The notes below the pieces were generated by a model, which was not told the origin of the DNA, ran no database searches, and worked only from the letters and a program-made list of their open reading frames with translations. DNA of 64,000 nucleotides, taken from positions 1 through 64,000 of the forward strand of contig NZ_AMZQ01000002.1 in the NCBI RefSeq assembly GCF_000313615.1. The letters run 5' to 3'. Both the position numbers and the translations under genes were made by a program. Positions 1-64,000 of the stretch are shown here, piece by piece (position 1 is the first letter of the stretch; each line of letters begins with the position of its first letter). Origin of the DNA: Campylobacter showae CSUNSWCD (GTDB taxonomy: Bacteria > Campylobacterota > Campylobacteria > Campylobacterales > Campylobacteraceae).

Positions 1-155
1 GCCTTTGCTTTGTTTTATTGATGGTATCATAGCATTTTAAACCTTAAATAGCAATACATTTTTCATACAGAGCCAAAAATAATCAAATTTAGCGCGACCT
101 CGATGCAGAGGGGCTTTAATTTATCATTGAGCGTAAAATAAAAATAGGAGTAAAA

Positions 156-767
156 ATGCAAGGCAATAAAAAAATGCAAGATCTTTTTTCGAGTTTAAAC
201 CCAAATGAGGCGACTCAAGAAGAGATAGAAAAATTTATGCAGGGCTTGCTGGAAAACTATGTGCTAGAGGTTACGTGCGAAAAATTCGCTTTTGCAGAGA
301 TCGAAATTTATACGAGTGCGGATAAAAACACCTACAAACGAGTGTCGAGCGCCGGCGACATATTTTTTCATAATTTCGGCTTTGATATCTGTTTTAAGAG
401 CTCAGAAGAGGCCTACAGCGGCGTGCTCGTGCGCTCGCTTTGGCCGCTCGGGCAAGCCGAGCCGATAGTGGGCCCGTGCAGATGTGCGAACTCGATTTTA
501 AATATACGCAAGCCGAATTTAAGTTTTTGTCTTTTAGATGCCAAAGGTTCGCAAGATGCGTCGAAAAATTTTAGCCGTAGAGTGCGTAGAGCCGACTTTG
601 ACGCGAGCGGCAAACCGATAGAGGATTGCGGGCGGCTTACTTCGAGTAAATTTGAAATATGGCTAGCAGAGTCGGGCGAAAAAGAAGCCGAAAAATACAA
701 AAAAGCTATAAACAAATACAAAGACGAAGCAGAAAACGAAAAGTCAACGCCAAATCAGGCGAATTAG
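156..767 (+). CDS. Hypothetical cytosolic protein
   Basis: I do not recognise a named family. The 203-residue product has no signal peptide or membrane segment. Residues about 66-115 carry the most structured part: GDIFFHNFGFDICF, then GVLVRSLWPLG, then a PCRCANSIL segment. This looks like alternating beta strands of a compact domain rather than a spurious frame. The last 35 residues are Lys/Glu-rich and probably helical. The ATG is preceded by TAGGAG at 145-150, which supports the start. It stands alone and faces the convergent amidohydrolase gene. Function unknown. Confidence 0.7.
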   Translation: MQGNKKMQDLFSSLNPNEATQEEIEKFMQGLLENYVLEVTCEKFAFAEIEIYTSADKNTYKRVSSAGDIFFHNFGFDICFKSSEEAYSGVLVRSLWPLGQAEPIVGPCRCANSILNIRKPNLSFCLLDAKGSQDASKNFSRRVRRADFDASGKPIEDCGRLTSSKFEIWLAESGEKEAEKYKKAINKYKDEAENEKSTPNQAN

Positions 768-915
768 CAAAATTTATCTTAAGGCGGCGGCTTAAATTTG
801 CTTTTTATGCACTTAAAATTTGAAATTTAAGCTACGCTGTCAAAATACGCGCAAATTTTACCAGCTGTGCTCAAATTTGCACGCCCGCCATTAAATTTGC
901 GCCCCAAATCCAAGC

Positions 916-2307
916 TCAAATTTCCCCTAAAATCTTTTTATAATTGCTAAAAATCGGCGAATCCTCGCCAAAATATAAACTCATCGCGCGCACGTAGCGA
1001 TCGAGCGGATTTTGGATGTGGTTTAGCGCCAGGCGCTCGCGAAACGGCAGGTCGTAGCTGCTTAAAATCACGCTAAAAGGCACGGGAAAATCGGTGCCAA
1101 AAAGGATTTTGTCGTGGATTTGCGTTTGGGTTTTTAGGTGCGGCAGGATGCGGGCCTTGTTTATGCAAAGCAGCGCCGAAACGTCCGCGTAAAGCCCGTC
1201 AAACTCGCGCAGCCAACCAAGCAGCGTGAAGTAGTTCGCGCCGAATTTCTCGGGATCCCTGGATAGCGCCGTGAAAGCGCCGTCGCTTGAGGCGCCCATG
1301 TGAGCGCAGACGATGCGGCAACCAAGATTTAGCGGGGATTTTAGCTGTTCGATGCTCTCAAGCGCCTTGTTTGACGCCAGCGAGTTTTCGTCGCCCACGT
1401 GGATCACCAGCGGCAGCCCAAGTTCGCTAAGTAGCCTAAAATAGGGCTCGTAGCGCTTGTCGTTTAGATCCGTCTCCCAGTACGAGTGTAGCAGCTTGCC
1501 GCCTTTAAAGCCCATTTTATGGTACTTCTCGATCAAATTTAGCGCGTCTTTGCGGTTTGGATTTACGCTAAAAAACGGCACGACTTCGCTCGGATTTTGC
1601 TCGTAAAAGGCAAAAACATCTTCGTTTGAGGCGCAGACAGTTTTGTCCTTGTGCACGAGATTTCCGCTCTCGTCAAATTTCGCATCGACGCCAAAAACCA
1701 CGGATTTTTGGACGAAATTTGAGCTTTTAATCAGCCGCGCGAAGTTGCTTTTGTAGCCCTCAAAGCCGTTTTTTATAAGCTCGCGCCTGTTTATGTCGAA
1801 TTTCTTAGCGAAAAACGCGAGTGCGAGTTTGTCGTAAAATCGGTCGAATTTCACGTCCGCGCTAAGCAGATGCGAGTGGATATCGACGGTTTTTATCTGC
1901 GTTAAATTTGAGTTTTGTAGGCTCTCCGAGTCGCTTTCGTTAAATTTGCCCGATGAAAATCCGCTTAAATTTGCATCGCTTGCCGTCAAATTTACGCTAG
2001 TTTGAGCGCGTTTGCTTTCGGCGCAAATTTGACTCGCCGCGTTTTGGCGTGACCCGAGCGTTTTTGACGTGGCCGTCTGGCTAGCTCTCAAATTTGAGCT
2101 CAAATTTATCCGCGCGTTTTGCTCGGTTAAATTTGCGCGAGTTAAATTTGTTTCCGTTTTACGAGTCAAATTTAAGCCAGAGTTTGCGGCACTCGCGCAA
2201 GCTGAGTTTGGCGTCAAATTTGCCGCCGTTTTTTCGTCCCTCAAATTTACACCAAAACCAAAAGCCTCCAAACCCTTGCCTGCGCTATAAAAACCATCTC
2301 GAAACAT
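916..2307 (-). CDS. Amidohydrolase family protein (Amidohydro_2) with repeat-rich N-terminal extension
   Basis: Metal-dependent hydrolase of the TIM-barrel amidohydrolase superfamily; substrate unknown. The barrel starts near residue 140 with VDIHSH (the HxH metal pair) and continues with LPLVIHVGDE, IVCAHMGASS and ILFGTDFPVP, which supply the expected His ligands and the catalytic Asp. Residues 1-140 are unlike the family: low complexity, with about ten NL[T/S/R] tripeptides encoded by AAATTT-cored DNA repeats. The chosen start is the ATG at 2307 behind an AAGGAGAAACG-type ribosome site. The gene is divergent from the merR gene and probably single. The barrel assignment is secure; whether the extension is translated into stable protein is not. 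Confidence 0.85.
   Translation of the reverse strand: MFRDGFYSAGKGLEAFGFGVNLRDEKTAANLTPNSACASAANSGLNLTRKTETNLTRANLTEQNARINLSSNLRASQTATSKTLGSRQNAASQICAESKRAQTSVNLTASDANLSGFSSGKFNESDSESLQNSNLTQIKTVDIHSHLLSADVKFDRFYDKLALAFFAKKFDINRRELIKNGFEGYKSNFARLIKSSNFVQKSVVFGVDAKFDESGNLVHKDKTVCASNEDVFAFYEQNPSEVVPFFSVNPNRKDALNLIEKYHKMGFKGGKLLHSYWETDLNDKRYEPYFRLLSELGLPLVIHVGDENSLASNKALESIEQLKSPLNLGCRIVCAHMGASSDGAFTALSRDPEKFGANYFTLLGWLREFDGLYADVSALLCINKARILPHLKTQTQIHDKILFGTDFPVPFSVILSSYDLPFRERLALNHIQNPLDRYVRAMSLYFGEDSPIFSNYKKILGEI
1905..2256. repeat. Cluster of twelve AAATTT-cored repeats inside a coding region
   Basis: Between about 1905 and 2256 the hexamer AAATTT occurs twelve times, mostly as CAAATTT or AAATTTG. 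The spacing keeps the amidohydrolase frame open, and on the minus strand each copy is read as AAT-TTG, giving Asn-Leu. Similar but shorter clusters lie at 17213-17350 and 57225-57262, and single copies occur in most intergenic gaps. Confidence 0.85.
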
Positions 2308-2437
2308 CGTTTCTCCTTTTTAAAATTTGGCGAAATCATAGCCTAAATTTTAAAAAGTGTCAAGTGATGCTTTACGCTTTATGATTTTCTAAGCTAAATT
2401 TGAGTAATATTTCGTCAAATTTAACGAAAGGAAAGAG

Positions 2438-3088
2438 ATGAGCTACAAGATGAGCGAGCTTTGCGAACTATCGCAAACGCCCAAATCAACGATACTCTTT
2501 TACGTCAAGGAGGGGCTTTTGCCGGAGCCCGTGAAGGTAAAAGATAACGTCCATCAGTACGGCGAGGACACGCTTTTGATGCTAAATTTCATCAAATACG
2601 TCCAGAGCAACTTCCACCTCAGTCTAAAGGAGGTCAAGGCGCTCACGCAGCAAAAGGGCTTTAGCTTTAAACGCTGCTACGAGGCGCTTTTTGATTCGCT
2701 AGATACATTTATGGGGTCAAATTTCGCCCAGACGCTAAGCGCTAGCGAGGCGTGTGAGAGGCTGGGTATCAGCCAGGCCGAGCTAGATAAATTTATCGAG
2801 GAGGGATTTATCTTTATGCGAGGGGGCAAGCTAACGCAAAAAGAGGTCGAGATCCTACAAATCGCACTAGAAACCCAAAAGAGCGAGCGCGGGCGGGAAA
2901 TTTTACAGACCTATATAAATTTAGCCAAACAAACGGCCAAAATAGAAGCCGAGTGCGCGCGTGAAATTTACGCGAAAGCAAAGGATAAAAACGCTGCCTT
3001 AAAGCTCGTTTTTGATAATATCTTGATTTTAAAACCATATATCTTAAATTTTCACACCTTTGATGCCTACAAAAAGGAGAACAAATGA
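2438..3088 (+). CDS. MerR family transcriptional regulator
   Basis: DNA-binding regulator of 216 residues. The N-terminus (YKMSELCELSQTPKSTILFYVKEGLL) is the winged helix-turn-helix of MerR proteins, followed by a coiled-coil-like stretch and a second HTH-like segment (SEACERLGISQAELDKFIEEGFI, about residues 105-127). There is no Cys-rich metal site at the C-terminus, so a metal effector is unlikely. Its ATG follows GGAAAGAG. The TGA stop overlaps the ATG of the downstream acyltransferase fusion by four bases (ATGA), so the two are translationally coupled. It probably controls that phospholipid gene, which is an inference from position. Confidence 0.88.
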   Translation: MSYKMSELCELSQTPKSTILFYVKEGLLPEPVKVKDNVHQYGEDTLLMLNFIKYVQSNFHLSLKEVKALTQQKGFSFKRCYEALFDSLDTFMGSNFAQTLSASEACERLGISQAELDKFIEEGFIFMRGGKLTQKEVEILQIALETQKSERGREILQTYINLAKQTAKIEAECAREIYAKAKDKNAALKLVFDNILILKPYILNFHTFDAYKKENK

Positions 3089-6000
3089 AAGGCGTTTTTT
3101 CGGTTAGGGGCTTTTTGCCCTTTTTGGTCGTTATGTTTATCAACGCGGTCGTCGATCTTGGCCACAAGATCACGATCCAAAACATACTTTTTAAGAGCAT
3201 CGAGGATGAAAATTTACAGATTATCCTGACCTCGCTCGTAAATTTGCTAATCTTGCTTCCATACATCATGCTTTTTAGCGTTTCGGGCTTTTTAAACGAC
3301 AAATTTTCGCGAACGCGCATCACGAGATATGCGGCTGCGAGCGAAATTTTACTCACGCTTTTTATAACGGTGAGCTACTTTTGCGGCTGGTTCTACGTGG
3401 CGTTTGGCACGACGCTGCTGTTAGCCGTGCAAAGTGCGATATATAGCCCGGCAAAATACGGCCTCATCAAAAAAATCGTGGGCGGCGAGAAGCTGGGTGC
3501 TGCAAACGGTATCGTGCAGGCCTTTACTATCGTGGCGATTTTGCTTGGTTCGTTTGTTTTTTCGGCGATTTTCGAGAGCTACGCGGCGCAGAGTACGGAC
3601 GCTGGCGAGATGATAAAATCGGTCTGGTTTATCGGCGCGATACTTTTTGTTTGCTCGGTAGCCGAGACGATTTTTACGTTTAAGATTCCGTTTTTCGAGG
3701 CGACTGATGCAGGGCTTAAATTTGACGCGAAAAAGTACTTTAAACTAGGCTACCTAAAAGAAAACACTAAGCACATCTTTAACAACAAAAATGCCTTTTT
3801 ATGTACGCTGGGGCTTTCGGTTTTCTGGGCGGTGGCGCAGCTTGTTATCGCCGTTTTCCCCGCTCACTACAAGGCTATGAGCGCGGATAACAACGTCATG
3901 GTCGTGCAGGCGATTTTAGCCGTTAGCACCATCGGCCTAGTCGCTGGCTCGGCGTTAGCGGGCAGCTACTCGAAAAACCACATCGAGATGGGCATCGTGC
4001 CTTTTGGAGCGCTGGGGCTTTTTGCTTCGCTACTTATGTTTGCGCAGGGCTCAAGTGCTGCGTTTATGACGCTGGCGTCCTTTTTGTTTGGCTTTAGCGG
4101 CGGTATTTTCATCGTGCCGTTAAACGCAAATATCCAGTTTTTTACCTCCGAAGAGCAGATGGGCCGCACGCTAGCTGGCAGTAACTTTATACAAAATATC
4201 TTCATGGCAGCGTTTTTACTGCTTGCGATGGCGTTTAGCATATTTGCCGTTAGCACGCCCGAAATTTTCGTCATTACATCCTTTAGCGTGCTTATCTGCG
4301 CGCTAGCGACGATAAAATACCTACCGCATCTTTTTGCGCGTTTGCTTATCATGCCGTTTTTTAGGATCGGCTATACGATCAACGTCGATGGCGTCGAGAA
4401 TATCCCGCAAAAAGGCGGCGTGCTGCTGCTTGGCAACCACATAAGCTGGATAGACTGGGCTGTGCTGCAGATGGCCTCTCCGCGTCCGATCAGATTTGCG
4501 ATGCATAAGAGCTTTTATGAAATTTGGTACCTAAAATGGCTGTTAAATTTATTTGACGTGATCCCCATTGGCGCGGGTGCGAGCAAAAGCGCGCTAGAAA
4601 AGATCCGCGAGTGCCTAGACGCGGGCGACGTGGTGGCGCTGTTTCCGGAAGGCCACATCAGCTATAACGGCCAGATAGACGAGTTTGCGCACGGATACGA
4701 GATAGCCGCAAGCGATACAAACTCCGTCATAGTGCCGTTTTACCTGCGCGGCCTTTGGGGTTCGAGCTTCTCGCGCGCTCAAAAATACTATCAAAAAATC
4801 AGCCGCAAAGTAGATGGCAAACGCGCTATCAGGGTGAGCTTTGGTGCGCCTTTGGCGCCTGAGACCAAAGCCCCGCAGGTACACGAAAAGGTCGTCGAGC
4901 TGTCGTTTTTTAGCTGGGCTGAGTATCTAAAGACTCTTGAGCCTATGCAGTTTAGCTGGCTAAAACACGCTAAAGCGGATCTATTTAAACGCTCGATGGT
5001 AGATAGTACGGGTGCCGACCTAAGCAATCTAAAAGTCATCGCGACCGTGCTCGTGTTTTTGTCCAAATTTAAATTCGCGTTTTTAAAAGAGCGACACGTC
5101 GGCGTGATACTGCCCTCCTCGGTGATGGGTAGTATTATAAATTTGATGCTATTTATCAGAGGCAAGGTAAGCGTAAATCTAAACTACACGCTTAGCGAGC
5201 AAAATTTGATCGGCTGCGCGGACAAGGCAAAGCTAAAAAGCATAATCACGTCGCGCCAGTTTATCGCCAAGCTAAAGGCTCGCGGCTTTGAGCTAGAAGA
5301 GTCGCTAAAAGGCAGACTAATCTACCTCGAAGACGTCGCGCAGGGTATAAGCAAGGCTGATAAAATTTGCGCGATGCTAAAGGCCGTGCTGATGCCGCGC
5401 TGGCTGCTCGAGCTTATATATTTTCGCGACGTTCGCATCGACGACGAGGCGGCGATACTCTTTAGCAGCGGCAGCGAGGGCACGCCAAAGGGCATAGTGC
5501 TAACGCATAAAAACATAATGGCAAACATCAAGCAAATTTCAGAGATCATAAACACGGGCGGCAACGACGTGATCTTGGCGTCGCTACCAATATTTCATTC
5601 GTTTGGGCTTACTGCGGCGACCTTTTTTCCGCTTAGCGAGGGTATCGCCACCGCTCACGTGCCAGATCCCACAGACGCCTTTGCCGTGGGCAAGATGGTC
5701 GCCAAATACCACGCGACGATAATGTTTGGCACCTCGACGTTTTTTAGGCTCTACACCAAAAACAAAAAGCTAAATCCGCTGATGTTTTCTACGATCCGCT
5801 ACGCGATAGCTGGCGCAGAAAAATTAAATGCGGTGGTAAAGCGCGAGTTTAAGATGAAATTTGGCATCGAAATTTACGAGGGCTACGGTACGACCGAGAC
5901 CTCGCCCGTTGTCAGCGTAAATACCGCAAACGTGCTAGAGCCCGAGTTTTTTAAAGAGCTTGTTTTCTCAAAAGAGGGCAGCGTGGGTCTACCGACAGCC

Positions 6001-6567
6001 GGCACGATAATAAGAATCTGCGACCCTACAAGCCTAGAAAAGCTAGAAAACGGGCAAGCCGGCCTAATCCTAATCGGCGGCCATCAGGTGATGAAGGGCT
6101 ACTATCTAGATGAGGAACGCACGAAAGAGGCGATCGTCGAGCTAGACGGCGTGCGCTACTATAACAGCGGCGACATCGGATTTTTGGACGAGGCTGGCTT
6201 TTTAACCATCACGGATAGGCTCTCTCGCTTTGCTAAAATCGGCGGCGAGATGATCAGCCTAGGCGCGCTCGAGGCTCAAATTTCAGCCGTATTGGGCGAT
6301 GAGGCGACATTTGTGTGCACCAATGTCGCCGACGAGAAAAAGGGCGAGCAAGTCGTCATGCTCTTTAGCGGCGAGATGAGCGAGGAGGACGTGGCCGCGC
6401 GCATCAGGGCTTCTGCGATACCGTCCATCATGCAGCCTTCAAAGATTTTTAAAGTCGAGGCCGTACCTGTGCTAGGAACGGGCAAAGTGGACTTTAAATC
6501 AAGTAAAAAACTAGCGGCCCAGTTGGTTGCTGGCGAGGGAAATTTGGGCACGGCGGAGGAAGCTTAA
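3085..6567 (+). CDS. aas: LplT-type transporter / PlsC acyltransferase / acyl-ACP synthetase fusion (Aas-like)
   Basis: Single 1160-residue protein joining three activities of lysophospholipid recycling. Residues about 1-410 form a 12-helix MFS transporter like LplT. Residues about 430-620 are a PlsC acyltransferase with the HX4D box (NHISWID, about 451) and FPEGHIS (about 521). Residues about 660-1150 are an AMP-binding acyl-ACP synthetase with the phosphate loop FSSGSEGTPKG (about 793-803) and YGTTETSP (about 934). In enterobacteria LplT and Aas are separate proteins that import lysophosphatidylethanolamine and re-acylate it at the inner membrane; fusions are known elsewhere. Coupled to the upstream merR gene by an ATGA overlap. 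Confidence 0.9.
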   Translation: MKGVFSVRGFLPFLVVMFINAVVDLGHKITIQNILFKSIEDENLQIILTSLVNLLILLPYIMLFSVSGFLNDKFSRTRITRYAAASEILLTLFITVSYFCGWFYVAFGTTLLLAVQSAIYSPAKYGLIKKIVGGEKLGAANGIVQAFTIVAILLGSFVFSAIFESYAAQSTDAGEMIKSVWFIGAILFVCSVAETIFTFKIPFFEATDAGLKFDAKKYFKLGYLKENTKHIFNNKNAFLCTLGLSVFWAVAQLVIAVFPAHYKAMSADNNVMVVQAILAVSTIGLVAGSALAGSYSKNHIEMGIVPFGALGLFASLLMFAQGSSAAFMTLASFLFGFSGGIFIVPLNANIQFFTSEEQMGRTLAGSNFIQNIFMAAFLLLAMAFSIFAVSTPEIFVITSFSVLICALATIKYLPHLFARLLIMPFFRIGYTINVDGVENIPQKGGVLLLGNHISWIDWAVLQMASPRPIRFAMHKSFYEIWYLKWLLNLFDVIPIGAGASKSALEKIRECLDAGDVVALFPEGHISYNGQIDEFAHGYEIAASDTNSVIVPFYLRGLWGSSFSRAQKYYQKISRKVDGKRAIRVSFGAPLAPETKAPQVHEKVVELSFFSWAEYLKTLEPMQFSWLKHAKADLFKRSMVDSTGADLSNLKVIATVLVFLSKFKFAFLKERHVGVILPSSVMGSIINLMLFIRGKVSVNLNYTLSEQNLIGCADKAKLKSIITSRQFIAKLKARGFELEESLKGRLIYLEDVAQGISKADKICAMLKAVLMPRWLLELIYFRDVRIDDEAAILFSSGSEGTPKGIVLTHKNIMANIKQISEIINTGGNDVILASLPIFHSFGLTAATFFPLSEGIATAHVPDPTDAFAVGKMVAKYHATIMFGTSTFFRLYTKNKKLNPLMFSTIRYAIAGAEKLNAVVKREFKMKFGIEIYEGYGTTETSPVVSVNTANVLEPEFFKELVFSKEGSVGLPTAGTIIRICDPTSLEKLENGQAGLILIGGHQVMKGYYLDEERTKEAIVELDGVRYYNSGDIGFLDEAGFLTITDRLSRFAKIGGEMISLGALEAQISAVLGDEATFVCTNVADEKKGEQVVMLFSGEMSEEDVAARIRASAIPSIMQPSKIFKVEAVPVLGTGKVDFKSSKKLAAQLVAGEGNLGTAEEA

Positions 6568-6582
6568 ATTTACGCTATGAAA

Positions 6583-6615
6583 GGCAAATTTGGCGGCTAG
6601 GTCGTCAAATTTGCC
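6583..6615. terminator. Inverted CAAATTT pair after aas
   Basis: GGCAAATTTG (6583-6592) and CAAATTTGCC (6606-6615) form a perfect 10-bp stem with a 13-base loop, just after the aas stop. There is no clean T-tract, so it may be a weak terminator built from two opposed copies of the CAAATTTG repeat. Confidence 0.45.
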
Positions 6616-6701
6616 TATCGTCTAAGACTGGCAAAAGACCCCTGCAAAATTAAATTTTAAAACGACGATACCCGCTTATAAACACCTAAGTTTAATCACA
6701 A

Positions 6702-6707
6702 TATAAT
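6702..6707 (+). promoter_or_regulatory. Probable sigma-70 -10 box
   Basis: TATAAT in an AT-rich stretch, 31 bases before the TTG start of the AT-rich hypothetical gene. No clear -35 box is visible, which is common for Campylobacter promoters. Confidence 0.45.
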
Positions 6708-6737
6708 CATAACGAAAATAAAACAATAAGGCGAATT

Positions 6738-7598
6738 TTGAACTTAAATTTAAAACAAAAACTCTTCGGTGGTAAACTTAAAAAGATAGTTTGGTCGGTA
6801 GTGCTTTTTACGGCGATACTTTGCGCAGCATTTATCCGTATAATCCCCGACTACTCCACTTCGCGAGGCTTCGCCATAGTTTCTCTTTTTGACTATAACA
6901 AATACAAGCAAGGATACTGCCTAAAAGAGGATAGAATTTTGCCGAGAGAGGAGCTGTATAAAAGAGCCGTAAGGAGCTATTTTATTAACCTTTACGAATA
7001 CCCTAGAGTAGAGAGGAGATACAATATCTTCGAAGATAAATATATATATGATGATTATTGTATGAAGTCTGATAAAAGATGTCAATTTTGGGCATCTGAT
7101 AGACGGATAGGAATATACGAATTGAGTGACTTTATTGATGGAAATAAGACATGGGAGCAAAATTTAAAAAATTTAGGTTTTTATATTTTAGATATTTTTA
7201 AAGACGCCCTTGTCGGTAAAGACAATAAACTAAAATACACTATCTTGTATGATATTGGGGGTATTGAAATACAGCTTTTTACCTTTAATAGTATAGACAT
7301 AATCCATATAGACGAGGTAAAAAAAATAAGAAATTTGAAATTAGTGGGTCAAAGAAACAAAGAGCAGAATTTGTTTCCTGATACCGGATACTCGAAGTTT
7401 TATTTAAAAATAAATGTGCTAGAGTCGGCAAAAGGTATCAACCAGGATCTAAAAGCCGATATACCGTTTGGAATATATGATTTAATAAAATATTACTACT
7501 ATCCTATTTCTAATTGCGGCTACGTAGATAAAATTTCAACCGAAAAATATGCAGAAGACTATACGTTAACAAATTTCTTAATAAGGGAGACAGAATGA
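6738..7598 (+). CDS. Hypothetical single-pass membrane protein, AT-rich
   Basis: The 286-residue product has one hydrophobic segment at about residues 18-34 and otherwise a hydrophilic, aromatic-rich, presumably periplasmic body with a few Cys (CLKED, YCMKSDKRCQF). I recognise no family. The start is TTG, preceded by AATAAGGCG. Base composition is clearly more AT-rich than the flanking aas and nos genes, especially 7000-7600. That suggests acquisition from elsewhere or an orphan accessory gene. It overlaps the next short frame by ATGA. Confidence 0.6.
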   Translation: MNLNLKQKLFGGKLKKIVWSVVLFTAILCAAFIRIIPDYSTSRGFAIVSLFDYNKYKQGYCLKEDRILPREELYKRAVRSYFINLYEYPRVERRYNIFEDKYIYDDYCMKSDKRCQFWASDRRIGIYELSDFIDGNKTWEQNLKNLGFYILDIFKDALVGKDNKLKYTILYDIGGIEIQLFTFNSIDIIHIDEVKKIRNLKLVGQRNKEQNLFPDTGYSKFYLKINVLESAKGINQDLKADIPFGIYDLIKYYYYPISNCGYVDKISTEKYAEDYTLTNFLIRETE

Positions 7599-7798
7599 TT
7601 AATTGTTTGGAGTCAACTAAGGATAATTGTCTGGACTTAACAAAGGATTACGGTGTTACGATGTTATCTTATTATCTTTGGGGACAAAGCAATATACCAA
7701 AACCAGAAGAGATATCTAGTGCACAATGGATAGATAGGAAAAATGTTACCATAAATAAAAAATATAATGATGAGCGGCTGGAGCCAGGGCGGAGATGA
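7595..7798 (+). CDS. Short hypothetical protein, possibly a gene remnant
   Basis: The 67-residue frame begins with an ATG overlapping the previous stop (ATGA), as in translationally coupled pairs, and shares its AT-rich composition up to about 7770. The last residues run into GC-richer DNA resembling the rest of the chromosome, so the 3' end may have been replaced or truncated. No domain is recognised. It could be a real small protein or a broken remnant. Confidence 0.35.
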   Translation: MINCLESTKDNCLDLTKDYGVTMLSYYLWGQSNIPKPEEISSAQWIDRKNVTINKKYNDERLEPGRR

Positions 7799-8112
7799 CG
7801 GCTGGTCTTTGTGATATAGGCGATGGGTCGGCGCCGCTAAATTTGCTTTAAATTTTCCGAGACAGGGCTTGATTTGGCCTCGTTCCAAAGCGTTATAAAT
7901 TCTATCTTATACATCTTGCTAAAATTTATTCAAAACTCCGAGCTAGGTCTTAGTTTAAATTCAATACGCCTCACTGCGATGATAAAATTTGGGTTTTAGC
8001 GGTTATGGATAGCGTAGAAAATAGCGTCGTTTCATCACGGTTTAGCCGCATGTGTGGTCAAATTTGCTTGATAAAACGACTAGCTAGCCTGGCTACCGTA
8101 GACTAGCTAAAT
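7799..8112. other. Intergenic region between convergent units
   Basis: About 310 bases between the AT-rich pair and the end of nosY, which converge here. I find no gene. It contains scattered AAATTT repeats and GC-rich short palindromes such as GGCGCC (near 7832), and no convincing T-tailed hairpin. nosL, which follows nosY in Wolinella, is not here. Confidence 0.6.
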
Positions 8113-8940
8113 TTACACCAAATCCCTGCTACTAAAGATAAAATATCCGCCCACAAGCATAATCGCACCCAAAATCAGCGGATAAAAAATCGAGTAAATA
8201 ACAAATCCAAACGCGCTAAAGTTGTTTAGCACGAAATTTGACGCCACGCCGATCACGGCTAAATTTGGATCAAACAGGCTAATCGCCGCAATCCTAAAGA
8301 CCTCGATGGGGTTAATGAGCGCGATAAAAAAGATGATATCCTCGCGCACGTTGCTCTTCATCAAAAAGCCGATCAGCGCGAGGTCCAAAAACGCTAGCAA
8401 GATAAGCCAGAGCAAAAACGCGACGCCTTGACCCATTTCTTGGTTTTTGATCATCGACGAGATGAGAAATCCAAACGACAAAAATACGAAGCTAAGCGCG
8501 AAAAGTAGGGCTGTGTAGAGGGTTAGGATATTCCACGGGATTTCTATTTTTTTAACTAGACCGGCAGCCACGGCTAAAACAAAAGAGAGCAAAAGCGGCA
8601 CGAAAATAACGAAAATGCGCCCTAAAGCCTTGCCAAAATAGTATTCGCCCAGGCTAACGGGAAAGCTAAGCATATACTCAAGCAGATTCGTATCGCGGTC
8701 GGCGCTGATACTGCGCACGGTCGAGATGAGGATAAAAATAGGCACGATAACGATACAAATTTGGATAAAAAGCAGCAAAAGCCGCGTAAGCCCGCTAAAG
8801 CCCAGCACCCGCGAGTCCGTCACGCCGCTAAATATAAAAGTAACGATAAGCCCCATAAAAACCAGCATATAGATGAGAAACCAGCGCGAGCGCAGCGACT
8901 CGGCGACGTCTAGTTTGGCGATGAGTAGCAGGTTACGCAT
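8113..8940 (-). CDS. nosY: NosY, ABC transporter permease for nitrous-oxide reductase maturation
   Basis: Six-helix inner-membrane protein of 275 residues in the ABC-2 permease class. It partners NosF and NosD in the machinery that matures the copper-sulfide centre of NosZ in the periplasm. Hydrophobic helices are spread across the length, with the conserved-looking AISADRDTNLLEYMLSFPVS loop near residue 75. The ATG overlaps the nosF stop by eight bases. It is the last gene of the nos operon in this window. Confidence 0.9.
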   Translation of the reverse strand: MRNLLLIAKLDVAESLRSRWFLIYMLVFMGLIVTFIFSGVTDSRVLGFSGLTRLLLLFIQICIVIVPIFILISTVRSISADRDTNLLEYMLSFPVSLGEYYFGKALGRIFVIFVPLLLSFVLAVAAGLVKKIEIPWNILTLYTALLFALSFVFLSFGFLISSMIKNQEMGQGVAFLLWLILLAFLDLALIGFLMKSNVREDIIFFIALINPIEVFRIAAISLFDPNLAVIGVASNFVLNNFSAFGFVIYSIFYPLILGAIMLVGGYFIFSSRDLV

Positions 8941-9592
8941 GCGCGCCTCCTTGAGAGATTAGCTCATCTTTTACGATTTGCCCCAGATCCATCTCGACGT
9001 AGCGGTTTGATATGCCTTGCACCTCATCAAGCCTGTGCGAGATGAAAACCAGCGTCTTTTCGCGCGCAAACTCGCCTAGTAGATCCATAAAATTTCGCCT
9101 GGCTTTTGGGTCCAAATTTGCCGTGGGCTCATCAAACATCATAGCTTCGGTATCTTTGGCAAAGGCGATTGCGATTAGCATTTTTTGCTTCATACCGCCT
9201 GAGAGTTTGTAAAAGGGCTTGTGAAAATTTCCTTTTAGATCAAGCTCCATTTTCTCGCAAAATTTCTCTATATTTTCCTGAGCAACGCCCGAACTTTTGC
9301 AGACGAACTCGCAAAGCTCTTTTAGGTTAAATTTAAGCGGCGGCGGCGTTTGCGGAACGAAAGATATCACGCTAAGGGCTTCTTTGCGCGCGGTAAATGG
9401 GTCAAAGCCGTTTACTCGCACCTCGCCGCTGTTTGGTTTAAATTCGCCTAGGATTATGCGCATCAGCGAGCTTTTGCCGGCGCCGTTTTGCCCGAGCACG
9501 ACCGTTTTTTGCCCCTTTTCTATGCTTAAATTTACGTTTTGCAGTATCTTTTGCGAGCCAAAAGCCTTGGTGATGTCTTTTAAGATTATCAA
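8933..9592 (-). CDS. nosF: NosF, ABC transporter ATPase
   Basis: 219-residue cytoplasmic ATPase that drives NosY. Visible motifs are Walker A LGQNGAGKSSL (about residues 33-43), the signature LSGGMKQK (about 129), Walker B MMFDEPTANLDP (about 151) and the switch His in FISHRLDE. Length matches single-domain ABC subunits. It sits between nosH (10-base gap) and nosY (8-base overlap) in the order known from Wolinella succinogenes. Confidence 0.93.
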   Translation of the reverse strand: MIILKDITKAFGSQKILQNVNLSIEKGQKTVVLGQNGAGKSSLMRIILGEFKPNSGEVRVNGFDPFTARKEALSVISFVPQTPPPLKFNLKELCEFVCKSSGVAQENIEKFCEKMELDLKGNFHKPFYKLSGGMKQKMLIAIAFAKDTEAMMFDEPTANLDPKARRNFMDLLGEFAREKTLVFISHRLDEVQGISNRYVEMDLGQIVKDELISQGGAHA

Positions 9593-9602
9593 ATTTATCC
9601 TT

Positions 9603-10508
9603 TTAGATGAGCTTTTTAAAGCCGTTGTCGAATTTCAGCGCGTCGTGGTGACACACGTCGATACAGCGCCCGCAAAGCGTGCAGTCGCCGCCCACGAGAC
9701 GAAATTCTTTTTTATTTTCGTCGCCGTCAAATTTAGCGTTTTTCTTCGTGATTTCAAGCACATGCGGCACGAGACAGGTATCGATGCAGACTAGGCAGTG
9801 GTCGCAGCGATCTTTGTTCCAGCTAACTTTGACGGCGTTGGTGCGGGTTAGCAGCGAATACGTCGCACCGATGGGGCAGACGTAGCGGCACCAGCCTCTA
9901 CGGGAGTAGAAAATCTCGACTAAAAGTATAAAAACCGCAAACCAAATCGCGTGAAAGTAGCCGTAAATAACAAACCTCGACACTATGCCCGTCACGCTAA
10001 ATACCTCAAACACGAGCTGCGCGCTGGCAAAACTCATCGCGATAAAAAGCACGGTAAAGACGTAGCGCCATTTGGGGTCGAAATTTCGGCGTTTGATTAT
10101 CTTTTTGGCGGCTAAATTTTCGTGGATTTTCTCGCCGATCTCGCCCAAAAAAGTATAAGGGCAAATCCAGCCGCAAAAAGCTCGCCCGCCAACAAGCGCG
10201 TAAAAAAGCAAAATCGTAGCCGTGCCGATGATCAAATTTATCGGAAACTCGTGCGTCGCGGCAAATACCTGAAAGCTCATAAAAGCGTCGGTCAAATGAA
10301 AGCCTAAAATCCTTGATCCGCTGATGTCGCCTTCTAAAATTTGAATATCCGCGCGGTAAGAAAGCACGAACAAAATATGCACTAGCGCGATCGTCATGAG
10401 CCGCCAAGCGCGGATGCTAAGGCGCTTTTTGCCCTCCGCGTTTTTTACCGTGAGCGTGCTTAGAAACGGGACTTTGGCGACCGTGCAGCGCGTGGCGTAC
10501 TTGTCCAT
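9603..10508 (-). CDS. nosH: NosH, NapH-like polyferredoxin membrane quinol oxidase
   Basis: 301 residues with about four membrane helices. CGWICPYTFLGE and CRYVCPIGA motifs lie between the helices, and two C-terminal [4Fe-4S] motifs (CDHCLVCIDTC and CTLCGRCIDVC) follow. By analogy with NapGH, NosG and NosH are thought to carry electrons from menaquinol towards the periplasmic cytochromes and NosZ. This replaces NosR, which clade II clusters lack. The ATG lies four bases from the nosC2 stop, within a tightly packed operon. Confidence 0.92.
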   Translation of the reverse strand: MDKYATRCTVAKVPFLSTLTVKNAEGKKRLSIRAWRLMTIALVHILFVLSYRADIQILEGDISGSRILGFHLTDAFMSFQVFAATHEFPINLIIGTATILLFYALVGGRAFCGWICPYTFLGEIGEKIHENLAAKKIIKRRNFDPKWRYVFTVLFIAMSFASAQLVFEVFSVTGIVSRFVIYGYFHAIWFAVFILLVEIFYSRRGWCRYVCPIGATYSLLTRTNAVKVSWNKDRCDHCLVCIDTCLVPHVLEITKKNAKFDGDENKKEFRLVGGDCTLCGRCIDVCHHDALKFDNGFKKLI

Positions 10509-10511
10509 TTT

Positions 10512-10967
10512 CTACTCTTTAAATTTTGAAATTTCATCAGCTAACGCGCCTAGATCCTCGTCTGATACGTTTGTAAGAAGCCCCTTCATCAGGCTATTTG
10601 ACACCTTGCCTTCTTTGTAGTTTTTTAGCGAAGCTAGGATTTCGTCCTTGCTCTTGCCTGCGATGCTAGGCGCCATCACGCCCTTGCCGTTTGCTCCGTG
10701 ACAAGGCGCGCAGGAGGTCAGGTATCGCTTGCTAACGCCCTGGCTAGGCTGATTTGCGACGCTGTTTTGTAGCTGTTTGATCTTTTTGATCTCTTCGCTA
10801 TCTTGCAAATTTAGCTCTTCATTTACGACTTTTGGCTGCGTTTGTTGTGCCGGTTTTAGCTCGGGCCTGCTAGCGTCCTTTATGGGTGCCAAGGGCTGGC
10901 TAGTCAGCATAAAAACCATGAGCGCAAGTACCAAAACTCCAAAGATTATCGCTATTTTCTTTCCCAT
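10512..10967 (-). CDS. nosC2: NosC2, membrane-anchored mono-heme cytochrome c
   Basis: 151 residues: an N-terminal membrane anchor (about 5-23), a charged Pro/Glu-rich linker, and one class I cytochrome c domain with heme motif CAPCH (near residue 87) and a likely Met ligand in NSLMKGLL. It is expected to shuttle electrons to NosZ in the periplasm. It is the second of two adjacent cytochrome genes, as in Wolinella nosC1C2, and is separated from nosC1 by nine bases. Confidence 0.88.
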   Translation of the reverse strand: MGKKIAIIFGVLVLALMVFMLTSQPLAPIKDASRPELKPAQQTQPKVVNEELNLQDSEEIKKIKQLQNSVANQPSQGVSKRYLTSCAPCHGANGKGVMAPSIAGKSKDEILASLKNYKEGKVSNSLMKGLLTNVSDEDLGALADEISKFKE

Positions 10968-10976
10968 TTTAGCCTC

Positions 10977-11549
10977 CTATTTTTTTCTAAATTGCTCGTT
11001 AAATTCGCTGATTTCATTAGCTAGCGCCCTGATCTGCGCCTCGTCCATGCCGCGAACTAGATCTTTCATCAGCGGATTTGCCTTTTGCTTGCTCTTATAT
11101 GCGGCGATCATGTCGTAAATTTGATCCGAGGTTTTATTTAGCAGCGACGGGCCGATGATGCCGTTGGCGTAGTCGTCGTGGCAAGCGGAGCATTTGACTA
11201 TAAAGTCCTTGCTAAGGCGCCCTTTGATGAGTTTTAAATTTATGCTTTGCAGCGGGCTTCGCACCATCGCTAGCGCGCCGACTGAGCGGCTAGTTTCACT
11301 CTCTTCGTCATCTAGGCCAAATTTGACTCTCTTTTTGCCGTTTATATCGTAGGTTATAAACTGATCGTAGTCTTTTTGCGCGGTTGCGTTTGCGTCTGCT
11401 TTTTGCGTCTCTATCATGCCTGCGGCGGCTGGCGTCGCCTGCGTTTTTGCCGCTTGCGTCGCGCTTTTTTTATCATCCTTGCTTTCGCAGCCGGTTATCA
11501 GCATGGCGGCGGCGAGGGCGATGAGACAGCCTAAAATTTTATTTCTCAT
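10977..11549 (-). CDS. nosC1: NosC1, lipoprotein mono-heme cytochrome c
   Basis: 190 residues with a lipoprotein signal peptide (hydrophobic run followed by lipobox LITGC at about residue 21), an Ala/Thr-rich spacer, and one heme-binding CSACH (near 122) with a downstream NPLMKDL that may provide the axial Met. Presumably lipid-anchored on the periplasmic side and part of the electron route to NosZ. It begins two bases after the nosG stop. Confidence 0.88.
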   Translation of the reverse strand: MRNKILGCLIALAAAMLITGCESKDDKKSATQAAKTQATPAAAGMIETQKADANATAQKDYDQFITYDINGKKRVKFGLDDEESETSRSVGALAMVRSPLQSINLKLIKGRLSKDFIVKCSACHDDYANGIIGPSLLNKTSDQIYDMIAAYKSKQKANPLMKDLVRGMDEAQIRALANEISEFNEQFRKK

Positions 11550-11551
11550 TT

Positions 11552-12232
11552 TTATCCTTTGTAAATTTCGTCATAGCCGCGGTTTGGCGCTATATCGATG
11601 ATCTGCGCCGGGCAAACCTCGGCGCACACTCCGCATCCGACGCAGCCTTGTTTAAATTCGGGTAAATTTCGCCCGTCGCTTTTAGCCATCGCTATGGCGG
11701 CATCTCCGACCGGGCAGAGGCTCACGCACAGATCGCAGGGCTTATCCACGCTATTTTGGACGGCGTCTTTTACGGCTTGCTCGCGGTCGTTGTAAATTTT
11801 ACGCTCAAGCATTTTCGTAACGCCGCTTAAATTTACGTTTTCGTTTTTGTAGGCAAGACAGGCTTCGCGTCCTCGCAGCACGCCCACGCCCATCTTTACG
11901 TCGCTAATCTGCGTCGTAGCGTGATCTAGCGCGCCGCTGGGACAGGCTAAAACGCAAGGAAAAAGGTCGCACAGATAGCAGCCTCGCTTGTGTGCGTCGA
12001 TATAGGACGTGCCGTTTGAGTAGCCCTGCGTTATATCTAGTAGCTCGATGCTGTGATACGGGCAGACCTGCACGCACTGGCCGCATTTTATGCAGAGCGA
12101 TTCGAAATTTTTAACCGCCCCCGGAGGCCGTAAAAAAAGCTCGTCCGCGCGCGTTTTGGGTAAAAAATATCCGATGCCGTATCCTGCGGCCGCCGCGCCT
12201 GCCGTTAGGGCGATAAAATTTCGTCTATTCAT
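11552..12232 (-). CDS. nosG: NosG, NapG-like periplasmic ferredoxin (Tat substrate)
   Basis: 226 residues beginning MNRRNFIAL, a twin-arginine signal, followed by four [4Fe-4S] cysteine clusters (CIKCGQCVQVC, CYLCDLFPCVLAC, CDLCVSLC, CVGCGVCAEVC). It resembles NapG and is expected to pair with membrane NosH in quinol oxidation. The start overlaps the nosD stop by four bases, indicating coupled translation. Confidence 0.92.
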   Translation of the reverse strand: MNRRNFIALTAGAAAAGYGIGYFLPKTRADELFLRPPGAVKNFESLCIKCGQCVQVCPYHSIELLDITQGYSNGTSYIDAHKRGCYLCDLFPCVLACPSGALDHATTQISDVKMGVGVLRGREACLAYKNENVNLSGVTKMLERKIYNDREQAVKDAVQNSVDKPCDLCVSLCPVGDAAIAMAKSDGRNLPEFKQGCVGCGVCAEVCPAQIIDIAPNRGYDEIYKG

Positions 12233-13464
12233 AGCGTTGCCTTTTGAGCGTTATTTGGGCGCATTTTAGGAGAGCCGTCCTCTAAAAGCTTGAGCGGCTC
12301 GGAAAAAGGCGCAAGCTTAGCTAGGAAATTTAGCCCGCTAATCACGGTCGAACCGTAGAAAAAGCGCAGTGTCGGATAATACTGCCAAAGCTTGTCGGCG
12401 TAAACGAAGTGCAAGTATGGCGTATCGCCGATACCATCTCTATCGACGTCGAGTCCTTCGTATTCGTCGAAATAATTACCGCTCCACTCGTTTAGCTCGA
12501 TCTTTGAGCCAGGCGTGTCGTTGATAGCCGTTTCCATGTTTCCGATAAAATCATTGCCCTTAAACACGCTTTTTTCCTGCGTCGCGTGCATTTGCAGCCC
12601 GATGACGTTGTATAAAATTTGATTGTTTTCGAGGGTATTTACGGTGCCTGGATTTAGCGGCGAGCGGTCGGAGTAGATGCCGCGCGAGTTATACAAAAAG
12701 GTATTTTCTCTGATGTTAAATCCAGAGGCGTCTTTTAGTGCGATACCCACGCCGAATGCTCCGTTTGAGTTGATTATCACGTTTCGGCGCACGAGGGAAT
12801 TCGTTGAAAACATAAAATACATTCCCACCGCTCCGCCGCTAAATTCGTTATCCTCGATGAGGTTGTCCGCCGAATACATCGTATGCACGGCGTAGCGGTT
12901 GTTTTTGCCGAAATTTTTGCGGATTATGTTGTTGCTAGAAAACCACGCCACGATGTCGCGGCTGTTATAGACGTAGTTTTGCTCGATCAAATTTTCGTGC
13001 GAATACCACGCGCGCACGGCGTCTCCGCGTCTAGGGACATCAAAGCCCTCTTTTGAGGTGATGTTGTTATCTCTTATCACGGCTTGGTTGCATTCTGATA
13101 GCTCGATACCGAAAAGCACGTCTTTAAAGCGGCTTTTTTCGACCAAGAGATTATTGCCCTTTGCGCAGCTAACGCCCGCGTCTAGCTCCATCTGGCTCGT
13201 GCCGCTGCCTTCGATGTTTAAATTTATGAGCCTGACGTTTTTTGCCGTTACTTTTATCACGCTTGATTTGCGGTCGCCTCGTATCACGGCGCCATCGCCT
13301 TTGCCTATTATCGAGAGCGGTTTATCGATTATGATATTTCCCTCGTAAAGTCCGTCGTTTAGGCGCAAGATGTCGCCTGGGTCGGCAGCGTTTATAGCGT
13401 CTTGCAGCGGACCGGCGAAGGCCGTCAAATTTAGCGCGCAAAAGAGCAAAAGCTTAAATTTCAT
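12229..13464 (-). CDS. nosD: NosD, periplasmic copper-site maturation protein
   Basis: Beta-helix protein of 411 residues needed, with NosFY, for assembly of the Cu-S centre of NosZ. After a Sec signal peptide (MKFKLLLFCALNLTAFA) come repeated parallel beta-helix turns with NN/NxI steps (for example NLLVEKSRF, NNIIRKNF, NLIEDNEF, NSLVRRNV). A longer frame reaches 13539, but I chose the ATG at 13464 because it gives the signal peptide at the very N-terminus and overlaps the nosB stop by ATGA. Confidence 0.92.
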   Translation of the reverse strand: MKFKLLLFCALNLTAFAGPLQDAINAADPGDILRLNDGLYEGNIIIDKPLSIIGKGDGAVIRGDRKSSVIKVTAKNVRLINLNIEGSGTSQMELDAGVSCAKGNNLLVEKSRFKDVLFGIELSECNQAVIRDNNITSKEGFDVPRRGDAVRAWYSHENLIEQNYVYNSRDIVAWFSSNNIIRKNFGKNNRYAVHTMYSADNLIEDNEFSGGAVGMYFMFSTNSLVRRNVIINSNGAFGVGIALKDASGFNIRENTFLYNSRGIYSDRSPLNPGTVNTLENNQILYNVIGLQMHATQEKSVFKGNDFIGNMETAINDTPGSKIELNEWSGNYFDEYEGLDVDRDGIGDTPYLHFVYADKLWQYYPTLRFFYGSTVISGLNFLAKLAPFSEPLKLLEDGSPKMRPNNAQKATL

Positions 13465-14222
13465 TTCGCGTCTTTGAGCTCTTTTTTCTTTGAAAATACG
13501 GCTAGGATACAAAGCGCGCTCATGGCCATCATCACCCAAAATCCTATGCTAGGATACGAGTGCGTCGTAAACTGCGCGACCTTGCCGTCGCCAAGCACGG
13601 TCGGCATAAACGGTTTTATCTTAAACGCGCCCCACTCTTGCATATTGTGTCCATACCAGTATAGCCAGCCCGCAAACGCGCCCATAAAAAGTAGCGGAGC
13701 GATGGTCGGAAGCACCATGAGCAGGGAGTTAAATTTGCCGTCGTAGTATAAAAAGGCTAGCATGCAAAGCGTGGAAATGAGCAGATAATAAGGCGCAATC
13801 GCGCGCTCGACGTTGCCGCCGTGCTCCATCGGATACATGCCGATGTAGTGGTTTATGGTGTTCATCTCGTGCACGTCGCCGCCGTATCCGTCAACGTGAA
13901 AATAAACCGGAATGCCGTCGGGAAAGGCGTCTTTTGGGTAGTTTGGCGCTTCAAGCGCGACGTACCAGATAGGAAAAGAGGGCGTGCCGATCTCGGCTTT
14001 TTGCTCGATCATTTTTTCTAGGCTGCTTGCGACATCCTTTGGCATCAGGTGGTTTTTGTACTGAAACGAGGTGTAAAGGTCGTAAATTTTATACGAATAC
14101 CCGGCGAGCGGCTCGCCCGCGGCGATCTTGGCTTTGGCTCCGAAAAAGCCCAGCACCGGGATCGTAAAACAAACGGTCATCAAGACTAACGCGATAATAG
14201 TGTAAATTTGATACTTCTTCAT
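13461..14222 (-). CDS. nosB: NosB, membrane protein of clade II nos clusters
   Basis: 253 residues. An N-terminal membrane helix is followed by a periplasmic stretch rich in His/Tyr (residues about 115-135 include HVDGYGGDVHEMNTINHYIG), then about four more helices. This family lies just after nosZ in clade II clusters such as Wolinella's and has no established biochemical role. The conserved His and Met residues could touch copper or quinone, but that is speculation. The 135-base gap to nosZ is the widest in the operon and holds strong hairpins. Confidence 0.85.
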   Translation of the reverse strand: MKKYQIYTIIALVLMTVCFTIPVLGFFGAKAKIAAGEPLAGYSYKIYDLYTSFQYKNHLMPKDVASSLEKMIEQKAEIGTPSFPIWYVALEAPNYPKDAFPDGIPVYFHVDGYGGDVHEMNTINHYIGMYPMEHGGNVERAIAPYYLLISTLCMLAFLYYDGKFNSLLMVLPTIAPLLFMGAFAGWLYWYGHNMQEWGAFKIKPFMPTVLGDGKVAQFTTHSYPSIGFWVMMAMSALCILAVFSKKKELKDAK

Positions 14223-14282
14223 CGTTTCTCCTTTATTAAATTTAAAAAATTTTTCGCAAAACGCTTTTTAAATTTAACGTAG

Positions 14283-14349
14283 GAGGCTCGGATTACGCGC
14301 GCCGAGCCTCAAATTTAGCGGACTGATTCGGACCGCTAAGCCCGAATCA
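14283..14349 (-). terminator. Stacked hairpins in the nosZ-nosB gap
   Basis: GAGGCTCGG (14283-14291) pairs with CCGAGCCTC (14302-14310) in a perfect 9-bp stem. Next to it are two mutually exclusive stems: TAGCGG (14316-14321) with CCGCTA (14333-14338), and TGATTCGG (14324-14331) with CCGAATCA (14342-14349). No T-tract follows on the minus strand. They may attenuate read-through or protect the 3' end of nosZ mRNA. Confidence 0.6.
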
Positions 14350-14357
14350 AATTTGGA

Positions 14358-16952
14358 TTACATTCCCGCGTTTTCGTCGATCCATTTTAGATATTCGATG
14401 ATATCTTTGATCTCTTGATCGCTCATGTGCTGATTAGGCATCCTGAGGTTAAAGAAATCTATCATAGATTTGACGTACTCGTCGCCGTAAAATTTAGACG
14501 GATCTTTGATAAAGTCAAACACCCATTTCTCGCCGTTTTCATGGCGTAAAAGAACGCCGGTTAGATCTGGACCCGAGCTAACCTGACCGATGACGTGGCA
14601 GCCGTTACAACCGCCTTTTAGATAGGCTTCCTCACCTTTGGAGGCAGCCGGGCTCATAGGCGTGGCGATCTCTTTAGCGAGATTGTTTTTGGCTCTTAGG
14701 CCGACGTCCGCGGTTTTAACCATATACTGCCATACTTGGTACTCCCATAATATCGCGCCGTTTACGTCGCCTTTTTTGTAGGCTTCGTCAGCTTTTGCTT
14801 TTACTTCAGGGATTTTGCCGTATTGATCCAGCGCGTCGGTAACTAGCTCTTTTACCTTAGGATATTTTTCATAATGCTTTTCTTTCAAATAAGTAACGAC
14901 GCTTTGAATAACTTCGTCGGTAGCTTTGTTTGTAGCGATTACTTTATCGTATTCGGCTTTTAGAGCTTCCGGGCTTAGGGTTTTTAGCTTGCTTGCTTTG
15001 GCGGATTCGTATTTTTTGTTCGGATCTTTAACTAGCAAGTAACCCATCATCTCAAGGTGCAATGCAGAGCAAAATTCGGTGCAGTAGTAAGGGAATACGC
15101 CCTCTTCATCCGCTACGAAATTTACGGTCGCTGTTTTACCCGGCTCTAAAGAGGCGTGGATGTTGTAAAGATCCACTGTAAAGCCGTGCGTCTCGTCCTG
15201 GGCGCGCTCTAGGTTTGTTAGGTGGATAGTTACGTTGTCGCCTTTATTTACCTCGATGTGTTCAGGGTTGATGTGGCTTCTGATCATCGTAGCGTAGACG
15301 GTTACGTTTTTGCCGTTGCGCTCGACTCTCTCTTGTCCTGCAAGAGTTACGAACGGACTTTCTTTACCCGTGCGAGAGTTTGTTCCCATCGTGTAGGTAG
15401 TAGCCGGTTTTAGCTTGCTAGCTGCGATAGAAACTACGTCGTGAGGCTCGCCAAGAGGTATCGGCATATCGTATAAAAGCTCCATCTTTGCACCCGTGAT
15501 GTCGATAAGCTGGTGGTTTTGCGGGTGAAGAGGACCTACCGGGTTAAAGCGATCGATCGAAAGTTTATCAAGAGCGATAGCGTATTTGCCCTTAGGTTTT
15601 GACGATTTTCCCTCCATAGTATCCAGGTGACCGATGTTGTAGTGGACGTTGATTCTATCTAGGACTTTTAGATTTTTATAGTCCCATTTCACGATCTGGC
15701 TATCGACGTAAAGAGAGGTATAGATGATGCCGTCTTTTTCGTCAAAAGAGTTGTGCAGAGGTCCAAGGCCAAGTTCGACTTGTCCTTGCAAGCTCTTTGC
15801 CATATCAAGCACCGGGATGCCGTACGGATCGGTGCCGGCGAACTCTTTTTTGTCGATCAAATTTTTGATCTTTTTAAAATCATAAACCGTCGCGTGAGTA
15901 TCTAGCTTACCGCCGATAACGATGTAGCGGCCGTCAGGAGTGACGTCTACGCCGTGCGGGCTCTTTGGCTCAGGGATCAAAAATAGCGCGCCGGCTTTAA
16001 CCGCGGCGTCTAAGGTAACTACTCTATGGCCGTTTATCTCCATGTAGTTTTTCTTATCCTGAGCTAGCTTTTCTAAAATTTGCCAGTTATAAACGTGCAA
16101 ATAGTCCGTGTCGTTTCTGCTCGCGCCCGCTTCAAACGGAGGCAAGCCCTTTTCGATACCGCCCGTATACATCTCGGAGTTTATCGAGTTTGTAAACGCC
16201 CAGCCGAAGCTCTCGCCCTTACCGGCGTCGCTTAGATCCTGCCAATACGGAGGAAGTTCGAGCGAGAAGGAAGCTTTCTCGTCTATCTTGCCTTTTGGAT
16301 AGTCAAATTTCCAAAACGTTACAGCGCCACGGAAAACCGCTTCGTACTCGTCCATCGAGTGGTAGCCGTTATCTAGCGGAGCCGCGTATTGCGCTGCTTC
16401 GATGACGTATTCGCTGTTTGGAGTGATAAAGCTACCGCCGTGTTCGCTTTTCATGATAGGGTTAACCACGATCTGAGTCGTCTCGAAATCGTGTAAATTT
16501 ATCACCGCGATGCGAGGGTTGGCCTTGTCGTTGATGAAAAGATAATCGCCGACGTATTCGCCGTTTTTCTCGGTTAATGCAGGATGGTGAGTGTCGCCCC
16601 ACGAAAGTTCCTTGCCTCTAATCGCGCCGCTTTTTAGGATAGCCTTAGACTCCTCATCAAAGCCGTATCCCTGCCAAGGCTCTGGCGTAAAGACGCCGAT
16701 AAATTTGTAAATCCTCATCGAAGGTACGCCGTAAACCATCACCTGTCCGCTTTGGCCTCCTGAGGAAAAGACGATATAGTCGTCTTTTTTACCGCTTGGC
16801 TGATATGTTTTAGCAGCCGCTAGGACGTCTTTTTCCGTTAGTCCGCGCGCTTTCATGATAGCTTGTAGGTCGCTATCCGATGCACACGCACTGCTAACGG
16901 AAAACGCGAGGCCCGCAGCCGCAACGATACCGCAACTAAGTAGTTTGTTCAT
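14358..16952 (-). CDS. nosZ: NosZ, clade II (cytochrome c-fused) nitrous-oxide reductase
   Basis: Periplasmic enzyme reducing N2O to N2. The 864-residue protein has a Sec rather than Tat signal peptide (cleavage after SACAS), typical of clade II. The beta-propeller carries His-rich segments consistent with the CuZ ligands (GDTHHPAL, KSEHGG, SPHGVD, LGPLHNS, GPLHPQNH, GEPHDV). A cupredoxin domain with the CuA motif YYCTEFCSALHLEMMG lies at about 622-638. A C-terminal monoheme cytochrome domain with CNGCH (about 780) is the hallmark of the Wolinella-type enzyme and lets it take electrons directly from cytochromes. It is second in its operon, 15 bases after the NapL-like gene. Confidence 0.97.
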   Translation of the reverse strand: MNKLLSCGIVAAAGLAFSVSSACASDSDLQAIMKARGLTEKDVLAAAKTYQPSGKKDDYIVFSSGGQSGQVMVYGVPSMRIYKFIGVFTPEPWQGYGFDEESKAILKSGAIRGKELSWGDTHHPALTEKNGEYVGDYLFINDKANPRIAVINLHDFETTQIVVNPIMKSEHGGSFITPNSEYVIEAAQYAAPLDNGYHSMDEYEAVFRGAVTFWKFDYPKGKIDEKASFSLELPPYWQDLSDAGKGESFGWAFTNSINSEMYTGGIEKGLPPFEAGASRNDTDYLHVYNWQILEKLAQDKKNYMEINGHRVVTLDAAVKAGALFLIPEPKSPHGVDVTPDGRYIVIGGKLDTHATVYDFKKIKNLIDKKEFAGTDPYGIPVLDMAKSLQGQVELGLGPLHNSFDEKDGIIYTSLYVDSQIVKWDYKNLKVLDRINVHYNIGHLDTMEGKSSKPKGKYAIALDKLSIDRFNPVGPLHPQNHQLIDITGAKMELLYDMPIPLGEPHDVVSIAASKLKPATTYTMGTNSRTGKESPFVTLAGQERVERNGKNVTVYATMIRSHINPEHIEVNKGDNVTIHLTNLERAQDETHGFTVDLYNIHASLEPGKTATVNFVADEEGVFPYYCTEFCSALHLEMMGYLLVKDPNKKYESAKASKLKTLSPEALKAEYDKVIATNKATDEVIQSVVTYLKEKHYEKYPKVKELVTDALDQYGKIPEVKAKADEAYKKGDVNGAILWEYQVWQYMVKTADVGLRAKNNLAKEIATPMSPAASKGEEAYLKGGCNGCHVIGQVSSGPDLTGVLLRHENGEKWVFDFIKDPSKFYGDEYVKSMIDFFNLRMPNQHMSDQEIKDIIEYLKWIDENAGM

Positions 16953-16967
16953 TGAAAATCTCCTTTC

Positions 16968-17984
16968 CTAAGATTTTTTCTTGTAAATTTGGATCTCGCC
17001 GTTTATGCTAACGGCTATGACGCTATCTTCGTCGTTAAAAATTTTTATCACGGCGTCAGAGTTTTTGCCTATTTTTTCTATCTGTTTAAACTCCGCGTCG
17101 CTTCGTAAAATTTCGCCGTTTCCAAGCCCGATATAAACTTTATCCTGCACGACCAGTAGGCTTTTAACGCGCGAATTTGAGATTTTGTAAATTTGAATTT
17201 CTGCGTCCGTCAAATTTGCGTTTGCTTTGCCGCTAGTCAAATTTAAATCCGCTTTGTTTTGCGCGTTTTTGACGGCAGTCAAATTTGAGCTAGCGTTGTC
17301 TTTGCCGTTTGTTTGCGTCAAATTTGCTTCGGCGTCAAATTTGAGACTAGCTATCTCGCCGCTAGCAAGTCCGAAAATCACGCCCGAGTTTATCTCCGCC
17401 GCGCTCAGAGCTACGGATTTTAACTTGCCTAGGTTTTTTGCCTTCATGGTGCTTAAATTTACGGTAAAAACCGATCTATCCCAGCTAGTTATCAGCGCAG
17501 TACTGTTTAAAATTTGACAGGTTGCGATACAGTATGCGCCGTTAAGATCCGCGCGCATCAGCTTTTTTGACGCAAGATCGTAAGAGATAAAGGCATTTTT
17601 GCCGGCGACCGCGTAAATTTTGCCGTTTGCGACGTGAAGGTGCGTTACCTGCGCATCAAGGCTTAAATTTGAAAGATTTAGCGCGCTAGCATAAGAGCTA
17701 AAATTATCGCTAAATTTAGCTATCTCGCCGCTTGAAAATCCTGCGTATAAATTTTCGCCCTCGAAGGCTAGCGAGGTTATCTCGTCTGTTTTAAAGTCAA
17801 ATTTTCTTATGGGTTTTAAGTATTTTTTGTTAAGTATATTTAGCGAATTTTTGGTATCGTAGATGGCTAGCGTTTTGTTTTGCTCGCTATAGGCGCAGCT
17901 TTTTACGTCGAGGCTAGCCGTAGCGCTAACGTCGCTTGCGAAGGAGAAAATAAACAGAGCGCATACGAGCGCTATAATTTTCAT
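16968..17984 (-). CDS. NapL-like periplasmic beta-propeller protein
   Basis: 338 residues with a Sec signal peptide (MKIIALVCALFIFSFAS) and repeated propeller-like blades such as ITSLAFEGENLYAGFSSGEIAKF and VKSLLVVQDKVYIGLGNGEIL. It resembles NapL of the epsilonproteobacterial nap operon; no enzymatic motif is seen. As first gene before nosZ it probably helps NosZ maturation or electron supply, inferred from position. Residues about 217-262 are an Asn/Ala/Lys-rich insert with four NLT tripeptides made by CAAATTT repeats, which breaks the blade pattern and looks lineage-specific. Confidence 0.75.
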   Translation of the reverse strand: MKIIALVCALFIFSFASDVSATASLDVKSCAYSEQNKTLAIYDTKNSLNILNKKYLKPIRKFDFKTDEITSLAFEGENLYAGFSSGEIAKFSDNFSSYASALNLSNLSLDAQVTHLHVANGKIYAVAGKNAFISYDLASKKLMRADLNGAYCIATCQILNSTALITSWDRSVFTVNLSTMKAKNLGKLKSVALSAAEINSGVIFGLASGEIASLKFDAEANLTQTNGKDNASSNLTAVKNAQNKADLNLTSGKANANLTDAEIQIYKISNSRVKSLLVVQDKVYIGLGNGEILRSDAEFKQIEKIGKNSDAVIKIFNDEDSVIAVSINGEIQIYKKKS

Positions 17985-18047
17985 GGATGACTTCCGAATT
18001 TTAAATTTCCGCTAAAGAAACTATACAACCGGAAGGCTTAAAGTATA

Positions 18048-18061
18048 TTGATTTAAATCAA
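18048..18061. promoter_or_regulatory. Perfect FNR/CRP-type palindrome upstream of the nos operon
   Basis: TTGATTTAAATCAA is an exact TTGAT-N4-ATCAA dyad, the consensus of FNR-class regulators. Its centre is about 70 bases before the NapL-like start codon, in the gap between that gene and sco. It suggests control of nos by anaerobiosis or nitrogen oxides through a CRP/FNR protein. Confidence 0.7.
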
Positions 18062-18096
18062 TATCAGTAATAATTGAGCATAAAAAAATATTTCTG

Positions 18097-18111
18097 TGTT
18101 ATAACGTAACA
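18097..18111. promoter_or_regulatory. Second dyad TGTTA-N5-TAACA upstream of nos
   Basis: TGTTATAACGTAACA has 5-bp perfect arms and lies about 36 bases further upstream of the FNR-type box. It may be an additional operator or a chance dyad. Confidence 0.35.
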
Positions 18112-18123
18112 CTCATAACAACT

Positions 18124-18146
18124 AAATAATAAAGCTGTTATTATTT
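18124..18146 (-). terminator. AT-only hairpin overlapping the sco stop codon
   Basis: AAATAATAA (18124-18132) and TTATTATTT (18138-18146) make a perfect 9-bp stem with a five-base loop. The sco TAA lies within it. Being all A-T it would be a weak terminator. Confidence 0.35.
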
Positions 18147-18674
18147 CAGATTTTCCAGCGTTTTCTTGATGTTTTGCGCCGTTAGATTGGAGATCTCGGC
18201 GACGAATTTATCGTTTTTATCTAGTACGTATAGCGAGGAGCTATGAGCGACGGAGTACCCCATGACCGATTTTTCAAGCAGCACCTTTTGATACTTCACG
18301 CCGTAGCTTTTGGCAACCTTAGGTAGATCGTCTAATACTATACCGTAAGAATTCGGATAAAAATACTTCGCGTACTCGTCGACGTTTTTAGGTTCGTCGC
18401 GCTCCGGATCGAGAGTGACGAAAATCACGACGATATCGTCTCGTTTAATTTCGTTTAAAACGCCCGAAAGGATACCCAGAGTCGCAGGACAGACGTCGGG
18501 GCAGGTGGTGTAGCCAAAGTAAATAACCTTATTTTTGCCTTCAAAGCTCTTTAGACTCACCGCGCCGTTTGCGCTTTGGCCGGTAAGAGCGTATTTGTTT
18601 GAGTAGAGTGCGAGATAACCTACGCCAAGAACCGTTAAAAACAGTATAACTACGATAAGAAGCTTTTTCATCAT
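18141..18674 (-). CDS. SCO1/SenC family copper chaperone
   Basis: 177 residues anchored by an N-terminal helix, with a periplasmic thioredoxin fold. The copper motif CPDVCP (about residues 59-64) and the distant conserved His in SVAHSSSLYVLD (about 145) are both present, so it should bind Cu. Sco proteins deliver copper to CuA sites of cytochrome oxidases and have been linked to NosZ. It is the last gene of a three-gene minus-strand unit with PCuAC, adjacent to the nos operon. Confidence 0.9.
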   Translation of the reverse strand: MMKKLLIVVILFLTVLGVGYLALYSNKYALTGQSANGAVSLKSFEGKNKVIYFGYTTCPDVCPATLGILSGVLNEIKRDDIVVIFVTLDPERDEPKNVDEYAKYFYPNSYGIVLDDLPKVAKSYGVKYQKVLLEKSVMGYSVAHSSSLYVLDKNDKFVAEISNLTAQNIKKTLENLK

Positions 18675-18699
18675 CCGCCCTTTCTAGTGAAATTTGCGT

Positions 18700-19161
18700 C
18701 TATTGATGCAAGTCGAAATCTATATAAAGTCCGCTTTTTTTACCGTTTTCTAGCACCTCGAAACGGTACCTCATGATGTTTATCAGGCACGCGCTTAGCA
18801 CGACGTTTGAGACGTAGGCGTTGTCGCGTTTTTCGACTTCGGCCTTGATGACGCCCATGTCCATATTTACGCCGTGGATCTCAAGGCTCGGGTTTTTAAA
18901 CCCTTCTAGCCCCTCGATACGCACGATCGTCGGCTGCATCGTGTAAACGGGCTTTGGCGAGAGGCTAAATTTAACCGTCTTGCCGCGAAACTCTACGCCG
19001 CAGGAGTGCTCGGCGTTCATATCGCAAGGAAGCGGGGTTAAATTTGCCCCCACGTCCTCTGCGCTCAAAAAGTCCTCTTGCGCTTTCGGTTTAAAAAACA
19101 GGTACGCCGAGGTGCCCAAAACGCCGACCAACAGGACTAAAATAATGAGAAACTTTTTCAT
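18700..19161 (-). CDS. Unknown membrane-anchored periplasmic protein between two copper chaperones
   Basis: 153 residues: one N-terminal membrane helix (about 5-22), then a periplasmic domain. I do not recognise the family. Potential metal ligands are CDMNAEHSC (about 47-55), GVNMDMG (about 98-104) and a single Cys in SACLINIM near 128. Its ATG overlaps the pcuAC stop by one base, and sco follows after 25 bases, so the three are co-translated. Context suggests a role in periplasmic copper handling. Confidence 0.8.
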   Translation of the reverse strand: MKKFLIILVLLVGVLGTSAYLFFKPKAQEDFLSAEDVGANLTPLPCDMNAEHSCGVEFRGKTVKFSLSPKPVYTMQPTIVRIEGLEGFKNPSLEIHGVNMDMGVIKAEVEKRDNAYVSNVVLSACLINIMRYRFEVLENGKKSGLYIDFDLHQ

Positions 19162-19640
19162 TAATGTTTGTGGTGTCCGCCGTGATCGTGTCCGTGTTCG
19201 CCGTCTTTTTTAGCTACGACCGGCTTTGCGACGATGTCTTTTAGCTCGAGTTTTTGTCCATTGTCAAACTCTAGCGTAGCATCTAGTTTGTCGCCCTCTT
19301 TGATCGGAGCTTTGATGCCCATTAGCATTACGTGCAGACCGCCAGGCTTTAAATTCGCCTCGCCCATCGCAGGTACTTCGATGTTTTCTATTTGTACCAT
19401 TTTTTTCATGCCGTCTACTTCTTTGTGCGTATGTATCTCGCCCGTAGCGGCCGCCGGAGAGCTAGCGCCGACCAGTTTTACCGGTTTATCCGTGTTGTTT
19501 TTGATATCGAAAAACAGAGCCGTATTTTTTGCGCCAGGAGGAGTAGCCTTGGCGTAGATATCAACGATCTCGATATCTGCGGCGTTTGCAAAGCCCAAAG
19601 AGGCGACTACTAGAGATAAAGCTAAAAATTTGCTTTTCAT
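19161..19640 (-). CDS. PCuAC family periplasmic copper chaperone
   Basis: 159 residues with a Sec signal peptide (MKSKFLALSLVVASLGFANA). It shows the PCuAC Cu(I) ligand set: HTHKEVDGMKKM, then LHVMLMG further on. The C-terminus is a His-rich tail (about ten His in the last 14 residues) that could bind extra copper. PCuAC proteins extract or pass copper to Sco and CuA centres. A longer frame starts at 19688, but the ATG at 19640 follows GGATAC and places the signal peptide correctly. First gene of the pcuAC-unknown-sco unit. Confidence 0.9.
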   Translation of the reverse strand: MKSKFLALSLVVASLGFANAADIEIVDIYAKATPPGAKNTALFFDIKNNTDKPVKLVGASSPAAATGEIHTHKEVDGMKKMVQIENIEVPAMGEANLKPGGLHVMLMGIKAPIKEGDKLDATLEFDNGQKLELKDIVAKPVVAKKDGEHGHDHGGHHKH

Positions 19641-19725
19641 TTTTTGTATCCTTTTATGTAGAATTTGATATTCGCTATTGTAACACAAAATAAAAGCTTT
19701 TTAAAATTTTTAAGAGAAAATGTAA

Positions 19726-19731
19726 TATAAT
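19726..19731 (+). promoter_or_regulatory. Probable -10 box for pgp2
   Basis: TATAAT 40 bases before the TTG start of pgp2, in the divergent gap with pcuAC. No clear -35 element. Confidence 0.45.
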
Positions 19732-19771
19732 TCTGGTCTTTATTACGAAAATACGCAACGTTAGGAAAATT

Positions 19772-20707
19772 TTGAAAAAACTACTCGGCTTACTTATTTT
19801 TTATGCTTTTTTTTCTCAAATTTTACTCGCCGAGGCTTTAGCGGACGCAAATTTGACGGGCGCTAAATACTGGCTAAAAAAGCTAGGCGCAGCTGACGTC
19901 AGATACGGCTACTACGAGGCTAAGACCAAAATCATCGTCGTAAATAAATCGAAAAAAACCTTGCAAAGCTTCGAGTATGCAGGCGGCGCGCTGGAGGAAA
20001 TTTTCTCGCAAAGCGTGATAACGGGCAAAAGCGGGGATAAATTTAAAGAAGGCGACCTAAAAACGCCGGTCGGAGTTTACGACGTCACGGACAAATTTAC
20101 GCCGCCAGATCCATTTTACGGGCCGCTTGCGATGTCGCTATCATACCCGAACGCTCACGACAAAGCCGCACAAAAAACGGGCGGAGGCATCTGGATACAC
20201 GGCCTGCCGATGAAAGGCAAACGCAACGATGAAGTGAAAACGCGCGGCTGCGTGGCGTTTAACAACGACGCGCTAGTGAAATTTGGCCAACTAATCGGCA
20301 ACGAAGGCGTCGTGATAATCAGCGAAAACCAAAAGGTGGACGCTAGCAAAGACGACGTAGCGCGCGTTCTGGCGCATCTGCACGAGTGGTTGCAGGCGTG
20401 GCGAGATAACGAGACTAAAATTTACCTCGGCTTTTACGCGGACGAATTTGTAAAAATAGACGGCAAAAACGCGCTAACGAGAGCCAAATTTGCCGAAAAT
20501 AAAAAGAGAATTTTTGCGCTAAACGAAAAAAAGAGCATAAAAGCTTCAAATTTTAGCGTGACGCCGTATCCAAACATAAAAGGGCAAAATCTTTTTAGAG
20601 TGGTTTTTGACGAGGATTACGCAGCGCCGAGTCACGAATTTAAGGGGCAAAAAGAGCTCTACGTTCGGCTAGATAAAGATAAATTTAAAATCTTAACGGA
20701 GAAGTAA
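19772..20707 (+). CDS. pgp2: Pgp2/Csd6-like L,D-carboxypeptidase (YkuD domain)
   Basis: 311-residue exported peptidoglycan-trimming enzyme. A signal peptide (to about residue 22) is followed by a YkuD catalytic domain with the His of GIWIHGLPM (about 149) and the nucleophile Cys in KTRGCVAF (about 166). The C-terminal half (after about 200) resembles the NTF2-like domain of H. pylori Csd6 and C. jejuni Pgp2. Those enzymes cut tetra- to tripeptides and determine helical shape. The start is TTG, as in several genes here. Residues 26-30 are DANLT, a bacterial glycosylation sequon made by a CAAATTTG repeat. Confidence 0.85.
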   Translation: MKKLLGLLIFYAFFSQILLAEALADANLTGAKYWLKKLGAADVRYGYYEAKTKIIVVNKSKKTLQSFEYAGGALEEIFSQSVITGKSGDKFKEGDLKTPVGVYDVTDKFTPPDPFYGPLAMSLSYPNAHDKAAQKTGGGIWIHGLPMKGKRNDEVKTRGCVAFNNDALVKFGQLIGNEGVVIISENQKVDASKDDVARVLAHLHEWLQAWRDNETKIYLGFYADEFVKIDGKNALTRAKFAENKKRIFALNEKKSIKASNFSVTPYPNIKGQNLFRVVFDEDYAAPSHEFKGQKELYVRLDKDKFKILTEK

Positions 20708-20950
20708 ATGCAAGAAAAAAGCGAAATGGTAAAGGCTCAGATCGAGGAAATTTTAAAGGCTAGGGGCGAGTTTTTCGCCGAGCTAGACCGCCAGGTGCCA
20801 AAGGTAGCGGGCACTGACGTGTTTGACTTTGCGGCGGTTAAAGAGGCCGATTTAAAGGCGCTTTACGCTAAATTTTACTCTTACGATTATAGTATTAGAA
20901 AGCTGCTCCCTAATGTTTATGAGGCGTTTGGCGTAAAATTCAATGTCTGA
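20708..20950 (+). CDS. Small conserved-looking protein between pgp2 and alr
   Basis: 80 residues, predicted largely helical (IEEILKARGEFFAEL, ADLKALYAKFYSYDYSIRKLLPNVYEAF), with no signal peptide or Cys. It starts directly after the pgp2 stop and overlaps alr by eight bases, so it is part of the same transcript. No family recognised; the context is cell-wall metabolism. Confidence 0.7.
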   Translation: MQEKSEMVKAQIEEILKARGEFFAELDRQVPKVAGTDVFDFAAVKEADLKALYAKFYSYDYSIRKLLPNVYEAFGVKFNV

Positions 20951-21947
20951 ACTCGTTTTAAACAGATCCGCCTACATCCATAATCTAACCAAAATTTGCG
21001 CCAAAGCCGGCGGCAAAGATCGCGTGATTTTGGTGCTAAAAGACAATGCCTACGGGCATGGAGCGGCGCTTGTGGGGCGTGAGGCGGCGAGCTACGGCAT
21101 CAAATTTTGCGCAGTCAAAAATGAAATCGAGGCGTGCGAGCTGGAGCCCTTTTTCGAGCACATCCTCATCCTTTCGCATATCCCGCACGGCGGCGAGAGC
21201 GAGCGATTTATCTACGCGGTAAACGACATTTCGCTGATTGCTAAATTTAAAAAAGGCGTGCGCGTGCATATCGCCGTCGATACGCTCATGCACCGAAACG
21301 GCGTGGCGATAGATGAGGTACGGGCGGCGTGCGAGGCGGCCTTGACGCACGGACTGCAAATTTGCGGTGCATTTACGCATTTTAGAAGCGCCGAGGAGCT
21401 TAGCGGAGATTATTTTGTACAGAGGCAAAATTTCGCCGCGGCAAAAGCCGTAGTGCGTGAAATTTGCGGCGAGGGAGATTTGGTTTTTCACTCGCACAAC
21501 TCCGCTGCGACAGAGCGCTTTGGCGAGCTAGCGGACGAGTGCGTGCGCGTGGGTATCGCAGCCTACGGATACGCGCAGTTTGACGAGAGTTTGGAGCTAA
21601 AGCGCGTGGCGTCGCTCTGGGCACATAAGGTTAGCGGCAGAGTGCTAAAAAAGGGGCAATGCGCGGGCTACGGCGCTAAATTTTGCGCAAGCGAGGATAT
21701 GAAAATCGCCGTTTACGACCTGGGATACGGCGACGGACTGCTGCGCTATGCGGGCGAGGGCGAGCTAAAGACGGCGGGCGGACAGCGACTGCTTGGCAAA
21801 ATGTCGATGGATAGCTTTTGCTGCGAAGACGTCGGCGATAAAATTTGCGTATTTGACGATGCGCGCGTTTGGGCTGATTTTTTCGGCACGATAAGTTATG
21901 ATGTTTTGACTAAGCTCTCGCCTAGCATAAACCGCAGATGGGGTTAA
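20943..21947 (+). CDS. alr: Alanine racemase
   Basis: PLP enzyme converting L- to D-alanine for peptidoglycan. The PLP lysine lies in VLKDNAYGHGA (about residue 33) and the second catalytic Tyr in CAGYGAKF (about 239). Downstream GKMSMDSF is the usual C-terminal domain motif. At 334 residues it is within the short end of the family. The start overlaps the preceding small gene by eight bases. Confidence 0.95.
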   Translation: MSELVLNRSAYIHNLTKICAKAGGKDRVILVLKDNAYGHGAALVGREAASYGIKFCAVKNEIEACELEPFFEHILILSHIPHGGESERFIYAVNDISLIAKFKKGVRVHIAVDTLMHRNGVAIDEVRAACEAALTHGLQICGAFTHFRSAEELSGDYFVQRQNFAAAKAVVREICGEGDLVFHSHNSAATERFGELADECVRVGIAAYGYAQFDESLELKRVASLWAHKVSGRVLKKGQCAGYGAKFCASEDMKIAVYDLGYGDGLLRYAGEGELKTAGGQRLLGKMSMDSFCCEDVGDKICVFDDARVWADFFGTISYDVLTKLSPSINRRWG

Positions 21948-21959
21948 ATTTAATAACCC
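21941..21959 (+). terminator. Possible hairpin over the alr stop
   Basis: GGGTTA (21941-21946) and TAACCC (21954-21959) enclose seven bases. The stem is short and there is no good T-run, so this is a weak candidate terminator. Confidence 0.3.
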
Positions 21960-22187
21960 TAAAACCCCAAATATACACTAAAACTTTTATATTTCACCGC
22001 TTTTTACGACGGCATATCAGACGCCAAAATATCCTTTTAATTTGCTTAGCTTGATTTGGTCGTATCGTAAGCCGTAATTATTGCGGTATGTGCGAGAGGT
22101 CTGCAATTTTAGTCCTAGCGTAAAATATTAAATTTGATAAAAAGTGTCGCAAAGTTTAAATTTAAAGTTTTAAAAGATTGATTAAAT

Positions 22188-23024
22188 TTACTTCAAAATA
22201 TCCCGAAGCGCAGTTTTTAGATCGCTAAATTTAAAGCTAAATCCGCTCTCCATTAAGGCTTTGGGATAAACTTTCGCACCCTCAAGCAGCACGACGGATC
22301 CCTCACCCAGCATCAAATTTAACGCAAATTTAGGCACTTTAAAAAACGTCGGTCGCCCTAAAACCTTGCCTAAAATTTGAGTAAATTCGCCGTTTGCGCT
22401 AGGTTGCGGCGAAACGAGATTAAAAACGCCGCTTTGACGGTTTTGTAAGGTAAATTTAAACGCCTCTAGCAAATCAGTGATATGAATCCAGCAAAACGCC
22501 TGCTCGCCGCTACCGATCTTGCCGCCAAGACCAAGCCTAAATGCCGGCAACATCTTAGCTAGTGCGCCGCCTCGCCCCAGCACCACGCCTAGGCGAAATA
22601 TCGCCGTTTGCGTCCGTGCTTTAGCGGCCTCGCTCTCCCACTCGCATGCCAGCTCGCCTAAAAATCCGCGGTCAAATTTGACCGAGCTCTCGTCGTGATC
22701 AATGCCGTTTTCGTAGATACCCACGGCCGAAGCGCTGATGAAAAATGGCGGATTTTCTAGCTCGTTTATCGCGCCTGCCAGCGTGCGCGTCGTCTCTATC
22801 CTGCTTGTGCGAAGGCGTTTTTTATACGCCTCGCTCCATCTGGCCGCGATAGAAGCGCCTGCTAAATTTATAACCGCATCACAGCCGCCAGCGAGGTCTT
22901 TGAGTGCGTCTTTATCGGCGTAGACAGCTCGCGGTATGGCTACGACCTCGTGACCTTCGGCTCTAAAAAATCTGCAAAGCTCGCCGCCGATAAATCCGCT
23001 CGTGCCGTTTACGGCTATTTTCAT
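22188..23024 (-). CDS. TIGR01777-family NAD-dependent epimerase (SDR39U1-like)
   Basis: 278 residues, atypical short-chain dehydrogenase. The Rossmann motif NGTSGFIGGELCRFF is at the N-terminus, then VINLAGASIAARW (about 63-75) and FISASAVGIYEN (the Ser/Tyr region) follow. Substrate unknown. I chose the ATG at 23024 over an upstream one at 23066 because it starts directly with the Rossmann strand and follows AAAGGC. Last gene of the minus-strand run from ribA. Confidence 0.88.
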   Translation of the reverse strand: MKIAVNGTSGFIGGELCRFFRAEGHEVVAIPRAVYADKDALKDLAGGCDAVINLAGASIAARWSEAYKKRLRTSRIETTRTLAGAINELENPPFFISASAVGIYENGIDHDESSVKFDRGFLGELACEWESEAAKARTQTAIFRLGVVLGRGGALAKMLPAFRLGLGGKIGSGEQAFCWIHITDLLEAFKFTLQNRQSGVFNLVSPQPSANGEFTQILGKVLGRPTFFKVPKFALNLMLGEGSVVLLEGAKVYPKALMESGFSFKFSDLKTALRDILK

Positions 23025-23173
23025 ATTTTGCCTTTTTGATAAATTTACTTTTATGCGTGCGGTCAAATTTGACGCGCCGCAGGGTTAAATTTGGCGTCAA
23101 ATTTAACGCCCAAAGCCAAGCCGTTTCGCTTAAATTTGACGGCGAAACGAGGGCTTAAATTCACCCGCCAAAT

Positions 23174-24049
23174 TTACTTTCTAAAATACTCTTTCACACC
23201 GTTTTCGCCATCTAGTTGCGAGCGTAATTTTTCTAGCGCGGCGATACGATCTTGGGTGCTTGGGTGCGTGCGAAATAGCGAACCCAGCGCGCTTTTTACG
23301 CCGCTAAATGGATTAACGATAAACATATGCGCGCTTTGTTCGTCGGCGTTTGCCATCACGCGTCCGCGCGCGTAGTCCTCGAGTTTGCGCAGTGCGCCTG
23401 CTAGGTGCTGGGGCTTGCCAGTTATCATCGCTGCGCCCCTGTCGGCCTCAAACTCCCGCGCCCGCGATATCGCCATGCGTATGATCGTGGCTGCTAGCGG
23501 CATGATGACGGCTAGAGCGATTAGCATCAAGGGATTTTGCTTGCCTTCACGATTCGCCGCGCCAAACTGTGCAAAATTTGCCAGTATCGCGATCGCGCCA
23601 GCAAAAACCGCCGCGATAGAGCCCGTTAGGATGTCGTAGTGGCGCACGTGGCTTAGCTCGTGAGCTAGCACGCCCTCGATCTCGTCTTTGTTTAGTATAT
23701 TTAGCAGGCCCTCGGTCACGGCTACTGCGGCGTGGCTAGGGTTGCGACCTGTGGCGAATGCGTTTGGTACGGCTTCTGGGATGATGTAGATCTTTGGCAT
23801 CGGCAAATTTGCCTTCGCGCAAAGCTCGCGTACGATCTGATAAAGTCCCGTCGCGTGTGCCTCGTCCACGGGTACGGCTCGGTAGTGCTTGAGCACGAGC
23901 GTGTCAGAGAAAAAGTATGAAAAGAAATTCATCCCAAGCGCTATTACAAACGCGACCAGCATACCGCTCGTGCCGCCTATAGCGCCGCCGACTGCTACAA
24001 AAAGCAGCATCAGCACGGTCATCAAAAATGCGGTTTTAAAAAGTTCCAT
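23174..24049 (-). CDS. htpX: HtpX, membrane zinc metalloprotease
   Basis: 291-residue M48 protease for quality control of membrane proteins. Two N-terminal helices, catalytic VLAHELSHVRHYD (HExxH, about residues 129-141), two further helices, then the third zinc ligand Glu in REFEADRGA (about 196). Length matches the family. It lies 23 bases after the small SMI1-like gene in the ribA-led unit. Confidence 0.95.
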   Translation of the reverse strand: MELFKTAFLMTVLMLLFVAVGGAIGGTSGMLVAFVIALGMNFFSYFFSDTLVLKHYRAVPVDEAHATGLYQIVRELCAKANLPMPKIYIIPEAVPNAFATGRNPSHAAVAVTEGLLNILNKDEIEGVLAHELSHVRHYDILTGSIAAVFAGAIAILANFAQFGAANREGKQNPLMLIALAVIMPLAATIIRMAISRAREFEADRGAAMITGKPQHLAGALRKLEDYARGRVMANADEQSAHMFIVNPFSGVKSALGSLFRTHPSTQDRIAALEKLRSQLDGENGVKEYFRK

Positions 24050-24072
24050 TTGTTTCCTTTACTCGTAAAATT

Positions 24073-24408
24073 TTACAAAAATATCTCGCCGCCCTCTTTT
24101 ATTTTTTCTATGAGGGCAAAAATATCTCGCTCAGCTAGGCGCATCGGAGCCGATCCTAGCGCGCCTAGATCGTTTAGATAAATCGCATCGTCCGAGTTTA
24201 ATTTTATGAAAAATCCAAGGTCGCCGTCTTGACCTATCATATAAAAATTTGGCTCGTAAAGCGCTACTTCGTAGGTTTCGTTTCGCTCGGCTAGAGCTGC
24301 GCGCCCGTATAGATAAGCGCCAGCGCCAGATTCGTTAAAAACGTCTAAGCACTCCTCGCCCTCGAGATCCTCTAAAAATTTTAGATATAGTGGCGGAAAT
24401 TTTATCAC
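24073..24408 (-). CDS. Small protein, possibly SMI1/KNR4 (SUKH)-like
   Basis: 111 residues. The opening IKFPPLYLKFLEDLEGEECLDVFN and the later GQDGDLGFFIKLNSDDAIYLNDLGALG recall the SMI1/KNR4 fold (start motif and G-D-G turn), but the match is from memory and weak. No signal peptide. Overlaps the next gene upstream by four bases (ATGA), so co-translated. If SUKH, it could be an immunity-type protein, but no toxin is seen nearby. Confidence 0.6.
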   Translation of the reverse strand: MIKFPPLYLKFLEDLEGEECLDVFNESGAGAYLYGRAALAERNETYEVALYEPNFYMIGQDGDLGFFIKLNSDDAIYLNDLGALGSAPMRLAERDIFALIEKIKEGGEIFL

Positions 24409-24782
24409 CGTTTATCCTTGCCTATTATGGCGGTTTTAAATACCGCGGCGTCCGCGCCAGTCTCGCTAAGCGCGGCTAGCTCGTTTTGGCTCTCTATGAT
24501 AACGCAAATTTGAGCGTCAAATAGATAGTCCTGCGCCAGTTTTGCCGCTTTGCCGGCAAGCTCGCGGGGCACGACGATAAATTTCGCTCCGGCCGCGTTT
24601 GCGACGATGATTTCGTTTAGATTTTCCGCTTCGACGCAAAACTGGGCGCCGAGCTCCTGTGCGCGCTTTATCGTAGCTGCGTCAAATTTAAATAAATTTT
24701 GCTTGCCCGCTTCGATCTGCTGGGCATTCTCGCGCCAAAACAGCGGCTCATAGGGCACTAGCTCGTGGCCGATTAGTTTCAT
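24405..24782 (-). CDS. Hypothetical cytosolic protein in the ribA-rsmG operon
   Basis: 125 residues with alternating beta/alpha pattern and many Ala/Glu: QELGAQFCVEAENLNEIIVANAAGAKFIVVP, then LAQDYLFDAQICVIIES, then SETGADAAVF. This looks like part of a Rossmann or TIM-type fold (compare phosphate-binding barrel proteins), without catalytic residues I can name. Overlaps both neighbours by four bases. Confidence 0.7.
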   Translation of the reverse strand: MKLIGHELVPYEPLFWRENAQQIEAGKQNLFKFDAATIKRAQELGAQFCVEAENLNEIIVANAAGAKFIVVPRELAGKAAKLAQDYLFDAQICVIIESQNELAALSETGADAAVFKTAIIGKDKR

Positions 24783-25003
24783 TTTTTATCCTTTATGCAG
24801 TCCTCACATATATACCCGCCGCCGCTTATTACGGCGTTTTTGGCTTCTATAAAGGTGCCGCATTGTTTGCATTCGACGAAATTTTGGGCCTCTTTGTCCT
24901 CTTTTTTTGCACCGCCTTTTACGCCTCTTTTTACGCGGGTTTTAAAAAATATCAAATAAATCGCGATTAAAACCGCCAAGAAAGCTAAAATTTTAAATAA
25001 CAT
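24779..25003 (-). CDS. PP0621-like small membrane protein with Cys4 zinc-ribbon tail
   Basis: 74 residues: one membrane helix (about 2-20), a basic linker, then CKQC and CEDC pairs (about 48-51 and 67-70) that would bind one zinc in the cytoplasm. Family members are uncharacterised. The start overlaps rsmG by 11 bases. Confidence 0.75.
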   Translation of the reverse strand: MLFKILAFLAVLIAIYLIFFKTRVKRGVKGGAKKEDKEAQNFVECKQCGTFIEAKNAVISGGGYICEDCIKDKK

Positions 25004-25550
25004 CGCCGCCCTTTATAAGTACGTAATTTCGGTTGCCGCGCCCGTAAATTTGAGCTTTGAGCCCGTCTAGCTCGCTTTGCACGCTGCTTCCTTTGTAAAG
25101 TAAAATTTGAGTTTGCGTGTCAAAAAAACCGTCGCAAATCCCAAGCAAATCTTTTGTTTTCATTAGCGCGCGGCTCGTGATTAGCTGCGCCGCAAAGGGT
25201 TCGCCATCCTCGATTTTGCAAGATTTTACGCGGACGTTTGCTAAATTTAGCTCGGCCTTGACGTAGCTTAGAAACGCCGATTTTTTCGGGCTGGGCTCAA
25301 AGAGATGCCACTCGCACTCCCTTAAAATCATCGCGAGAAATATTGCTGGAAAGCCTGCTCCACTGCCCACATCAATCGCCGTTTTGGCGCCCCAAATTTG
25401 CGGGAAAATTTCAAGCGGAGCTATGCTATCGGCGATCTGCTCGTTTAAATTTTTATAGTTGGTGAGGCTGTGCACGCGGTTAAATTTAGCCAAAATCTCG
25501 CTAAATTTCGCCGTTTGCGCGCTAAAATCCCTCGGCAGGTCAATTTTCAT
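24993..25550 (-). CDS. rsmG: RsmG, 16S rRNA guanine-N7 methyltransferase
   Basis: 185-residue SAM-dependent enzyme methylating G527 of 16S rRNA (E. coli numbering). Motif I is AIDVGSGAGFPAIFLA (about 63-78), with the downstream FEPSPKKSAFL and the VITSRAL region. Somewhat shorter than the E. coli enzyme, as usual for Campylobacter. Overlaps ribA by 11 bases, conserved synteny with C. jejuni. Confidence 0.93.
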   Translation of the reverse strand: MKIDLPRDFSAQTAKFSEILAKFNRVHSLTNYKNLNEQIADSIAPLEIFPQIWGAKTAIDVGSGAGFPAIFLAMILRECEWHLFEPSPKKSAFLSYVKAELNLANVRVKSCKIEDGEPFAAQLITSRALMKTKDLLGICDGFFDTQTQILLYKGSSVQSELDGLKAQIYGRGNRNYVLIKGGDVI

Positions 25551-26112
25551 CTAACATATGCCCCATCTGCTCTTTTTTCACGCGCAGATAGTTTTCGTTA
25601 AATTTGTTCGCATGGATGACGATCGGCACGCGAGAGACGATTTGCACGCATTTTAGCCCGGACAGTTTTTTTGGGTTATTGGTTAGCAAATTTATCTTTT
25701 CGATACCGAAGTGTTTTAATATAAAATCAACTATCTCATACGTGCGCTCGTCGGCCTTAAAACCTAGCTGGTGGTTTGCCTCGATGGTGTCAAGGCCCTG
25801 ATCTTGCAGATGGTAGGCGTTTACTTTGTTTAGCAGGCCGATATTTCGCCCCTCTTGGCGCAGATAGATCACCATGCCGCCGTACTTTTCGATGTATTTT
25901 AGGCTGGCTTCCAGCTGGTCGCGGCAGTCGCACTTTAGGCTACCGATCGCATCGCCAGTTAGACACTCGGAGTGGATGCGGACGTTTACGACCTCGCCGA
26001 AAGGTTTTTTGTAAATCGCTAAATGTTCTTTCTCGCCCTCCTTAAATGCCTTTATCTCAAATATCCCGAAACGAGAGGGTAAATTTGCCGTATTTGAAAG
26101 CTCGATATTCAT
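25540..26112 (-). CDS. ribA: GTP cyclohydrolase II
   Basis: 190-residue enzyme for the first step of riboflavin synthesis. Zinc ligands are visible in ECLTGDAIGSLKCDCRDQ (three Cys), then YLRQEGRNIGL (nucleotide-binding and catalytic Arg) and the C-terminal LLTNNPKKL. Stand-alone, without the RibB domain. First gene of a minus-strand unit whose members mostly overlap, divergent from hemB by 61 bases. Confidence 0.95.
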   Translation of the reverse strand: MNIELSNTANLPSRFGIFEIKAFKEGEKEHLAIYKKPFGEVVNVRIHSECLTGDAIGSLKCDCRDQLEASLKYIEKYGGMVIYLRQEGRNIGLLNKVNAYHLQDQGLDTIEANHQLGFKADERTYEIVDFILKHFGIEKINLLTNNPKKLSGLKCVQIVSRVPIVIHANKFNENYLRVKKEQMGHMLDEN

Positions 26113-26173
26113 AAAATTTTAACTCCTATTATGTTACACTAAGCGTAAATTGTAGCGAAGTAAAAGGAAAATT

Positions 26174-27145
26174 ATGTTTAAACGTTTTAGAAGGCTCAGG
26201 ATAAATCCAGCGATCAGGGAGATGGTGCGTGAAACTAGCGTTTGCGCGAGCGATTTTATCTATCCGCTTTTCGTAGTCGAGGGCAAAGGTATAAAAAAAG
26301 AGATAAGCTCGATGCCGGGCGTCTTTCAGATGAGTTTGGATGAAATTTTAAAAGAGTGCGAAATCGTGCGAAATTTGGGCATAAAAGCGGTTATTTTGTT
26401 TGGAATCCCTAGCCTAAAAGATAGCGTAGGCAGCGACGCTCTAAGTGATGATGGCATCATAGCGACCGCGCTACGAGCGATAAAGGATAAATTCCCTGAT
26501 CTAGTCGTGATAACAGATCTTTGCTTTTGCGAGTACACCGATCACGGTCACTGCGGCATCCTAGATCACGTCCACCAGACCGTCGATAACGACGCGACGC
26601 TAGAAATTTCCGCTAAACAAGCTCTGATCCACGCCAAAAACGGAGCTGATATGATCGCTCCAAGCGGCATGATGGACGGCATCATCGCTACCTTGCGCGG
26701 GGCGCTGGATTTGAGCGGATATGAAAATTTGCCGATTATGGCGTATTCGACCAAATTTGCTTCGGCGTACTACGGACCGTTTCGCGACGTAGCCGAGAGT
26801 GCACCGAGCTTTGGCGATAGAAAAAGTTACCAGATGGATCCCGCAAACCGCCTAGAGGCCGTGAGCGAGAGCCTGGAGGACGAGGCGCAGGGGGCCGATA
26901 TCTTGATGGTAAAGCCTGCGCTTGCGTATCTAGATATCATCCGTGATCTGCGCGAGGCTACGAGATTGCCGATCTGCGCGTATAACGTGAGCGGCGAATA
27001 CGCTCTGCTAAAAGCTGCGGCAAAAGCGGGCGTAATCGACTACGAGCGCGTGATGATGGAGACGCTAGTCGGGTTTAAGAGAGCGGGGGCAGATCTAATA
27101 ATAAGCTATCATGCTAAAGAAGCCGCCGCTTTACTAAGAAAATAG
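26174..27145 (+). CDS. hemB: Delta-aminolevulinic acid dehydratase (porphobilinogen synthase)
   Basis: 323-residue TIM-barrel enzyme condensing two ALA molecules in heme biosynthesis. Metal-binding [14 protein letters not shown] carries three Cys (about 115-128). The Schiff-base lysines are in [16 protein letters not shown] (about 196) and [10 protein letters not shown] (about 249). ATG follows AAAGGAAAA. A dispersed palindromic element follows the stop immediately. Confidence 0.96.
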
Positions 27146-27270
27146 CGGCTCGTCTTTTGAGTGCTTTTGAGAGAGATTTGAAATTTTAAGTCTGCGGCAG
27201 ACTACCTGTCTAGCCTTGACTTAAAATTTCTGCACAACTCTCAAAATCATCTCAAAAATACTTCGCCTTG
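27146..27270. repeat. Dispersed palindromic element, copy A
   Basis: Starts right after the hemB stop with CGGCTCGTCTTTTGAG and ends with ATACTTCGCCTT. The core GAAATTTTAAGTC (27180-27192) pairs with GACTTAAAATTTC (27218-27230), and inside lies AGTCTG-CGG-CAGACT (27189-27203). The outer boxes are imperfect inverted repeats (AGAGAG...CTCTC). A second copy with the same outer boxes follows mutS2 (61336-61490). It may act as a bidirectional terminator or be a MITE-like sequence. Confidence 0.65.
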
Positions 27271-27310
27271 TAGATTTTATGGGTAAAATTTGGGAATTTA
27301 AGGGGGCAAA

Positions 27311-28240
27311 ATGCGGCACTTTTTAACGTTAAACGATTTTAGTAAAGACGAAATCATAGAAATTTTAAATTTGGGTTTGCAGATAAAAAAAGAGGCAAAG
27401 GCACGAGATTTTAAGCCGTATCTAAAAGATCAAAAATTAGCGATGATATTTGAGAAAAGCTCGACTAGAACGCGCGTGAGCTTTGACGTAGGGATGAACG
27501 AGCTTGGCGGGCACGCGTTGTTTCTTAGCTCAAACGACATCCAGATCGGGCGCGGCGAGCCGATAAAAGACACCGCGCGCGTGATCTCGCGAATGTGCGA
27601 TCTCATCATGGCTCGCGTTAATCGCCATGAGACGTTAGAGGAGCTTGCCAAATTTAGCCGCGTACCCGTGATAAACGGCCTTAGCGATAAATTTCACCCC
27701 GCGCAGCTGATGGCCGATCTCATGACGGCGGTCGAATGCGGGCTAAAAATAGACGAGATAAAAGCGGCGTTCGTTGGCGACGGCAACAACATGGCTCACT
27801 CGTGGCTGATGCTAGCTAGCAAGCTTGGCTTTGAGCTAAGGATCGCGACGCCAAATGGCTACGAGCCGGACGATGATATAGTAAATTTAGCGATAAAAAA
27901 CGCTCAAATTTCTGGAGCTAAAATTTATCTAACTCAGGACGTAAAAGAAGCCGTCTCGGGCGCTAACGTCGTTACGACCGATACTTGGGTCTCGATGGGG
28001 CAAGAAGCGGAAAAAGAAAAGCGCCTAAAAGACTTTGCAGGCTTTTGCGTGGATGAAAATTTGATGAAATTAGCTGCGCCGAGAGCGATATTTTTGCACT
28101 GTTTGCCTGCCTACCGCGGATACGAGGTGAGCGAGGCGGTGTTTGAGGCGCATGCGGATGAGATTTTTGCCGAGGCGGAAAATAGATTGCACGCGCAAAA
28201 AGGCGTGATGGTTTGGCTGGATAGGCAGCGAAACGGGTAA
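27311..28240 (+). CDS. argF: Ornithine carbamoyltransferase
   Basis: 309-residue enzyme making citrulline from ornithine and carbamoyl phosphate. The carbamoyl-phosphate loop SSTRTR (about 51-56), FHPAQ (about 128), the ornithine loop region VSMGQE (about 226) and HCLPAYRG (about 262) are all present. Length is typical. It heads a run argF-DUF2603-hemN-(Fe-S) protein also found in C. jejuni. Confidence 0.96.
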
Positions 28241-28253
28241 GTTAAGGAACTAA

Positions 28254-28745
28254 ATGAAAGAAAAAAATCTACAAAAAACATACGAAAAAATAGATGAAAT
28301 CTCAGGTGAGCTCGGGATAAAAGAGGGTGAGAAAACGATATTTGAGATCGTGCCGACTAGCGATCCTAATCAAATGAGCCTTAGCCTAAAAAGCGGCTCG
28401 TGGGACGGGGTCGAGCCATGGTTTGGCATTGATGAAAATCAAAATTTACACACGATGGTTTCGTTAAAATCGCTCTCGCAACTCGTCGAAGCCTACCGCA
28501 ACGTCCAAAAGGAAAATTTTGAGCTAAGGCTTGAAAAGACGATCTGGCAGAACGTGCCGATAGATTTCGCCGATGTCTGGGTCGTGGCGATGGACGAGAT
28601 ACGCAAGATCGCCGCAAAAAATAAAAACAAAAAATGCATCGACGTAAATTTGGAAAAACTGGTAAAGGGTATCAAAAAGCAGTATCCAAATTTGTTCGTC
28701 GATATGGAAAATATAATGAAAAACGCAAGGAATAAAACGCTATGA
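28254..28745 (+). CDS. DUF2603 / UPF0763 family protein
   Basis: 163-residue cytosolic protein of an epsilonproteobacterial family of unknown function. Recognisable by [20 protein letters not shown] and the [25 protein letters not shown] centre. The C-terminal third is basic and helical. Stop overlaps the hemN start by four bases. Association with argF and hemN is conserved in Campylobacter. Confidence 0.85.
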
Positions 28746-30103
28746 TAGATTTTGACGCTTACGTGAAGTATTCGCGCCCGGGACCGCGCTACACGAGCTA
28801 TCCGACCGCGCCCGAGTTTAGCGATAAATTTAGCTACGAAGACTACCTGCGGGAGCTAAAAAACCGCGATGCCTCGCGCCCGCTTTCGCTTTATTTGCAC
28901 CTGCCGTTTTGCCGCAGCGCCTGTTATTTTTGCGGTTGCAACGTGATCTACACGAGCAAAGAGGACCGCAAAACGCGCTATATGCAGTATCTGCAAAAAG
29001 AGCTTGATCTGCTAGCGGCGAACCTCGATACGACCGCGCCCGTGCTGCAAATGCACTTTGGCGGCGGCACTCCGACATTCTACGGTGCGGATCAGCTAGA
29101 CGAAATCATCAAAATGATCAAGGCTAAATTTAAAAACTTCTCTCCCGAGGCTGAAATCAGCTGTGAAATCGACCCGAGATTTTTGACCCGCGAGCAGCTT
29201 GACGTGCTCGTTTCTCACGGCTTTAACCGTATCAGCTACGGCGTGCAGGACTTTGATGAGCGCGTACAAAAAGAGATCCACCGCATACAGCCCTATGAAA
29301 TCACCAAAAACGCCGTGGATATGGCGCGCGCCAAGGGCATAAACTCGATAAATATGGACCTGATCTACGGTCTGCCGTATCAGACGCTAGAGAGTTTTAA
29401 AGCGACGCTGGATAAGGCTCTGACGCTGTCTCCCGACCGCCTGGCGGTGTTTAACTACGCGCACGTGCCGTGGATAAAAAAATCTATGCGTAAATTTGAC
29501 GAAGCGACGCTGCCTAGCCCTAAAACCAAGCTTGAAATTTTAAAATACACGGCCGAGTTTTTTATCAAAAACGGCTACAAAATGATCGGTATGGATCACT
29601 TTGCAAAGCCCGGCGACGAGCTTTTCGGCGCGCTTGCTAACGGCACTCTACATCGCAACTTCCAAGGCTACACGACCAAGGGCGGAGCCGATCTCATCGG
29701 TATCGGACTAACTAGCATCGGCGAGGGGCAAAGATACTACGCGCAAAATTACAAAGACATGGACGAATACGAAAAAGCCCTAGATAGCGGCGTTTTGCCG
29801 TATTGCAAGGGCATTTATCTAACTGGCGACGATCTAATCAGAAAGGCTGTGATCATGAGCCTGATGAGCAACTTTGCGCTTGATATCAAGGCGGTCGAGG
29901 CTAAATTTGACATCAAATTTTTCGAGTATTTTAAAGATGACTTGGTGGAGCTTGAAAATTTGAGCGAATTTGTAACTGTAACGCCTGAAAAAATCAGCGT
30001 AAACGAGACGGGCACGCTGATCATCCGAAATATTGCGATGTGCTTTGACGCGTATTTGAAAAAAATACCAGAAAATTTACGCCGATTTTCAAAAACTGTT
30101 TGA
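28742..30103 (+). CDS. hemN: Oxygen-independent coproporphyrinogen III oxidase
   Basis: 453-residue radical SAM enzyme converting coproporphyrinogen III to protoporphyrinogen IX anaerobically. The [4Fe-4S]/SAM motif is [11 protein letters not shown] (about 58-68). [10 protein letters not shown] (SAM contact) and the GxxR-type [13 protein letters not shown] follow. Substrate residues near the N-terminus ([16 protein letters not shown]) are the HemN-type signature, distinguishing it from HemW. Translation is coupled to the DUF2603 gene. Confidence 0.96.
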
Positions 30104-30106
30104 TGG

Positions 30107-31366
30107 GTGGACATGTTTAAATTTAGCGAAATTTCAGATAAATGCGTAAAATGCGGCAAATGTATCCAAGTCTGCACGATCCACAAGATAAACTCCGACG
30201 AAACGACCTCTCCGCGCGGCTTTTTGGATCTCGTGGGGGCTTACGAGCGCGGCGAGCTAAAGTTTGATAAAAGTGCGAAAAATATCTTTGAGAGCTGCTT
30301 TTTGTGTACGAGCTGCGTCGAGGTATGTCCAAACTCCTTGCGCGTGGATACGGCGATAGAAAATGTCCGCCACGATATCGCGGATAAATTTGGCATCGCG
30401 TGGTACAAAAAGGCGTTTTTTTGGTTGCTTCGCCACCGCGCGGTGATGGACTTTTGCGCAAGGCTGGGATATGTGTTTCAAAGCTGTGCGTTTAAGATCC
30501 GCGAAGGCGCGATGAGCCCGAGATTTAGCCTGCCGATGGTGAAAAAAGAGCGGCTTTTGCCAACCGCTAGCAAAAAGAGCTTTTTAAACTCGCATGCCGA
30601 GTTTATAGACAACGGCGGCGATAAAACCATCGGCGTTTTTATCGGCTGTATGGGAAACTACGCGTATACAGGCATCGGCGAGGCTCTGGTTAAGATAGCT
30701 CGCGATCTTGGGTTAAATTTAAATTTGATGAAAAAGCAGGCCTGTTGCGGCGCGCCGGCGTATTTTACGGGGGATTTTGCGACGGTCGAGGTTTTGGCAA
30801 AGCGAAATATAGAGTATTTTGAAAAAATGCTAGGCGAGCTAGACGCTATCATCGTGCCGGAGGCGACCTGTTCGGCGATGATAAAGATCGACTACGAGCA
30901 CTTCTTTCACGATGACGAGCAGTGGCGAGAGCGTGCAAAGGCGGTAAGCAAGAAGATATTTTTAGCGACGGAGTACTTTGAGAAATTTACGAATTTGGCT
31001 GAAATTTTGGCTAAAAAAGGCAAAAATTTGACCTCCGTGACCTATCACGACCCTTGTCACGCCAGAAAAATGCAAGGCGTCTTTAAAGAGCCTCGTAAAC
31101 TGCTCGCTCAAAACTACGAAATGACCGAAATGGACGATCCAAACGAGTGCTGCGGATTTGGCGGCGTGACGATGCAGTCTGAAAAATATCATCTAAGCCG
31201 CGCGGCCGGACAAAGAAAATCCGAGATGATAAAAAACTCGGGCGCAAAAATCGTAAGCGCGGAGTGTAGCGCCTGTAAAATGCAGATTTCAAATGCACTA
31301 CACATCAGCGGTTCTGACGTAAAATTTGAGAACCCGATAGAGTTAATCGCAAGGGTGCTTGGATAG
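30107..31366 (+). CDS. GlcF/HdrD-type (Fe-S)-binding oxidoreductase
   Basis: 419 residues. Two N-terminal [4Fe-4S] ferredoxin motifs (CVKCGKCIQVC, CFLCTSCVEVCP) are followed by two CCG domains (QACCGAPAYF near 212; NECCGFGG near 345, with CSACK near 386). This layout is shared with glycolate-oxidase GlcF and lactate-oxidase LutA/heterodisulfide reductase subunits. No flavin partner is adjacent. Starts at GTG 30107 or, equally likely, ATG 30113 behind GATGGGTGG. It follows hemN by three bases, as in C. jejuni. Confidence 0.88.
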   Translation: MDMFKFSEISDKCVKCGKCIQVCTIHKINSDETTSPRGFLDLVGAYERGELKFDKSAKNIFESCFLCTSCVEVCPNSLRVDTAIENVRHDIADKFGIAWYKKAFFWLLRHRAVMDFCARLGYVFQSCAFKIREGAMSPRFSLPMVKKERLLPTASKKSFLNSHAEFIDNGGDKTIGVFIGCMGNYAYTGIGEALVKIARDLGLNLNLMKKQACCGAPAYFTGDFATVEVLAKRNIEYFEKMLGELDAIIVPEATCSAMIKIDYEHFFHDDEQWRERAKAVSKKIFLATEYFEKFTNLAEILAKKGKNLTSVTYHDPCHARKMQGVFKEPRKLLAQNYEMTEMDDPNECCGFGGVTMQSEKYHLSRAAGQRKSEMIKNSGAKIVSAECSACKMQISNALHISGSDVKFENPIELIARVLG

Positions 31367-31397
31367 AGTTTGACGGTAAGTTTATACTTTTTTGTTG

Positions 31398-31403
31398 TAT
31401 AAT
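31398..31403 (+). promoter_or_regulatory. -10 box upstream of the periplasmic hypothetical gene
   Basis: TATAAT preceded by TTTTTTGTTG, 55 bases before the start codon at 31458. The preceding T-rich stretch is typical of Campylobacter sigma-70 promoters. Confidence 0.5.
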
Positions 31404-31457
31404 GATAAGACGGTCGGTCGATACTGTAAAATTTGATAAATATCCTAAGGAAATTTC

Positions 31458-31898
31458 GTGAAAAAGGTGATATTCGTTATTTTGATGCTTTTTGGCGCCT
31501 TGCTTGCAAACGACGAATATCATATTTTTGTGAGCGCTTTTGGCGACGACGTAAGCGAAAAGGCAATAGAAAGCACGCGATTAGCCGTCGAAAAAAAAGT
31601 AGGCGACCTCGAGGGCGTCGAAAAGGTCGTTAGCGGTAAATTTGGTAGATACCGTGCCATCGCGATAAAAACACAGCCTCTAAGTGGAGAAAAAATTAAA
31701 ATTTTAATTAATAAAATAAAATCCGCAGGATACAAAGAGGCATATGCTGGGATGGTAAAAAGCGAAAATAACGACGATAAAGGCGTCCTTGATTCTAAAA
31801 CCACTGCAGAAGAAAAAGACGTAACTATGCCGAAAAAACGAGGATTAAGAAAGAAGCCGGACCTATTTTTTAAAGAGGCTCCGGAACCAATGGGCTAA
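31458..31898 (+). CDS. Hypothetical secreted protein with possible SPOR-like fold
   Basis: 146 residues with a Sec signal peptide (to about residue 17, ...GALLAND). The mature part has a beta-alpha-beta-beta-alpha-beta rhythm (EYHIFVSAFGD, EKVVSGKFGRYRAIAIKT, INKIKSAGYKEAYAGM) similar in style to SPOR domains that bind peptidoglycan. That is a structural guess. The tail is Lys-rich. It sits alone before the tRNA cluster. Confidence 0.7.
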   Translation: MKKVIFVILMLFGALLANDEYHIFVSAFGDDVSEKAIESTRLAVEKKVGDLEGVEKVVSGKFGRYRAIAIKTQPLSGEKIKILINKIKSAGYKEAYAGMVKSENNDDKGVLDSKTTAEEKDVTMPKKRGLRKKPDLFFKEAPEPMG

Positions 31899-31967
31899 AA
31901 TTTAGCTTGCATGTGCGGCTAAATTCTAATTTTTTATCCTTATTTTCCAAAAAATTTTAGAAAAAGC

Positions 31968-31996
31968 TTGACTTTGAAAAGAAATTGGGCTATAAT
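31968..31996 (+). promoter_or_regulatory. Sigma-70 promoter of the tRNA-tuf operon
   Basis: TTGACT (31968-31973), 17-base spacer, TATAAT (31991-31996), 22 bases before the first tRNA. This is the best consensus promoter in the window, fitting for stable RNA and tuf. Confidence 0.85.
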
Positions 31997-32018
31997 CCAA
32001 CTTTCACAAATCAAGGAT

Positions 32019-32094
32019 GCTGGTGTAGCTCAGTTGGTAGAGCTACTGCCTTGTAAGCAGTGGGTCGGCGGTTCAAGTCCGTTCACCAGCTCCA
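32019..32094 (+). tRNA. tRNA-Thr (TGT)
   Basis: Cloverleaf with acceptor GCTGGTG/CACCAGC, anticodon loop CTTGTAA (anticodon TGT), T-arm GTTCAAG, discriminator T and encoded CCA. First of four tRNAs before tuf. Confidence 0.95.
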
Positions 32095-32150
32095 TTTCAT
32101 AACAGTGTTTGACCAGAAATACCATTGCAAAGCATTTATTTTTTAAATAG

Positions 32151-32235
<85 letters not shown>

Positions 32236-32243
32236 TGCTACGC

Positions 32244-32320
32244 GCGGGAGTAGCTCAGTTGGCTAGAGCATCAGCCTTCCAAGCTGAGGGTCGCGGGTTC
32301 GAGCCCCGTTTCCCGCTCCA
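32244..32320 (+). tRNA. tRNA-Gly (TCC)
   Basis: Acceptor GCGGGAG with TTCCCGC, anticodon loop CTTCCAA (TCC), GTTCGAG T-loop, encoded CCA. Confidence 0.95.
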
Positions 32321-32453
32321 GATTTTGGAACTAAACTGGGAGCTGTAAGATGATAAAAATATTAAAATTTTATACATTTTCTACGGCACACCTTTTTAAT
32401 TTCATTTAGTTGTTTATGCTTTTTCAAAAATTCTCTAACGCCAAGAGTTTGAC

Positions 32454-32528
<75 letters not shown>

Positions 32529-32591
32529 CGGATTTTAGAGAAGAAAAATTAAGCATAAATTTGAAACGCAAATATCATTACGGAGGAAGAG

Positions 32592-33791
32592 ATGGCAAAA
32601 GAAAAATTTTCACGTAACAAGCCACACGTAAACATTGGTACTATTGGTCACGTTGACCATGGTAAAACAACTTTGACAGCTGCAATTTCTGCTGTTCTTT
32701 CAAGAAAAGGTCTTGCTGAGCTAAAAGACTATGATAATATCGACAACGCCCCAGAAGAGAAAGAGCGCGGTATTACCATCGCTACTTCTCACATTGAGTA
32801 TGAGACTGAAAATCGCCACTATGCACACGTTGACTGCCCAGGCCACGCCGACTATGTTAAAAACATGATTACCGGTGCGGCTCAAATGGATGGTGCTATC
32901 CTAGTTGTTTCTGCTGCTGACGGCCCAATGCCTCAAACCAGAGAGCACATCTTGCTATCTCGCCAAGTAGGCGTTCCATATATCGTTGTTTTCATGAACA
33001 AAGCTGATATGGTTGACGATGCTGAGCTTCTTGAACTAGTTGAGATGGAAATTCGCGAGCTTCTAAACGAGTATGATTTTCCTGGTGACGATACTCCAAT
33101 CGTAGCTGGCTCGGCTCTGCAGGCTCTTAATGAGGCTAAAGCTGGAACAGAGGGTGAATGGTCTGCAAAAGTTCTTGAGCTTATGGCTAGGGTTGACGAG
33201 TATATCCCAACTCCAGTTCGTGCAACGGACAAAGACTTCTTGATGCCGATCGAGGACGTTTTCTCTATCTCTGGTCGCGGTACAGTTGTAACAGGTAGAA
33301 TTGAGAAAGGTGTTGTTAAGGTTGGTGATACTATAGAAATCGTTGGTATTAAACCTACACAAACAACAACAGTTACTGGCGTTGAGATGTTTAGAAAAGA
33401 GATGGATCAGGGTGAAGCAGGCGACAACGTAGGTGTTCTTCTAAGAGGCACTAAAAAAGAAGACGTTGAGCGCGGTATGGTTCTTTGCAAACCTAAGTCA
33501 ATTACTCCTCACACTAAATTTGAGGGAGAGGTTTATATCTTAACAAAAGAAGAGGGCGGACGTCATACTCCGTTCTTTAACAACTATAGACCACAGTTTT
33601 ATGTAAGAACAACTGATGTTACTGGTTCTATCACCCTTCCAGAGGGAACAGAGATGGTTATGCCTGGTGACAACCTAAAAATAAGCGTTGAGCTTATTGC
33701 TCCAGTTGCTCTTGAAGAAGGTACTCGCTTTGCGATCCGCGAAGGCGGCAGAACTGTTGGTTCAGGCGTTGTTTCTAAGATTCTAGCATAA
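32592..33791 (+). CDS. tuf: Elongation factor Tu
   Basis: 399-residue GTPase delivering aminoacyl-tRNA to the ribosome. G1 is GHVDHGKTT (residues 19-27), with the RGITI switch I, DCPGH and NKAD motifs. Length is exactly typical. ATG follows GGAGGAAGAG. Located after the Thr-Tyr-Gly-Thr tRNA set, an old conserved arrangement in bacteria. Codon use looks highly optimised (many GTT and GCT codons) compared with neighbours such as hemN. Confidence 0.98.
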
Positions 33792-33809
33792 ACTAATTTA
33801 TAATTTTTG

Positions 33810-33833
33810 GCGGAGATTGTTCTCCGCTTTTTT
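33810..33833 (+). terminator. Rho-independent terminator after tuf
   Basis: GCGGAGA (33810-33816), loop TTGT, TCTCCGC (33821-33827), then six T. Partial termination is likely because rpmG follows within 12 bases. Confidence 0.85.
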
Positions 33834-33844
33834 GAAGGGAATTT

Positions 33845-34015
33845 ATGGCAAAAGGTAATAGAATAAAAGTTGGTCTTAAATGTTCTGAATCAGGTGATAT
33901 AAATTACACCACAGTGAAAAATAGCAAGACAACGACTGAAAAGTTAGAACTAAAAAAATATTGCCCAAGACTAAAAAAACATACTATTCATAAAGAAGTT
34001 AAGTTAAAGAGCTAA
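33845..34015 (+). CDS. rpmG: Ribosomal protein L33
   Basis: 56-residue large-subunit protein. Recognised by the L33 pattern [32 protein letters not shown]. Only two Cys remain (positions 13 and 40) instead of the four of zinc-binding L33, because the CxxC partners read S16 and L43. It may thus be a zinc-free or partly degenerate form. ATG follows GAAGGGA. Lies between tuf and tRNA-Trp, the usual order before secE. Confidence 0.95.
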
Positions 34016-34023
34016 GGCTTTTT

Positions 34024-34099
34024 AGGGCAATAGCTCCAACGGTAGAGCACTGGATTCCAAATCCAATGGTTGGGGGTTCGAATCCCTCTTGCCCTGCCA
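34024..34099 (+). tRNA. tRNA-Trp (CCA)
   Basis: Acceptor AGGGCAA/TTGCCCT, anticodon loop TTCCAAA (CCA), GTTCGAA T-loop, discriminator G and encoded CCA. Lies between rpmG and secE. Confidence 0.95.
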
Positions 34100-34113
34100 T
34101 CAAAAGGTTAAAA

Positions 34114-34293
34114 ATGGAAAAAATGATAAATTATATAAAGCTTTCTCGCGCTGAAATCGGAAAGGTAATTTTTCCGCTCAAAGAGCAAATAAGAAATGCT
34201 TTTATAACAGTTTTTGCTGTAGTAGCCATTGTTTCACTTTTTTTAGCTCTTGTTGATGCAATTATGTCTTTTTCTCTTTCAAAGCTGATTTAA
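34114..34293 (+). CDS. secE: Preprotein translocase subunit SecE
   Basis: 59-residue single-helix subunit of the SecYEG channel. Pattern MINYIKLSRAEIGKVIFPLKEQIRNAFITV precedes a C-terminal membrane helix. A longer reading starting at 34066 would begin inside tRNA-Trp, so the ATG at 34114, behind AAAAGG, is chosen. Followed by nusG as in most bacteria. Confidence 0.95.
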   Translation: MEKMINYIKLSRAEIGKVIFPLKEQIRNAFITVFAVVAIVSLFLALVDAIMSFSLSKLI

Positions 34294-34302
34294 GGTTGAA
34301 TC

Positions 34303-34833
34303 ATGGCACATAAATGGTATGCGATTCAAACTTATGCCGGTAGCGAAATGAGCGTAAAGAGAGCTATTGAAAATTTAGTTAGAGATAATCACATTGAAGA
34401 ACAACTAAAAGAGATTATAGTTCCTACTGAAGATGTAATAGAAATCAAAAACGGCAAGAAAAAAATAAATGAAAGAAGTCTTTATCCCGGATATGCTTTT
34501 GCACATCTTGATTTGGATACAGCTCTTTGGCACAAGATTCAGTCTCTTCCTAAAGTCGGTAGATTTATAGGTGAAGCAAAAAAACCTACGCCGTTAAGCG
34601 AAAAAGATATAAATTTAATTTTAGAAAAAGTCCAAAAACGAGCTGCTCCTAAACCAAAAATTTTCTTTGATAACGGAGAAATTGTTCGTATTACGGAAGG
34701 ACCTTTCGCAAATTTTACTGGTATAGTAGAAGAGTACGATATGATACACGGAAAGCTAAGGCTAAATGTTTCAATATTTGGCAGAAGCACCCCAGTTGAA
34801 ATTTTATATTCACAAGTCGAGAAAATAGTATAA
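34303..34833 (+). CDS. nusG: Transcription termination/antitermination protein NusG
   Basis: 176 residues: NGN domain ([33 protein letters not shown]) and C-terminal KOW domain ([25 protein letters not shown]). It links RNA polymerase to the ribosome and Rho. Nine bases after secE. Confidence 0.97.
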
Positions 34834-34843
34834 GGAGAAGTTT

Positions 34844-35269
34844 ATGGCTAAAAAAGTTATAGGCGAAATTAAATTACACATTGCTGCTGCAAAAGCAAAT
34901 CCAAGTCCTCCGGTAGGTCCGGCTCTTGGTCAGCAAGGCGTTAATATTATGGAATTTTGTAAAGCATTTAATGAAAGAACAAAAGATATGGCTGGCTTCA
35001 GGGTTCCGGTCGTTATCACTGTTTATGCTGATAGAAGCTTTACATTTATTACAAAACAACCGCCTGCTACGGATTTGATTAAAAAAGCTGCAGGAATAGA
35101 TAAAGGTTCGGATAATCCGTTAAAAAATAAAGTAGCCAAGCTCACAAAAGCTCAGGTGCTTGAAATAGTTGAGAAAAAAATTGCCGACTTAAATACTAAA
35201 GATAGAGAGCAAGCAGCTAAAATCATTGCTGGTTCGGCTCGCTCAATAGGAATTACGGTAGTAGATTAA
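34844..35269 (+). CDS. rplK: Ribosomal protein L11
   Basis: 141 residues with the typical proline-rich [28 protein letters not shown]-terminus and the C-terminal rRNA-binding [16 protein letters not shown]. Part of the GTPase-associated centre. Ten bases after nusG. Confidence 0.98.
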
Positions 35270-35306
35270 TCCTTTTACCACATAAGGATTTTATAAAGTT
35301 GAATTT

Positions 35307-35340
35307 ATGCACACGCGTTAATATTTTTAGCGCGTGTATT
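35307..35340 (+). promoter_or_regulatory. Hairpin between rplK and rplA
   Basis: ACACGCGTTAA (35311-35321) and TTAGCGCGTGT (35327-35337) form an 11-bp stem with one T-G pair and a five-base loop. It lies in a 120-base gap that is unusually long for rplK-rplA. It could be an attenuator or a processing site; no strong T-run follows. Confidence 0.5.
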
Positions 35341-35389
35341 TTAAATTTGACAATGTGGAAGCATAAAATTTAAAAATGCGGAGAGATTA

Positions 35390-36094
35390 ATGTCAAAAAA
35401 AACTACAAAAAGATTTGGTAAGCTACTTGAAAAAGTTGATACCACTAAAACCTACTCTTTAGCAGAAGCTATTGATACTGTAAAATTACTAAAAAGCGCT
35501 AAATTTGACGAAACGGTCGAAATAGCACTAAAACTCAACGTCGATCCAAGACATGCCGATCAAATGGTTAGAGGCTCGGTAGTGCTTCCTGCAGGAACTG
35601 GCAAAACCGTTCGTGTAGCAGTTATAGCAAAAGACGCGAAAGCTGATGAAGCAAAAGCTGCCGGTGCTGATATAGTCGGTAGCGATGAGCTTGTTGAGGA
35701 TATTCAAAAGGGAATTATGAATTTCGACGTTCTTATCGCTACTCCAAATTTAATGGGACTAGTTGGTAAAGTAGGGCGAATTTTGGGACCAAAAGGTCTT
35801 ATGCCAAACCCAAAAACTGGCACAGTTACTATGGATGTAGCTCAAGCGGTTAATAACGCAAAAAGCGGTCAAGTTAATTTCCGCGTAGATAAGCAAGGAA
35901 ATATACATGCAGGTCTAGGCAAAGTTAGCTTTTCAAAAGAGCAATTAAACGATAATATTTTAACTCTTATCAAAGCGGTAAATAGACAAAAACCTGCGGC
36001 AGCAAAAGGTAGATATATTAAGAGTGCTGCTTTATCATTAACTATGAGCCCTTCTGTTTTACTTGAGGCTCAAGAGCTTATGGATCTACGCTGA
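35390..36094 (+). CDS. rplA: Ribosomal protein L1
   Basis: 234-residue L1-stalk protein and translational repressor. Recognised by [43 protein letters not shown] and the C-terminal [14 protein letters not shown]. Follows AGCGG-type GGAGAG ribosome site. Confidence 0.98.
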
Positions 36095-36121
36095 TTTAGC
36101 TAATAATTTTTATCTTAGATT

Positions 36122-36180
36122 GGAGATAGCAGAGGCTTTTGCTTAATCGTGCTTTTATGCCGCTCTGCTTGAAATCACTA
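36122..36180 (+). promoter_or_regulatory. L10 leader RNA
   Basis: Upstream of rplJ, GCAGAG (36129-36134) pairs with CTCTGC (36163-36168) around a loop with GCTTTTGCTTAATCGTGC. This is the architecture of the ribosomal protein L10 leader, where the L10-L7/L12 complex binds to repress its own translation. Confidence 0.75.
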
Positions 36181-36201
36181 GTCGGAAAGGAGAAAAACTA
36201 G

Positions 36202-36684
36202 ATGACGAGAAACGAAAAATCTGAAATAATCAGTAAACTTGAAGCTGAATTTAAAGAAAATGAAGCGATTATAGTTTGCGATTATCGCGGTCTTAGTACT
36301 AAAAAACTTGAAGCATTAAGAGATGCGGCTAGAGTTTTAAACGTAAAAGTTCAAATTGTAAAAAATACTCTTGCAAATATCGCTCTTAATAACGTTGAAA
36401 AGTCTGGTATGGTTTTGAAGGATACAAATATCTTTATCTGGGGCGATCAGCTTTCAGCCACTAAGGTTGCGGCTAAATTTGAAGAGACCAACAGCGAACT
36501 ATTCAAAATCAAAACCGCTCATATCGACGGCGAAGTTGCAAGCGTCGAGAAGGTCAAGGCTCTATCTAAGATGCCTAGCCGTGACGAGTTACTTGCTATG
36601 CTTTTGCAAGTTTGGAATGCGCCTATCCAAAATTTCACTATTGGACTAAATGCGCTTAAAGAAAAAAAAGAAAAATCAGCATAA
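36202..36684 (+). CDS. rplJ: Ribosomal protein L10
   Basis: 160 residues, base of the L7/L12 stalk. N-terminal [26 protein letters not shown] and [13 protein letters not shown]-type core. The C-terminal helix binds L7/L12. Preceded by AAAGGAGAAAAAC and the L10 leader. Confidence 0.97.
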
Positions 36685-36700
36685 TATAAAAGGATAAAAA

Positions 36701-37078
36701 ATGGCAATTACTAAAGAGGACGTATTAGAATTTATCTCTAATCTTTCAGTATTAGAGCTAAGCGAACTAGTAAAAGAATTTGAAGAGAAATTTGGCGTAA
36801 GCGCTGCTCCGGTAATGGTAGCAGGCGGCGCAGTAGCAGGCGGCGCAGCCGATGCAGCTGAAGAGAAAACAGAATTTAACGTTGTACTAGTTGACGGCGG
36901 CGACAAGAAAATCAACGTTATTAAAGTTGTTCGCGCTCTTACAGGTCTTGGTCTTAAAGAGGCTAAAGACGCAGTCGAGCAAACTCCTTCTGTTATCAAA
37001 GAGGGCGTTAGTAAAGACGAGGCTGAAGCAGCCAAAAAAGAGCTTGAAGAAGCTGGCGCTAAAGTCGAACTTAAATAA
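36701..37078 (+). CDS. rplL: Ribosomal protein L7/L12
   Basis: 125-residue stalk protein that recruits translation factors. N-terminal dimerisation helices, an Ala/Gly hinge ([18 protein letters not shown], about 40-57), and a C-terminal domain with [24 protein letters not shown]. Sixteen bases after rplJ. Confidence 0.98.
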
Positions 37079-37095
37079 TTTCATTTATTTTTACA

Positions 37096-37119
37096 AAGGA
37101 GGCGACGCCTCCTTATTTA
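37096..37119 (+). terminator. Attenuator-type hairpin between rplL and rpoB
   Basis: AAGGAGGC (37096-37103), loop GAC, GCCTCCTT (37107-37114), then an AT-rich tail. A second small hairpin follows, CCGCA (37135-37139) with TGCGG (37144-37148). Such partial terminators lower polymerase-subunit expression relative to ribosomal proteins. Confidence 0.75.
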
Positions 37120-37184
37120 ATTTTTACAAAGATGCCGCAGACGTGCGGTTATTTACTTTCTTTCAAACTTATACCATGAGGTAG

Positions 37185-45825
<8,641 letters not shown>

Positions 45826-45836
45826 AATTTAGCTCC

Positions 45837-45864
45837 TAAGCCTCGTTAAATTCGGCGAGGCTTA
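45837..45864 (+). terminator. Probable terminator after rpoC
   Basis: TAAGCCTCG (45837-45845) pairs with CGAGGCTTA (45856-45864) around a ten-base loop. The following tail is AAATTTG rather than a T-run, so strength is uncertain. Confidence 0.6.
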
Positions 45865-45930
45865 AATTTGCCTCGCTTTAAAACTAATCAGATAAAATCC
45901 ATCCTCTGAATTTTAAAATTTGGAGTAAAA

Positions 45931-46320
45931 ATGAAAAATTTCGATTTGGGAATTTTGTTTGTGAGGCTAGGGCTTGGCATCTGCCTTTTTATGCGCGGCT
46001 TTGCTAAAATTTTACACGGCGTAGGCGGCGTAAAAGGCATTTTGGCAAAAGCCGGCTTGCCTGAGATTATGGCATACAGCTCCTATATAGGCGAGGTTGT
46101 TGCTCTGATAATGATAATTCTAGGGATATTTTCAAGGATCGGCGCGCTACTCATAACCGGCACGAGCCTAACGATAATGTGCGCCTATCACGGGCTTGGA
46201 AATTTGCTAGAGCTTACAAACGCCGGCGGCTTTAAGGCTGAAATTTTATATCTTTACATCGCCTTGTTGCTCTGCATCATCTTTAACGGAAGCGGAAAAT
46301 ACGCGATTAGAAAAGATTAG
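45931..46320 (+). CDS. DoxX family membrane protein
   Basis: 129 residues with four membrane helices. N-terminal LGILFVRLGLGICLFMRGFAKILHGVGGVKGILAKAGLP is the DoxX/YphA signature. Cellular role is unclear; relatives are linked to thiosulfate oxidation or redox stress. It sits alone between rpoC and rpsL with its own GGAGTAA ribosome site. Confidence 0.85.
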   Translation: MKNFDLGILFVRLGLGICLFMRGFAKILHGVGGVKGILAKAGLPEIMAYSSYIGEVVALIMIILGIFSRIGALLITGTSLTIMCAYHGLGNLLELTNAGGFKAEILYLYIALLLCIIFNGSGKYAIRKD

Positions 46321-46419
46321 TGTGATAAAACTCGGCTTTAAAGATGAAATTTACCTTATATTAAGGCAAATTTAAATAAAATCAAGTCTTTTTAATAAAT
46401 TTAGTCGAAAGGAATTACT

Positions 46420-46827
46420 GTGCCAACCATTAATCAATTGGTCAGAAAAGAGCGCAAGAAAGTGACTTTTAAGTCAAAATCTCCAGCGCTAAAAGAGTGT
46501 CCTCAAAGAAGAGGAGTTTGCACTAGGGTCTATACTACGACTCCTAAAAAACCAAACTCGGCTTTGAGAAAAGTTGCCAAAGTTAGGCTTACAAGCGGAT
46601 TTGAAGTGATCAGCTATATCGGCGGTGAAGGCCACAACCTACAAGAACACAGCATCGTGCTAGTACGCGGCGGCCGTGTTAAGGACTTACCGGGCGTTAA
46701 ATACCACATCGTACGTGGCGCTCTTGATACAGCCGGCGTTGCGAAAAGAACTGTTTCTCGCTCAAAATACGGCGCTAAACGTCCAAAACCTGGTCAAGCA
46801 GCCGCAGCAGCAGGTAAAAAGAAATAA
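46420..46827 (+). CDS. rpsL: Ribosomal protein S12
   Basis: 135 residues starting at GTG (behind AAAGGAATTACT), decoding-centre protein. Lys43 ([12 protein letters not shown]) and Lys88 ([13 protein letters not shown]) are wild-type, so no streptomycin-resistance change is seen. The C-terminus carries an extra Ala/Lys tail ([11 protein letters not shown]). Heads rpsL-rpsG-fusA. Confidence 0.97.
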
Positions 46828-46890
46828 AAATTTAGGTTCGCAGACCATGCCATTAGCGGCATAGGTTTGAGTAAAATTTATAGAATTTGA

Positions 46891-47373
<483 letters not shown>

Positions 47374-47385
47374 GAGGAGGCTAGT

Positions 47386-49464
47386 ATGGCAGATAGAAAA
47401 ACCCCTTTACATATGGTTAGAAACATCGGTATCGCTGCTCACATCGATGCTGGTAAAACTACAACCAGCGAAAGAATTTTGTTCTTTACTGGTATGAGCC
47501 ACAAGATCGGCGAGGTTCACGATGGCGCCGCTACGATGGACTGGATGGAGCAAGAAAAAGAGCGCGGAATCACGATTACGTCTGCGGCGACAACTTGTTT
47601 TTGGAAAGATCACCAGATAAATTTGATCGACACTCCGGGCCACGTTGACTTTACTATCGAAGTTGAGCGTTCTATGCGCGTTCTTGACGGCGCTGTTTCG
47701 GTATTTTGCTCAGTTGGCGGCGTACAGCCTCAGTCTGAGACCGTTTGGAGACAAGCAAATAAATATCACGTCCCAAGAATCGTTTTTGTAAATAAAATGG
47801 ACAGAATCGGCGCAAATTTCTTTAACGTCGAGTCTCAAATCAGAAACCGCCTAAAAGCAAATCCTGTGCCTATTCAAATTCCTATCGGCGCAGAGGATAA
47901 CTTTGGAGGCGTGGTTGATCTCGTTAAGATGAAAGCTTACGTTTGGGAGGATGACAAAAAACCGACCGATTATAAAGAGATAGAAATCCCTGCAGAGGTA
48001 AAAGATAAAGCCGAAGAGTACCGCGCGAAGCTAATCGAAGCGGTTTCTGAAACCGACGATAGCTTGATGGAGAAATTTTTCTCAGGCGAGGAGCTAAGCG
48101 AAGAGGAGATTAAAAAAGGCATTAAAGCAGGCTGCTTAAGAATGACTATAACTCCGATGCTTTGTGGAACAGCATTTAAAAACAAAGGTATCCAACCGTT
48201 GCTTGACGCGGTCGTAGCGTATTTGCCTGCACCGGATGAGATCGAGGCGATCAAAGGCGTTTATGAAGATGGTAGCGAAGTAACGGTAGAAAGCACTGAT
48301 AACGGCGAATTTGCGGCTCTTGCGTTTAAGATTATGACCGACCCATTCGTCGGACAGCTTACCTTTATCCGCGTTTACCGCGGTAGCCTTGAGAGCGGTA
48401 GCTATGCTTATAATACCGTTCAAGACAATAAAGAAAGAATCGGCCGTCTACTAAAAATGCACTCAAATAAACGCGAGGAAATTTCTGTTATTCACGCCGG
48501 CGAGATCGGTGCGGTTGTAGGTCTAAAAAATACCCTAACTGGCGATACGCTAGCTAGCGAAAAAGACAAGGTTATCCTTGAGAAAATGGACTTCCCTGAG
48601 CCGGTTATTAGCGTTGCCGTAGAGCCAAAAACTAAAGCCGACCAAGAAAAAATGGCTATCGCGCTTCAAAAACTAGCTCAAGAAGACCCAAGCTTTAGAG
48701 TAGGCACCGATGAAGAGAGTGGTCAAACTATTATCAGCGGCATGGGCGAGCTTCACCTTGAGATCATCGTGGACAGAATGCTACGCGAATTTAAAGTCGA
48801 TGCCGAAGTAGGTCAACCGCAAGTTGCATACCGCGAGACTATCCGCAAAACCGTCGAGCAAGAGTATAAATATGCTAAGCAATCAGGCGGTCGCGGTCAA
48901 TACGGACACGTATTCTTGCGCCTTGAGCCACTACCTGCAGCTAGCGGATTTGAGTTCGTTAACGACATCAAAGGCGGCGTGGTTCCAAAAGAGTACATCC
49001 CTGCGGTTGAAAAAGGCTGCAAAGAGGCGCTTCAAAACGGCGTACTTGCCGGCTATCCTGTTGAGGACGTTAAAGTTACCCTATTTGACGGTAGCTACCA
49101 CGAAGTTGACTCATCTGAAATGGCATTTAAGCTCGCTGCTTCTATGGGCTTTAAAGAGGGCGCTAGAAAAGCGGGCGCAGTTATCCTTGAACCTATGATG
49201 AAGGTCGAGGTTGAGACACCTGAGGACTATATGGGCGACGTTATCGGCGACTTAAACAAACGCCGCGGTCAGGTAAACTCTATGGATGAGCGCAACGGAA
49301 GCAAGATCATCACGGCTTTCTGCCCGCTAGCCCAGATGTTTGGTTACTCTACTGATCTTCGCTCTATGACGCAAGGTCGCGCGACATATTCTATGGAATT
49401 TGACCACTATGAGGAAGTTCCAAAAAACGTCAGCGAAGAGATTATCAAGAAAAGAAACGGTTAA
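47386..49464 (+). CDS. fusA: Elongation factor G
   Basis: 692-residue translocase GTPase. G1 AHIDAGKTT, switch [22 protein letters not shown], then domains II-V ending [14 protein letters not shown]. Length typical. ATG follows AGAGGAGGCTAGT. Third gene of the str-type operon; tuf is elsewhere (32592). Confidence 0.98.
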
Positions 49465-49475
49465 ACCAAAAATTT

Positions 49476-49500
49476 GGCGGGGATGCAAATCCTCGCCTTC
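49476..49500 (+). terminator. Terminator after fusA
   Basis: GGCGGGGAT (49476-49484), loop GCAA, ATCCTCGCC (49489-49497): nine pairs with one G-T, followed by TTC and an AT-rich tail. Confidence 0.75.
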
Positions 49501-49551
49501 AATTTAATCTATATTTTGACCCTTGTAATTAAAACGGGTTTTTATTTTTAT

Positions 49552-49625
49552 GTCCTCATAGCTCAGCTGGATAGAGCGCAGAATTCCTAATTCTGAGGCC
49601 GTGAGTTCGAATCTCGCTGGGGACA
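49552..49625 (+). tRNA. tRNA-Arg (CCT)
   Basis: Acceptor GTCCTCA/TGGGGAC, D-arm GCTCAGCTGGATAGAGC, anticodon loop TTCCTAA (CCT), T-loop TTCGAAT, discriminator A. The CCA is not encoded, unlike the five other tRNAs in the window. Confidence 0.93.
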
Positions 49626-49934
49626 TTTTACAGCCACATTAATAAACTTTTAAAAATATTTTTTAGAATCAAATTTGTACTTCATCCGCAATACTATTTT
49701 ACTATCGACTTTGATTTGTAAATTAATATTTTATACCACTTTTAAGCCATGAGCAGTATTTCAATATTAAATTAATAAATTACTAATTCAATATTGAAAT
49801 TTTGATCTTTCAGAAATAATCAGTTAAACAAACTAAAAATCAGCTCCTCTCTTTTTATAAAATTATGGTATAATTGGCGATAGTATTCTGTAAAATAGAA
49901 CACTAAACATCAAGTAACTTTAAAGGAGTCCTTA
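49626..49934 (+). promoter_or_regulatory. Upstream region of the S-layer gene with a large inverted repeat
   Basis: Very AT-rich 309 bases without a gene. ATTTCAATATT (49758-49768) and AATATTGAAAT (49790-49800) form a perfect 11-bp inverted repeat around a 21-base AT spacer, about 70 bases before the -10 box TATAAT (49869-49874). The leader from there to the ATG is about 55-60 bases and has a strong AAAGGAG site at 49922-49928. There is no clear -35. The dyad may be an operator or a hairpin at the tRNA-Arg transcript end. Confidence 0.65.
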
Positions 49935-52900
49935 ATGGCAGTAACACAAGCAGAGGTTGCGCAGCTTTACGTGGCGTTATTTAACAGAGCCCCAGAAGGC
50001 GCTGGATTCAAAGCATGGATTAGCTTTGGCCACAACAAAACACAGGCTGAGATAGCTCAATTGATGCTAGAATCTCCGGCAGCTATAGACTACTATGGCG
50101 GCAGAATAGACCAAGATAAAGATTATATAGAGCTTATCTATAAAAATATTCTTGGCAAAGATTATACGCAAGATCCTGATGGTATTAACGCATGGGTTAA
50201 GCACCTTCAGCTAGGTCATTCAAGAGGCGAGACTCTCGTCAAAATATTTGAGGTAGCACAGTCTGCGGCAGCTAAAGCGGCAGATCCAGTTGCAGCTAAA
50301 ATTTTCGAAAATAAGACGGCTATTTCAGCTTATATGGCTGAAAAAATCGCTAACATAGAAACAAGTGTTTCCGGAAGTTATGATTATAAACCGTTTCAGG
50401 AAATTATAAAAACTACGACCGATACGAATTTTGAAGAGCAAAAAGCAAAAATAGACGCTCTTGCCGCTTCTACTTCATACACTCTAACTACTGAGCCAAA
50501 CGATTTAACCGGTGGAGTTGGACAAGATATTTTCAACGCTGTTGCAGACTCATTCATGGGTACAAACACTCTAAAGCCTACAGATAAGATCGACGGCGGT
50601 ATGGGAGAAAATACTCTGAATGTTACCTTGAAAGATAATTTTAACGGTATGACTACGGGGTTTATCAAAAATATAGATAACCTAAATTTAACAAACACCT
50701 CTACAGCTAAAAAGACCTTTAATGCAAGAAATATTGATGGTCTCAAAAAAGTAACTTTAGATGGCGAAAATGGTATAAATTTCATAAATCCTCAAAATTT
50801 AGTCGATTTAACCATTGAGAATCTAAAAAGCAGTACGGAGTCGTTTAAATTAAATTATAACACCGGAACTATCGCTGGCACAAATGATACGCAAAATTTA
50901 ACATTAGATAATGTAAATTTGCATAAAAATGCTATAGATAACGTGGTCGGTGTTGCAGGCACAGGTATAGATATCCCAAATATCGAAAATTTAAACATAA
51001 CTACAAAAGGCGAGAAAAGCACTGTATTTATAAAATCAGGCGACAACACGAACCACTACAAAACTATATCGGTTAAAGGCACTACCGATATTAAACTTAT
51101 GGTGGAAAGCGATCGCTTAGAAAAGGTCGATGCCTCTGCCTTTACTCACAATCTAGAGTATGAATTTAAGCCAAGTGCAAATACGCCTATCGGCGCTACA
51201 AATGTTATAAAAGGCGGTAGCGGTAACGACACTATAAAGCTTGACTTTAAAGACGTAGATGCTACAAATAAAACAAATTTCGATATAGACGGCGGTACTG
51301 GTAAAGATACTCTAAATATCGAAAGATTAAAAGCAAAAGAGAATAAATTTACCGTAAACAACATAGAAAAGGTAAATATACAAAAAGTAGACACCGGTAC
51401 GGCAAATGATACTGCAAGTATAGATTTTGCCGGTTCAGACGTAACGGCTCTTAACACTACAAAAACAAAGAGCAACCTAGTAGTTACAAACTCTACTATA
51501 AAAAGCGTTACGGTAGACAAGCCTGATCCGGAAAATACCGATGTAGCCTCTGGCCCTTACGGTAGAGTCGAGTTTAAAAACGGTTATTTACAAGAGATCA
51601 ATATAACAAACACAATCGATCCGCAAGACGTTAACGGCAACGCAATTATCAATCCTGTTACTCCTGGACTACGCAGTCAGGTTACGGCTTATGTAGCTGC
51701 AGACGAGAGCGAAAGAGTAACGGTAAACGTAGATAAAAACGTATATGCTCAAAAGATCGGCGGAGCCGGTGCTAGCGCTGCTTGGGTAGATGGTAACAAA
51801 ATGCACGCAAACGAAGGCATAGGTATCATAGCTCCAAAAGCTAAAGACATAACCGTAAATTTCAACTCTATCGGCACATATGGAAATAGCGTAGCTAACA
51901 ATACGGGTATGAGCCTTACAAACATAGCTGTTCATGATTTATCTTCTACAGTTCCTATGCAGGCAAAGACTCTTGAAAAACTAACCGTAAATTCAAAGTC
52001 AAGCATCCTAAGTAATCTAGATGCAACGTTCTTTGAAAAGTTAAAAGTTTTCAATATCAACACTGATAACAACTTTGAAGCTTACAGCAATAAACAGTTT
52101 AACGATATCGAGCAGATCAACGCTAGAGGTCTTGCGTCAAATAACATTAAGACCGGTAATATTTATTTCATAGATAACGTGATCGGTGAAGGCACTACGA
52201 CAGCCGCTACGGCTACTCAGTCTATAGCTATCACTGCTGAGCACCTTAATTCGTTTAAAGCAAATAAAGGCGTATTTACGAAGGGTTCTATTGCCGTGCA
52301 ATTAAACGATATCGCCGGCAACGTAGAGATTGTAAACGGTATAAACCCTATAACTACTACTGCAAACAACCCGACTCCCGGTTCTAATATGCAGAACTTT
52401 TTTACCCATACTTCTACGACTTACAACTTCCCATACGCAACAGCCGATAACTCTATCGTTACCGACGCTACATTTAGCGTAAACGGCAATAATATCAACA
52501 ATCTTTTGATAGGTAATATATCCGCAAGAGATATAGAGATCAATCCAGGCAATGCAAGAGGTAACGTCAGCATCGCAAGCGGCGGCGGAGAGTATACTAC
52601 TCTTTCTTCGTACGCAAACTCGGTAGGTAAGGTCGGTAGCGACAAGACTATAAACAATACTATAGATATGTCTCAAGTTGCAGGTAGATATTTTATAGGC
52701 GAGCTATTTGGTCAAAATATCAATTTCAAGGGAGCCGTATTTAACGCTCCTACATATTATAGCGATCAGATAGATACCGGTTTGTATAGCGACCACGACA
52801 GCTGGAGTGGTCACAATTACTCCACTCCTAATGCTATCAAGGTAAATTTCGGCGGGGCTAGAGCAAATCAAGACGTCGTAAACCTTAATGTTAAAGGCGT

Positions 52901-55169
52901 TCAAACCGGCGAAAAAACAGACGTATACGCTAAATTTGACGACGGTACGGCTTCTCCCGGGGATCTTAAAAAATTCGTCGCGAAAGGCGAGGATATCAAC
53001 CTTATCGTAAATCCTAAATTTAACGCTGCAACTACTTCGAAACTAGAAACGATAGATCTAAGCGAAGTAAAAGCGGGATCTACTTCATGGGTAAACCTGT
53101 CTACCGTTCCTTATAGCACGGATACGACGAGCCATAGCGGATCTACTAATTCAGGTTATAGCAGCTGGCACAATAGGACCGACAATCAAGGTTTCGGTAA
53201 TGCAGGCCCATCAAACCTAAAAAATCCTCTTTCGGATAACTACGGCACGGCGTCTACAGCTAACTTTAAGGCTACTTCAACATTACCTGATTTTGGTGCT
53301 AGAACAGGTGTTACGGGTAATGACATCCCTAACTTTACCGGCACTAAGTGGAACCATAAAAATGTCGACGGGTCATCTACATATTTAGGAAGACCGTCTA
53401 CGGATCTAGTAAGAGAAAAGAGCGACCTAGGTGCAAATGCTCATACTATGCTTAAAGAGATCAAAGGTACGCAAGGTAACGACGTAGTATTGCTAGCTAA
53501 TGATATGGCTGCAGCTAACGGCACCGGCAAACTAAACGTAGATCTAGGCGACGGAGACGATATCATCCACGTAGGTACTTTAGCGGCAAACACCGAGATC
53601 ATCATCGACGGCGGCAAAGGACGCGATCTGTTTGACGTAAGTAGAGCTAAAACCGATACTACGGTAAGTAAAATCGTAACTATCAAAAATATCGAGGCCG
53701 GAGACAAGGTTAAGCTAGCGGATTATTTCGCACACGGCTACGATCCAAGGGATCCAAGCGGCGACAGCAAAGACTCTAACTGGGGCGCCGTAAAAGCATA
53801 CGGTAGCGACAAAGTTCAATTCTACACAGGCAACCACCCTGATGCTAGCACTAGCGCCGCTGCGCACGGTCAGACCTTTAGCACGACTAGTGGTACCGCT
53901 AATGCAAATAGCACTACTCCTCCGCTAACTATAACGGGAACAACTTCCGGTAATGCTACAAGCACGGTGTACGGCTACAATACCCCAACCGGAACGGCAG
54001 CTTTCGAGGAAAATCTCCAACAAGGAACCACTACCGGTCACTGGGGCGGCGACAGATATCAGTACAAGGCTAACCACGGCGACTTCGCTTGGCAAACGGG
54101 AAATGCTACTGCTGCGGCGGCAGGCACCAATATCGCCATAGACGCAAGCGGTAATCGCGGCTTTAATAATTCTACTAGCCCATTCTACGAGCCTGGTAAG
54201 GCGGCTGTAAAAGCTACGTTGTCTACGGACGTAGCCGGTGCGGATGCCGGACAAGCTCTACCTACCGGTTGGACGCAAGGAACTCCTTCTACTCCTCTTG
54301 ATCCTAACGGTTTGGCTTGGGCAACATGGTCGGTAGCGCAAGTCGGCGGCGGTACGGTAAGCTACTATGCAAACAACGGCACTGCTACGCCTTTCACGGG
54401 TCTTACCATGAAAAAGCAAGGAAATCTATTCTTTGATACGGCTAAACATACTGAAGTGGCTGGAAGAATGTATTACAATACATATGATGACGTTAACCAG
54501 ACTGCAGGCGGCGGAACCCAGCAGGGCACTCCAGTGACAGGCACAAACGGTCAGGTGGTTATCCAAAACTCCGGCGTAGCAAGTACTAAGTCAGCTAGCG
54601 CAGGTACTATAACTGCTAATAACCTAATAAAGAGCGTAATCGTTCAAACGTCTACTAATAGTGATAAATATACCGGCGGCATAGCCTCTAACGATCAGAG
54701 CTTCTATGACGCTCACAACACTATTAAAGTAACGGTTAACTCTAAGCTTACCGATTTGAGTACGGTAGCCGGCCTAGATACCTTGATTCAGGCGGTAAAC
54801 CATGCTATAGCAAACAATAGACTATGGGGTAATGACTCGACGTACTGGCAAGCAAATTATACGTATTTCAGCAAATTTGCAGATGCCAATAGTACTAGCA
54901 TGACCGGCGATAACGTAATTATGGGCTATACTAGATATATTAGCGCTAGCGGAAACTACGACGCTCACAACGATAGACTATATGCGTTCTCTTGGAAGGG
55001 CGATACATATCTAGTTTATGATAAGCAAGCCGTAGCATATAACGGTAGCAATACCATAGGCGCTGAGGATACCATCGTAAGACTTGCGGGCGTAAACCTA
55101 GAAAACCTAAAATACTCTGTTGATCCTGAAAAAGGTACTATTACTATCGATAGTCTTGATCAGGCTTAA
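49935..55169 (+). CDS. S-layer/RTX-type surface protein with DUF4214 domain
   Basis: 1744-residue acidic, Thr/Asn/Gly-rich protein with no signal peptide and, on reading, no Cys. These traits fit type I secretion and S-layer proteins such as Crs of C. rectus. Residues about 5-110 form a DUF4214 domain (VAQLYVALFNRAPEGAGFKAW; YIELIYKNILGKDY). RTX-like calcium nonapeptides occur singly rather than in a tandem block: GGVGQDIF (about 194), DGGMGENTL (220), KGGSGNDTI (426), DGGTGKDTL (453), LGDGDDIIH (1204) and DGGKGRDLF (1225). The C-terminus EDTIVRLAGVNLENLKY is probably the secretion signal. No ABC exporter is nearby. The gene is monocistronic with a strong terminator. Confidence 0.85.
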   Translation: MAVTQAEVAQLYVALFNRAPEGAGFKAWISFGHNKTQAEIAQLMLESPAAIDYYGGRIDQDKDYIELIYKNILGKDYTQDPDGINAWVKHLQLGHSRGETLVKIFEVAQSAAAKAADPVAAKIFENKTAISAYMAEKIANIETSVSGSYDYKPFQEIIKTTTDTNFEEQKAKIDALAASTSYTLTTEPNDLTGGVGQDIFNAVADSFMGTNTLKPTDKIDGGMGENTLNVTLKDNFNGMTTGFIKNIDNLNLTNTSTAKKTFNARNIDGLKKVTLDGENGINFINPQNLVDLTIENLKSSTESFKLNYNTGTIAGTNDTQNLTLDNVNLHKNAIDNVVGVAGTGIDIPNIENLNITTKGEKSTVFIKSGDNTNHYKTISVKGTTDIKLMVESDRLEKVDASAFTHNLEYEFKPSANTPIGATNVIKGGSGNDTIKLDFKDVDATNKTNFDIDGGTGKDTLNIERLKAKENKFTVNNIEKVNIQKVDTGTANDTASIDFAGSDVTALNTTKTKSNLVVTNSTIKSVTVDKPDPENTDVASGPYGRVEFKNGYLQEINITNTIDPQDVNGNAIINPVTPGLRSQVTAYVAADESERVTVNVDKNVYAQKIGGAGASAAWVDGNKMHANEGIGIIAPKAKDITVNFNSIGTYGNSVANNTGMSLTNIAVHDLSSTVPMQAKTLEKLTVNSKSSILSNLDATFFEKLKVFNINTDNNFEAYSNKQFNDIEQINARGLASNNIKTGNIYFIDNVIGEGTTTAATATQSIAITAEHLNSFKANKGVFTKGSIAVQLNDIAGNVEIVNGINPITTTANNPTPGSNMQNFFTHTSTTYNFPYATADNSIVTDATFSVNGNNINNLLIGNISARDIEINPGNARGNVSIASGGGEYTTLSSYANSVGKVGSDKTINNTIDMSQVAGRYFIGELFGQNINFKGAVFNAPTYYSDQIDTGLYSDHDSWSGHNYSTPNAIKVNFGGARANQDVVNLNVKGVQTGEKTDVYAKFDDGTASPGDLKKFVAKGEDINLIVNPKFNAATTSKLETIDLSEVKAGSTSWVNLSTVPYSTDTTSHSGSTNSGYSSWHNRTDNQGFGNAGPSNLKNPLSDNYGTASTANFKATSTLPDFGARTGVTGNDIPNFTGTKWNHKNVDGSSTYLGRPSTDLVREKSDLGANAHTMLKEIKGTQGNDVVLLANDMAAANGTGKLNVDLGDGDDIIHVGTLAANTEIIIDGGKGRDLFDVSRAKTDTTVSKIVTIKNIEAGDKVKLADYFAHGYDPRDPSGDSKDSNWGAVKAYGSDKVQFYTGNHPDASTSAAAHGQTFSTTSGTANANSTTPPLTITGTTSGNATSTVYGYNTPTGTAAFEENLQQGTTTGHWGGDRYQYKANHGDFAWQTGNATAAAAGTNIAIDASGNRGFNNSTSPFYEPGKAAVKATLSTDVAGADAGQALPTGWTQGTPSTPLDPNGLAWATWSVAQVGGGTVSYYANNGTATPFTGLTMKKQGNLFFDTAKHTEVAGRMYYNTYDDVNQTAGGGTQQGTPVTGTNGQVVIQNSGVASTKSASAGTITANNLIKSVIVQTSTNSDKYTGGIASNDQSFYDAHNTIKVTVNSKLTDLSTVAGLDTLIQAVNHAIANNRLWGNDSTYWQANYTYFSKFADANSTSMTGDNVIMGYTRYISASGNYDAHNDRLYAFSWKGDTYLVYDKQAVAYNGSNTIGAEDTIVRLAGVNLENLKYSVDPEKGTITIDSLDQA

Positions 55170-55177
55170 TCTCCTTT

Positions 55178-55205
55178 CAGGCGGCTTAGGCCGCCTGTTT
55201 TTTTT
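55178..55205 (+). terminator. Strong rho-independent terminator of the S-layer gene
   Basis: CAGGCGGC (55178-55185), loop TTAG, GCCGCCTG (55190-55197), followed by eight T. The best terminator in the window, fitting a highly expressed gene. Confidence 0.95.
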
Positions 55206-55672
55206 ATATATAAATATTTTTTTCCACATAATTTTATTTCATACTATTTTTATAAATTTTAATCTTTTTCAAATCAAATCGATAAAATAAACCGCAAATC
55301 GTAACTTTATTTAATTCATTTTTTAATTAAGATTATACGATAGCGTTGGTAAATTTGATCTCGTTCGCGTTTCTTGCAGTTGTCGGTAGAAGTCGTTTTT
55401 GGCTTTTGACGTATTTGCTTCGCCGTCCTTGTAGTTAAGGTATAGTCTTGGCTTAAAATTATACGTAATTCTAGAGTCGGCCCCAAAATACTAGTAAACT
55501 TAGTTTTGTATCATAAGTTAAATTTGGCTTGCGATACTTTCGAATTGAAAATCGAATTTGCAAAAAGCAGCTTCAAAAATAAATCTTGGCGGATAAATTT
55601 AATTTCCTATCGCCTTGTTTGAGTCAAATTTCGCTACAATCTCTCAAATTTTATCAAAGCTAGGAGCCAAAT
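55206..55672. other. Intergenic region after the S-layer terminator
   Basis: About 465 bases with no convincing gene. The first 130 bases are almost pure A/T; the rest is mixed, with several AAATTT repeats. TAGGAG near 55661 serves tag. No repeats or RNA gene recognised. Confidence 0.55.
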
Positions 55673-56275
55673 TTGCAAAATACTCAAAAACTTAAAATCC
55701 GCTGCGACTGGGCTGAGAAAAGCGATCTGGAGCGCGTATATCACGACGAGGAGTGGGGCAAGCTAGTAAAGGACGATGCGAAATTTTTCGAGCTCATCTT
55801 GCTAGAGGGCTTTCAGGCTGGCATCTCGTGGCATACGGTACTGCTTAAGCGCGAGGCGATGCGAGCGGCATTTGACGGATTTGACGCGCGCAAAATTTCG
55901 CTCTACGGCGAGGAGCAAACGGCGAAATTTATGCAAAACCCCGCACTCATCAGAAACCGCCTAAAACTAAACTCGCTTGCCGCAAACGCCCGCGTATTCC
56001 TCGCCGTCGTGGGCGAGTTTGGCAGCTTTTACGACTATCTTTGGAGCTATCTTTTGCCTAAATTTGATCCCAAATTTGACGGCAAGCCCATCGTAAATCA
56101 CTATGAAAACATAAAGCAGATTCCTGCTACCACGCCACTTGCGGATTTCGTCGCAAAAGAGATGAAAAAGCGCGGATTTAAATTTCTAGGCCCCACGAGC
56201 GTCTATGCGTTTTTGCAAAGCGCGGGCGTAGTGGACGATCATCTAGACGCCTGCTTTTGCAAAGGAGGCAGATGA
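55673..56275 (+). CDS. tag: DNA-3-methyladenine glycosylase I
   Basis: 200-residue base-excision repair enzyme removing 3-methyladenine. Typical RCDWAEKSDLERVYHDEEWG start (zinc and substrate residues), then FFELILLEGFQAGISWHTVLLKR and the C-terminal GFKFLGPTSVYAFLQSAGVVDDHLDAC with a zinc Cys/His set. Start is TTG behind TAGGAG. Overlaps the next gene. Confidence 0.95.
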   Translation: MQNTQKLKIRCDWAEKSDLERVYHDEEWGKLVKDDAKFFELILLEGFQAGISWHTVLLKREAMRAAFDGFDARKISLYGEEQTAKFMQNPALIRNRLKLNSLAANARVFLAVVGEFGSFYDYLWSYLLPKFDPKFDGKPIVNHYENIKQIPATTPLADFVAKEMKKRGFKFLGPTSVYAFLQSAGVVDDHLDACFCKGGR

Positions 56276-56631
56276 TGCCTGCACGAAAGCGAGTTTTTAG
56301 CTACATCGAGGAGAAATTTGGCGCGCAGGGCGAGCGGATATTTGACAAACATCCGGAATTTGCCGTATTTCGCCACGCGAAAAACCAAAAATGGTTCGCC
56401 GTTTTTATGCGCGTGGACGGCGGCAAGCTGGGGCTTAAAAGCGCAAAGGAGCTAGAGATACTAAATCTAAAATGTAAGCCCGATCTAGCAGCGATTTTGC
56501 GTGACGGGGAGCAAATTTTGCCCGCCTATCATATGAATAAAAAGCATTGGATCAGCGTAAATTTAAGCTCCAAAATCGCCCCCGAGCAGGTGGAGGATCT
56601 GATCGACCTTAGCTTTGAGCTAACGCGATAA
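56272..56631 (+). CDS. MmcQ/YjbR family DNA-binding protein
   Basis: 119 residues. Centre AKNQKWFAVFMRVDGGKLGLK and HMNKKHWISVNLSSKIAPEQVEDLIDLSFELT are the CyaY-like fold of MmcQ/YjbR proteins, whose role is unknown. I chose the ATG at 56272 because AAAGGAGGC lies just upstream; a TTG at 56257 would waste that site. The start overlaps the tag stop (ATGA). Confidence 0.88.
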   Translation: MMPARKRVFSYIEEKFGAQGERIFDKHPEFAVFRHAKNQKWFAVFMRVDGGKLGLKSAKELEILNLKCKPDLAAILRDGEQILPAYHMNKKHWISVNLSSKIAPEQVEDLIDLSFELTR

Positions 56632-57148
56632 AACGCTGGTTGCGAACTACTAGTTTCAACGCCAAATTTGACGACCGGGAAGCGTACTAAGCGCTAATTG
56701 GCGGATGCGTAAAATCTCCTAATTTTACCGACGATTCTCTAGCTTACTTTACGTGCGCCTCTTTATGCTTGCGGTCTTATGTAAAGCCTGCTAAAATCCG
56801 CATAAATTTCATCTTTTCAGCATCTCAAAATTTCATTTTCGCTAAAATCGGGCTAATAAATTTAAGTAAAAATCGTGCGAACTTTGAGCATGGCCGGCGG
56901 CGCCTAATAGCGCAGAGCGGTATCGCGGCGAACGATGCAAAAAGGCTTGAAATTTTGCGAAATAATGCAAAATGAACTTAACGGCTAATATGCGAAGGGA
57001 TTTATTTGCGCAAGAGGGCCGGATAAATAACAAGCGGCCGAGCAAATACGAAAAATAACGAACGCCGCAATAGAGCAAATGGCTACGACGTTGATTGCTT
57101 CATGGGCGACGTAAATATAAATACTTTAAGAATTTACAAGGAAAACGA
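56632..57148. other. Long gap before murC
   Basis: About 515 bases. An open frame at 56769-56975 has no ribosome site, no family resemblance and a repeat-derived look, so I do not call it. Composition is mixed and there is no terminator-like stem of note. The final 20 bases carry the murC ribosome site AAGGA. Confidence 0.5.
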
Positions 57149-58624
57149 GTGGAAAATTTAAAACAAGGAAATTTTAACCAAGCAAGCGGGCTTCACCGCA
57201 CGTTAGAGGCGGGCGGCGCGTCAAATTTTGGCCGCGAAAATTTAGCGCAGTCAAATTTAAGCGGACAAGCGACCCATACAGGCGAAAGAGCTCGCGCAAA
57301 TGAGCAAAACTTCGAGCGCAAAAAGGTCCATTTCATCGGTATCGGCGGTATCGGCATCTCGGCGATAGCGCGGTTTTTGCACGAAAAGGGCTTCATCATC
57401 AGCGGTAGCGACATCAAAGAAAGCCCGACCACGCGCGAGCTAGCCGCGCAGGGCATCGACGTCATCACGCCACATAGCAAAGCTGCGATTAGGGATCAGG
57501 ACTTCGTCATCTACTCGGCGGCGATAAAGCCTGATAACATCGAGCTTGTCGAAGCGCGCAGCAAAGGGCTACACTGCCTATCGCGCAAAGAGGCGCTACC
57601 GATGGTGCTAGAGGGCAAGCGCGTGTTTTCGGTAGCGGGCGCGCACGGCAAAAGTACAACCTCGGCTATGCTCTCTAGCCTCGTGGAGGGCTCCGTCATC
57701 ATCGGCGCTATCAGTAAGCAGTTTGGCTCAAATATGAAATACGAGCCCTGCGACAACGTCATTTTCGAAGCCGACGAGAGCGATAGTAGTTTTCTCAACT
57801 CAAACCCGTATCTAGCCGTCGTGACCAACGCCGAGCCCGAGCACATGGAGCACTACGGATATGATTTGGAGAAATTTCACGCGGCGTATCGCGGATTTTT
57901 GGAGCGAGCCAAGGTGCGCGTGATAAACGCCGAGGACGAGTTTTTAGGTACGCTAAAGCTTGATGCCGTGCGCCTTTATCCGAGCACCGATATCACCGAG
58001 CTTAGCATGATCGTGCGCGATTTCGTGCCTTACACCGCGTTTAATCTAAAAAATTTAGGCAAATTTGAAGTGCTGGGCATGGGCGAGCACATCGCCGTGG
58101 ACGCGTCGCTTGCGATCTTGGCCGCGCTAAATGAAACGTCTCTGGCGCAAATCAGGCAAAATTTGCTAAATTTTAAAGGCATCAAAAAGCGCTTCGATAT
58201 CCTCACCGCTAGTCGCAAATTCGTACTAATCGACGACTACGCGCACCACCCAACCGAGATCAAAGCTACTTTACAATCGGTCTTTGAATACGCCAAACTA
58301 CTAGGCATCACCAAGATCACGGCGATATTTCAGCCGCACAGATTTACGCGCTTAAGCGCAAATTTGCAGGGCTTTAAAGGGTGCTTTGAGGGCATAGACG
58401 AGCTAGTTATCCTGCCTGTTTACGCAGCGGGCGAGACACCGATAGAGATAAATTTAAAAGAGGAGTTTAAACGCTACAACCCAGTGATGACGCAAAAAGT
58501 CGCGCGCGAGGGCGAGGGGATAGTCTTTACGGACGAGTTTGGCGTGAAAAACCTGCTCGATGACGGCCTAGTGATCGGCTTTGGCGCTGGCGACATCACA
58601 TATCAGCTGCGAGGCGACGCATGA
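57149..58624 (+). CDS. murC: UDP-N-acetylmuramate-L-alanine ligase
   Basis: 491-residue cytosolic ligase adding L-Ala to UDP-MurNAc. Core starts at VHFIGIGGIGISAIARF (about residue 60), with the ATP loop AGAHGKSTTSAML (about 169), EADESDSSF and the C-terminal DDYAHHPTEIKAT. The first 58 residues have no counterpart in typical MurC, which start a few residues before this motif, and include NFGRENLAQSNLSG made by AAATTT repeats. I chose GTG 57149 behind AAGGAAAAC; an upstream TTG at 57095 has no good site. First of murC-small protein-mutS2. Confidence 0.95.
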   Translation: MENLKQGNFNQASGLHRTLEAGGASNFGRENLAQSNLSGQATHTGERARANEQNFERKKVHFIGIGGIGISAIARFLHEKGFIISGSDIKESPTTRELAAQGIDVITPHSKAAIRDQDFVIYSAAIKPDNIELVEARSKGLHCLSRKEALPMVLEGKRVFSVAGAHGKSTTSAMLSSLVEGSVIIGAISKQFGSNMKYEPCDNVIFEADESDSSFLNSNPYLAVVTNAEPEHMEHYGYDLEKFHAAYRGFLERAKVRVINAEDEFLGTLKLDAVRLYPSTDITELSMIVRDFVPYTAFNLKNLGKFEVLGMGEHIAVDASLAILAALNETSLAQIRQNLLNFKGIKKRFDILTASRKFVLIDDYAHHPTEIKATLQSVFEYAKLLGITKITAIFQPHRFTRLSANLQGFKGCFEGIDELVILPVYAAGETPIEINLKEEFKRYNPVMTQKVAREGEGIVFTDEFGVKNLLDDGLVIGFGAGDITYQLRGDA

Positions 58625-58968
58625 GGGTCATAATCGTACTTTTAGGCGTGCTTGCCGCGATCGCGATATTTAGCGTGAGCGACGAAAAGCTAAGCAAAAA
58701 GGCGAAATTTATCATCACTTTTTCGGTGATTTTTGTCGCGGCGGCGCTGTACTTTTACGAGACCAGGCTGGAAAGCGAACAAGGCAAAAGGCTGGAGCTG
58801 GTCGCGCTTTTTAATCAAGGCAAAACTCTAAAATGCGGAAATTTTGACGTAAATAACACTAAATTTAACTATGAGTTCGGCACTTCCTCTTTTGTCGCAA
58901 AACGCGCGGCAAAGGAGCTAAACAGCGTCAAGATCGCGCTTGATGGTTGCGAATTTAAAGGCGAATAA
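58621..58968 (+). CDS. Small membrane protein between murC and mutS2
   Basis: 115 residues with two membrane helices (about 2-17 and 30-47), then a periplasmic or cytosolic tail with two Cys (LKCGNFDVNNTKFNYEFGTSS; DGCEFKGE). No family recognised, although the tail looks like a short beta-rich module. Overlaps murC by four bases and abuts mutS2 with no gap. Confidence 0.75.
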   Translation: MRVIIVLLGVLAAIAIFSVSDEKLSKKAKFIITFSVIFVAAALYFYETRLESEQGKRLELVALFNQGKTLKCGNFDVNNTKFNYEFGTSSFVAKRAAKELNSVKIALDGCEFKGE

Positions 58969-61323
58969 TTGCGAAATTTTAAAGATAATCAAAATTTGAC
59001 CCAAGGCGGAGTTTGGGAGGCGGACGGGCGAGAAAACAGCGTCTCGCGCGAGCAAAGAAACGGCGACATTTTTGACACTACAGGACACCGCGAACAAAAA
59101 GAATTTACAAACGCGGAAGGCTTTGAACGGCTTATAAAAATTTTAGACCTACAAGGCTATATGGAGCGGTTTAACTCCTTTTTAGCGCGCCCAAAGCCGC
59201 TTTTTATGGCGGGCGACAGCAAGTTGCATTATGAAAAAATTTTAGAACTCTCGCAAAAGCAGTTTGATGCGCCCTCGCCCGCTCAAAATCTAGACGACGC
59301 GCTCATTCGCCTTAGCAAGCAAGCCACGCTGCATGTGAGCGAGATTTTTGAGTTTGCTAAGATTATTAGTTACTTTACCTACCTAAAAACGCTCAAATTT
59401 GAGGGCAAACTAGGCGAGTGGCTCGCTAAAATCGAGATCCCGCAGCCGATGCTAAAGCTCGCAAACTCGTTTGATAAAAACGGCGAGCTAAAAGACGAAG
59501 TGGACGAGCGCCTAGGCAGTATCAGAGACGCGTTTAGCGCCAAAAGAGCGCAAATAGACGCCGATCTGCGCCGCCTCATCTACTCAAAATCCATCACGCC
59601 ATACCTCGTTGATACGCAGGTGCACTACATCAGCTCCGTCGAGGCGCTGCTCGTGCGCGGCGGGTTTAACCATGTGCTAAAGGGCACGGTCGTGGCTAGA
59701 AGCTCTGGCGGATACTTCTATGTCGCGCCCGAAAACATCCAAAAACTCAAAAAAGAGCAAAGCGAGCTGCTGGATAAAAAAGAGGAAATCGTCTATGAGC
59801 ACTGCAAAATTTTTAGCTCCGCGATGCACAAGGCCTTGCCGTTTTTAAAATTTATAAACGGTGCGTTTGACGTGTTTGACGCCTACTGCGCGCGGGTCTT
59901 TACGGCTAAAAGCGCAGATTTTGAGTTCGTGCTACCAAGCGGCGGGTCAAATTTAAAACTAGCAAATTTCGCCCACCCGGCGCTAAAAAATCCAAAAAGC
60001 ATCAGCATAGACTTTAGTAAAAAGGTACTGCTAATCACCGGCGTAAACGCAGGCGGTAAATCGATGCTTCTAAAATCGCTGATAGCCGCAGCCTTCCTAG
60101 CCAAATACCTGCTGCCGATGTGCATAAACGCGCAAAAATCGCAGATCGGAAATTTCAAAGAATTTGACGCCATCATCGAAGATCCGCAAAACGTAAAAAA
60201 CGACATCTCGACCTTTGCCGGGCGTATGGTGCATTTTTCTAAGCTTTTTACGAAGAAAAATCTGCTCATCGGAGTCGATGAGATTGAGCTCGGAACGGAC
60301 TTTGAGGAAGCGGCGAGCCTGTATGGCGTGATGATCGAGCGGCTGATGAGTCAGGATATCAAGATGATCATCACCACCCACCACAAGCGCCTTGCTATGC
60401 TACTAGCTAAAAACCCGGACGTCGAGCTGGTTGCCGCGCTATACGACGAGGAAAACTCGCGGCCTAAATTTGAGTTTTTAAAAGGTACGATCGGCAAATC
60501 GTATGCCTTTGAGACCGCGGCTAGATATGGCATCGCGGCAAATTTGGTCGCGCAGGCGAAAAAAATCTACGGCGAAGACAAAGAAAATTTAAACGAAATC
60601 ATCACAAAGACGCTGAATTTAGAAGTACAGCTCAAAGAAAAGCTCGAAAGTGCGGAGAAAAAAGAGCAAAAGCTAGACTCCCTAATCGAAAATTTAAAAG
60701 AGCAAAAAGAGCGCGCCGAGGCCGAGCAGCACGAGGTTATAATGCGGCTAGAGCGGGAGTATTTTAAGGCGATAAACGAGGCTAGACGCGCGATAAATTT
60801 AGACGACACAAAAGAAAAACAGCGCGCCCTAAACCGCGCAAACGAGGCCAAACGCGCCGTGCAAAAACCAGAAATCTCTGCCCCGCCCCAGCTAAAGGTC
60901 GGCGACCGCGTAAAATACGGTAAGATAAAGGGCGTCGTCGCAAGTCTGGGGAAAAACGACGCCGTGATACAAACCGACAACGTGAGCATGCGCGTGCCGA
61001 TAAATCAGCTAAAAATCAGCGGCGAAATGCCAGCACCCGCGAAAAAATCAGGCATAAATCTAAGCGTGCAAAAGCCGCAAAACGCTAGCGTCACGCTCGA
61101 TCTACACGGACTGCGCGCGGACGAAGCGGTGCAAAAGCTCGATAAATTTATCTCAGATAGCCTAGTGATGGGCTTTGACGAGGTGCAGGTGTATCACGGC
61201 ATCGGCACGGGCAAGCTCGCCTACGCGGTCAAAAATTTCTTGCGCGAGCATCCGAGCGTGAAGGAGTTTTTCGACGCGCCGGCGGGGCAGGGGGGATTTG
61301 GAGCGCAGATAGTGCGATTGTGA
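58969..61323 (+). CDS. mutS2: MutS2 endonuclease/ATPase
   Basis: 784 residues. Walker A ITGVNAGGKSMLLKS (about 356-370), the D-E pair in LIGVDEIELGTDFEEAAS (about 428), a long coiled coil (about 540-640), a KOW-like domain (VGDRVKYGKIKGVVASLGKND) and a C-terminal Smr nuclease domain with LDLHGLRADEA and HGIGTGKLA. MutS2 suppresses recombination and, in other bacteria, rescues collided ribosomes. Start is TTG directly after the upstream stop. Residues 1-48 are a non-conserved Gln/Glu/Asn-rich extension before the usual LIKILDLQGYMERF start. Confidence 0.95.
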   Translation: MRNFKDNQNLTQGGVWEADGRENSVSREQRNGDIFDTTGHREQKEFTNAEGFERLIKILDLQGYMERFNSFLARPKPLFMAGDSKLHYEKILELSQKQFDAPSPAQNLDDALIRLSKQATLHVSEIFEFAKIISYFTYLKTLKFEGKLGEWLAKIEIPQPMLKLANSFDKNGELKDEVDERLGSIRDAFSAKRAQIDADLRRLIYSKSITPYLVDTQVHYISSVEALLVRGGFNHVLKGTVVARSSGGYFYVAPENIQKLKKEQSELLDKKEEIVYEHCKIFSSAMHKALPFLKFINGAFDVFDAYCARVFTAKSADFEFVLPSGGSNLKLANFAHPALKNPKSISIDFSKKVLLITGVNAGGKSMLLKSLIAAAFLAKYLLPMCINAQKSQIGNFKEFDAIIEDPQNVKNDISTFAGRMVHFSKLFTKKNLLIGVDEIELGTDFEEAASLYGVMIERLMSQDIKMIITTHHKRLAMLLAKNPDVELVAALYDEENSRPKFEFLKGTIGKSYAFETAARYGIAANLVAQAKKIYGEDKENLNEIITKTLNLEVQLKEKLESAEKKEQKLDSLIENLKEQKERAEAEQHEVIMRLEREYFKAINEARRAINLDDTKEKQRALNRANEAKRAVQKPEISAPPQLKVGDRVKYGKIKGVVASLGKNDAVIQTDNVSMRVPINQLKISGEMPAPAKKSGINLSVQKPQNASVTLDLHGLRADEAVQKLDKFISDSLVMGFDEVQVYHGIGTGKLAYAVKNFLREHPSVKEFFDAPAGQGGFGAQIVRL

Positions 61324-61335
61324 GTTCGGAGATTG

Positions 61336-61490
61336 GCGGCTCGTCTCGCGAGCGCTTTTCCGAGATTTCGCAAAATTTTCGCTCCGCAGGCTATATGCCT
61401 AGCGCACGCTCAATTTTGCTTCTTCTGCTTGCAGCTGCGAGCTTGCGAAGCAGAAAACTCGAAAAATCATCTCGCGATACTTCGCCTTAT
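61336..61490. repeat. Dispersed palindromic element, copy B
   Basis: Begins 13 bases after the mutS2 stop with GCGGCTCGTCTCGCGAG and ends with ATCATCTCGCGATACTTCGCCTT. Outer boxes match copy A at 27146-27270 (GCTCGTCT...GAG.GCTTTT on the left; CTC.AAAATCATCTC...ATACTTCGCCTT on the right). The core CAAAATTTT/CAATTTTG and a central AGGC-TATAT-GCCT hairpin repeat the same plan with different sequence. Confidence 0.65.
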
Positions 61491-61538
61491 CGTTTTTGCG
61501 ATCAAAATTTGAAGTCAAATTTGTAAATTTGAGTTGCT

Positions 61539-61768
61539 GAGACCCTCACCTTGAAAATGCAAATTTAAACCTGCGCATAGCGCAGCAACCTCTCACGTCG
61601 TAGGGGATAGGGGATCGTTAAGGGGGAAGGGAGCTCTTTTGCTTCAGCTACGCTTCGCAACTGCAAAGCAGAGCGCAATTCAAGCCCCTTCCCCCTTAAC
61701 AAGAAAGATTAAGTACACAGTACTAAATTTGATAAAACCAAATTTAGCACCTTAAAGGTGCAGGTCTC
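61539..61768. repeat. Compound palindrome, about 230 bases
   Basis: Outer arms GAGACCCTCACCTT (61539-61552) and AAGGTGCAGGTCTC (61755-61768) match at 12 of 14 positions. Inner arms GTTAAGGGGGAAGGG (61618-61632) and CCCTTCCCCCTTAAC (61687-61701) are a perfect 15-bp stem. A smaller stem CTGCGC-ATA-GCGCAG lies at 61572-61586. No open frame or transposase. It could be a MITE, a structured RNA, or a double terminator. Confidence 0.7.
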
Positions 61769-61909
61769 GGTGGGTAAATTTCCAAATCCCAAAGTCAAAT
61801 TTGCATGCTTCATTAAAAATTAAATCCGCTTTTCGCGTCAAATTTAACGACCTCAAAATCTCTCAAATTTAGGTAAAATCCAAAATACAAAAATGAAAAA
61901 AGGACAAAG

Positions 61910-62503
61910 ATGAACGCATTTTTGCAGGGCTTGCTGCTGGGTTTTAGCGCGGCGGTACCGCTAGGACCCGTAAACGTGATGATAATGAGCACGGCGGTAA
62001 GGTCGTTTTGGGCGGCGTTTGCTATCGGGCTCGGCGCTATGAGCGCGGACGTGGCGTATCTGTTGCTTTTAGCGTTTGGCGTGCTTGAGTATTTGCAGGG
62101 CGAAACGGTAGAAAAAATCATCGGGATTTTTGGATTTTGTTATCTAGCCTACATCTCCTACGCCATATTTAAAAGCGCAAACAAGCCTATAATGGCGGAC
62201 GCGCAGGGCGGTGAAGTAAAATTTAGCAAAAACTACGCAAAAGGCCTTTTTGTCACGCTTGCAAACCCGTACACCGTTGGATTTTGGCTCAGCGTGGCTG
62301 GCTTTGCGAAAAGTTTTGAAAACGCGGGCGCTGTCGTAGCGGGGCTAGTAGCGGCGATATTTATCTGGATCGTTTCTATGCCGTTTGCCGTGCATAAAAG
62401 CGCGAAATTTATCTCGCAAAACCTTGCAAAATTGCTAAACTACGTGTGCGCGGTCATTTTGCTGGGTTTTGCTTTCTTTTTACTTTATAAACTATTTTTA
62501 TAA
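61910..62503 (+). CDS. LysE/RhtB family exporter
   Basis: 197 residues with about six membrane helices. N-terminal FLQGLLLGFSAAVPLGPVNVMIM is the LysE signature, and SADVAYLLLLAFGV and LANPYTVGFWLSVAG are also typical. Exports amino acids or related small molecules; substrate not predictable. ATG follows AAAGGACAAAG. Single gene. Confidence 0.88.
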   Translation: MNAFLQGLLLGFSAAVPLGPVNVMIMSTAVRSFWAAFAIGLGAMSADVAYLLLLAFGVLEYLQGETVEKIIGIFGFCYLAYISYAIFKSANKPIMADAQGGEVKFSKNYAKGLFVTLANPYTVGFWLSVAGFAKSFENAGAVVAGLVAAIFIWIVSMPFAVHKSAKFISQNLAKLLNYVCAVILLGFAFFLLYKLFL

Positions 62504-62571
62504 AATTTAGCTTTTATAATTAACTTAAGTAAATAATGATAAAATGAGAGTAATTTTTTTAAAGAAGTTTT

Positions 62572-64000
62572 ATGCAAAATTCGTATTTTAAAAAATCAAC
62601 AATGCAGTTTATTATTGTGCCGATTATAGTACTTGTGATTTGTGCATGCTTGGCGATGTGTTTTATATTTTATAAAAAACTGCAGGACTCTTCTAATGAT
62701 ATCTCAAACGTCGATATACAGAACAAATCCGAATACTATATGAATATACTACAAATGATCTATAAGGACATAGCAAAGGGCAATATAGATGAGTTCCAAA
62801 GATATAGCGAAGTCGCAAAATCTATTCCTTCGTGGATAGTAAAGCAAACCGGTGAAAAAAACGAGCTCGTTGCTTTGGCCAGCTCGCAACAGCCAAATTT
62901 GATTGGAGAAAATTTGCCTTATAATTTTTGCGGAATGAACTCTAGTGCACACATGGAGTTAGCGCGTAACGGCGTTTATAAAAGTGTAAAACTGATTCCA
63001 GATAACAAGGCTGAAATTTGTTACTTTAAAAAAATAGACGGTGCAATTATCGGTTATAATATGGTTCAGGGCGTTAAAATTTCAGGTTTTGACGATCCGC
63101 TTTTCATGCAATGGCTTATAGTAAATATGAAAAACACTTTTATCGTAACAAGCGTAATGGTGTTTATTTGTATTTTTCAGTATCTTCTTTTTTATAAAAG
63201 TATAAGAAGTAATCAAATCTCGCTTGTAAAAACTAATGCTAAGCTTGCTGCTAATAATACCGAGATGCAAAAGCGTCTTTATAGCGACGCATTGACCGGC
63301 TTGCCAAATAAAACGGCTTTGGAGCGTGATTTGGAGACGATGAAAAGTCCTAAAATTATCGTTGTAGATATCGATGAGTTTAGAAAGATGAATAACTACT
63401 TTGGCGTAGTAGTTTGCGATCAAATTCTGGTACGCATGACTCAAATTTCACAAAAATTCGCAAACGATAATAATATGGCCGTTTATCGCGTGGGTCCCGA
63501 TCAATTTGCATTTGTCGAGGATGCTATGCTATTTATCGATAGGTATGAAGATCTGGCGACCGAGCTTTTGGATAATATCAAGGGTTTAATTGTCGGCATA
63601 GCTGCGCCAGATGGCGAGCAAATCGAGATAGAGATTCATTGCACGGTCGGTTTTGCGCTTGATGAAACAAATACCCTTAAAAAGGCAATGACGGCGCTAG
63701 AGTTTGCCAAGCAAAACGGAAAGGATTATTTTTGTTACTTTAAAAATATAGATGATACTCCACAATATGCAGAGCAGATTACGCGATCAAATATGATACG
63801 AAATGCTATCGTAAATGACAAGATTGTGCCGTTTTATCAACCGATATTTAATAAAGAAAAGCAAATCGTAAAGCATGAGGCGCTAATCCGTATTCAAAAT
63901 AGTAATGAAATCATATCGCCGAGCGTGTTTCTGGAGGTTTCAAAGCGCATTAAGCGTTACACGGACATAGAAAAAATGTTGATCGAAAAAAGCTTTAAAC
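62572..64000 (+). CDS. Membrane GGDEF-EAL protein with degenerate GGDEF, incomplete at window edge
   Basis: Open to the end of the window (476 residues visible). Two membrane helices (about 12-33 and 188-208) flank a periplasmic sensor region of about 150 residues. The GGDEF domain starts at DALTGLPNKTALERDL (about 240), but its signature reads GPDQF (about 307) instead of GGDEF, so cyclase activity is doubtful. The EAL domain begins with VPFYQPIFN and has the intact EALIR (about 434). It probably degrades or binds cyclic-di-GMP; the catalytic Glu and Asp residues further on lie outside the window. Confidence 0.88.
   Translation, partial: MQNSYFKKSTMQFIIVPIIVLVICACLAMCFIFYKKLQDSSNDISNVDIQNKSEYYMNILQMIYKDIAKGNIDEFQRYSEVAKSIPSWIVKQTGEKNELVALASSQQPNLIGENLPYNFCGMNSSAHMELARNGVYKSVKLIPDNKAEICYFKKIDGAIIGYNMVQGVKISGFDDPLFMQWLIVNMKNTFIVTSVMVFICIFQYLLFYKSIRSNQISLVKTNAKLAANNTEMQKRLYSDALTGLPNKTALERDLETMKSPKIIVVDIDEFRKMNNYFGVVVCDQILVRMTQISQKFANDNNMAVYRVGPDQFAFVEDAMLFIDRYEDLATELLDNIKGLIVGIAAPDGEQIEIEIHCTVGFALDETNTLKKAMTALEFAKQNGKDYFCYFKNIDDTPQYAEQITRSNMIRNAIVNDKIVPFYQPIFNKEKQIVKHEALIRIQNSNEIISPSVFLEVSKRIKRYTDIEKMLIEKSFK

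Follow-up and report, generated by a model that had tools for sequence, protein, structure and literature searches.

An over-represented AAATTT palindrome in a Campylobacter genome and its probable tie to the methyltransferase site RAATTY

Uptake sequences of the Neisseria and Haemophilus type are non-palindromic words of 9–12 bases with informative flanks, and the classical ones occur roughly once per kb. According to the available passages of the published reports, the C. jejuni methyltransferase CtsM methylates RAATTY (RA-m6A-TTY, PMC3526280), and DNA uptake by this species depends on methylated RAATTY (PMC8468864, PMC10046745). In similarly partial sources, RAATTY is also methylated in C. 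coli (PMC4687069) and C. lari, and methylome papers rank it first in frequency among C. jejuni motifs.

We analyzed a 64,000-nucleotide stretch of Campylobacter DNA (the window), the genome from which it comes (G000), and related genomes. The system that emerges resembles that of C. jejuni in having an orthologous D12 methyltransferase, the RAATTY word set, and ComEC. In stretches of the AT-rich C. jejuni genome, AAATTT is found at 1.4–1.7 and GAATTT at 1.6–2.2 times expectation, whereas in our genome (45% GC) AAATTT reaches 4.7 times expectation, at a similar density. In the portion available of an account of Neisseriaceae uptake-sequence dialects (PMC3630211), a short word also stands in great genome-wide excess and the variants of related species share a core, but those words have 10–12 bases and are bound by ComP, whereas this one is a 6-base, methyltransferase-linked palindrome present about seven times per kb. 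The cyanobacterial highly iterated palindromes, as described in the accessible text (PMC4390886), likewise combine an over-represented palindrome with an orphan methyltransferase, and exceptional genomes swap the palindrome. There, the new word came with a new methyltransferase, whereas AAATTT and GAATTC in Campylobacter fit the degenerate site of a single one. The top word in our data is AAATTT, not the HIP1 sequence GCGATCGC.

The AAATTT hexamer in the window and the genome

In the window, AAATTT occurs 395 times, compared with 81 times in 100 dinucleotide-preserving shuffles (S.D. 8.3, largest value 101); an order-2 Markov model predicts 88 copies, and the z value of AAATTT is the highest among all hexamers. 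Across the whole genome there are 14,517 copies of AAATTT and 4,637 of the reversed control word TTTAAA. These counts uphold the sequence-only reading that the word lies far above chance within and between genes, also when measured against a second-order model. AAATTT is about 5-fold over-represented and shares with uptake sequences its shortness and its excess throughout the genome relative to a Markov model; it departs from the Neisseria and Haemophilus type in being palindromic, with flanks that hold <0.1 bit per base. The genome carries ∼7 copies per kb, far denser than classical uptake sequences.

That reading had also proposed the longer word CAAATTTG as the recognition word. This word is present 38 times in the window, compared with 2.5 by one estimate and 3.0 by the order-2 model, and 1,383 times genome-wide, compared with 32 for its reversed word. 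TAAATTTA is enriched on a par with it (50 versus 4.1). Runs of A3T3 number 232, as against 51 of A2T2 and 14 of A4T4, so that the core is precisely A3T3. The exact core, the uninformative flanks, and the equal enrichment of TAAATTTA rule out CAAATTTG as the recognition word; the repeat unit is the hexamer AAATTT.

When genes were taken as ORFs of at least 90 amino acids, coding copies of AAATTT numbered 149, 122, and 202 in the three frames, compared with 105, 18, and 27 after synonymous shuffling, so that the excess is present in all three frames and 68% of the coding copies are lost on shuffling. Intergenic copies numbered 191, compared with 56. The excess is independent of codons and amino acids.

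Three relatives at ∼91–93% identity were used to follow the fate of individual copies. Coding copies were kept in 575 of 667 comparisons (86%, compared with 64% for all other hexamers) and intergenic copies in 107 of 129 (83%, compared with 70%). Synonymous changes within AAATTT numbered 73, when 179 were expected from the same codons elsewhere; the Mantel-Haenszel odds ratio of 0.32 ranks sixth of 456 hexamers (median 0.82). These data show conservation of AAATTT both where changes would be synonymous and between genes. Among one-base changes of AAATTT, another RAATTY form was the commonest product (32 of 77), but the control word TTTAAA behaved alike by position (17 of 37), so the pattern does not set AAATTT apart.

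The features considered individually are collected in Table 1. Twelve copies that had been placed in about 350 bases at 1905–2256 were recovered within 345 bases, and they are denser than random placing usually gives: 12 copies in 350 bases were reached in 59 of 2,000 trials of random placing within coding and intergenic strata, and in 3 of 2,000 when the coding copies were placed alone. With 100 trials the cluster had seemed ordinary; with 2,000 it is unusual. The part of the ORF that holds the cluster may be weakly constrained. At the other extreme, the region at 32–54 kb was considered as a word-poor island and rejected: it holds tuf, rpoB, rpoC, fusA, and a large DUF4214 protein, and we read its low AAATTT density as coding constraint because all but tuf (2 copies, compared with 1.5 in synonymous shuffles) exceed their synonymous shuffles. 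Window stretches that do not align to the three relatives (8.3 kb) have an observed/expected ratio of 3.8, nearly that of the remainder (4.8), which disfavors a restriction of AAATTT to old DNA. Stretches around Mu-like portal genes (6 kb on each side of the portal match, with ends unmapped, in 6 of the 8 genomes that have a match) carry half the chromosomal density of AAATTT, still 2–4 times expectation, and in three of five genomes their observed/expected ratio is only slightly lower than that of the chromosome.

Table 1. Features of the window and their AAATTT content
Feature	Position	Strand	Observation
AAATTT, palindromic hexamer	1..64000	.	395 copies, coding and intergenic; counts, shuffles, Markov model
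ORF with Amidohydro_2 domain (residues 217–410)	916..2307	-	16 AAATTT versus 3.7 in synonymous shuffles
Cluster of twelve AAATTT	1904..2248	.	In the amidohydrolase-like ORF, ahead of the recognised domain
Hairpin, one CAAATTTG per arm (6585–6592, 6606–6613)	6577..6621	+	Just past the ORF ending at 6567
rpoB	37188..41324	+	AAATTT density low, yet 14 versus 3.9 in synonymous shuffles
rpoC	41284..45825	+	10 AAATTT versus 2.2 in synonymous shuffles
fusA (elongation factor G)	47386..49464	+	4 AAATTT versus 0.7 in synonymous shuffles

Opposed pairs of the word had been read as hairpins after genes that act as terminators. The hairpin itself stands (11-base perfect arms, fold of −26 kcal/mol, z −7.4); it lacks a T-run and gave no terminator-like match. 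Among 136 close pairs of AAATTT in 104 kb, 8 lengthen the stem by at least 3 and none of these 8 has a T-run; a role as intrinsic terminators is not supported. Outward pairing of neighboring copies is above random (20 of 266, or 7.5%, compared with 2.3%, in two related genomes pooled), and some AAATTT hairpins may therefore be real.

Neighboring copies are also helically phased. Spacings of 10–12 (31 versus 17) and 21–25 (51 versus 27), distances picked after seeing the data, are more frequent than under random placing, and neither count was reached in any of 200 trials. When distances are pooled across eight genomes, they have maxima near 11, 21, 33, and 43. Lone A- and T-tracts are phased as well, more weakly in five of six sets and more strongly in our own genome, so the phasing need not be specific to AAATTT.

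CtsM, ComEC, and the RAATTY word set across Campylobacter

Our genome encodes its own CtsM, a D12 adenine methyltransferase (G000:C19:3859-4947, 632 bits to profile A1) that is 59–60% identical to the C. jejuni and C. coli proteins. The 3.7 kb read also holds its three neighbors, namely recA, the menaquinone synthesis gene VitK2_biosynth, and Bac_export_3, with no partner restriction gene; no recA was found close to ctsM in 63 other loci, a set that includes short ones, and this arrangement is not conserved. A ComEC gene is also present (PF03772 match, G000:C9:26197-26967).

In an even draw of 101 genomes from the family, a CtsM orthologue was found in 81. A strong AAATTT excess (at least twice the reversed control) was present in 50 of these 81 and in 0 of the 20 without CtsM, counts that are not independent because the genomes are related. 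The excess thus tracks an orphan methyltransferase, as highly iterated palindromes do, with one genus (g7) as the exception. All four of its genomes have CtsM and ComEC without the excess, so these two genes are not sufficient for it. The group that includes the C. jejuni clade, judged from named loci (g2), is only modestly enriched, with a median AAATTT ratio of 1.37 and three genomes below 1.2. ComEC matches were found in 101 of 101 genomes; the copy of G043, a genome with little AAATTT excess, is interrupted by stops, but G048 and G099 are likewise low and have a ComEC free of stops. Among 55 non-Campylobacter loci of at least 9 kb that hold CtsM homologues from other phyla, none had a RAATTY hexamer among its top five, and their pooled AAATTT count was 450, with 737 expected. 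One genome of another family, G144, seemed AAATTT-rich and was set aside, since its high ratio came from scarce TTTAAA (6 versus 34; AAATTT 57 versus 42.5).

Among the ten NAATTN words, those clearly enriched in Campylobacter are RAATTY forms. In 13 of the 17 genomes sampled outside g7, AAATTT is present at 1.66–5.9 and GAATTT at 1.25–3.6 times expectation; in G048 and G043 the values are 1.2 and 1.5–2.1. In these 17 genomes TAATTA, CAATTG, CAATTA, AAATTA, AAATTG, and GAATTG are at ≤1.2 times expectation. The exceptions outside RAATTY are GAATTA, at 1.4–1.5 times expectation in G096 and G092 and 1.6–1.9 in g7, and CAATTG, at 2.6 in one stretch of G036.

RAATTY density has a mean of 8.68 per kb in 50 sampled Campylobacter genomes with a GC content of 28–47%, in samples of 10–104 kb. 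For 33 of the 54 genomes from which the set was drawn the sample is the ctsM-surrounding stretch alone, some named loci may duplicate other sampled genomes, CtsM is assumed to be present in G338, and the four g7 genomes were excluded from the regression and are reported separately. Density is unrelated to GC in these 50 genomes (Spearman ρ −0.01), compared with ρ of −0.73 for YAATTR and −0.75 for YTTAAR. In 19 other genomes drawn evenly from the order, which span a broader GC range (0.25–0.57), ρ for RAATTY is −0.88, and it is −0.74 in the 13 with a GC of 0.27–0.48. Whole-genome counts gave 8.36 per kb (S.D. 1.55, 22 genomes, with genome sizes rounded except for G000).

Two genomes, G040 and G065, carry a different RAATTY form. 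They have 4,256 and 4,455 copies of GAATTC, respectively, compared with 102 and 103 of the control word and with 29–841 GAATTC in the other 99 genomes of the family. This is ∼20 times expectation, and AAATTT shows no excess. The CtsM of both has E in place of the Q that follows DPPYN, a change that at first seemed confined to these two genomes; it is not put forward as the switch to GAATTC, since G018, a member of g7, has E without a GAATTC excess. The residue is Q in 87 of 90 sequences and, in a second set in which 6 of 55 loci yielded no protein by the pattern used, in 46 of 49 proteins.

The proposal that AAATTT represents a methylated form of RAATTY is partly supported. The link to the RAATTY site is supported by the enrichment of RAATTY words, the restriction of the strong excess within the family to CtsM genomes, the GC-independent density, and the GAATTC excess of two genomes without an AAATTT excess; the role of the word is a more qualified matter, taken up below. 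On these sequence comparisons, we consider it likely that the AAATTT excess is tied to the RAATTY site and CtsM. The abundance of RAATTY in C. jejuni is known; cross-species enrichment, dialects, and GC-independent density are absent from the literature passages covered, and within that partial coverage no paper on AAATTT or RAATTY enrichment across Campylobacter was found.

Explanations for the abundance of the word

We propose that, of the forms of RAATTY, on which the conserved orphan D12-class CtsM acts in C. jejuni, this lineage prefers AAATTT, and that CtsM would methylate AAATTT sites in our species too. Competent cells would take up or recombine DNA by methylated RAATTY sites, as C. 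jejuni uptake requires; site-rich donor fragments would win more often, and AAATTT would accumulate and persist, much as uptake sequences do in Neisseria and Haemophilus. Uptake is the most likely reason for the abundance of AAATTT, and we lean slightly toward the full reading, in which a preferred CtsM site is kept abundant by methylation-gated uptake of self DNA as the driving force. Because neighboring copies are helically phased, our confidence in both the RAATTY/CtsM tie and uptake is slightly lowered. Also counting against this reading are the lack of an excess in g7 and in the loci from other phyla that hold CtsM homologues, the modest enrichment of g2, the enrichment of some words outside RAATTY, and a copy density well beyond that of classical uptake sequences.

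The sites could instead be kept for another function of CtsM methylation, such as replication timing, chromosome segregation, gene regulation, or recombination. The CtsM and RAATTY evidence fits such a function as well, the cyanobacterial palindromes follow orphan methyltransferases although the available text knows of no part for them in uptake (PMC4390886), and our ctsM lies among housekeeping genes, including a recA that other loci lack nearby. We nevertheless regard this explanation as unlikely, given that, by the portions of the reports at hand, the one role demonstrated for CtsM marks within Campylobacter is uptake in C. jejuni, and that AAATTT has no positional pattern beyond intergenic preference and helical phasing. 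An explanation that leaves methylation aside is that A3T3 is favored for DNA shape or nucleoid-protein binding. The exact preference for a symmetric A-tract and the spacing of neighboring copies at roughly one to four whole helical turns fit it, but GAATTT is also enriched, G040 and G065 carry GAATTC instead, A4T4 is rare, the strong excess is confined to CtsM genomes, and lone A- and T-tracts are phased as well, which together make it improbable. Creation of AAATTT by mutational, codon, or mismatch-repair bias is very improbable: such a bias would accord with an excess in coding DNA, non-coding DNA, and prophage stretches alike, but not with the loss of coding copies on synonymous shuffling, with existing copies that mutate less than matched codons, or with the GC-independent RAATTY density. 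The mismatch-repair model of the cyanobacterial palindromes is without basis here, as 12 of 12 genomes gave no match to MutL (PF01119) and 11 of 14 control genomes gave one.

Under the uptake reading, the accumulating form would differ by lineage, being AAATTT here, AAATTT and GAATTT in several lineages, and GAATTC in two genomes; the system would therefore be one of dialects, with either CtsM or whatever reads the mark determining the form. For the dialect part, a rival is that the GAATTC excess of G040 and G065 reflects the independent spread of a repeat (TCTAGAATTCC) dispersed between genes. Of 312 GAATTC copies in these genomes, 266 are intergenic; the copies sit in longer repeats and often form long-flanked palindromic runs at intervals of 8–22 bases, and TCTAGA is likewise enriched between genes in this lineage (168 versus 26). 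Inside genes, however, GAATTC is 3-fold over synonymous shuffles (46 versus 15) and TCTAGA is not (33 versus 40), and AAATTT is below expectation while total RAATTY stays at 5.3–6.2 per kb, so that we find the repeat a somewhat unlikely source of the excess. Our broadest proposal is tentative, and we hold it at a little under even confidence: Campylobacter may use a methylation-gated uptake language with dialects, in which RAATTY is held at ∼8–9 per kb whatever the GC content by amplification of the reader's preferred form (mostly AAATTT, GAATTC in one lineage), so that self-recognition would survive shifts in GC and species would be separated.

If these proposals are true, the methylation-dependent uptake of C. 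jejuni would extend to most of the genus, with its mark visible on whole genomes. The replacement of AAATTT by GAATTC, the GC-independent RAATTY density, and the g7 enzyme without an excess would be natural experiments on a long-standing problem, namely whether biased uptake or selection for some other function makes uptake words accumulate. The finding would also help in predicting between which Campylobacter species DNA can be exchanged.

Excess, codon independence and conservation of AAATTT

The sequence-only reading had described AAATTT as recurring far above chance for a hexamer, and the counts bear this out. The window contains 395 copies, compared with 81 (sd 8.3) in dinucleotide shuffles and 88 under a second-order Markov model, and all of G000, the genome from which it comes (2.12 Mb, 23 contigs), contains 14,517 copies compared with 4,637 of the reversed control word TTTAAA; across this genome, CAAATTTG occurs 1,383 times and its reversed word 32 times. 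The core is exactly A3T3 (232 runs, versus 51 of A2T2 and 14 of A4T4), T3A3 runs (48) show no peak, and the flanks tend towards YAAATTTR, with <0.1 bit of information per base.

Codons are not the source of this excess. When synonymous codons were shuffled within the genes of 90 kb of ORF-defined DNA, AAATTT counts in the three frames were 105, 18, and 27, compared with 149, 122, and 202 observed, and intergenic DNA held 191 copies versus 56 expected. Each of rpoB, rpoC, and fusA was above its own synonymous shuffles; tuf was no higher than its own. AAATTT is also conserved. Measured against three relatives (∼91–93% identity), coding copies were kept in 575 of 667 comparisons (86%, versus 64% for all other hexamers) and intergenic copies in 107 of 129 (83% versus 70%). 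Synonymous changes inside AAATTT numbered 73, compared with 179 predicted from identical codons outside the word (odds ratio 0.32, rank 6 among 456 hexamers; median 0.82); since more than half of all hexamers lie below 1, part of this effect is non-specific.

Coordinates of features in the window and in its source genome
Feature	Location	Remarks
Twelve AAATTT copies	window 1904-2248	density above usual random placing
Hairpin	window 6577-6621	strong fold
1,744-residue ORF, DUF4214 domain near N-terminus	window 49935-55169	downstream of fusA; perhaps a large surface protein
CtsM orthologue	G000:C19:3859-4947	own genome
recA directly behind CtsM gene	G000:C19, L020 (a DNA stretch):3-1094 and 1207-2397	same strand (−)

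RAATTY words and the CtsM methyltransferase

The NAATTN words that are clearly enriched are forms of RAATTY. Among 20 sampled genomes with CtsM, an orphan D12-class adenine methyltransferase, 17 lie outside genus g7; AAATTT and GAATTT were both above expectation in 13 of these 17, and G048 and G043 had mainly GAATTT. One lineage carries another form: in G040 and G065, GAATTC was enriched ∼20-fold and GAATTT 1.8-fold, with AAATTT at 0.5–0.7. TAATTA, CAATTG, CAATTA, AAATTA, AAATTG, and GAATTG were at most 1.2 in the 17 genomes, GAATTA, a non-RAATTY word, reached 1.5, and GAATTC itself was not enriched in most sampled genomes (0.4–2.0). Whole-genome GAATTC counts were 4,256 (G040) and 4,455 (G065) compared with 29–841 in the other 99 family genomes; the copies are chiefly intergenic, within longer repeats, and inside genes GAATTC was 3 times its synonymous shuffles, with TCTAGA not in excess.

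According to excerpts of the cited papers, on the METHYLTRANSFERASE, M.CjeFI and M.CjeNI methylate RAATTY in C. jejuni (PMC3526280), CtsM is the enzyme of this motif (printed as RATTY in PMC8468864) and is needed for C. jejuni DNA uptake (PMC8468864, PMC10046745), and RAATTY is methylated in C. coli (PMC4687069), in C. lari (PMC12679398), and in six Spirochaetaceae, where the enzyme belongs to the same orphan family (PMC4752239). The CtsM orthologue of G000 shares 59–60% identity with its counterparts in C. jejuni and C. coli. Its neighbors within the 3.7 kb read comprise recA, a gene for menaquinone synthesis, and a Bac_export_3 gene, and no restriction gene was found; the CtsM-recA order did not recur at any of the 63 other ctsM loci, several of which are short.

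The AAATTT excess is associated with CtsM. Of the 101 family genomes, 81 gave a strong match to profile A1 as orthologues, these being all the g1–g5 and g7 genomes in the draw, and nine more had distant homologues only. AAATTT reached ≥2 times its reversed control in 50 genomes with a strong orthologue (of 81) and in none of the other 20. The excess was absent despite CtsM in all four g7 genomes and in g2 genomes G043, G048, and G099, and in other phyla the 55 loci carrying a CtsM homologue had no RAATTY hexamer among the top five, so CtsM is associated with the excess and not sufficient for it. Homologues 52–58% identical occur in Akkermansia, Treponema, Lachnospiraceae, and others (L083–L149), with AAATTT nearby below expectation.

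Several observations were made alongside. The best ComEC (PF03772) match of G043 (C2:83556-84158) contains several stops, the sole such case among 101 family genomes; AAATTT excess is small in G043 as well. The top hexamer in G048 (L034–L036) is CTATAG (43 versus 14). Four g5 genomes (G005, G017, G071, and G081; 1.5–1.6 Mb) have 0–2 copies of CTTAAG each; avoidance this close to complete is suggestive of a restriction system. G144, from another family of the order (f14; L150–L152), is enriched in GATCGC (77 versus 25) and CGATCG (55 versus 24), which resemble the cyanobacterial HIP1 word.

RAATTY density across GC content and in foreign DNA

RAATTY density is independent of GC in Campylobacter. 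In 50 sampled genomes (GC 0.28–0.475) it averaged 8.68 per kb (sd 2.3, range 5.3–14.1; rho −0.01), whereas the control words YAATTR and YTTAAR fell with GC (rho −0.73 and −0.75) and the composition-only RAATTY expectation drops from 4.1 to 1.2. Whole-genome sums gave 8.36 per kb (sd 1.55, range 6.4–13.6; 22 genomes). The GAATTC genomes, with little AAATTT, had 5.3 and 6.2 per kb, and g7 had 3.6–5.9 (0.9–1.5 times the composition expectation). In other families of the order, RAATTY fell with GC (19 genomes, mean 3.4, rho −0.88; rho −0.74 in the 13 at GC 0.27–0.48). Because density is GC-independent, the excess in the window looks like the amount that brings a 45% GC genome to the density of its AT-rich relatives.

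Six genomes of the genus were sampled for 12 kb around Mu-like portal genes; AAATTT occurred there at 2.8–3.8 per kb, compared with 6.0–9.9 in chromosome samples of five of them; near the portal gene of G000 (C9, ∼111 kb; L240), density was about half that of core samples. Markov ratios for portal stretch versus chromosome differed clearly in G028 (3.0 versus 5.6) and G327 (2.2 versus 5.2) and little in G332 (3.1 versus 3.6), G000 (4.0 versus 4.7), and G350 (2.2 versus 2.4). Two C. concisus plasmids had 1.8 and 2.5 times the expected AAATTT, compared with 5.8 times for a chromosome stretch of a different strain. Lower AAATTT in foreign DNA is compatible with a process that, whatever drives it, acts slowly on resident DNA.

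Spacing, alternative explanations and a proposed mechanism

The twelve-copy cluster noted in the sequence-only reading is present, and its density was reached in 59 of 2,000 random-placing trials (and in 3 of 2,000 when coding copies were placed by themselves). The hairpin proposed after a gene does fold strongly; a terminator role for it was not supported, no T-run being found there. Neighboring copies lie 10–12 bases apart 31 times and 21–25 bases apart 51 times, compared with 17 and 27 by random placing, and spacing is likewise non-random in several other genomes. Spacing by multiples of ∼11 bases was seen in the window, in L066 and L067, and in seven other sampled genomes. When distances were pooled, they peaked near 11, 21, 33, and 43, a helical period.

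A-tracts tend to lie in helical phase, and lone A- or T-tracts also show helical spacing, weaker in five of six sets and stronger in G000. We read the AAATTT spacing as this general tendency; perhaps a reader binds several sites on one face. The helical spacing is compatible with, and leaves room for, a role of AAATTT in DNA shape. Mismatch repair, discussed for cyanobacterial palindromes in the portion of PMC4390886 consulted, is an unlikely source of AAATTT here because none of the 12 genomes examined had a MutL match.

Those palindromes, whose new words are tied to new methyltransferases, are the nearest genomic parallel (PMC4390886, in part), and the Neisseria dialects are the nearest functional one (PMC3630211, in part); the main text of neither mentions Campylobacter. 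For a mechanism based on uptake, AAATTT sites would be methylated in this species too, the methyl mark would be read by the uptake machinery, and site-rich self DNA would be preferentially taken up, such that the word may accumulate.
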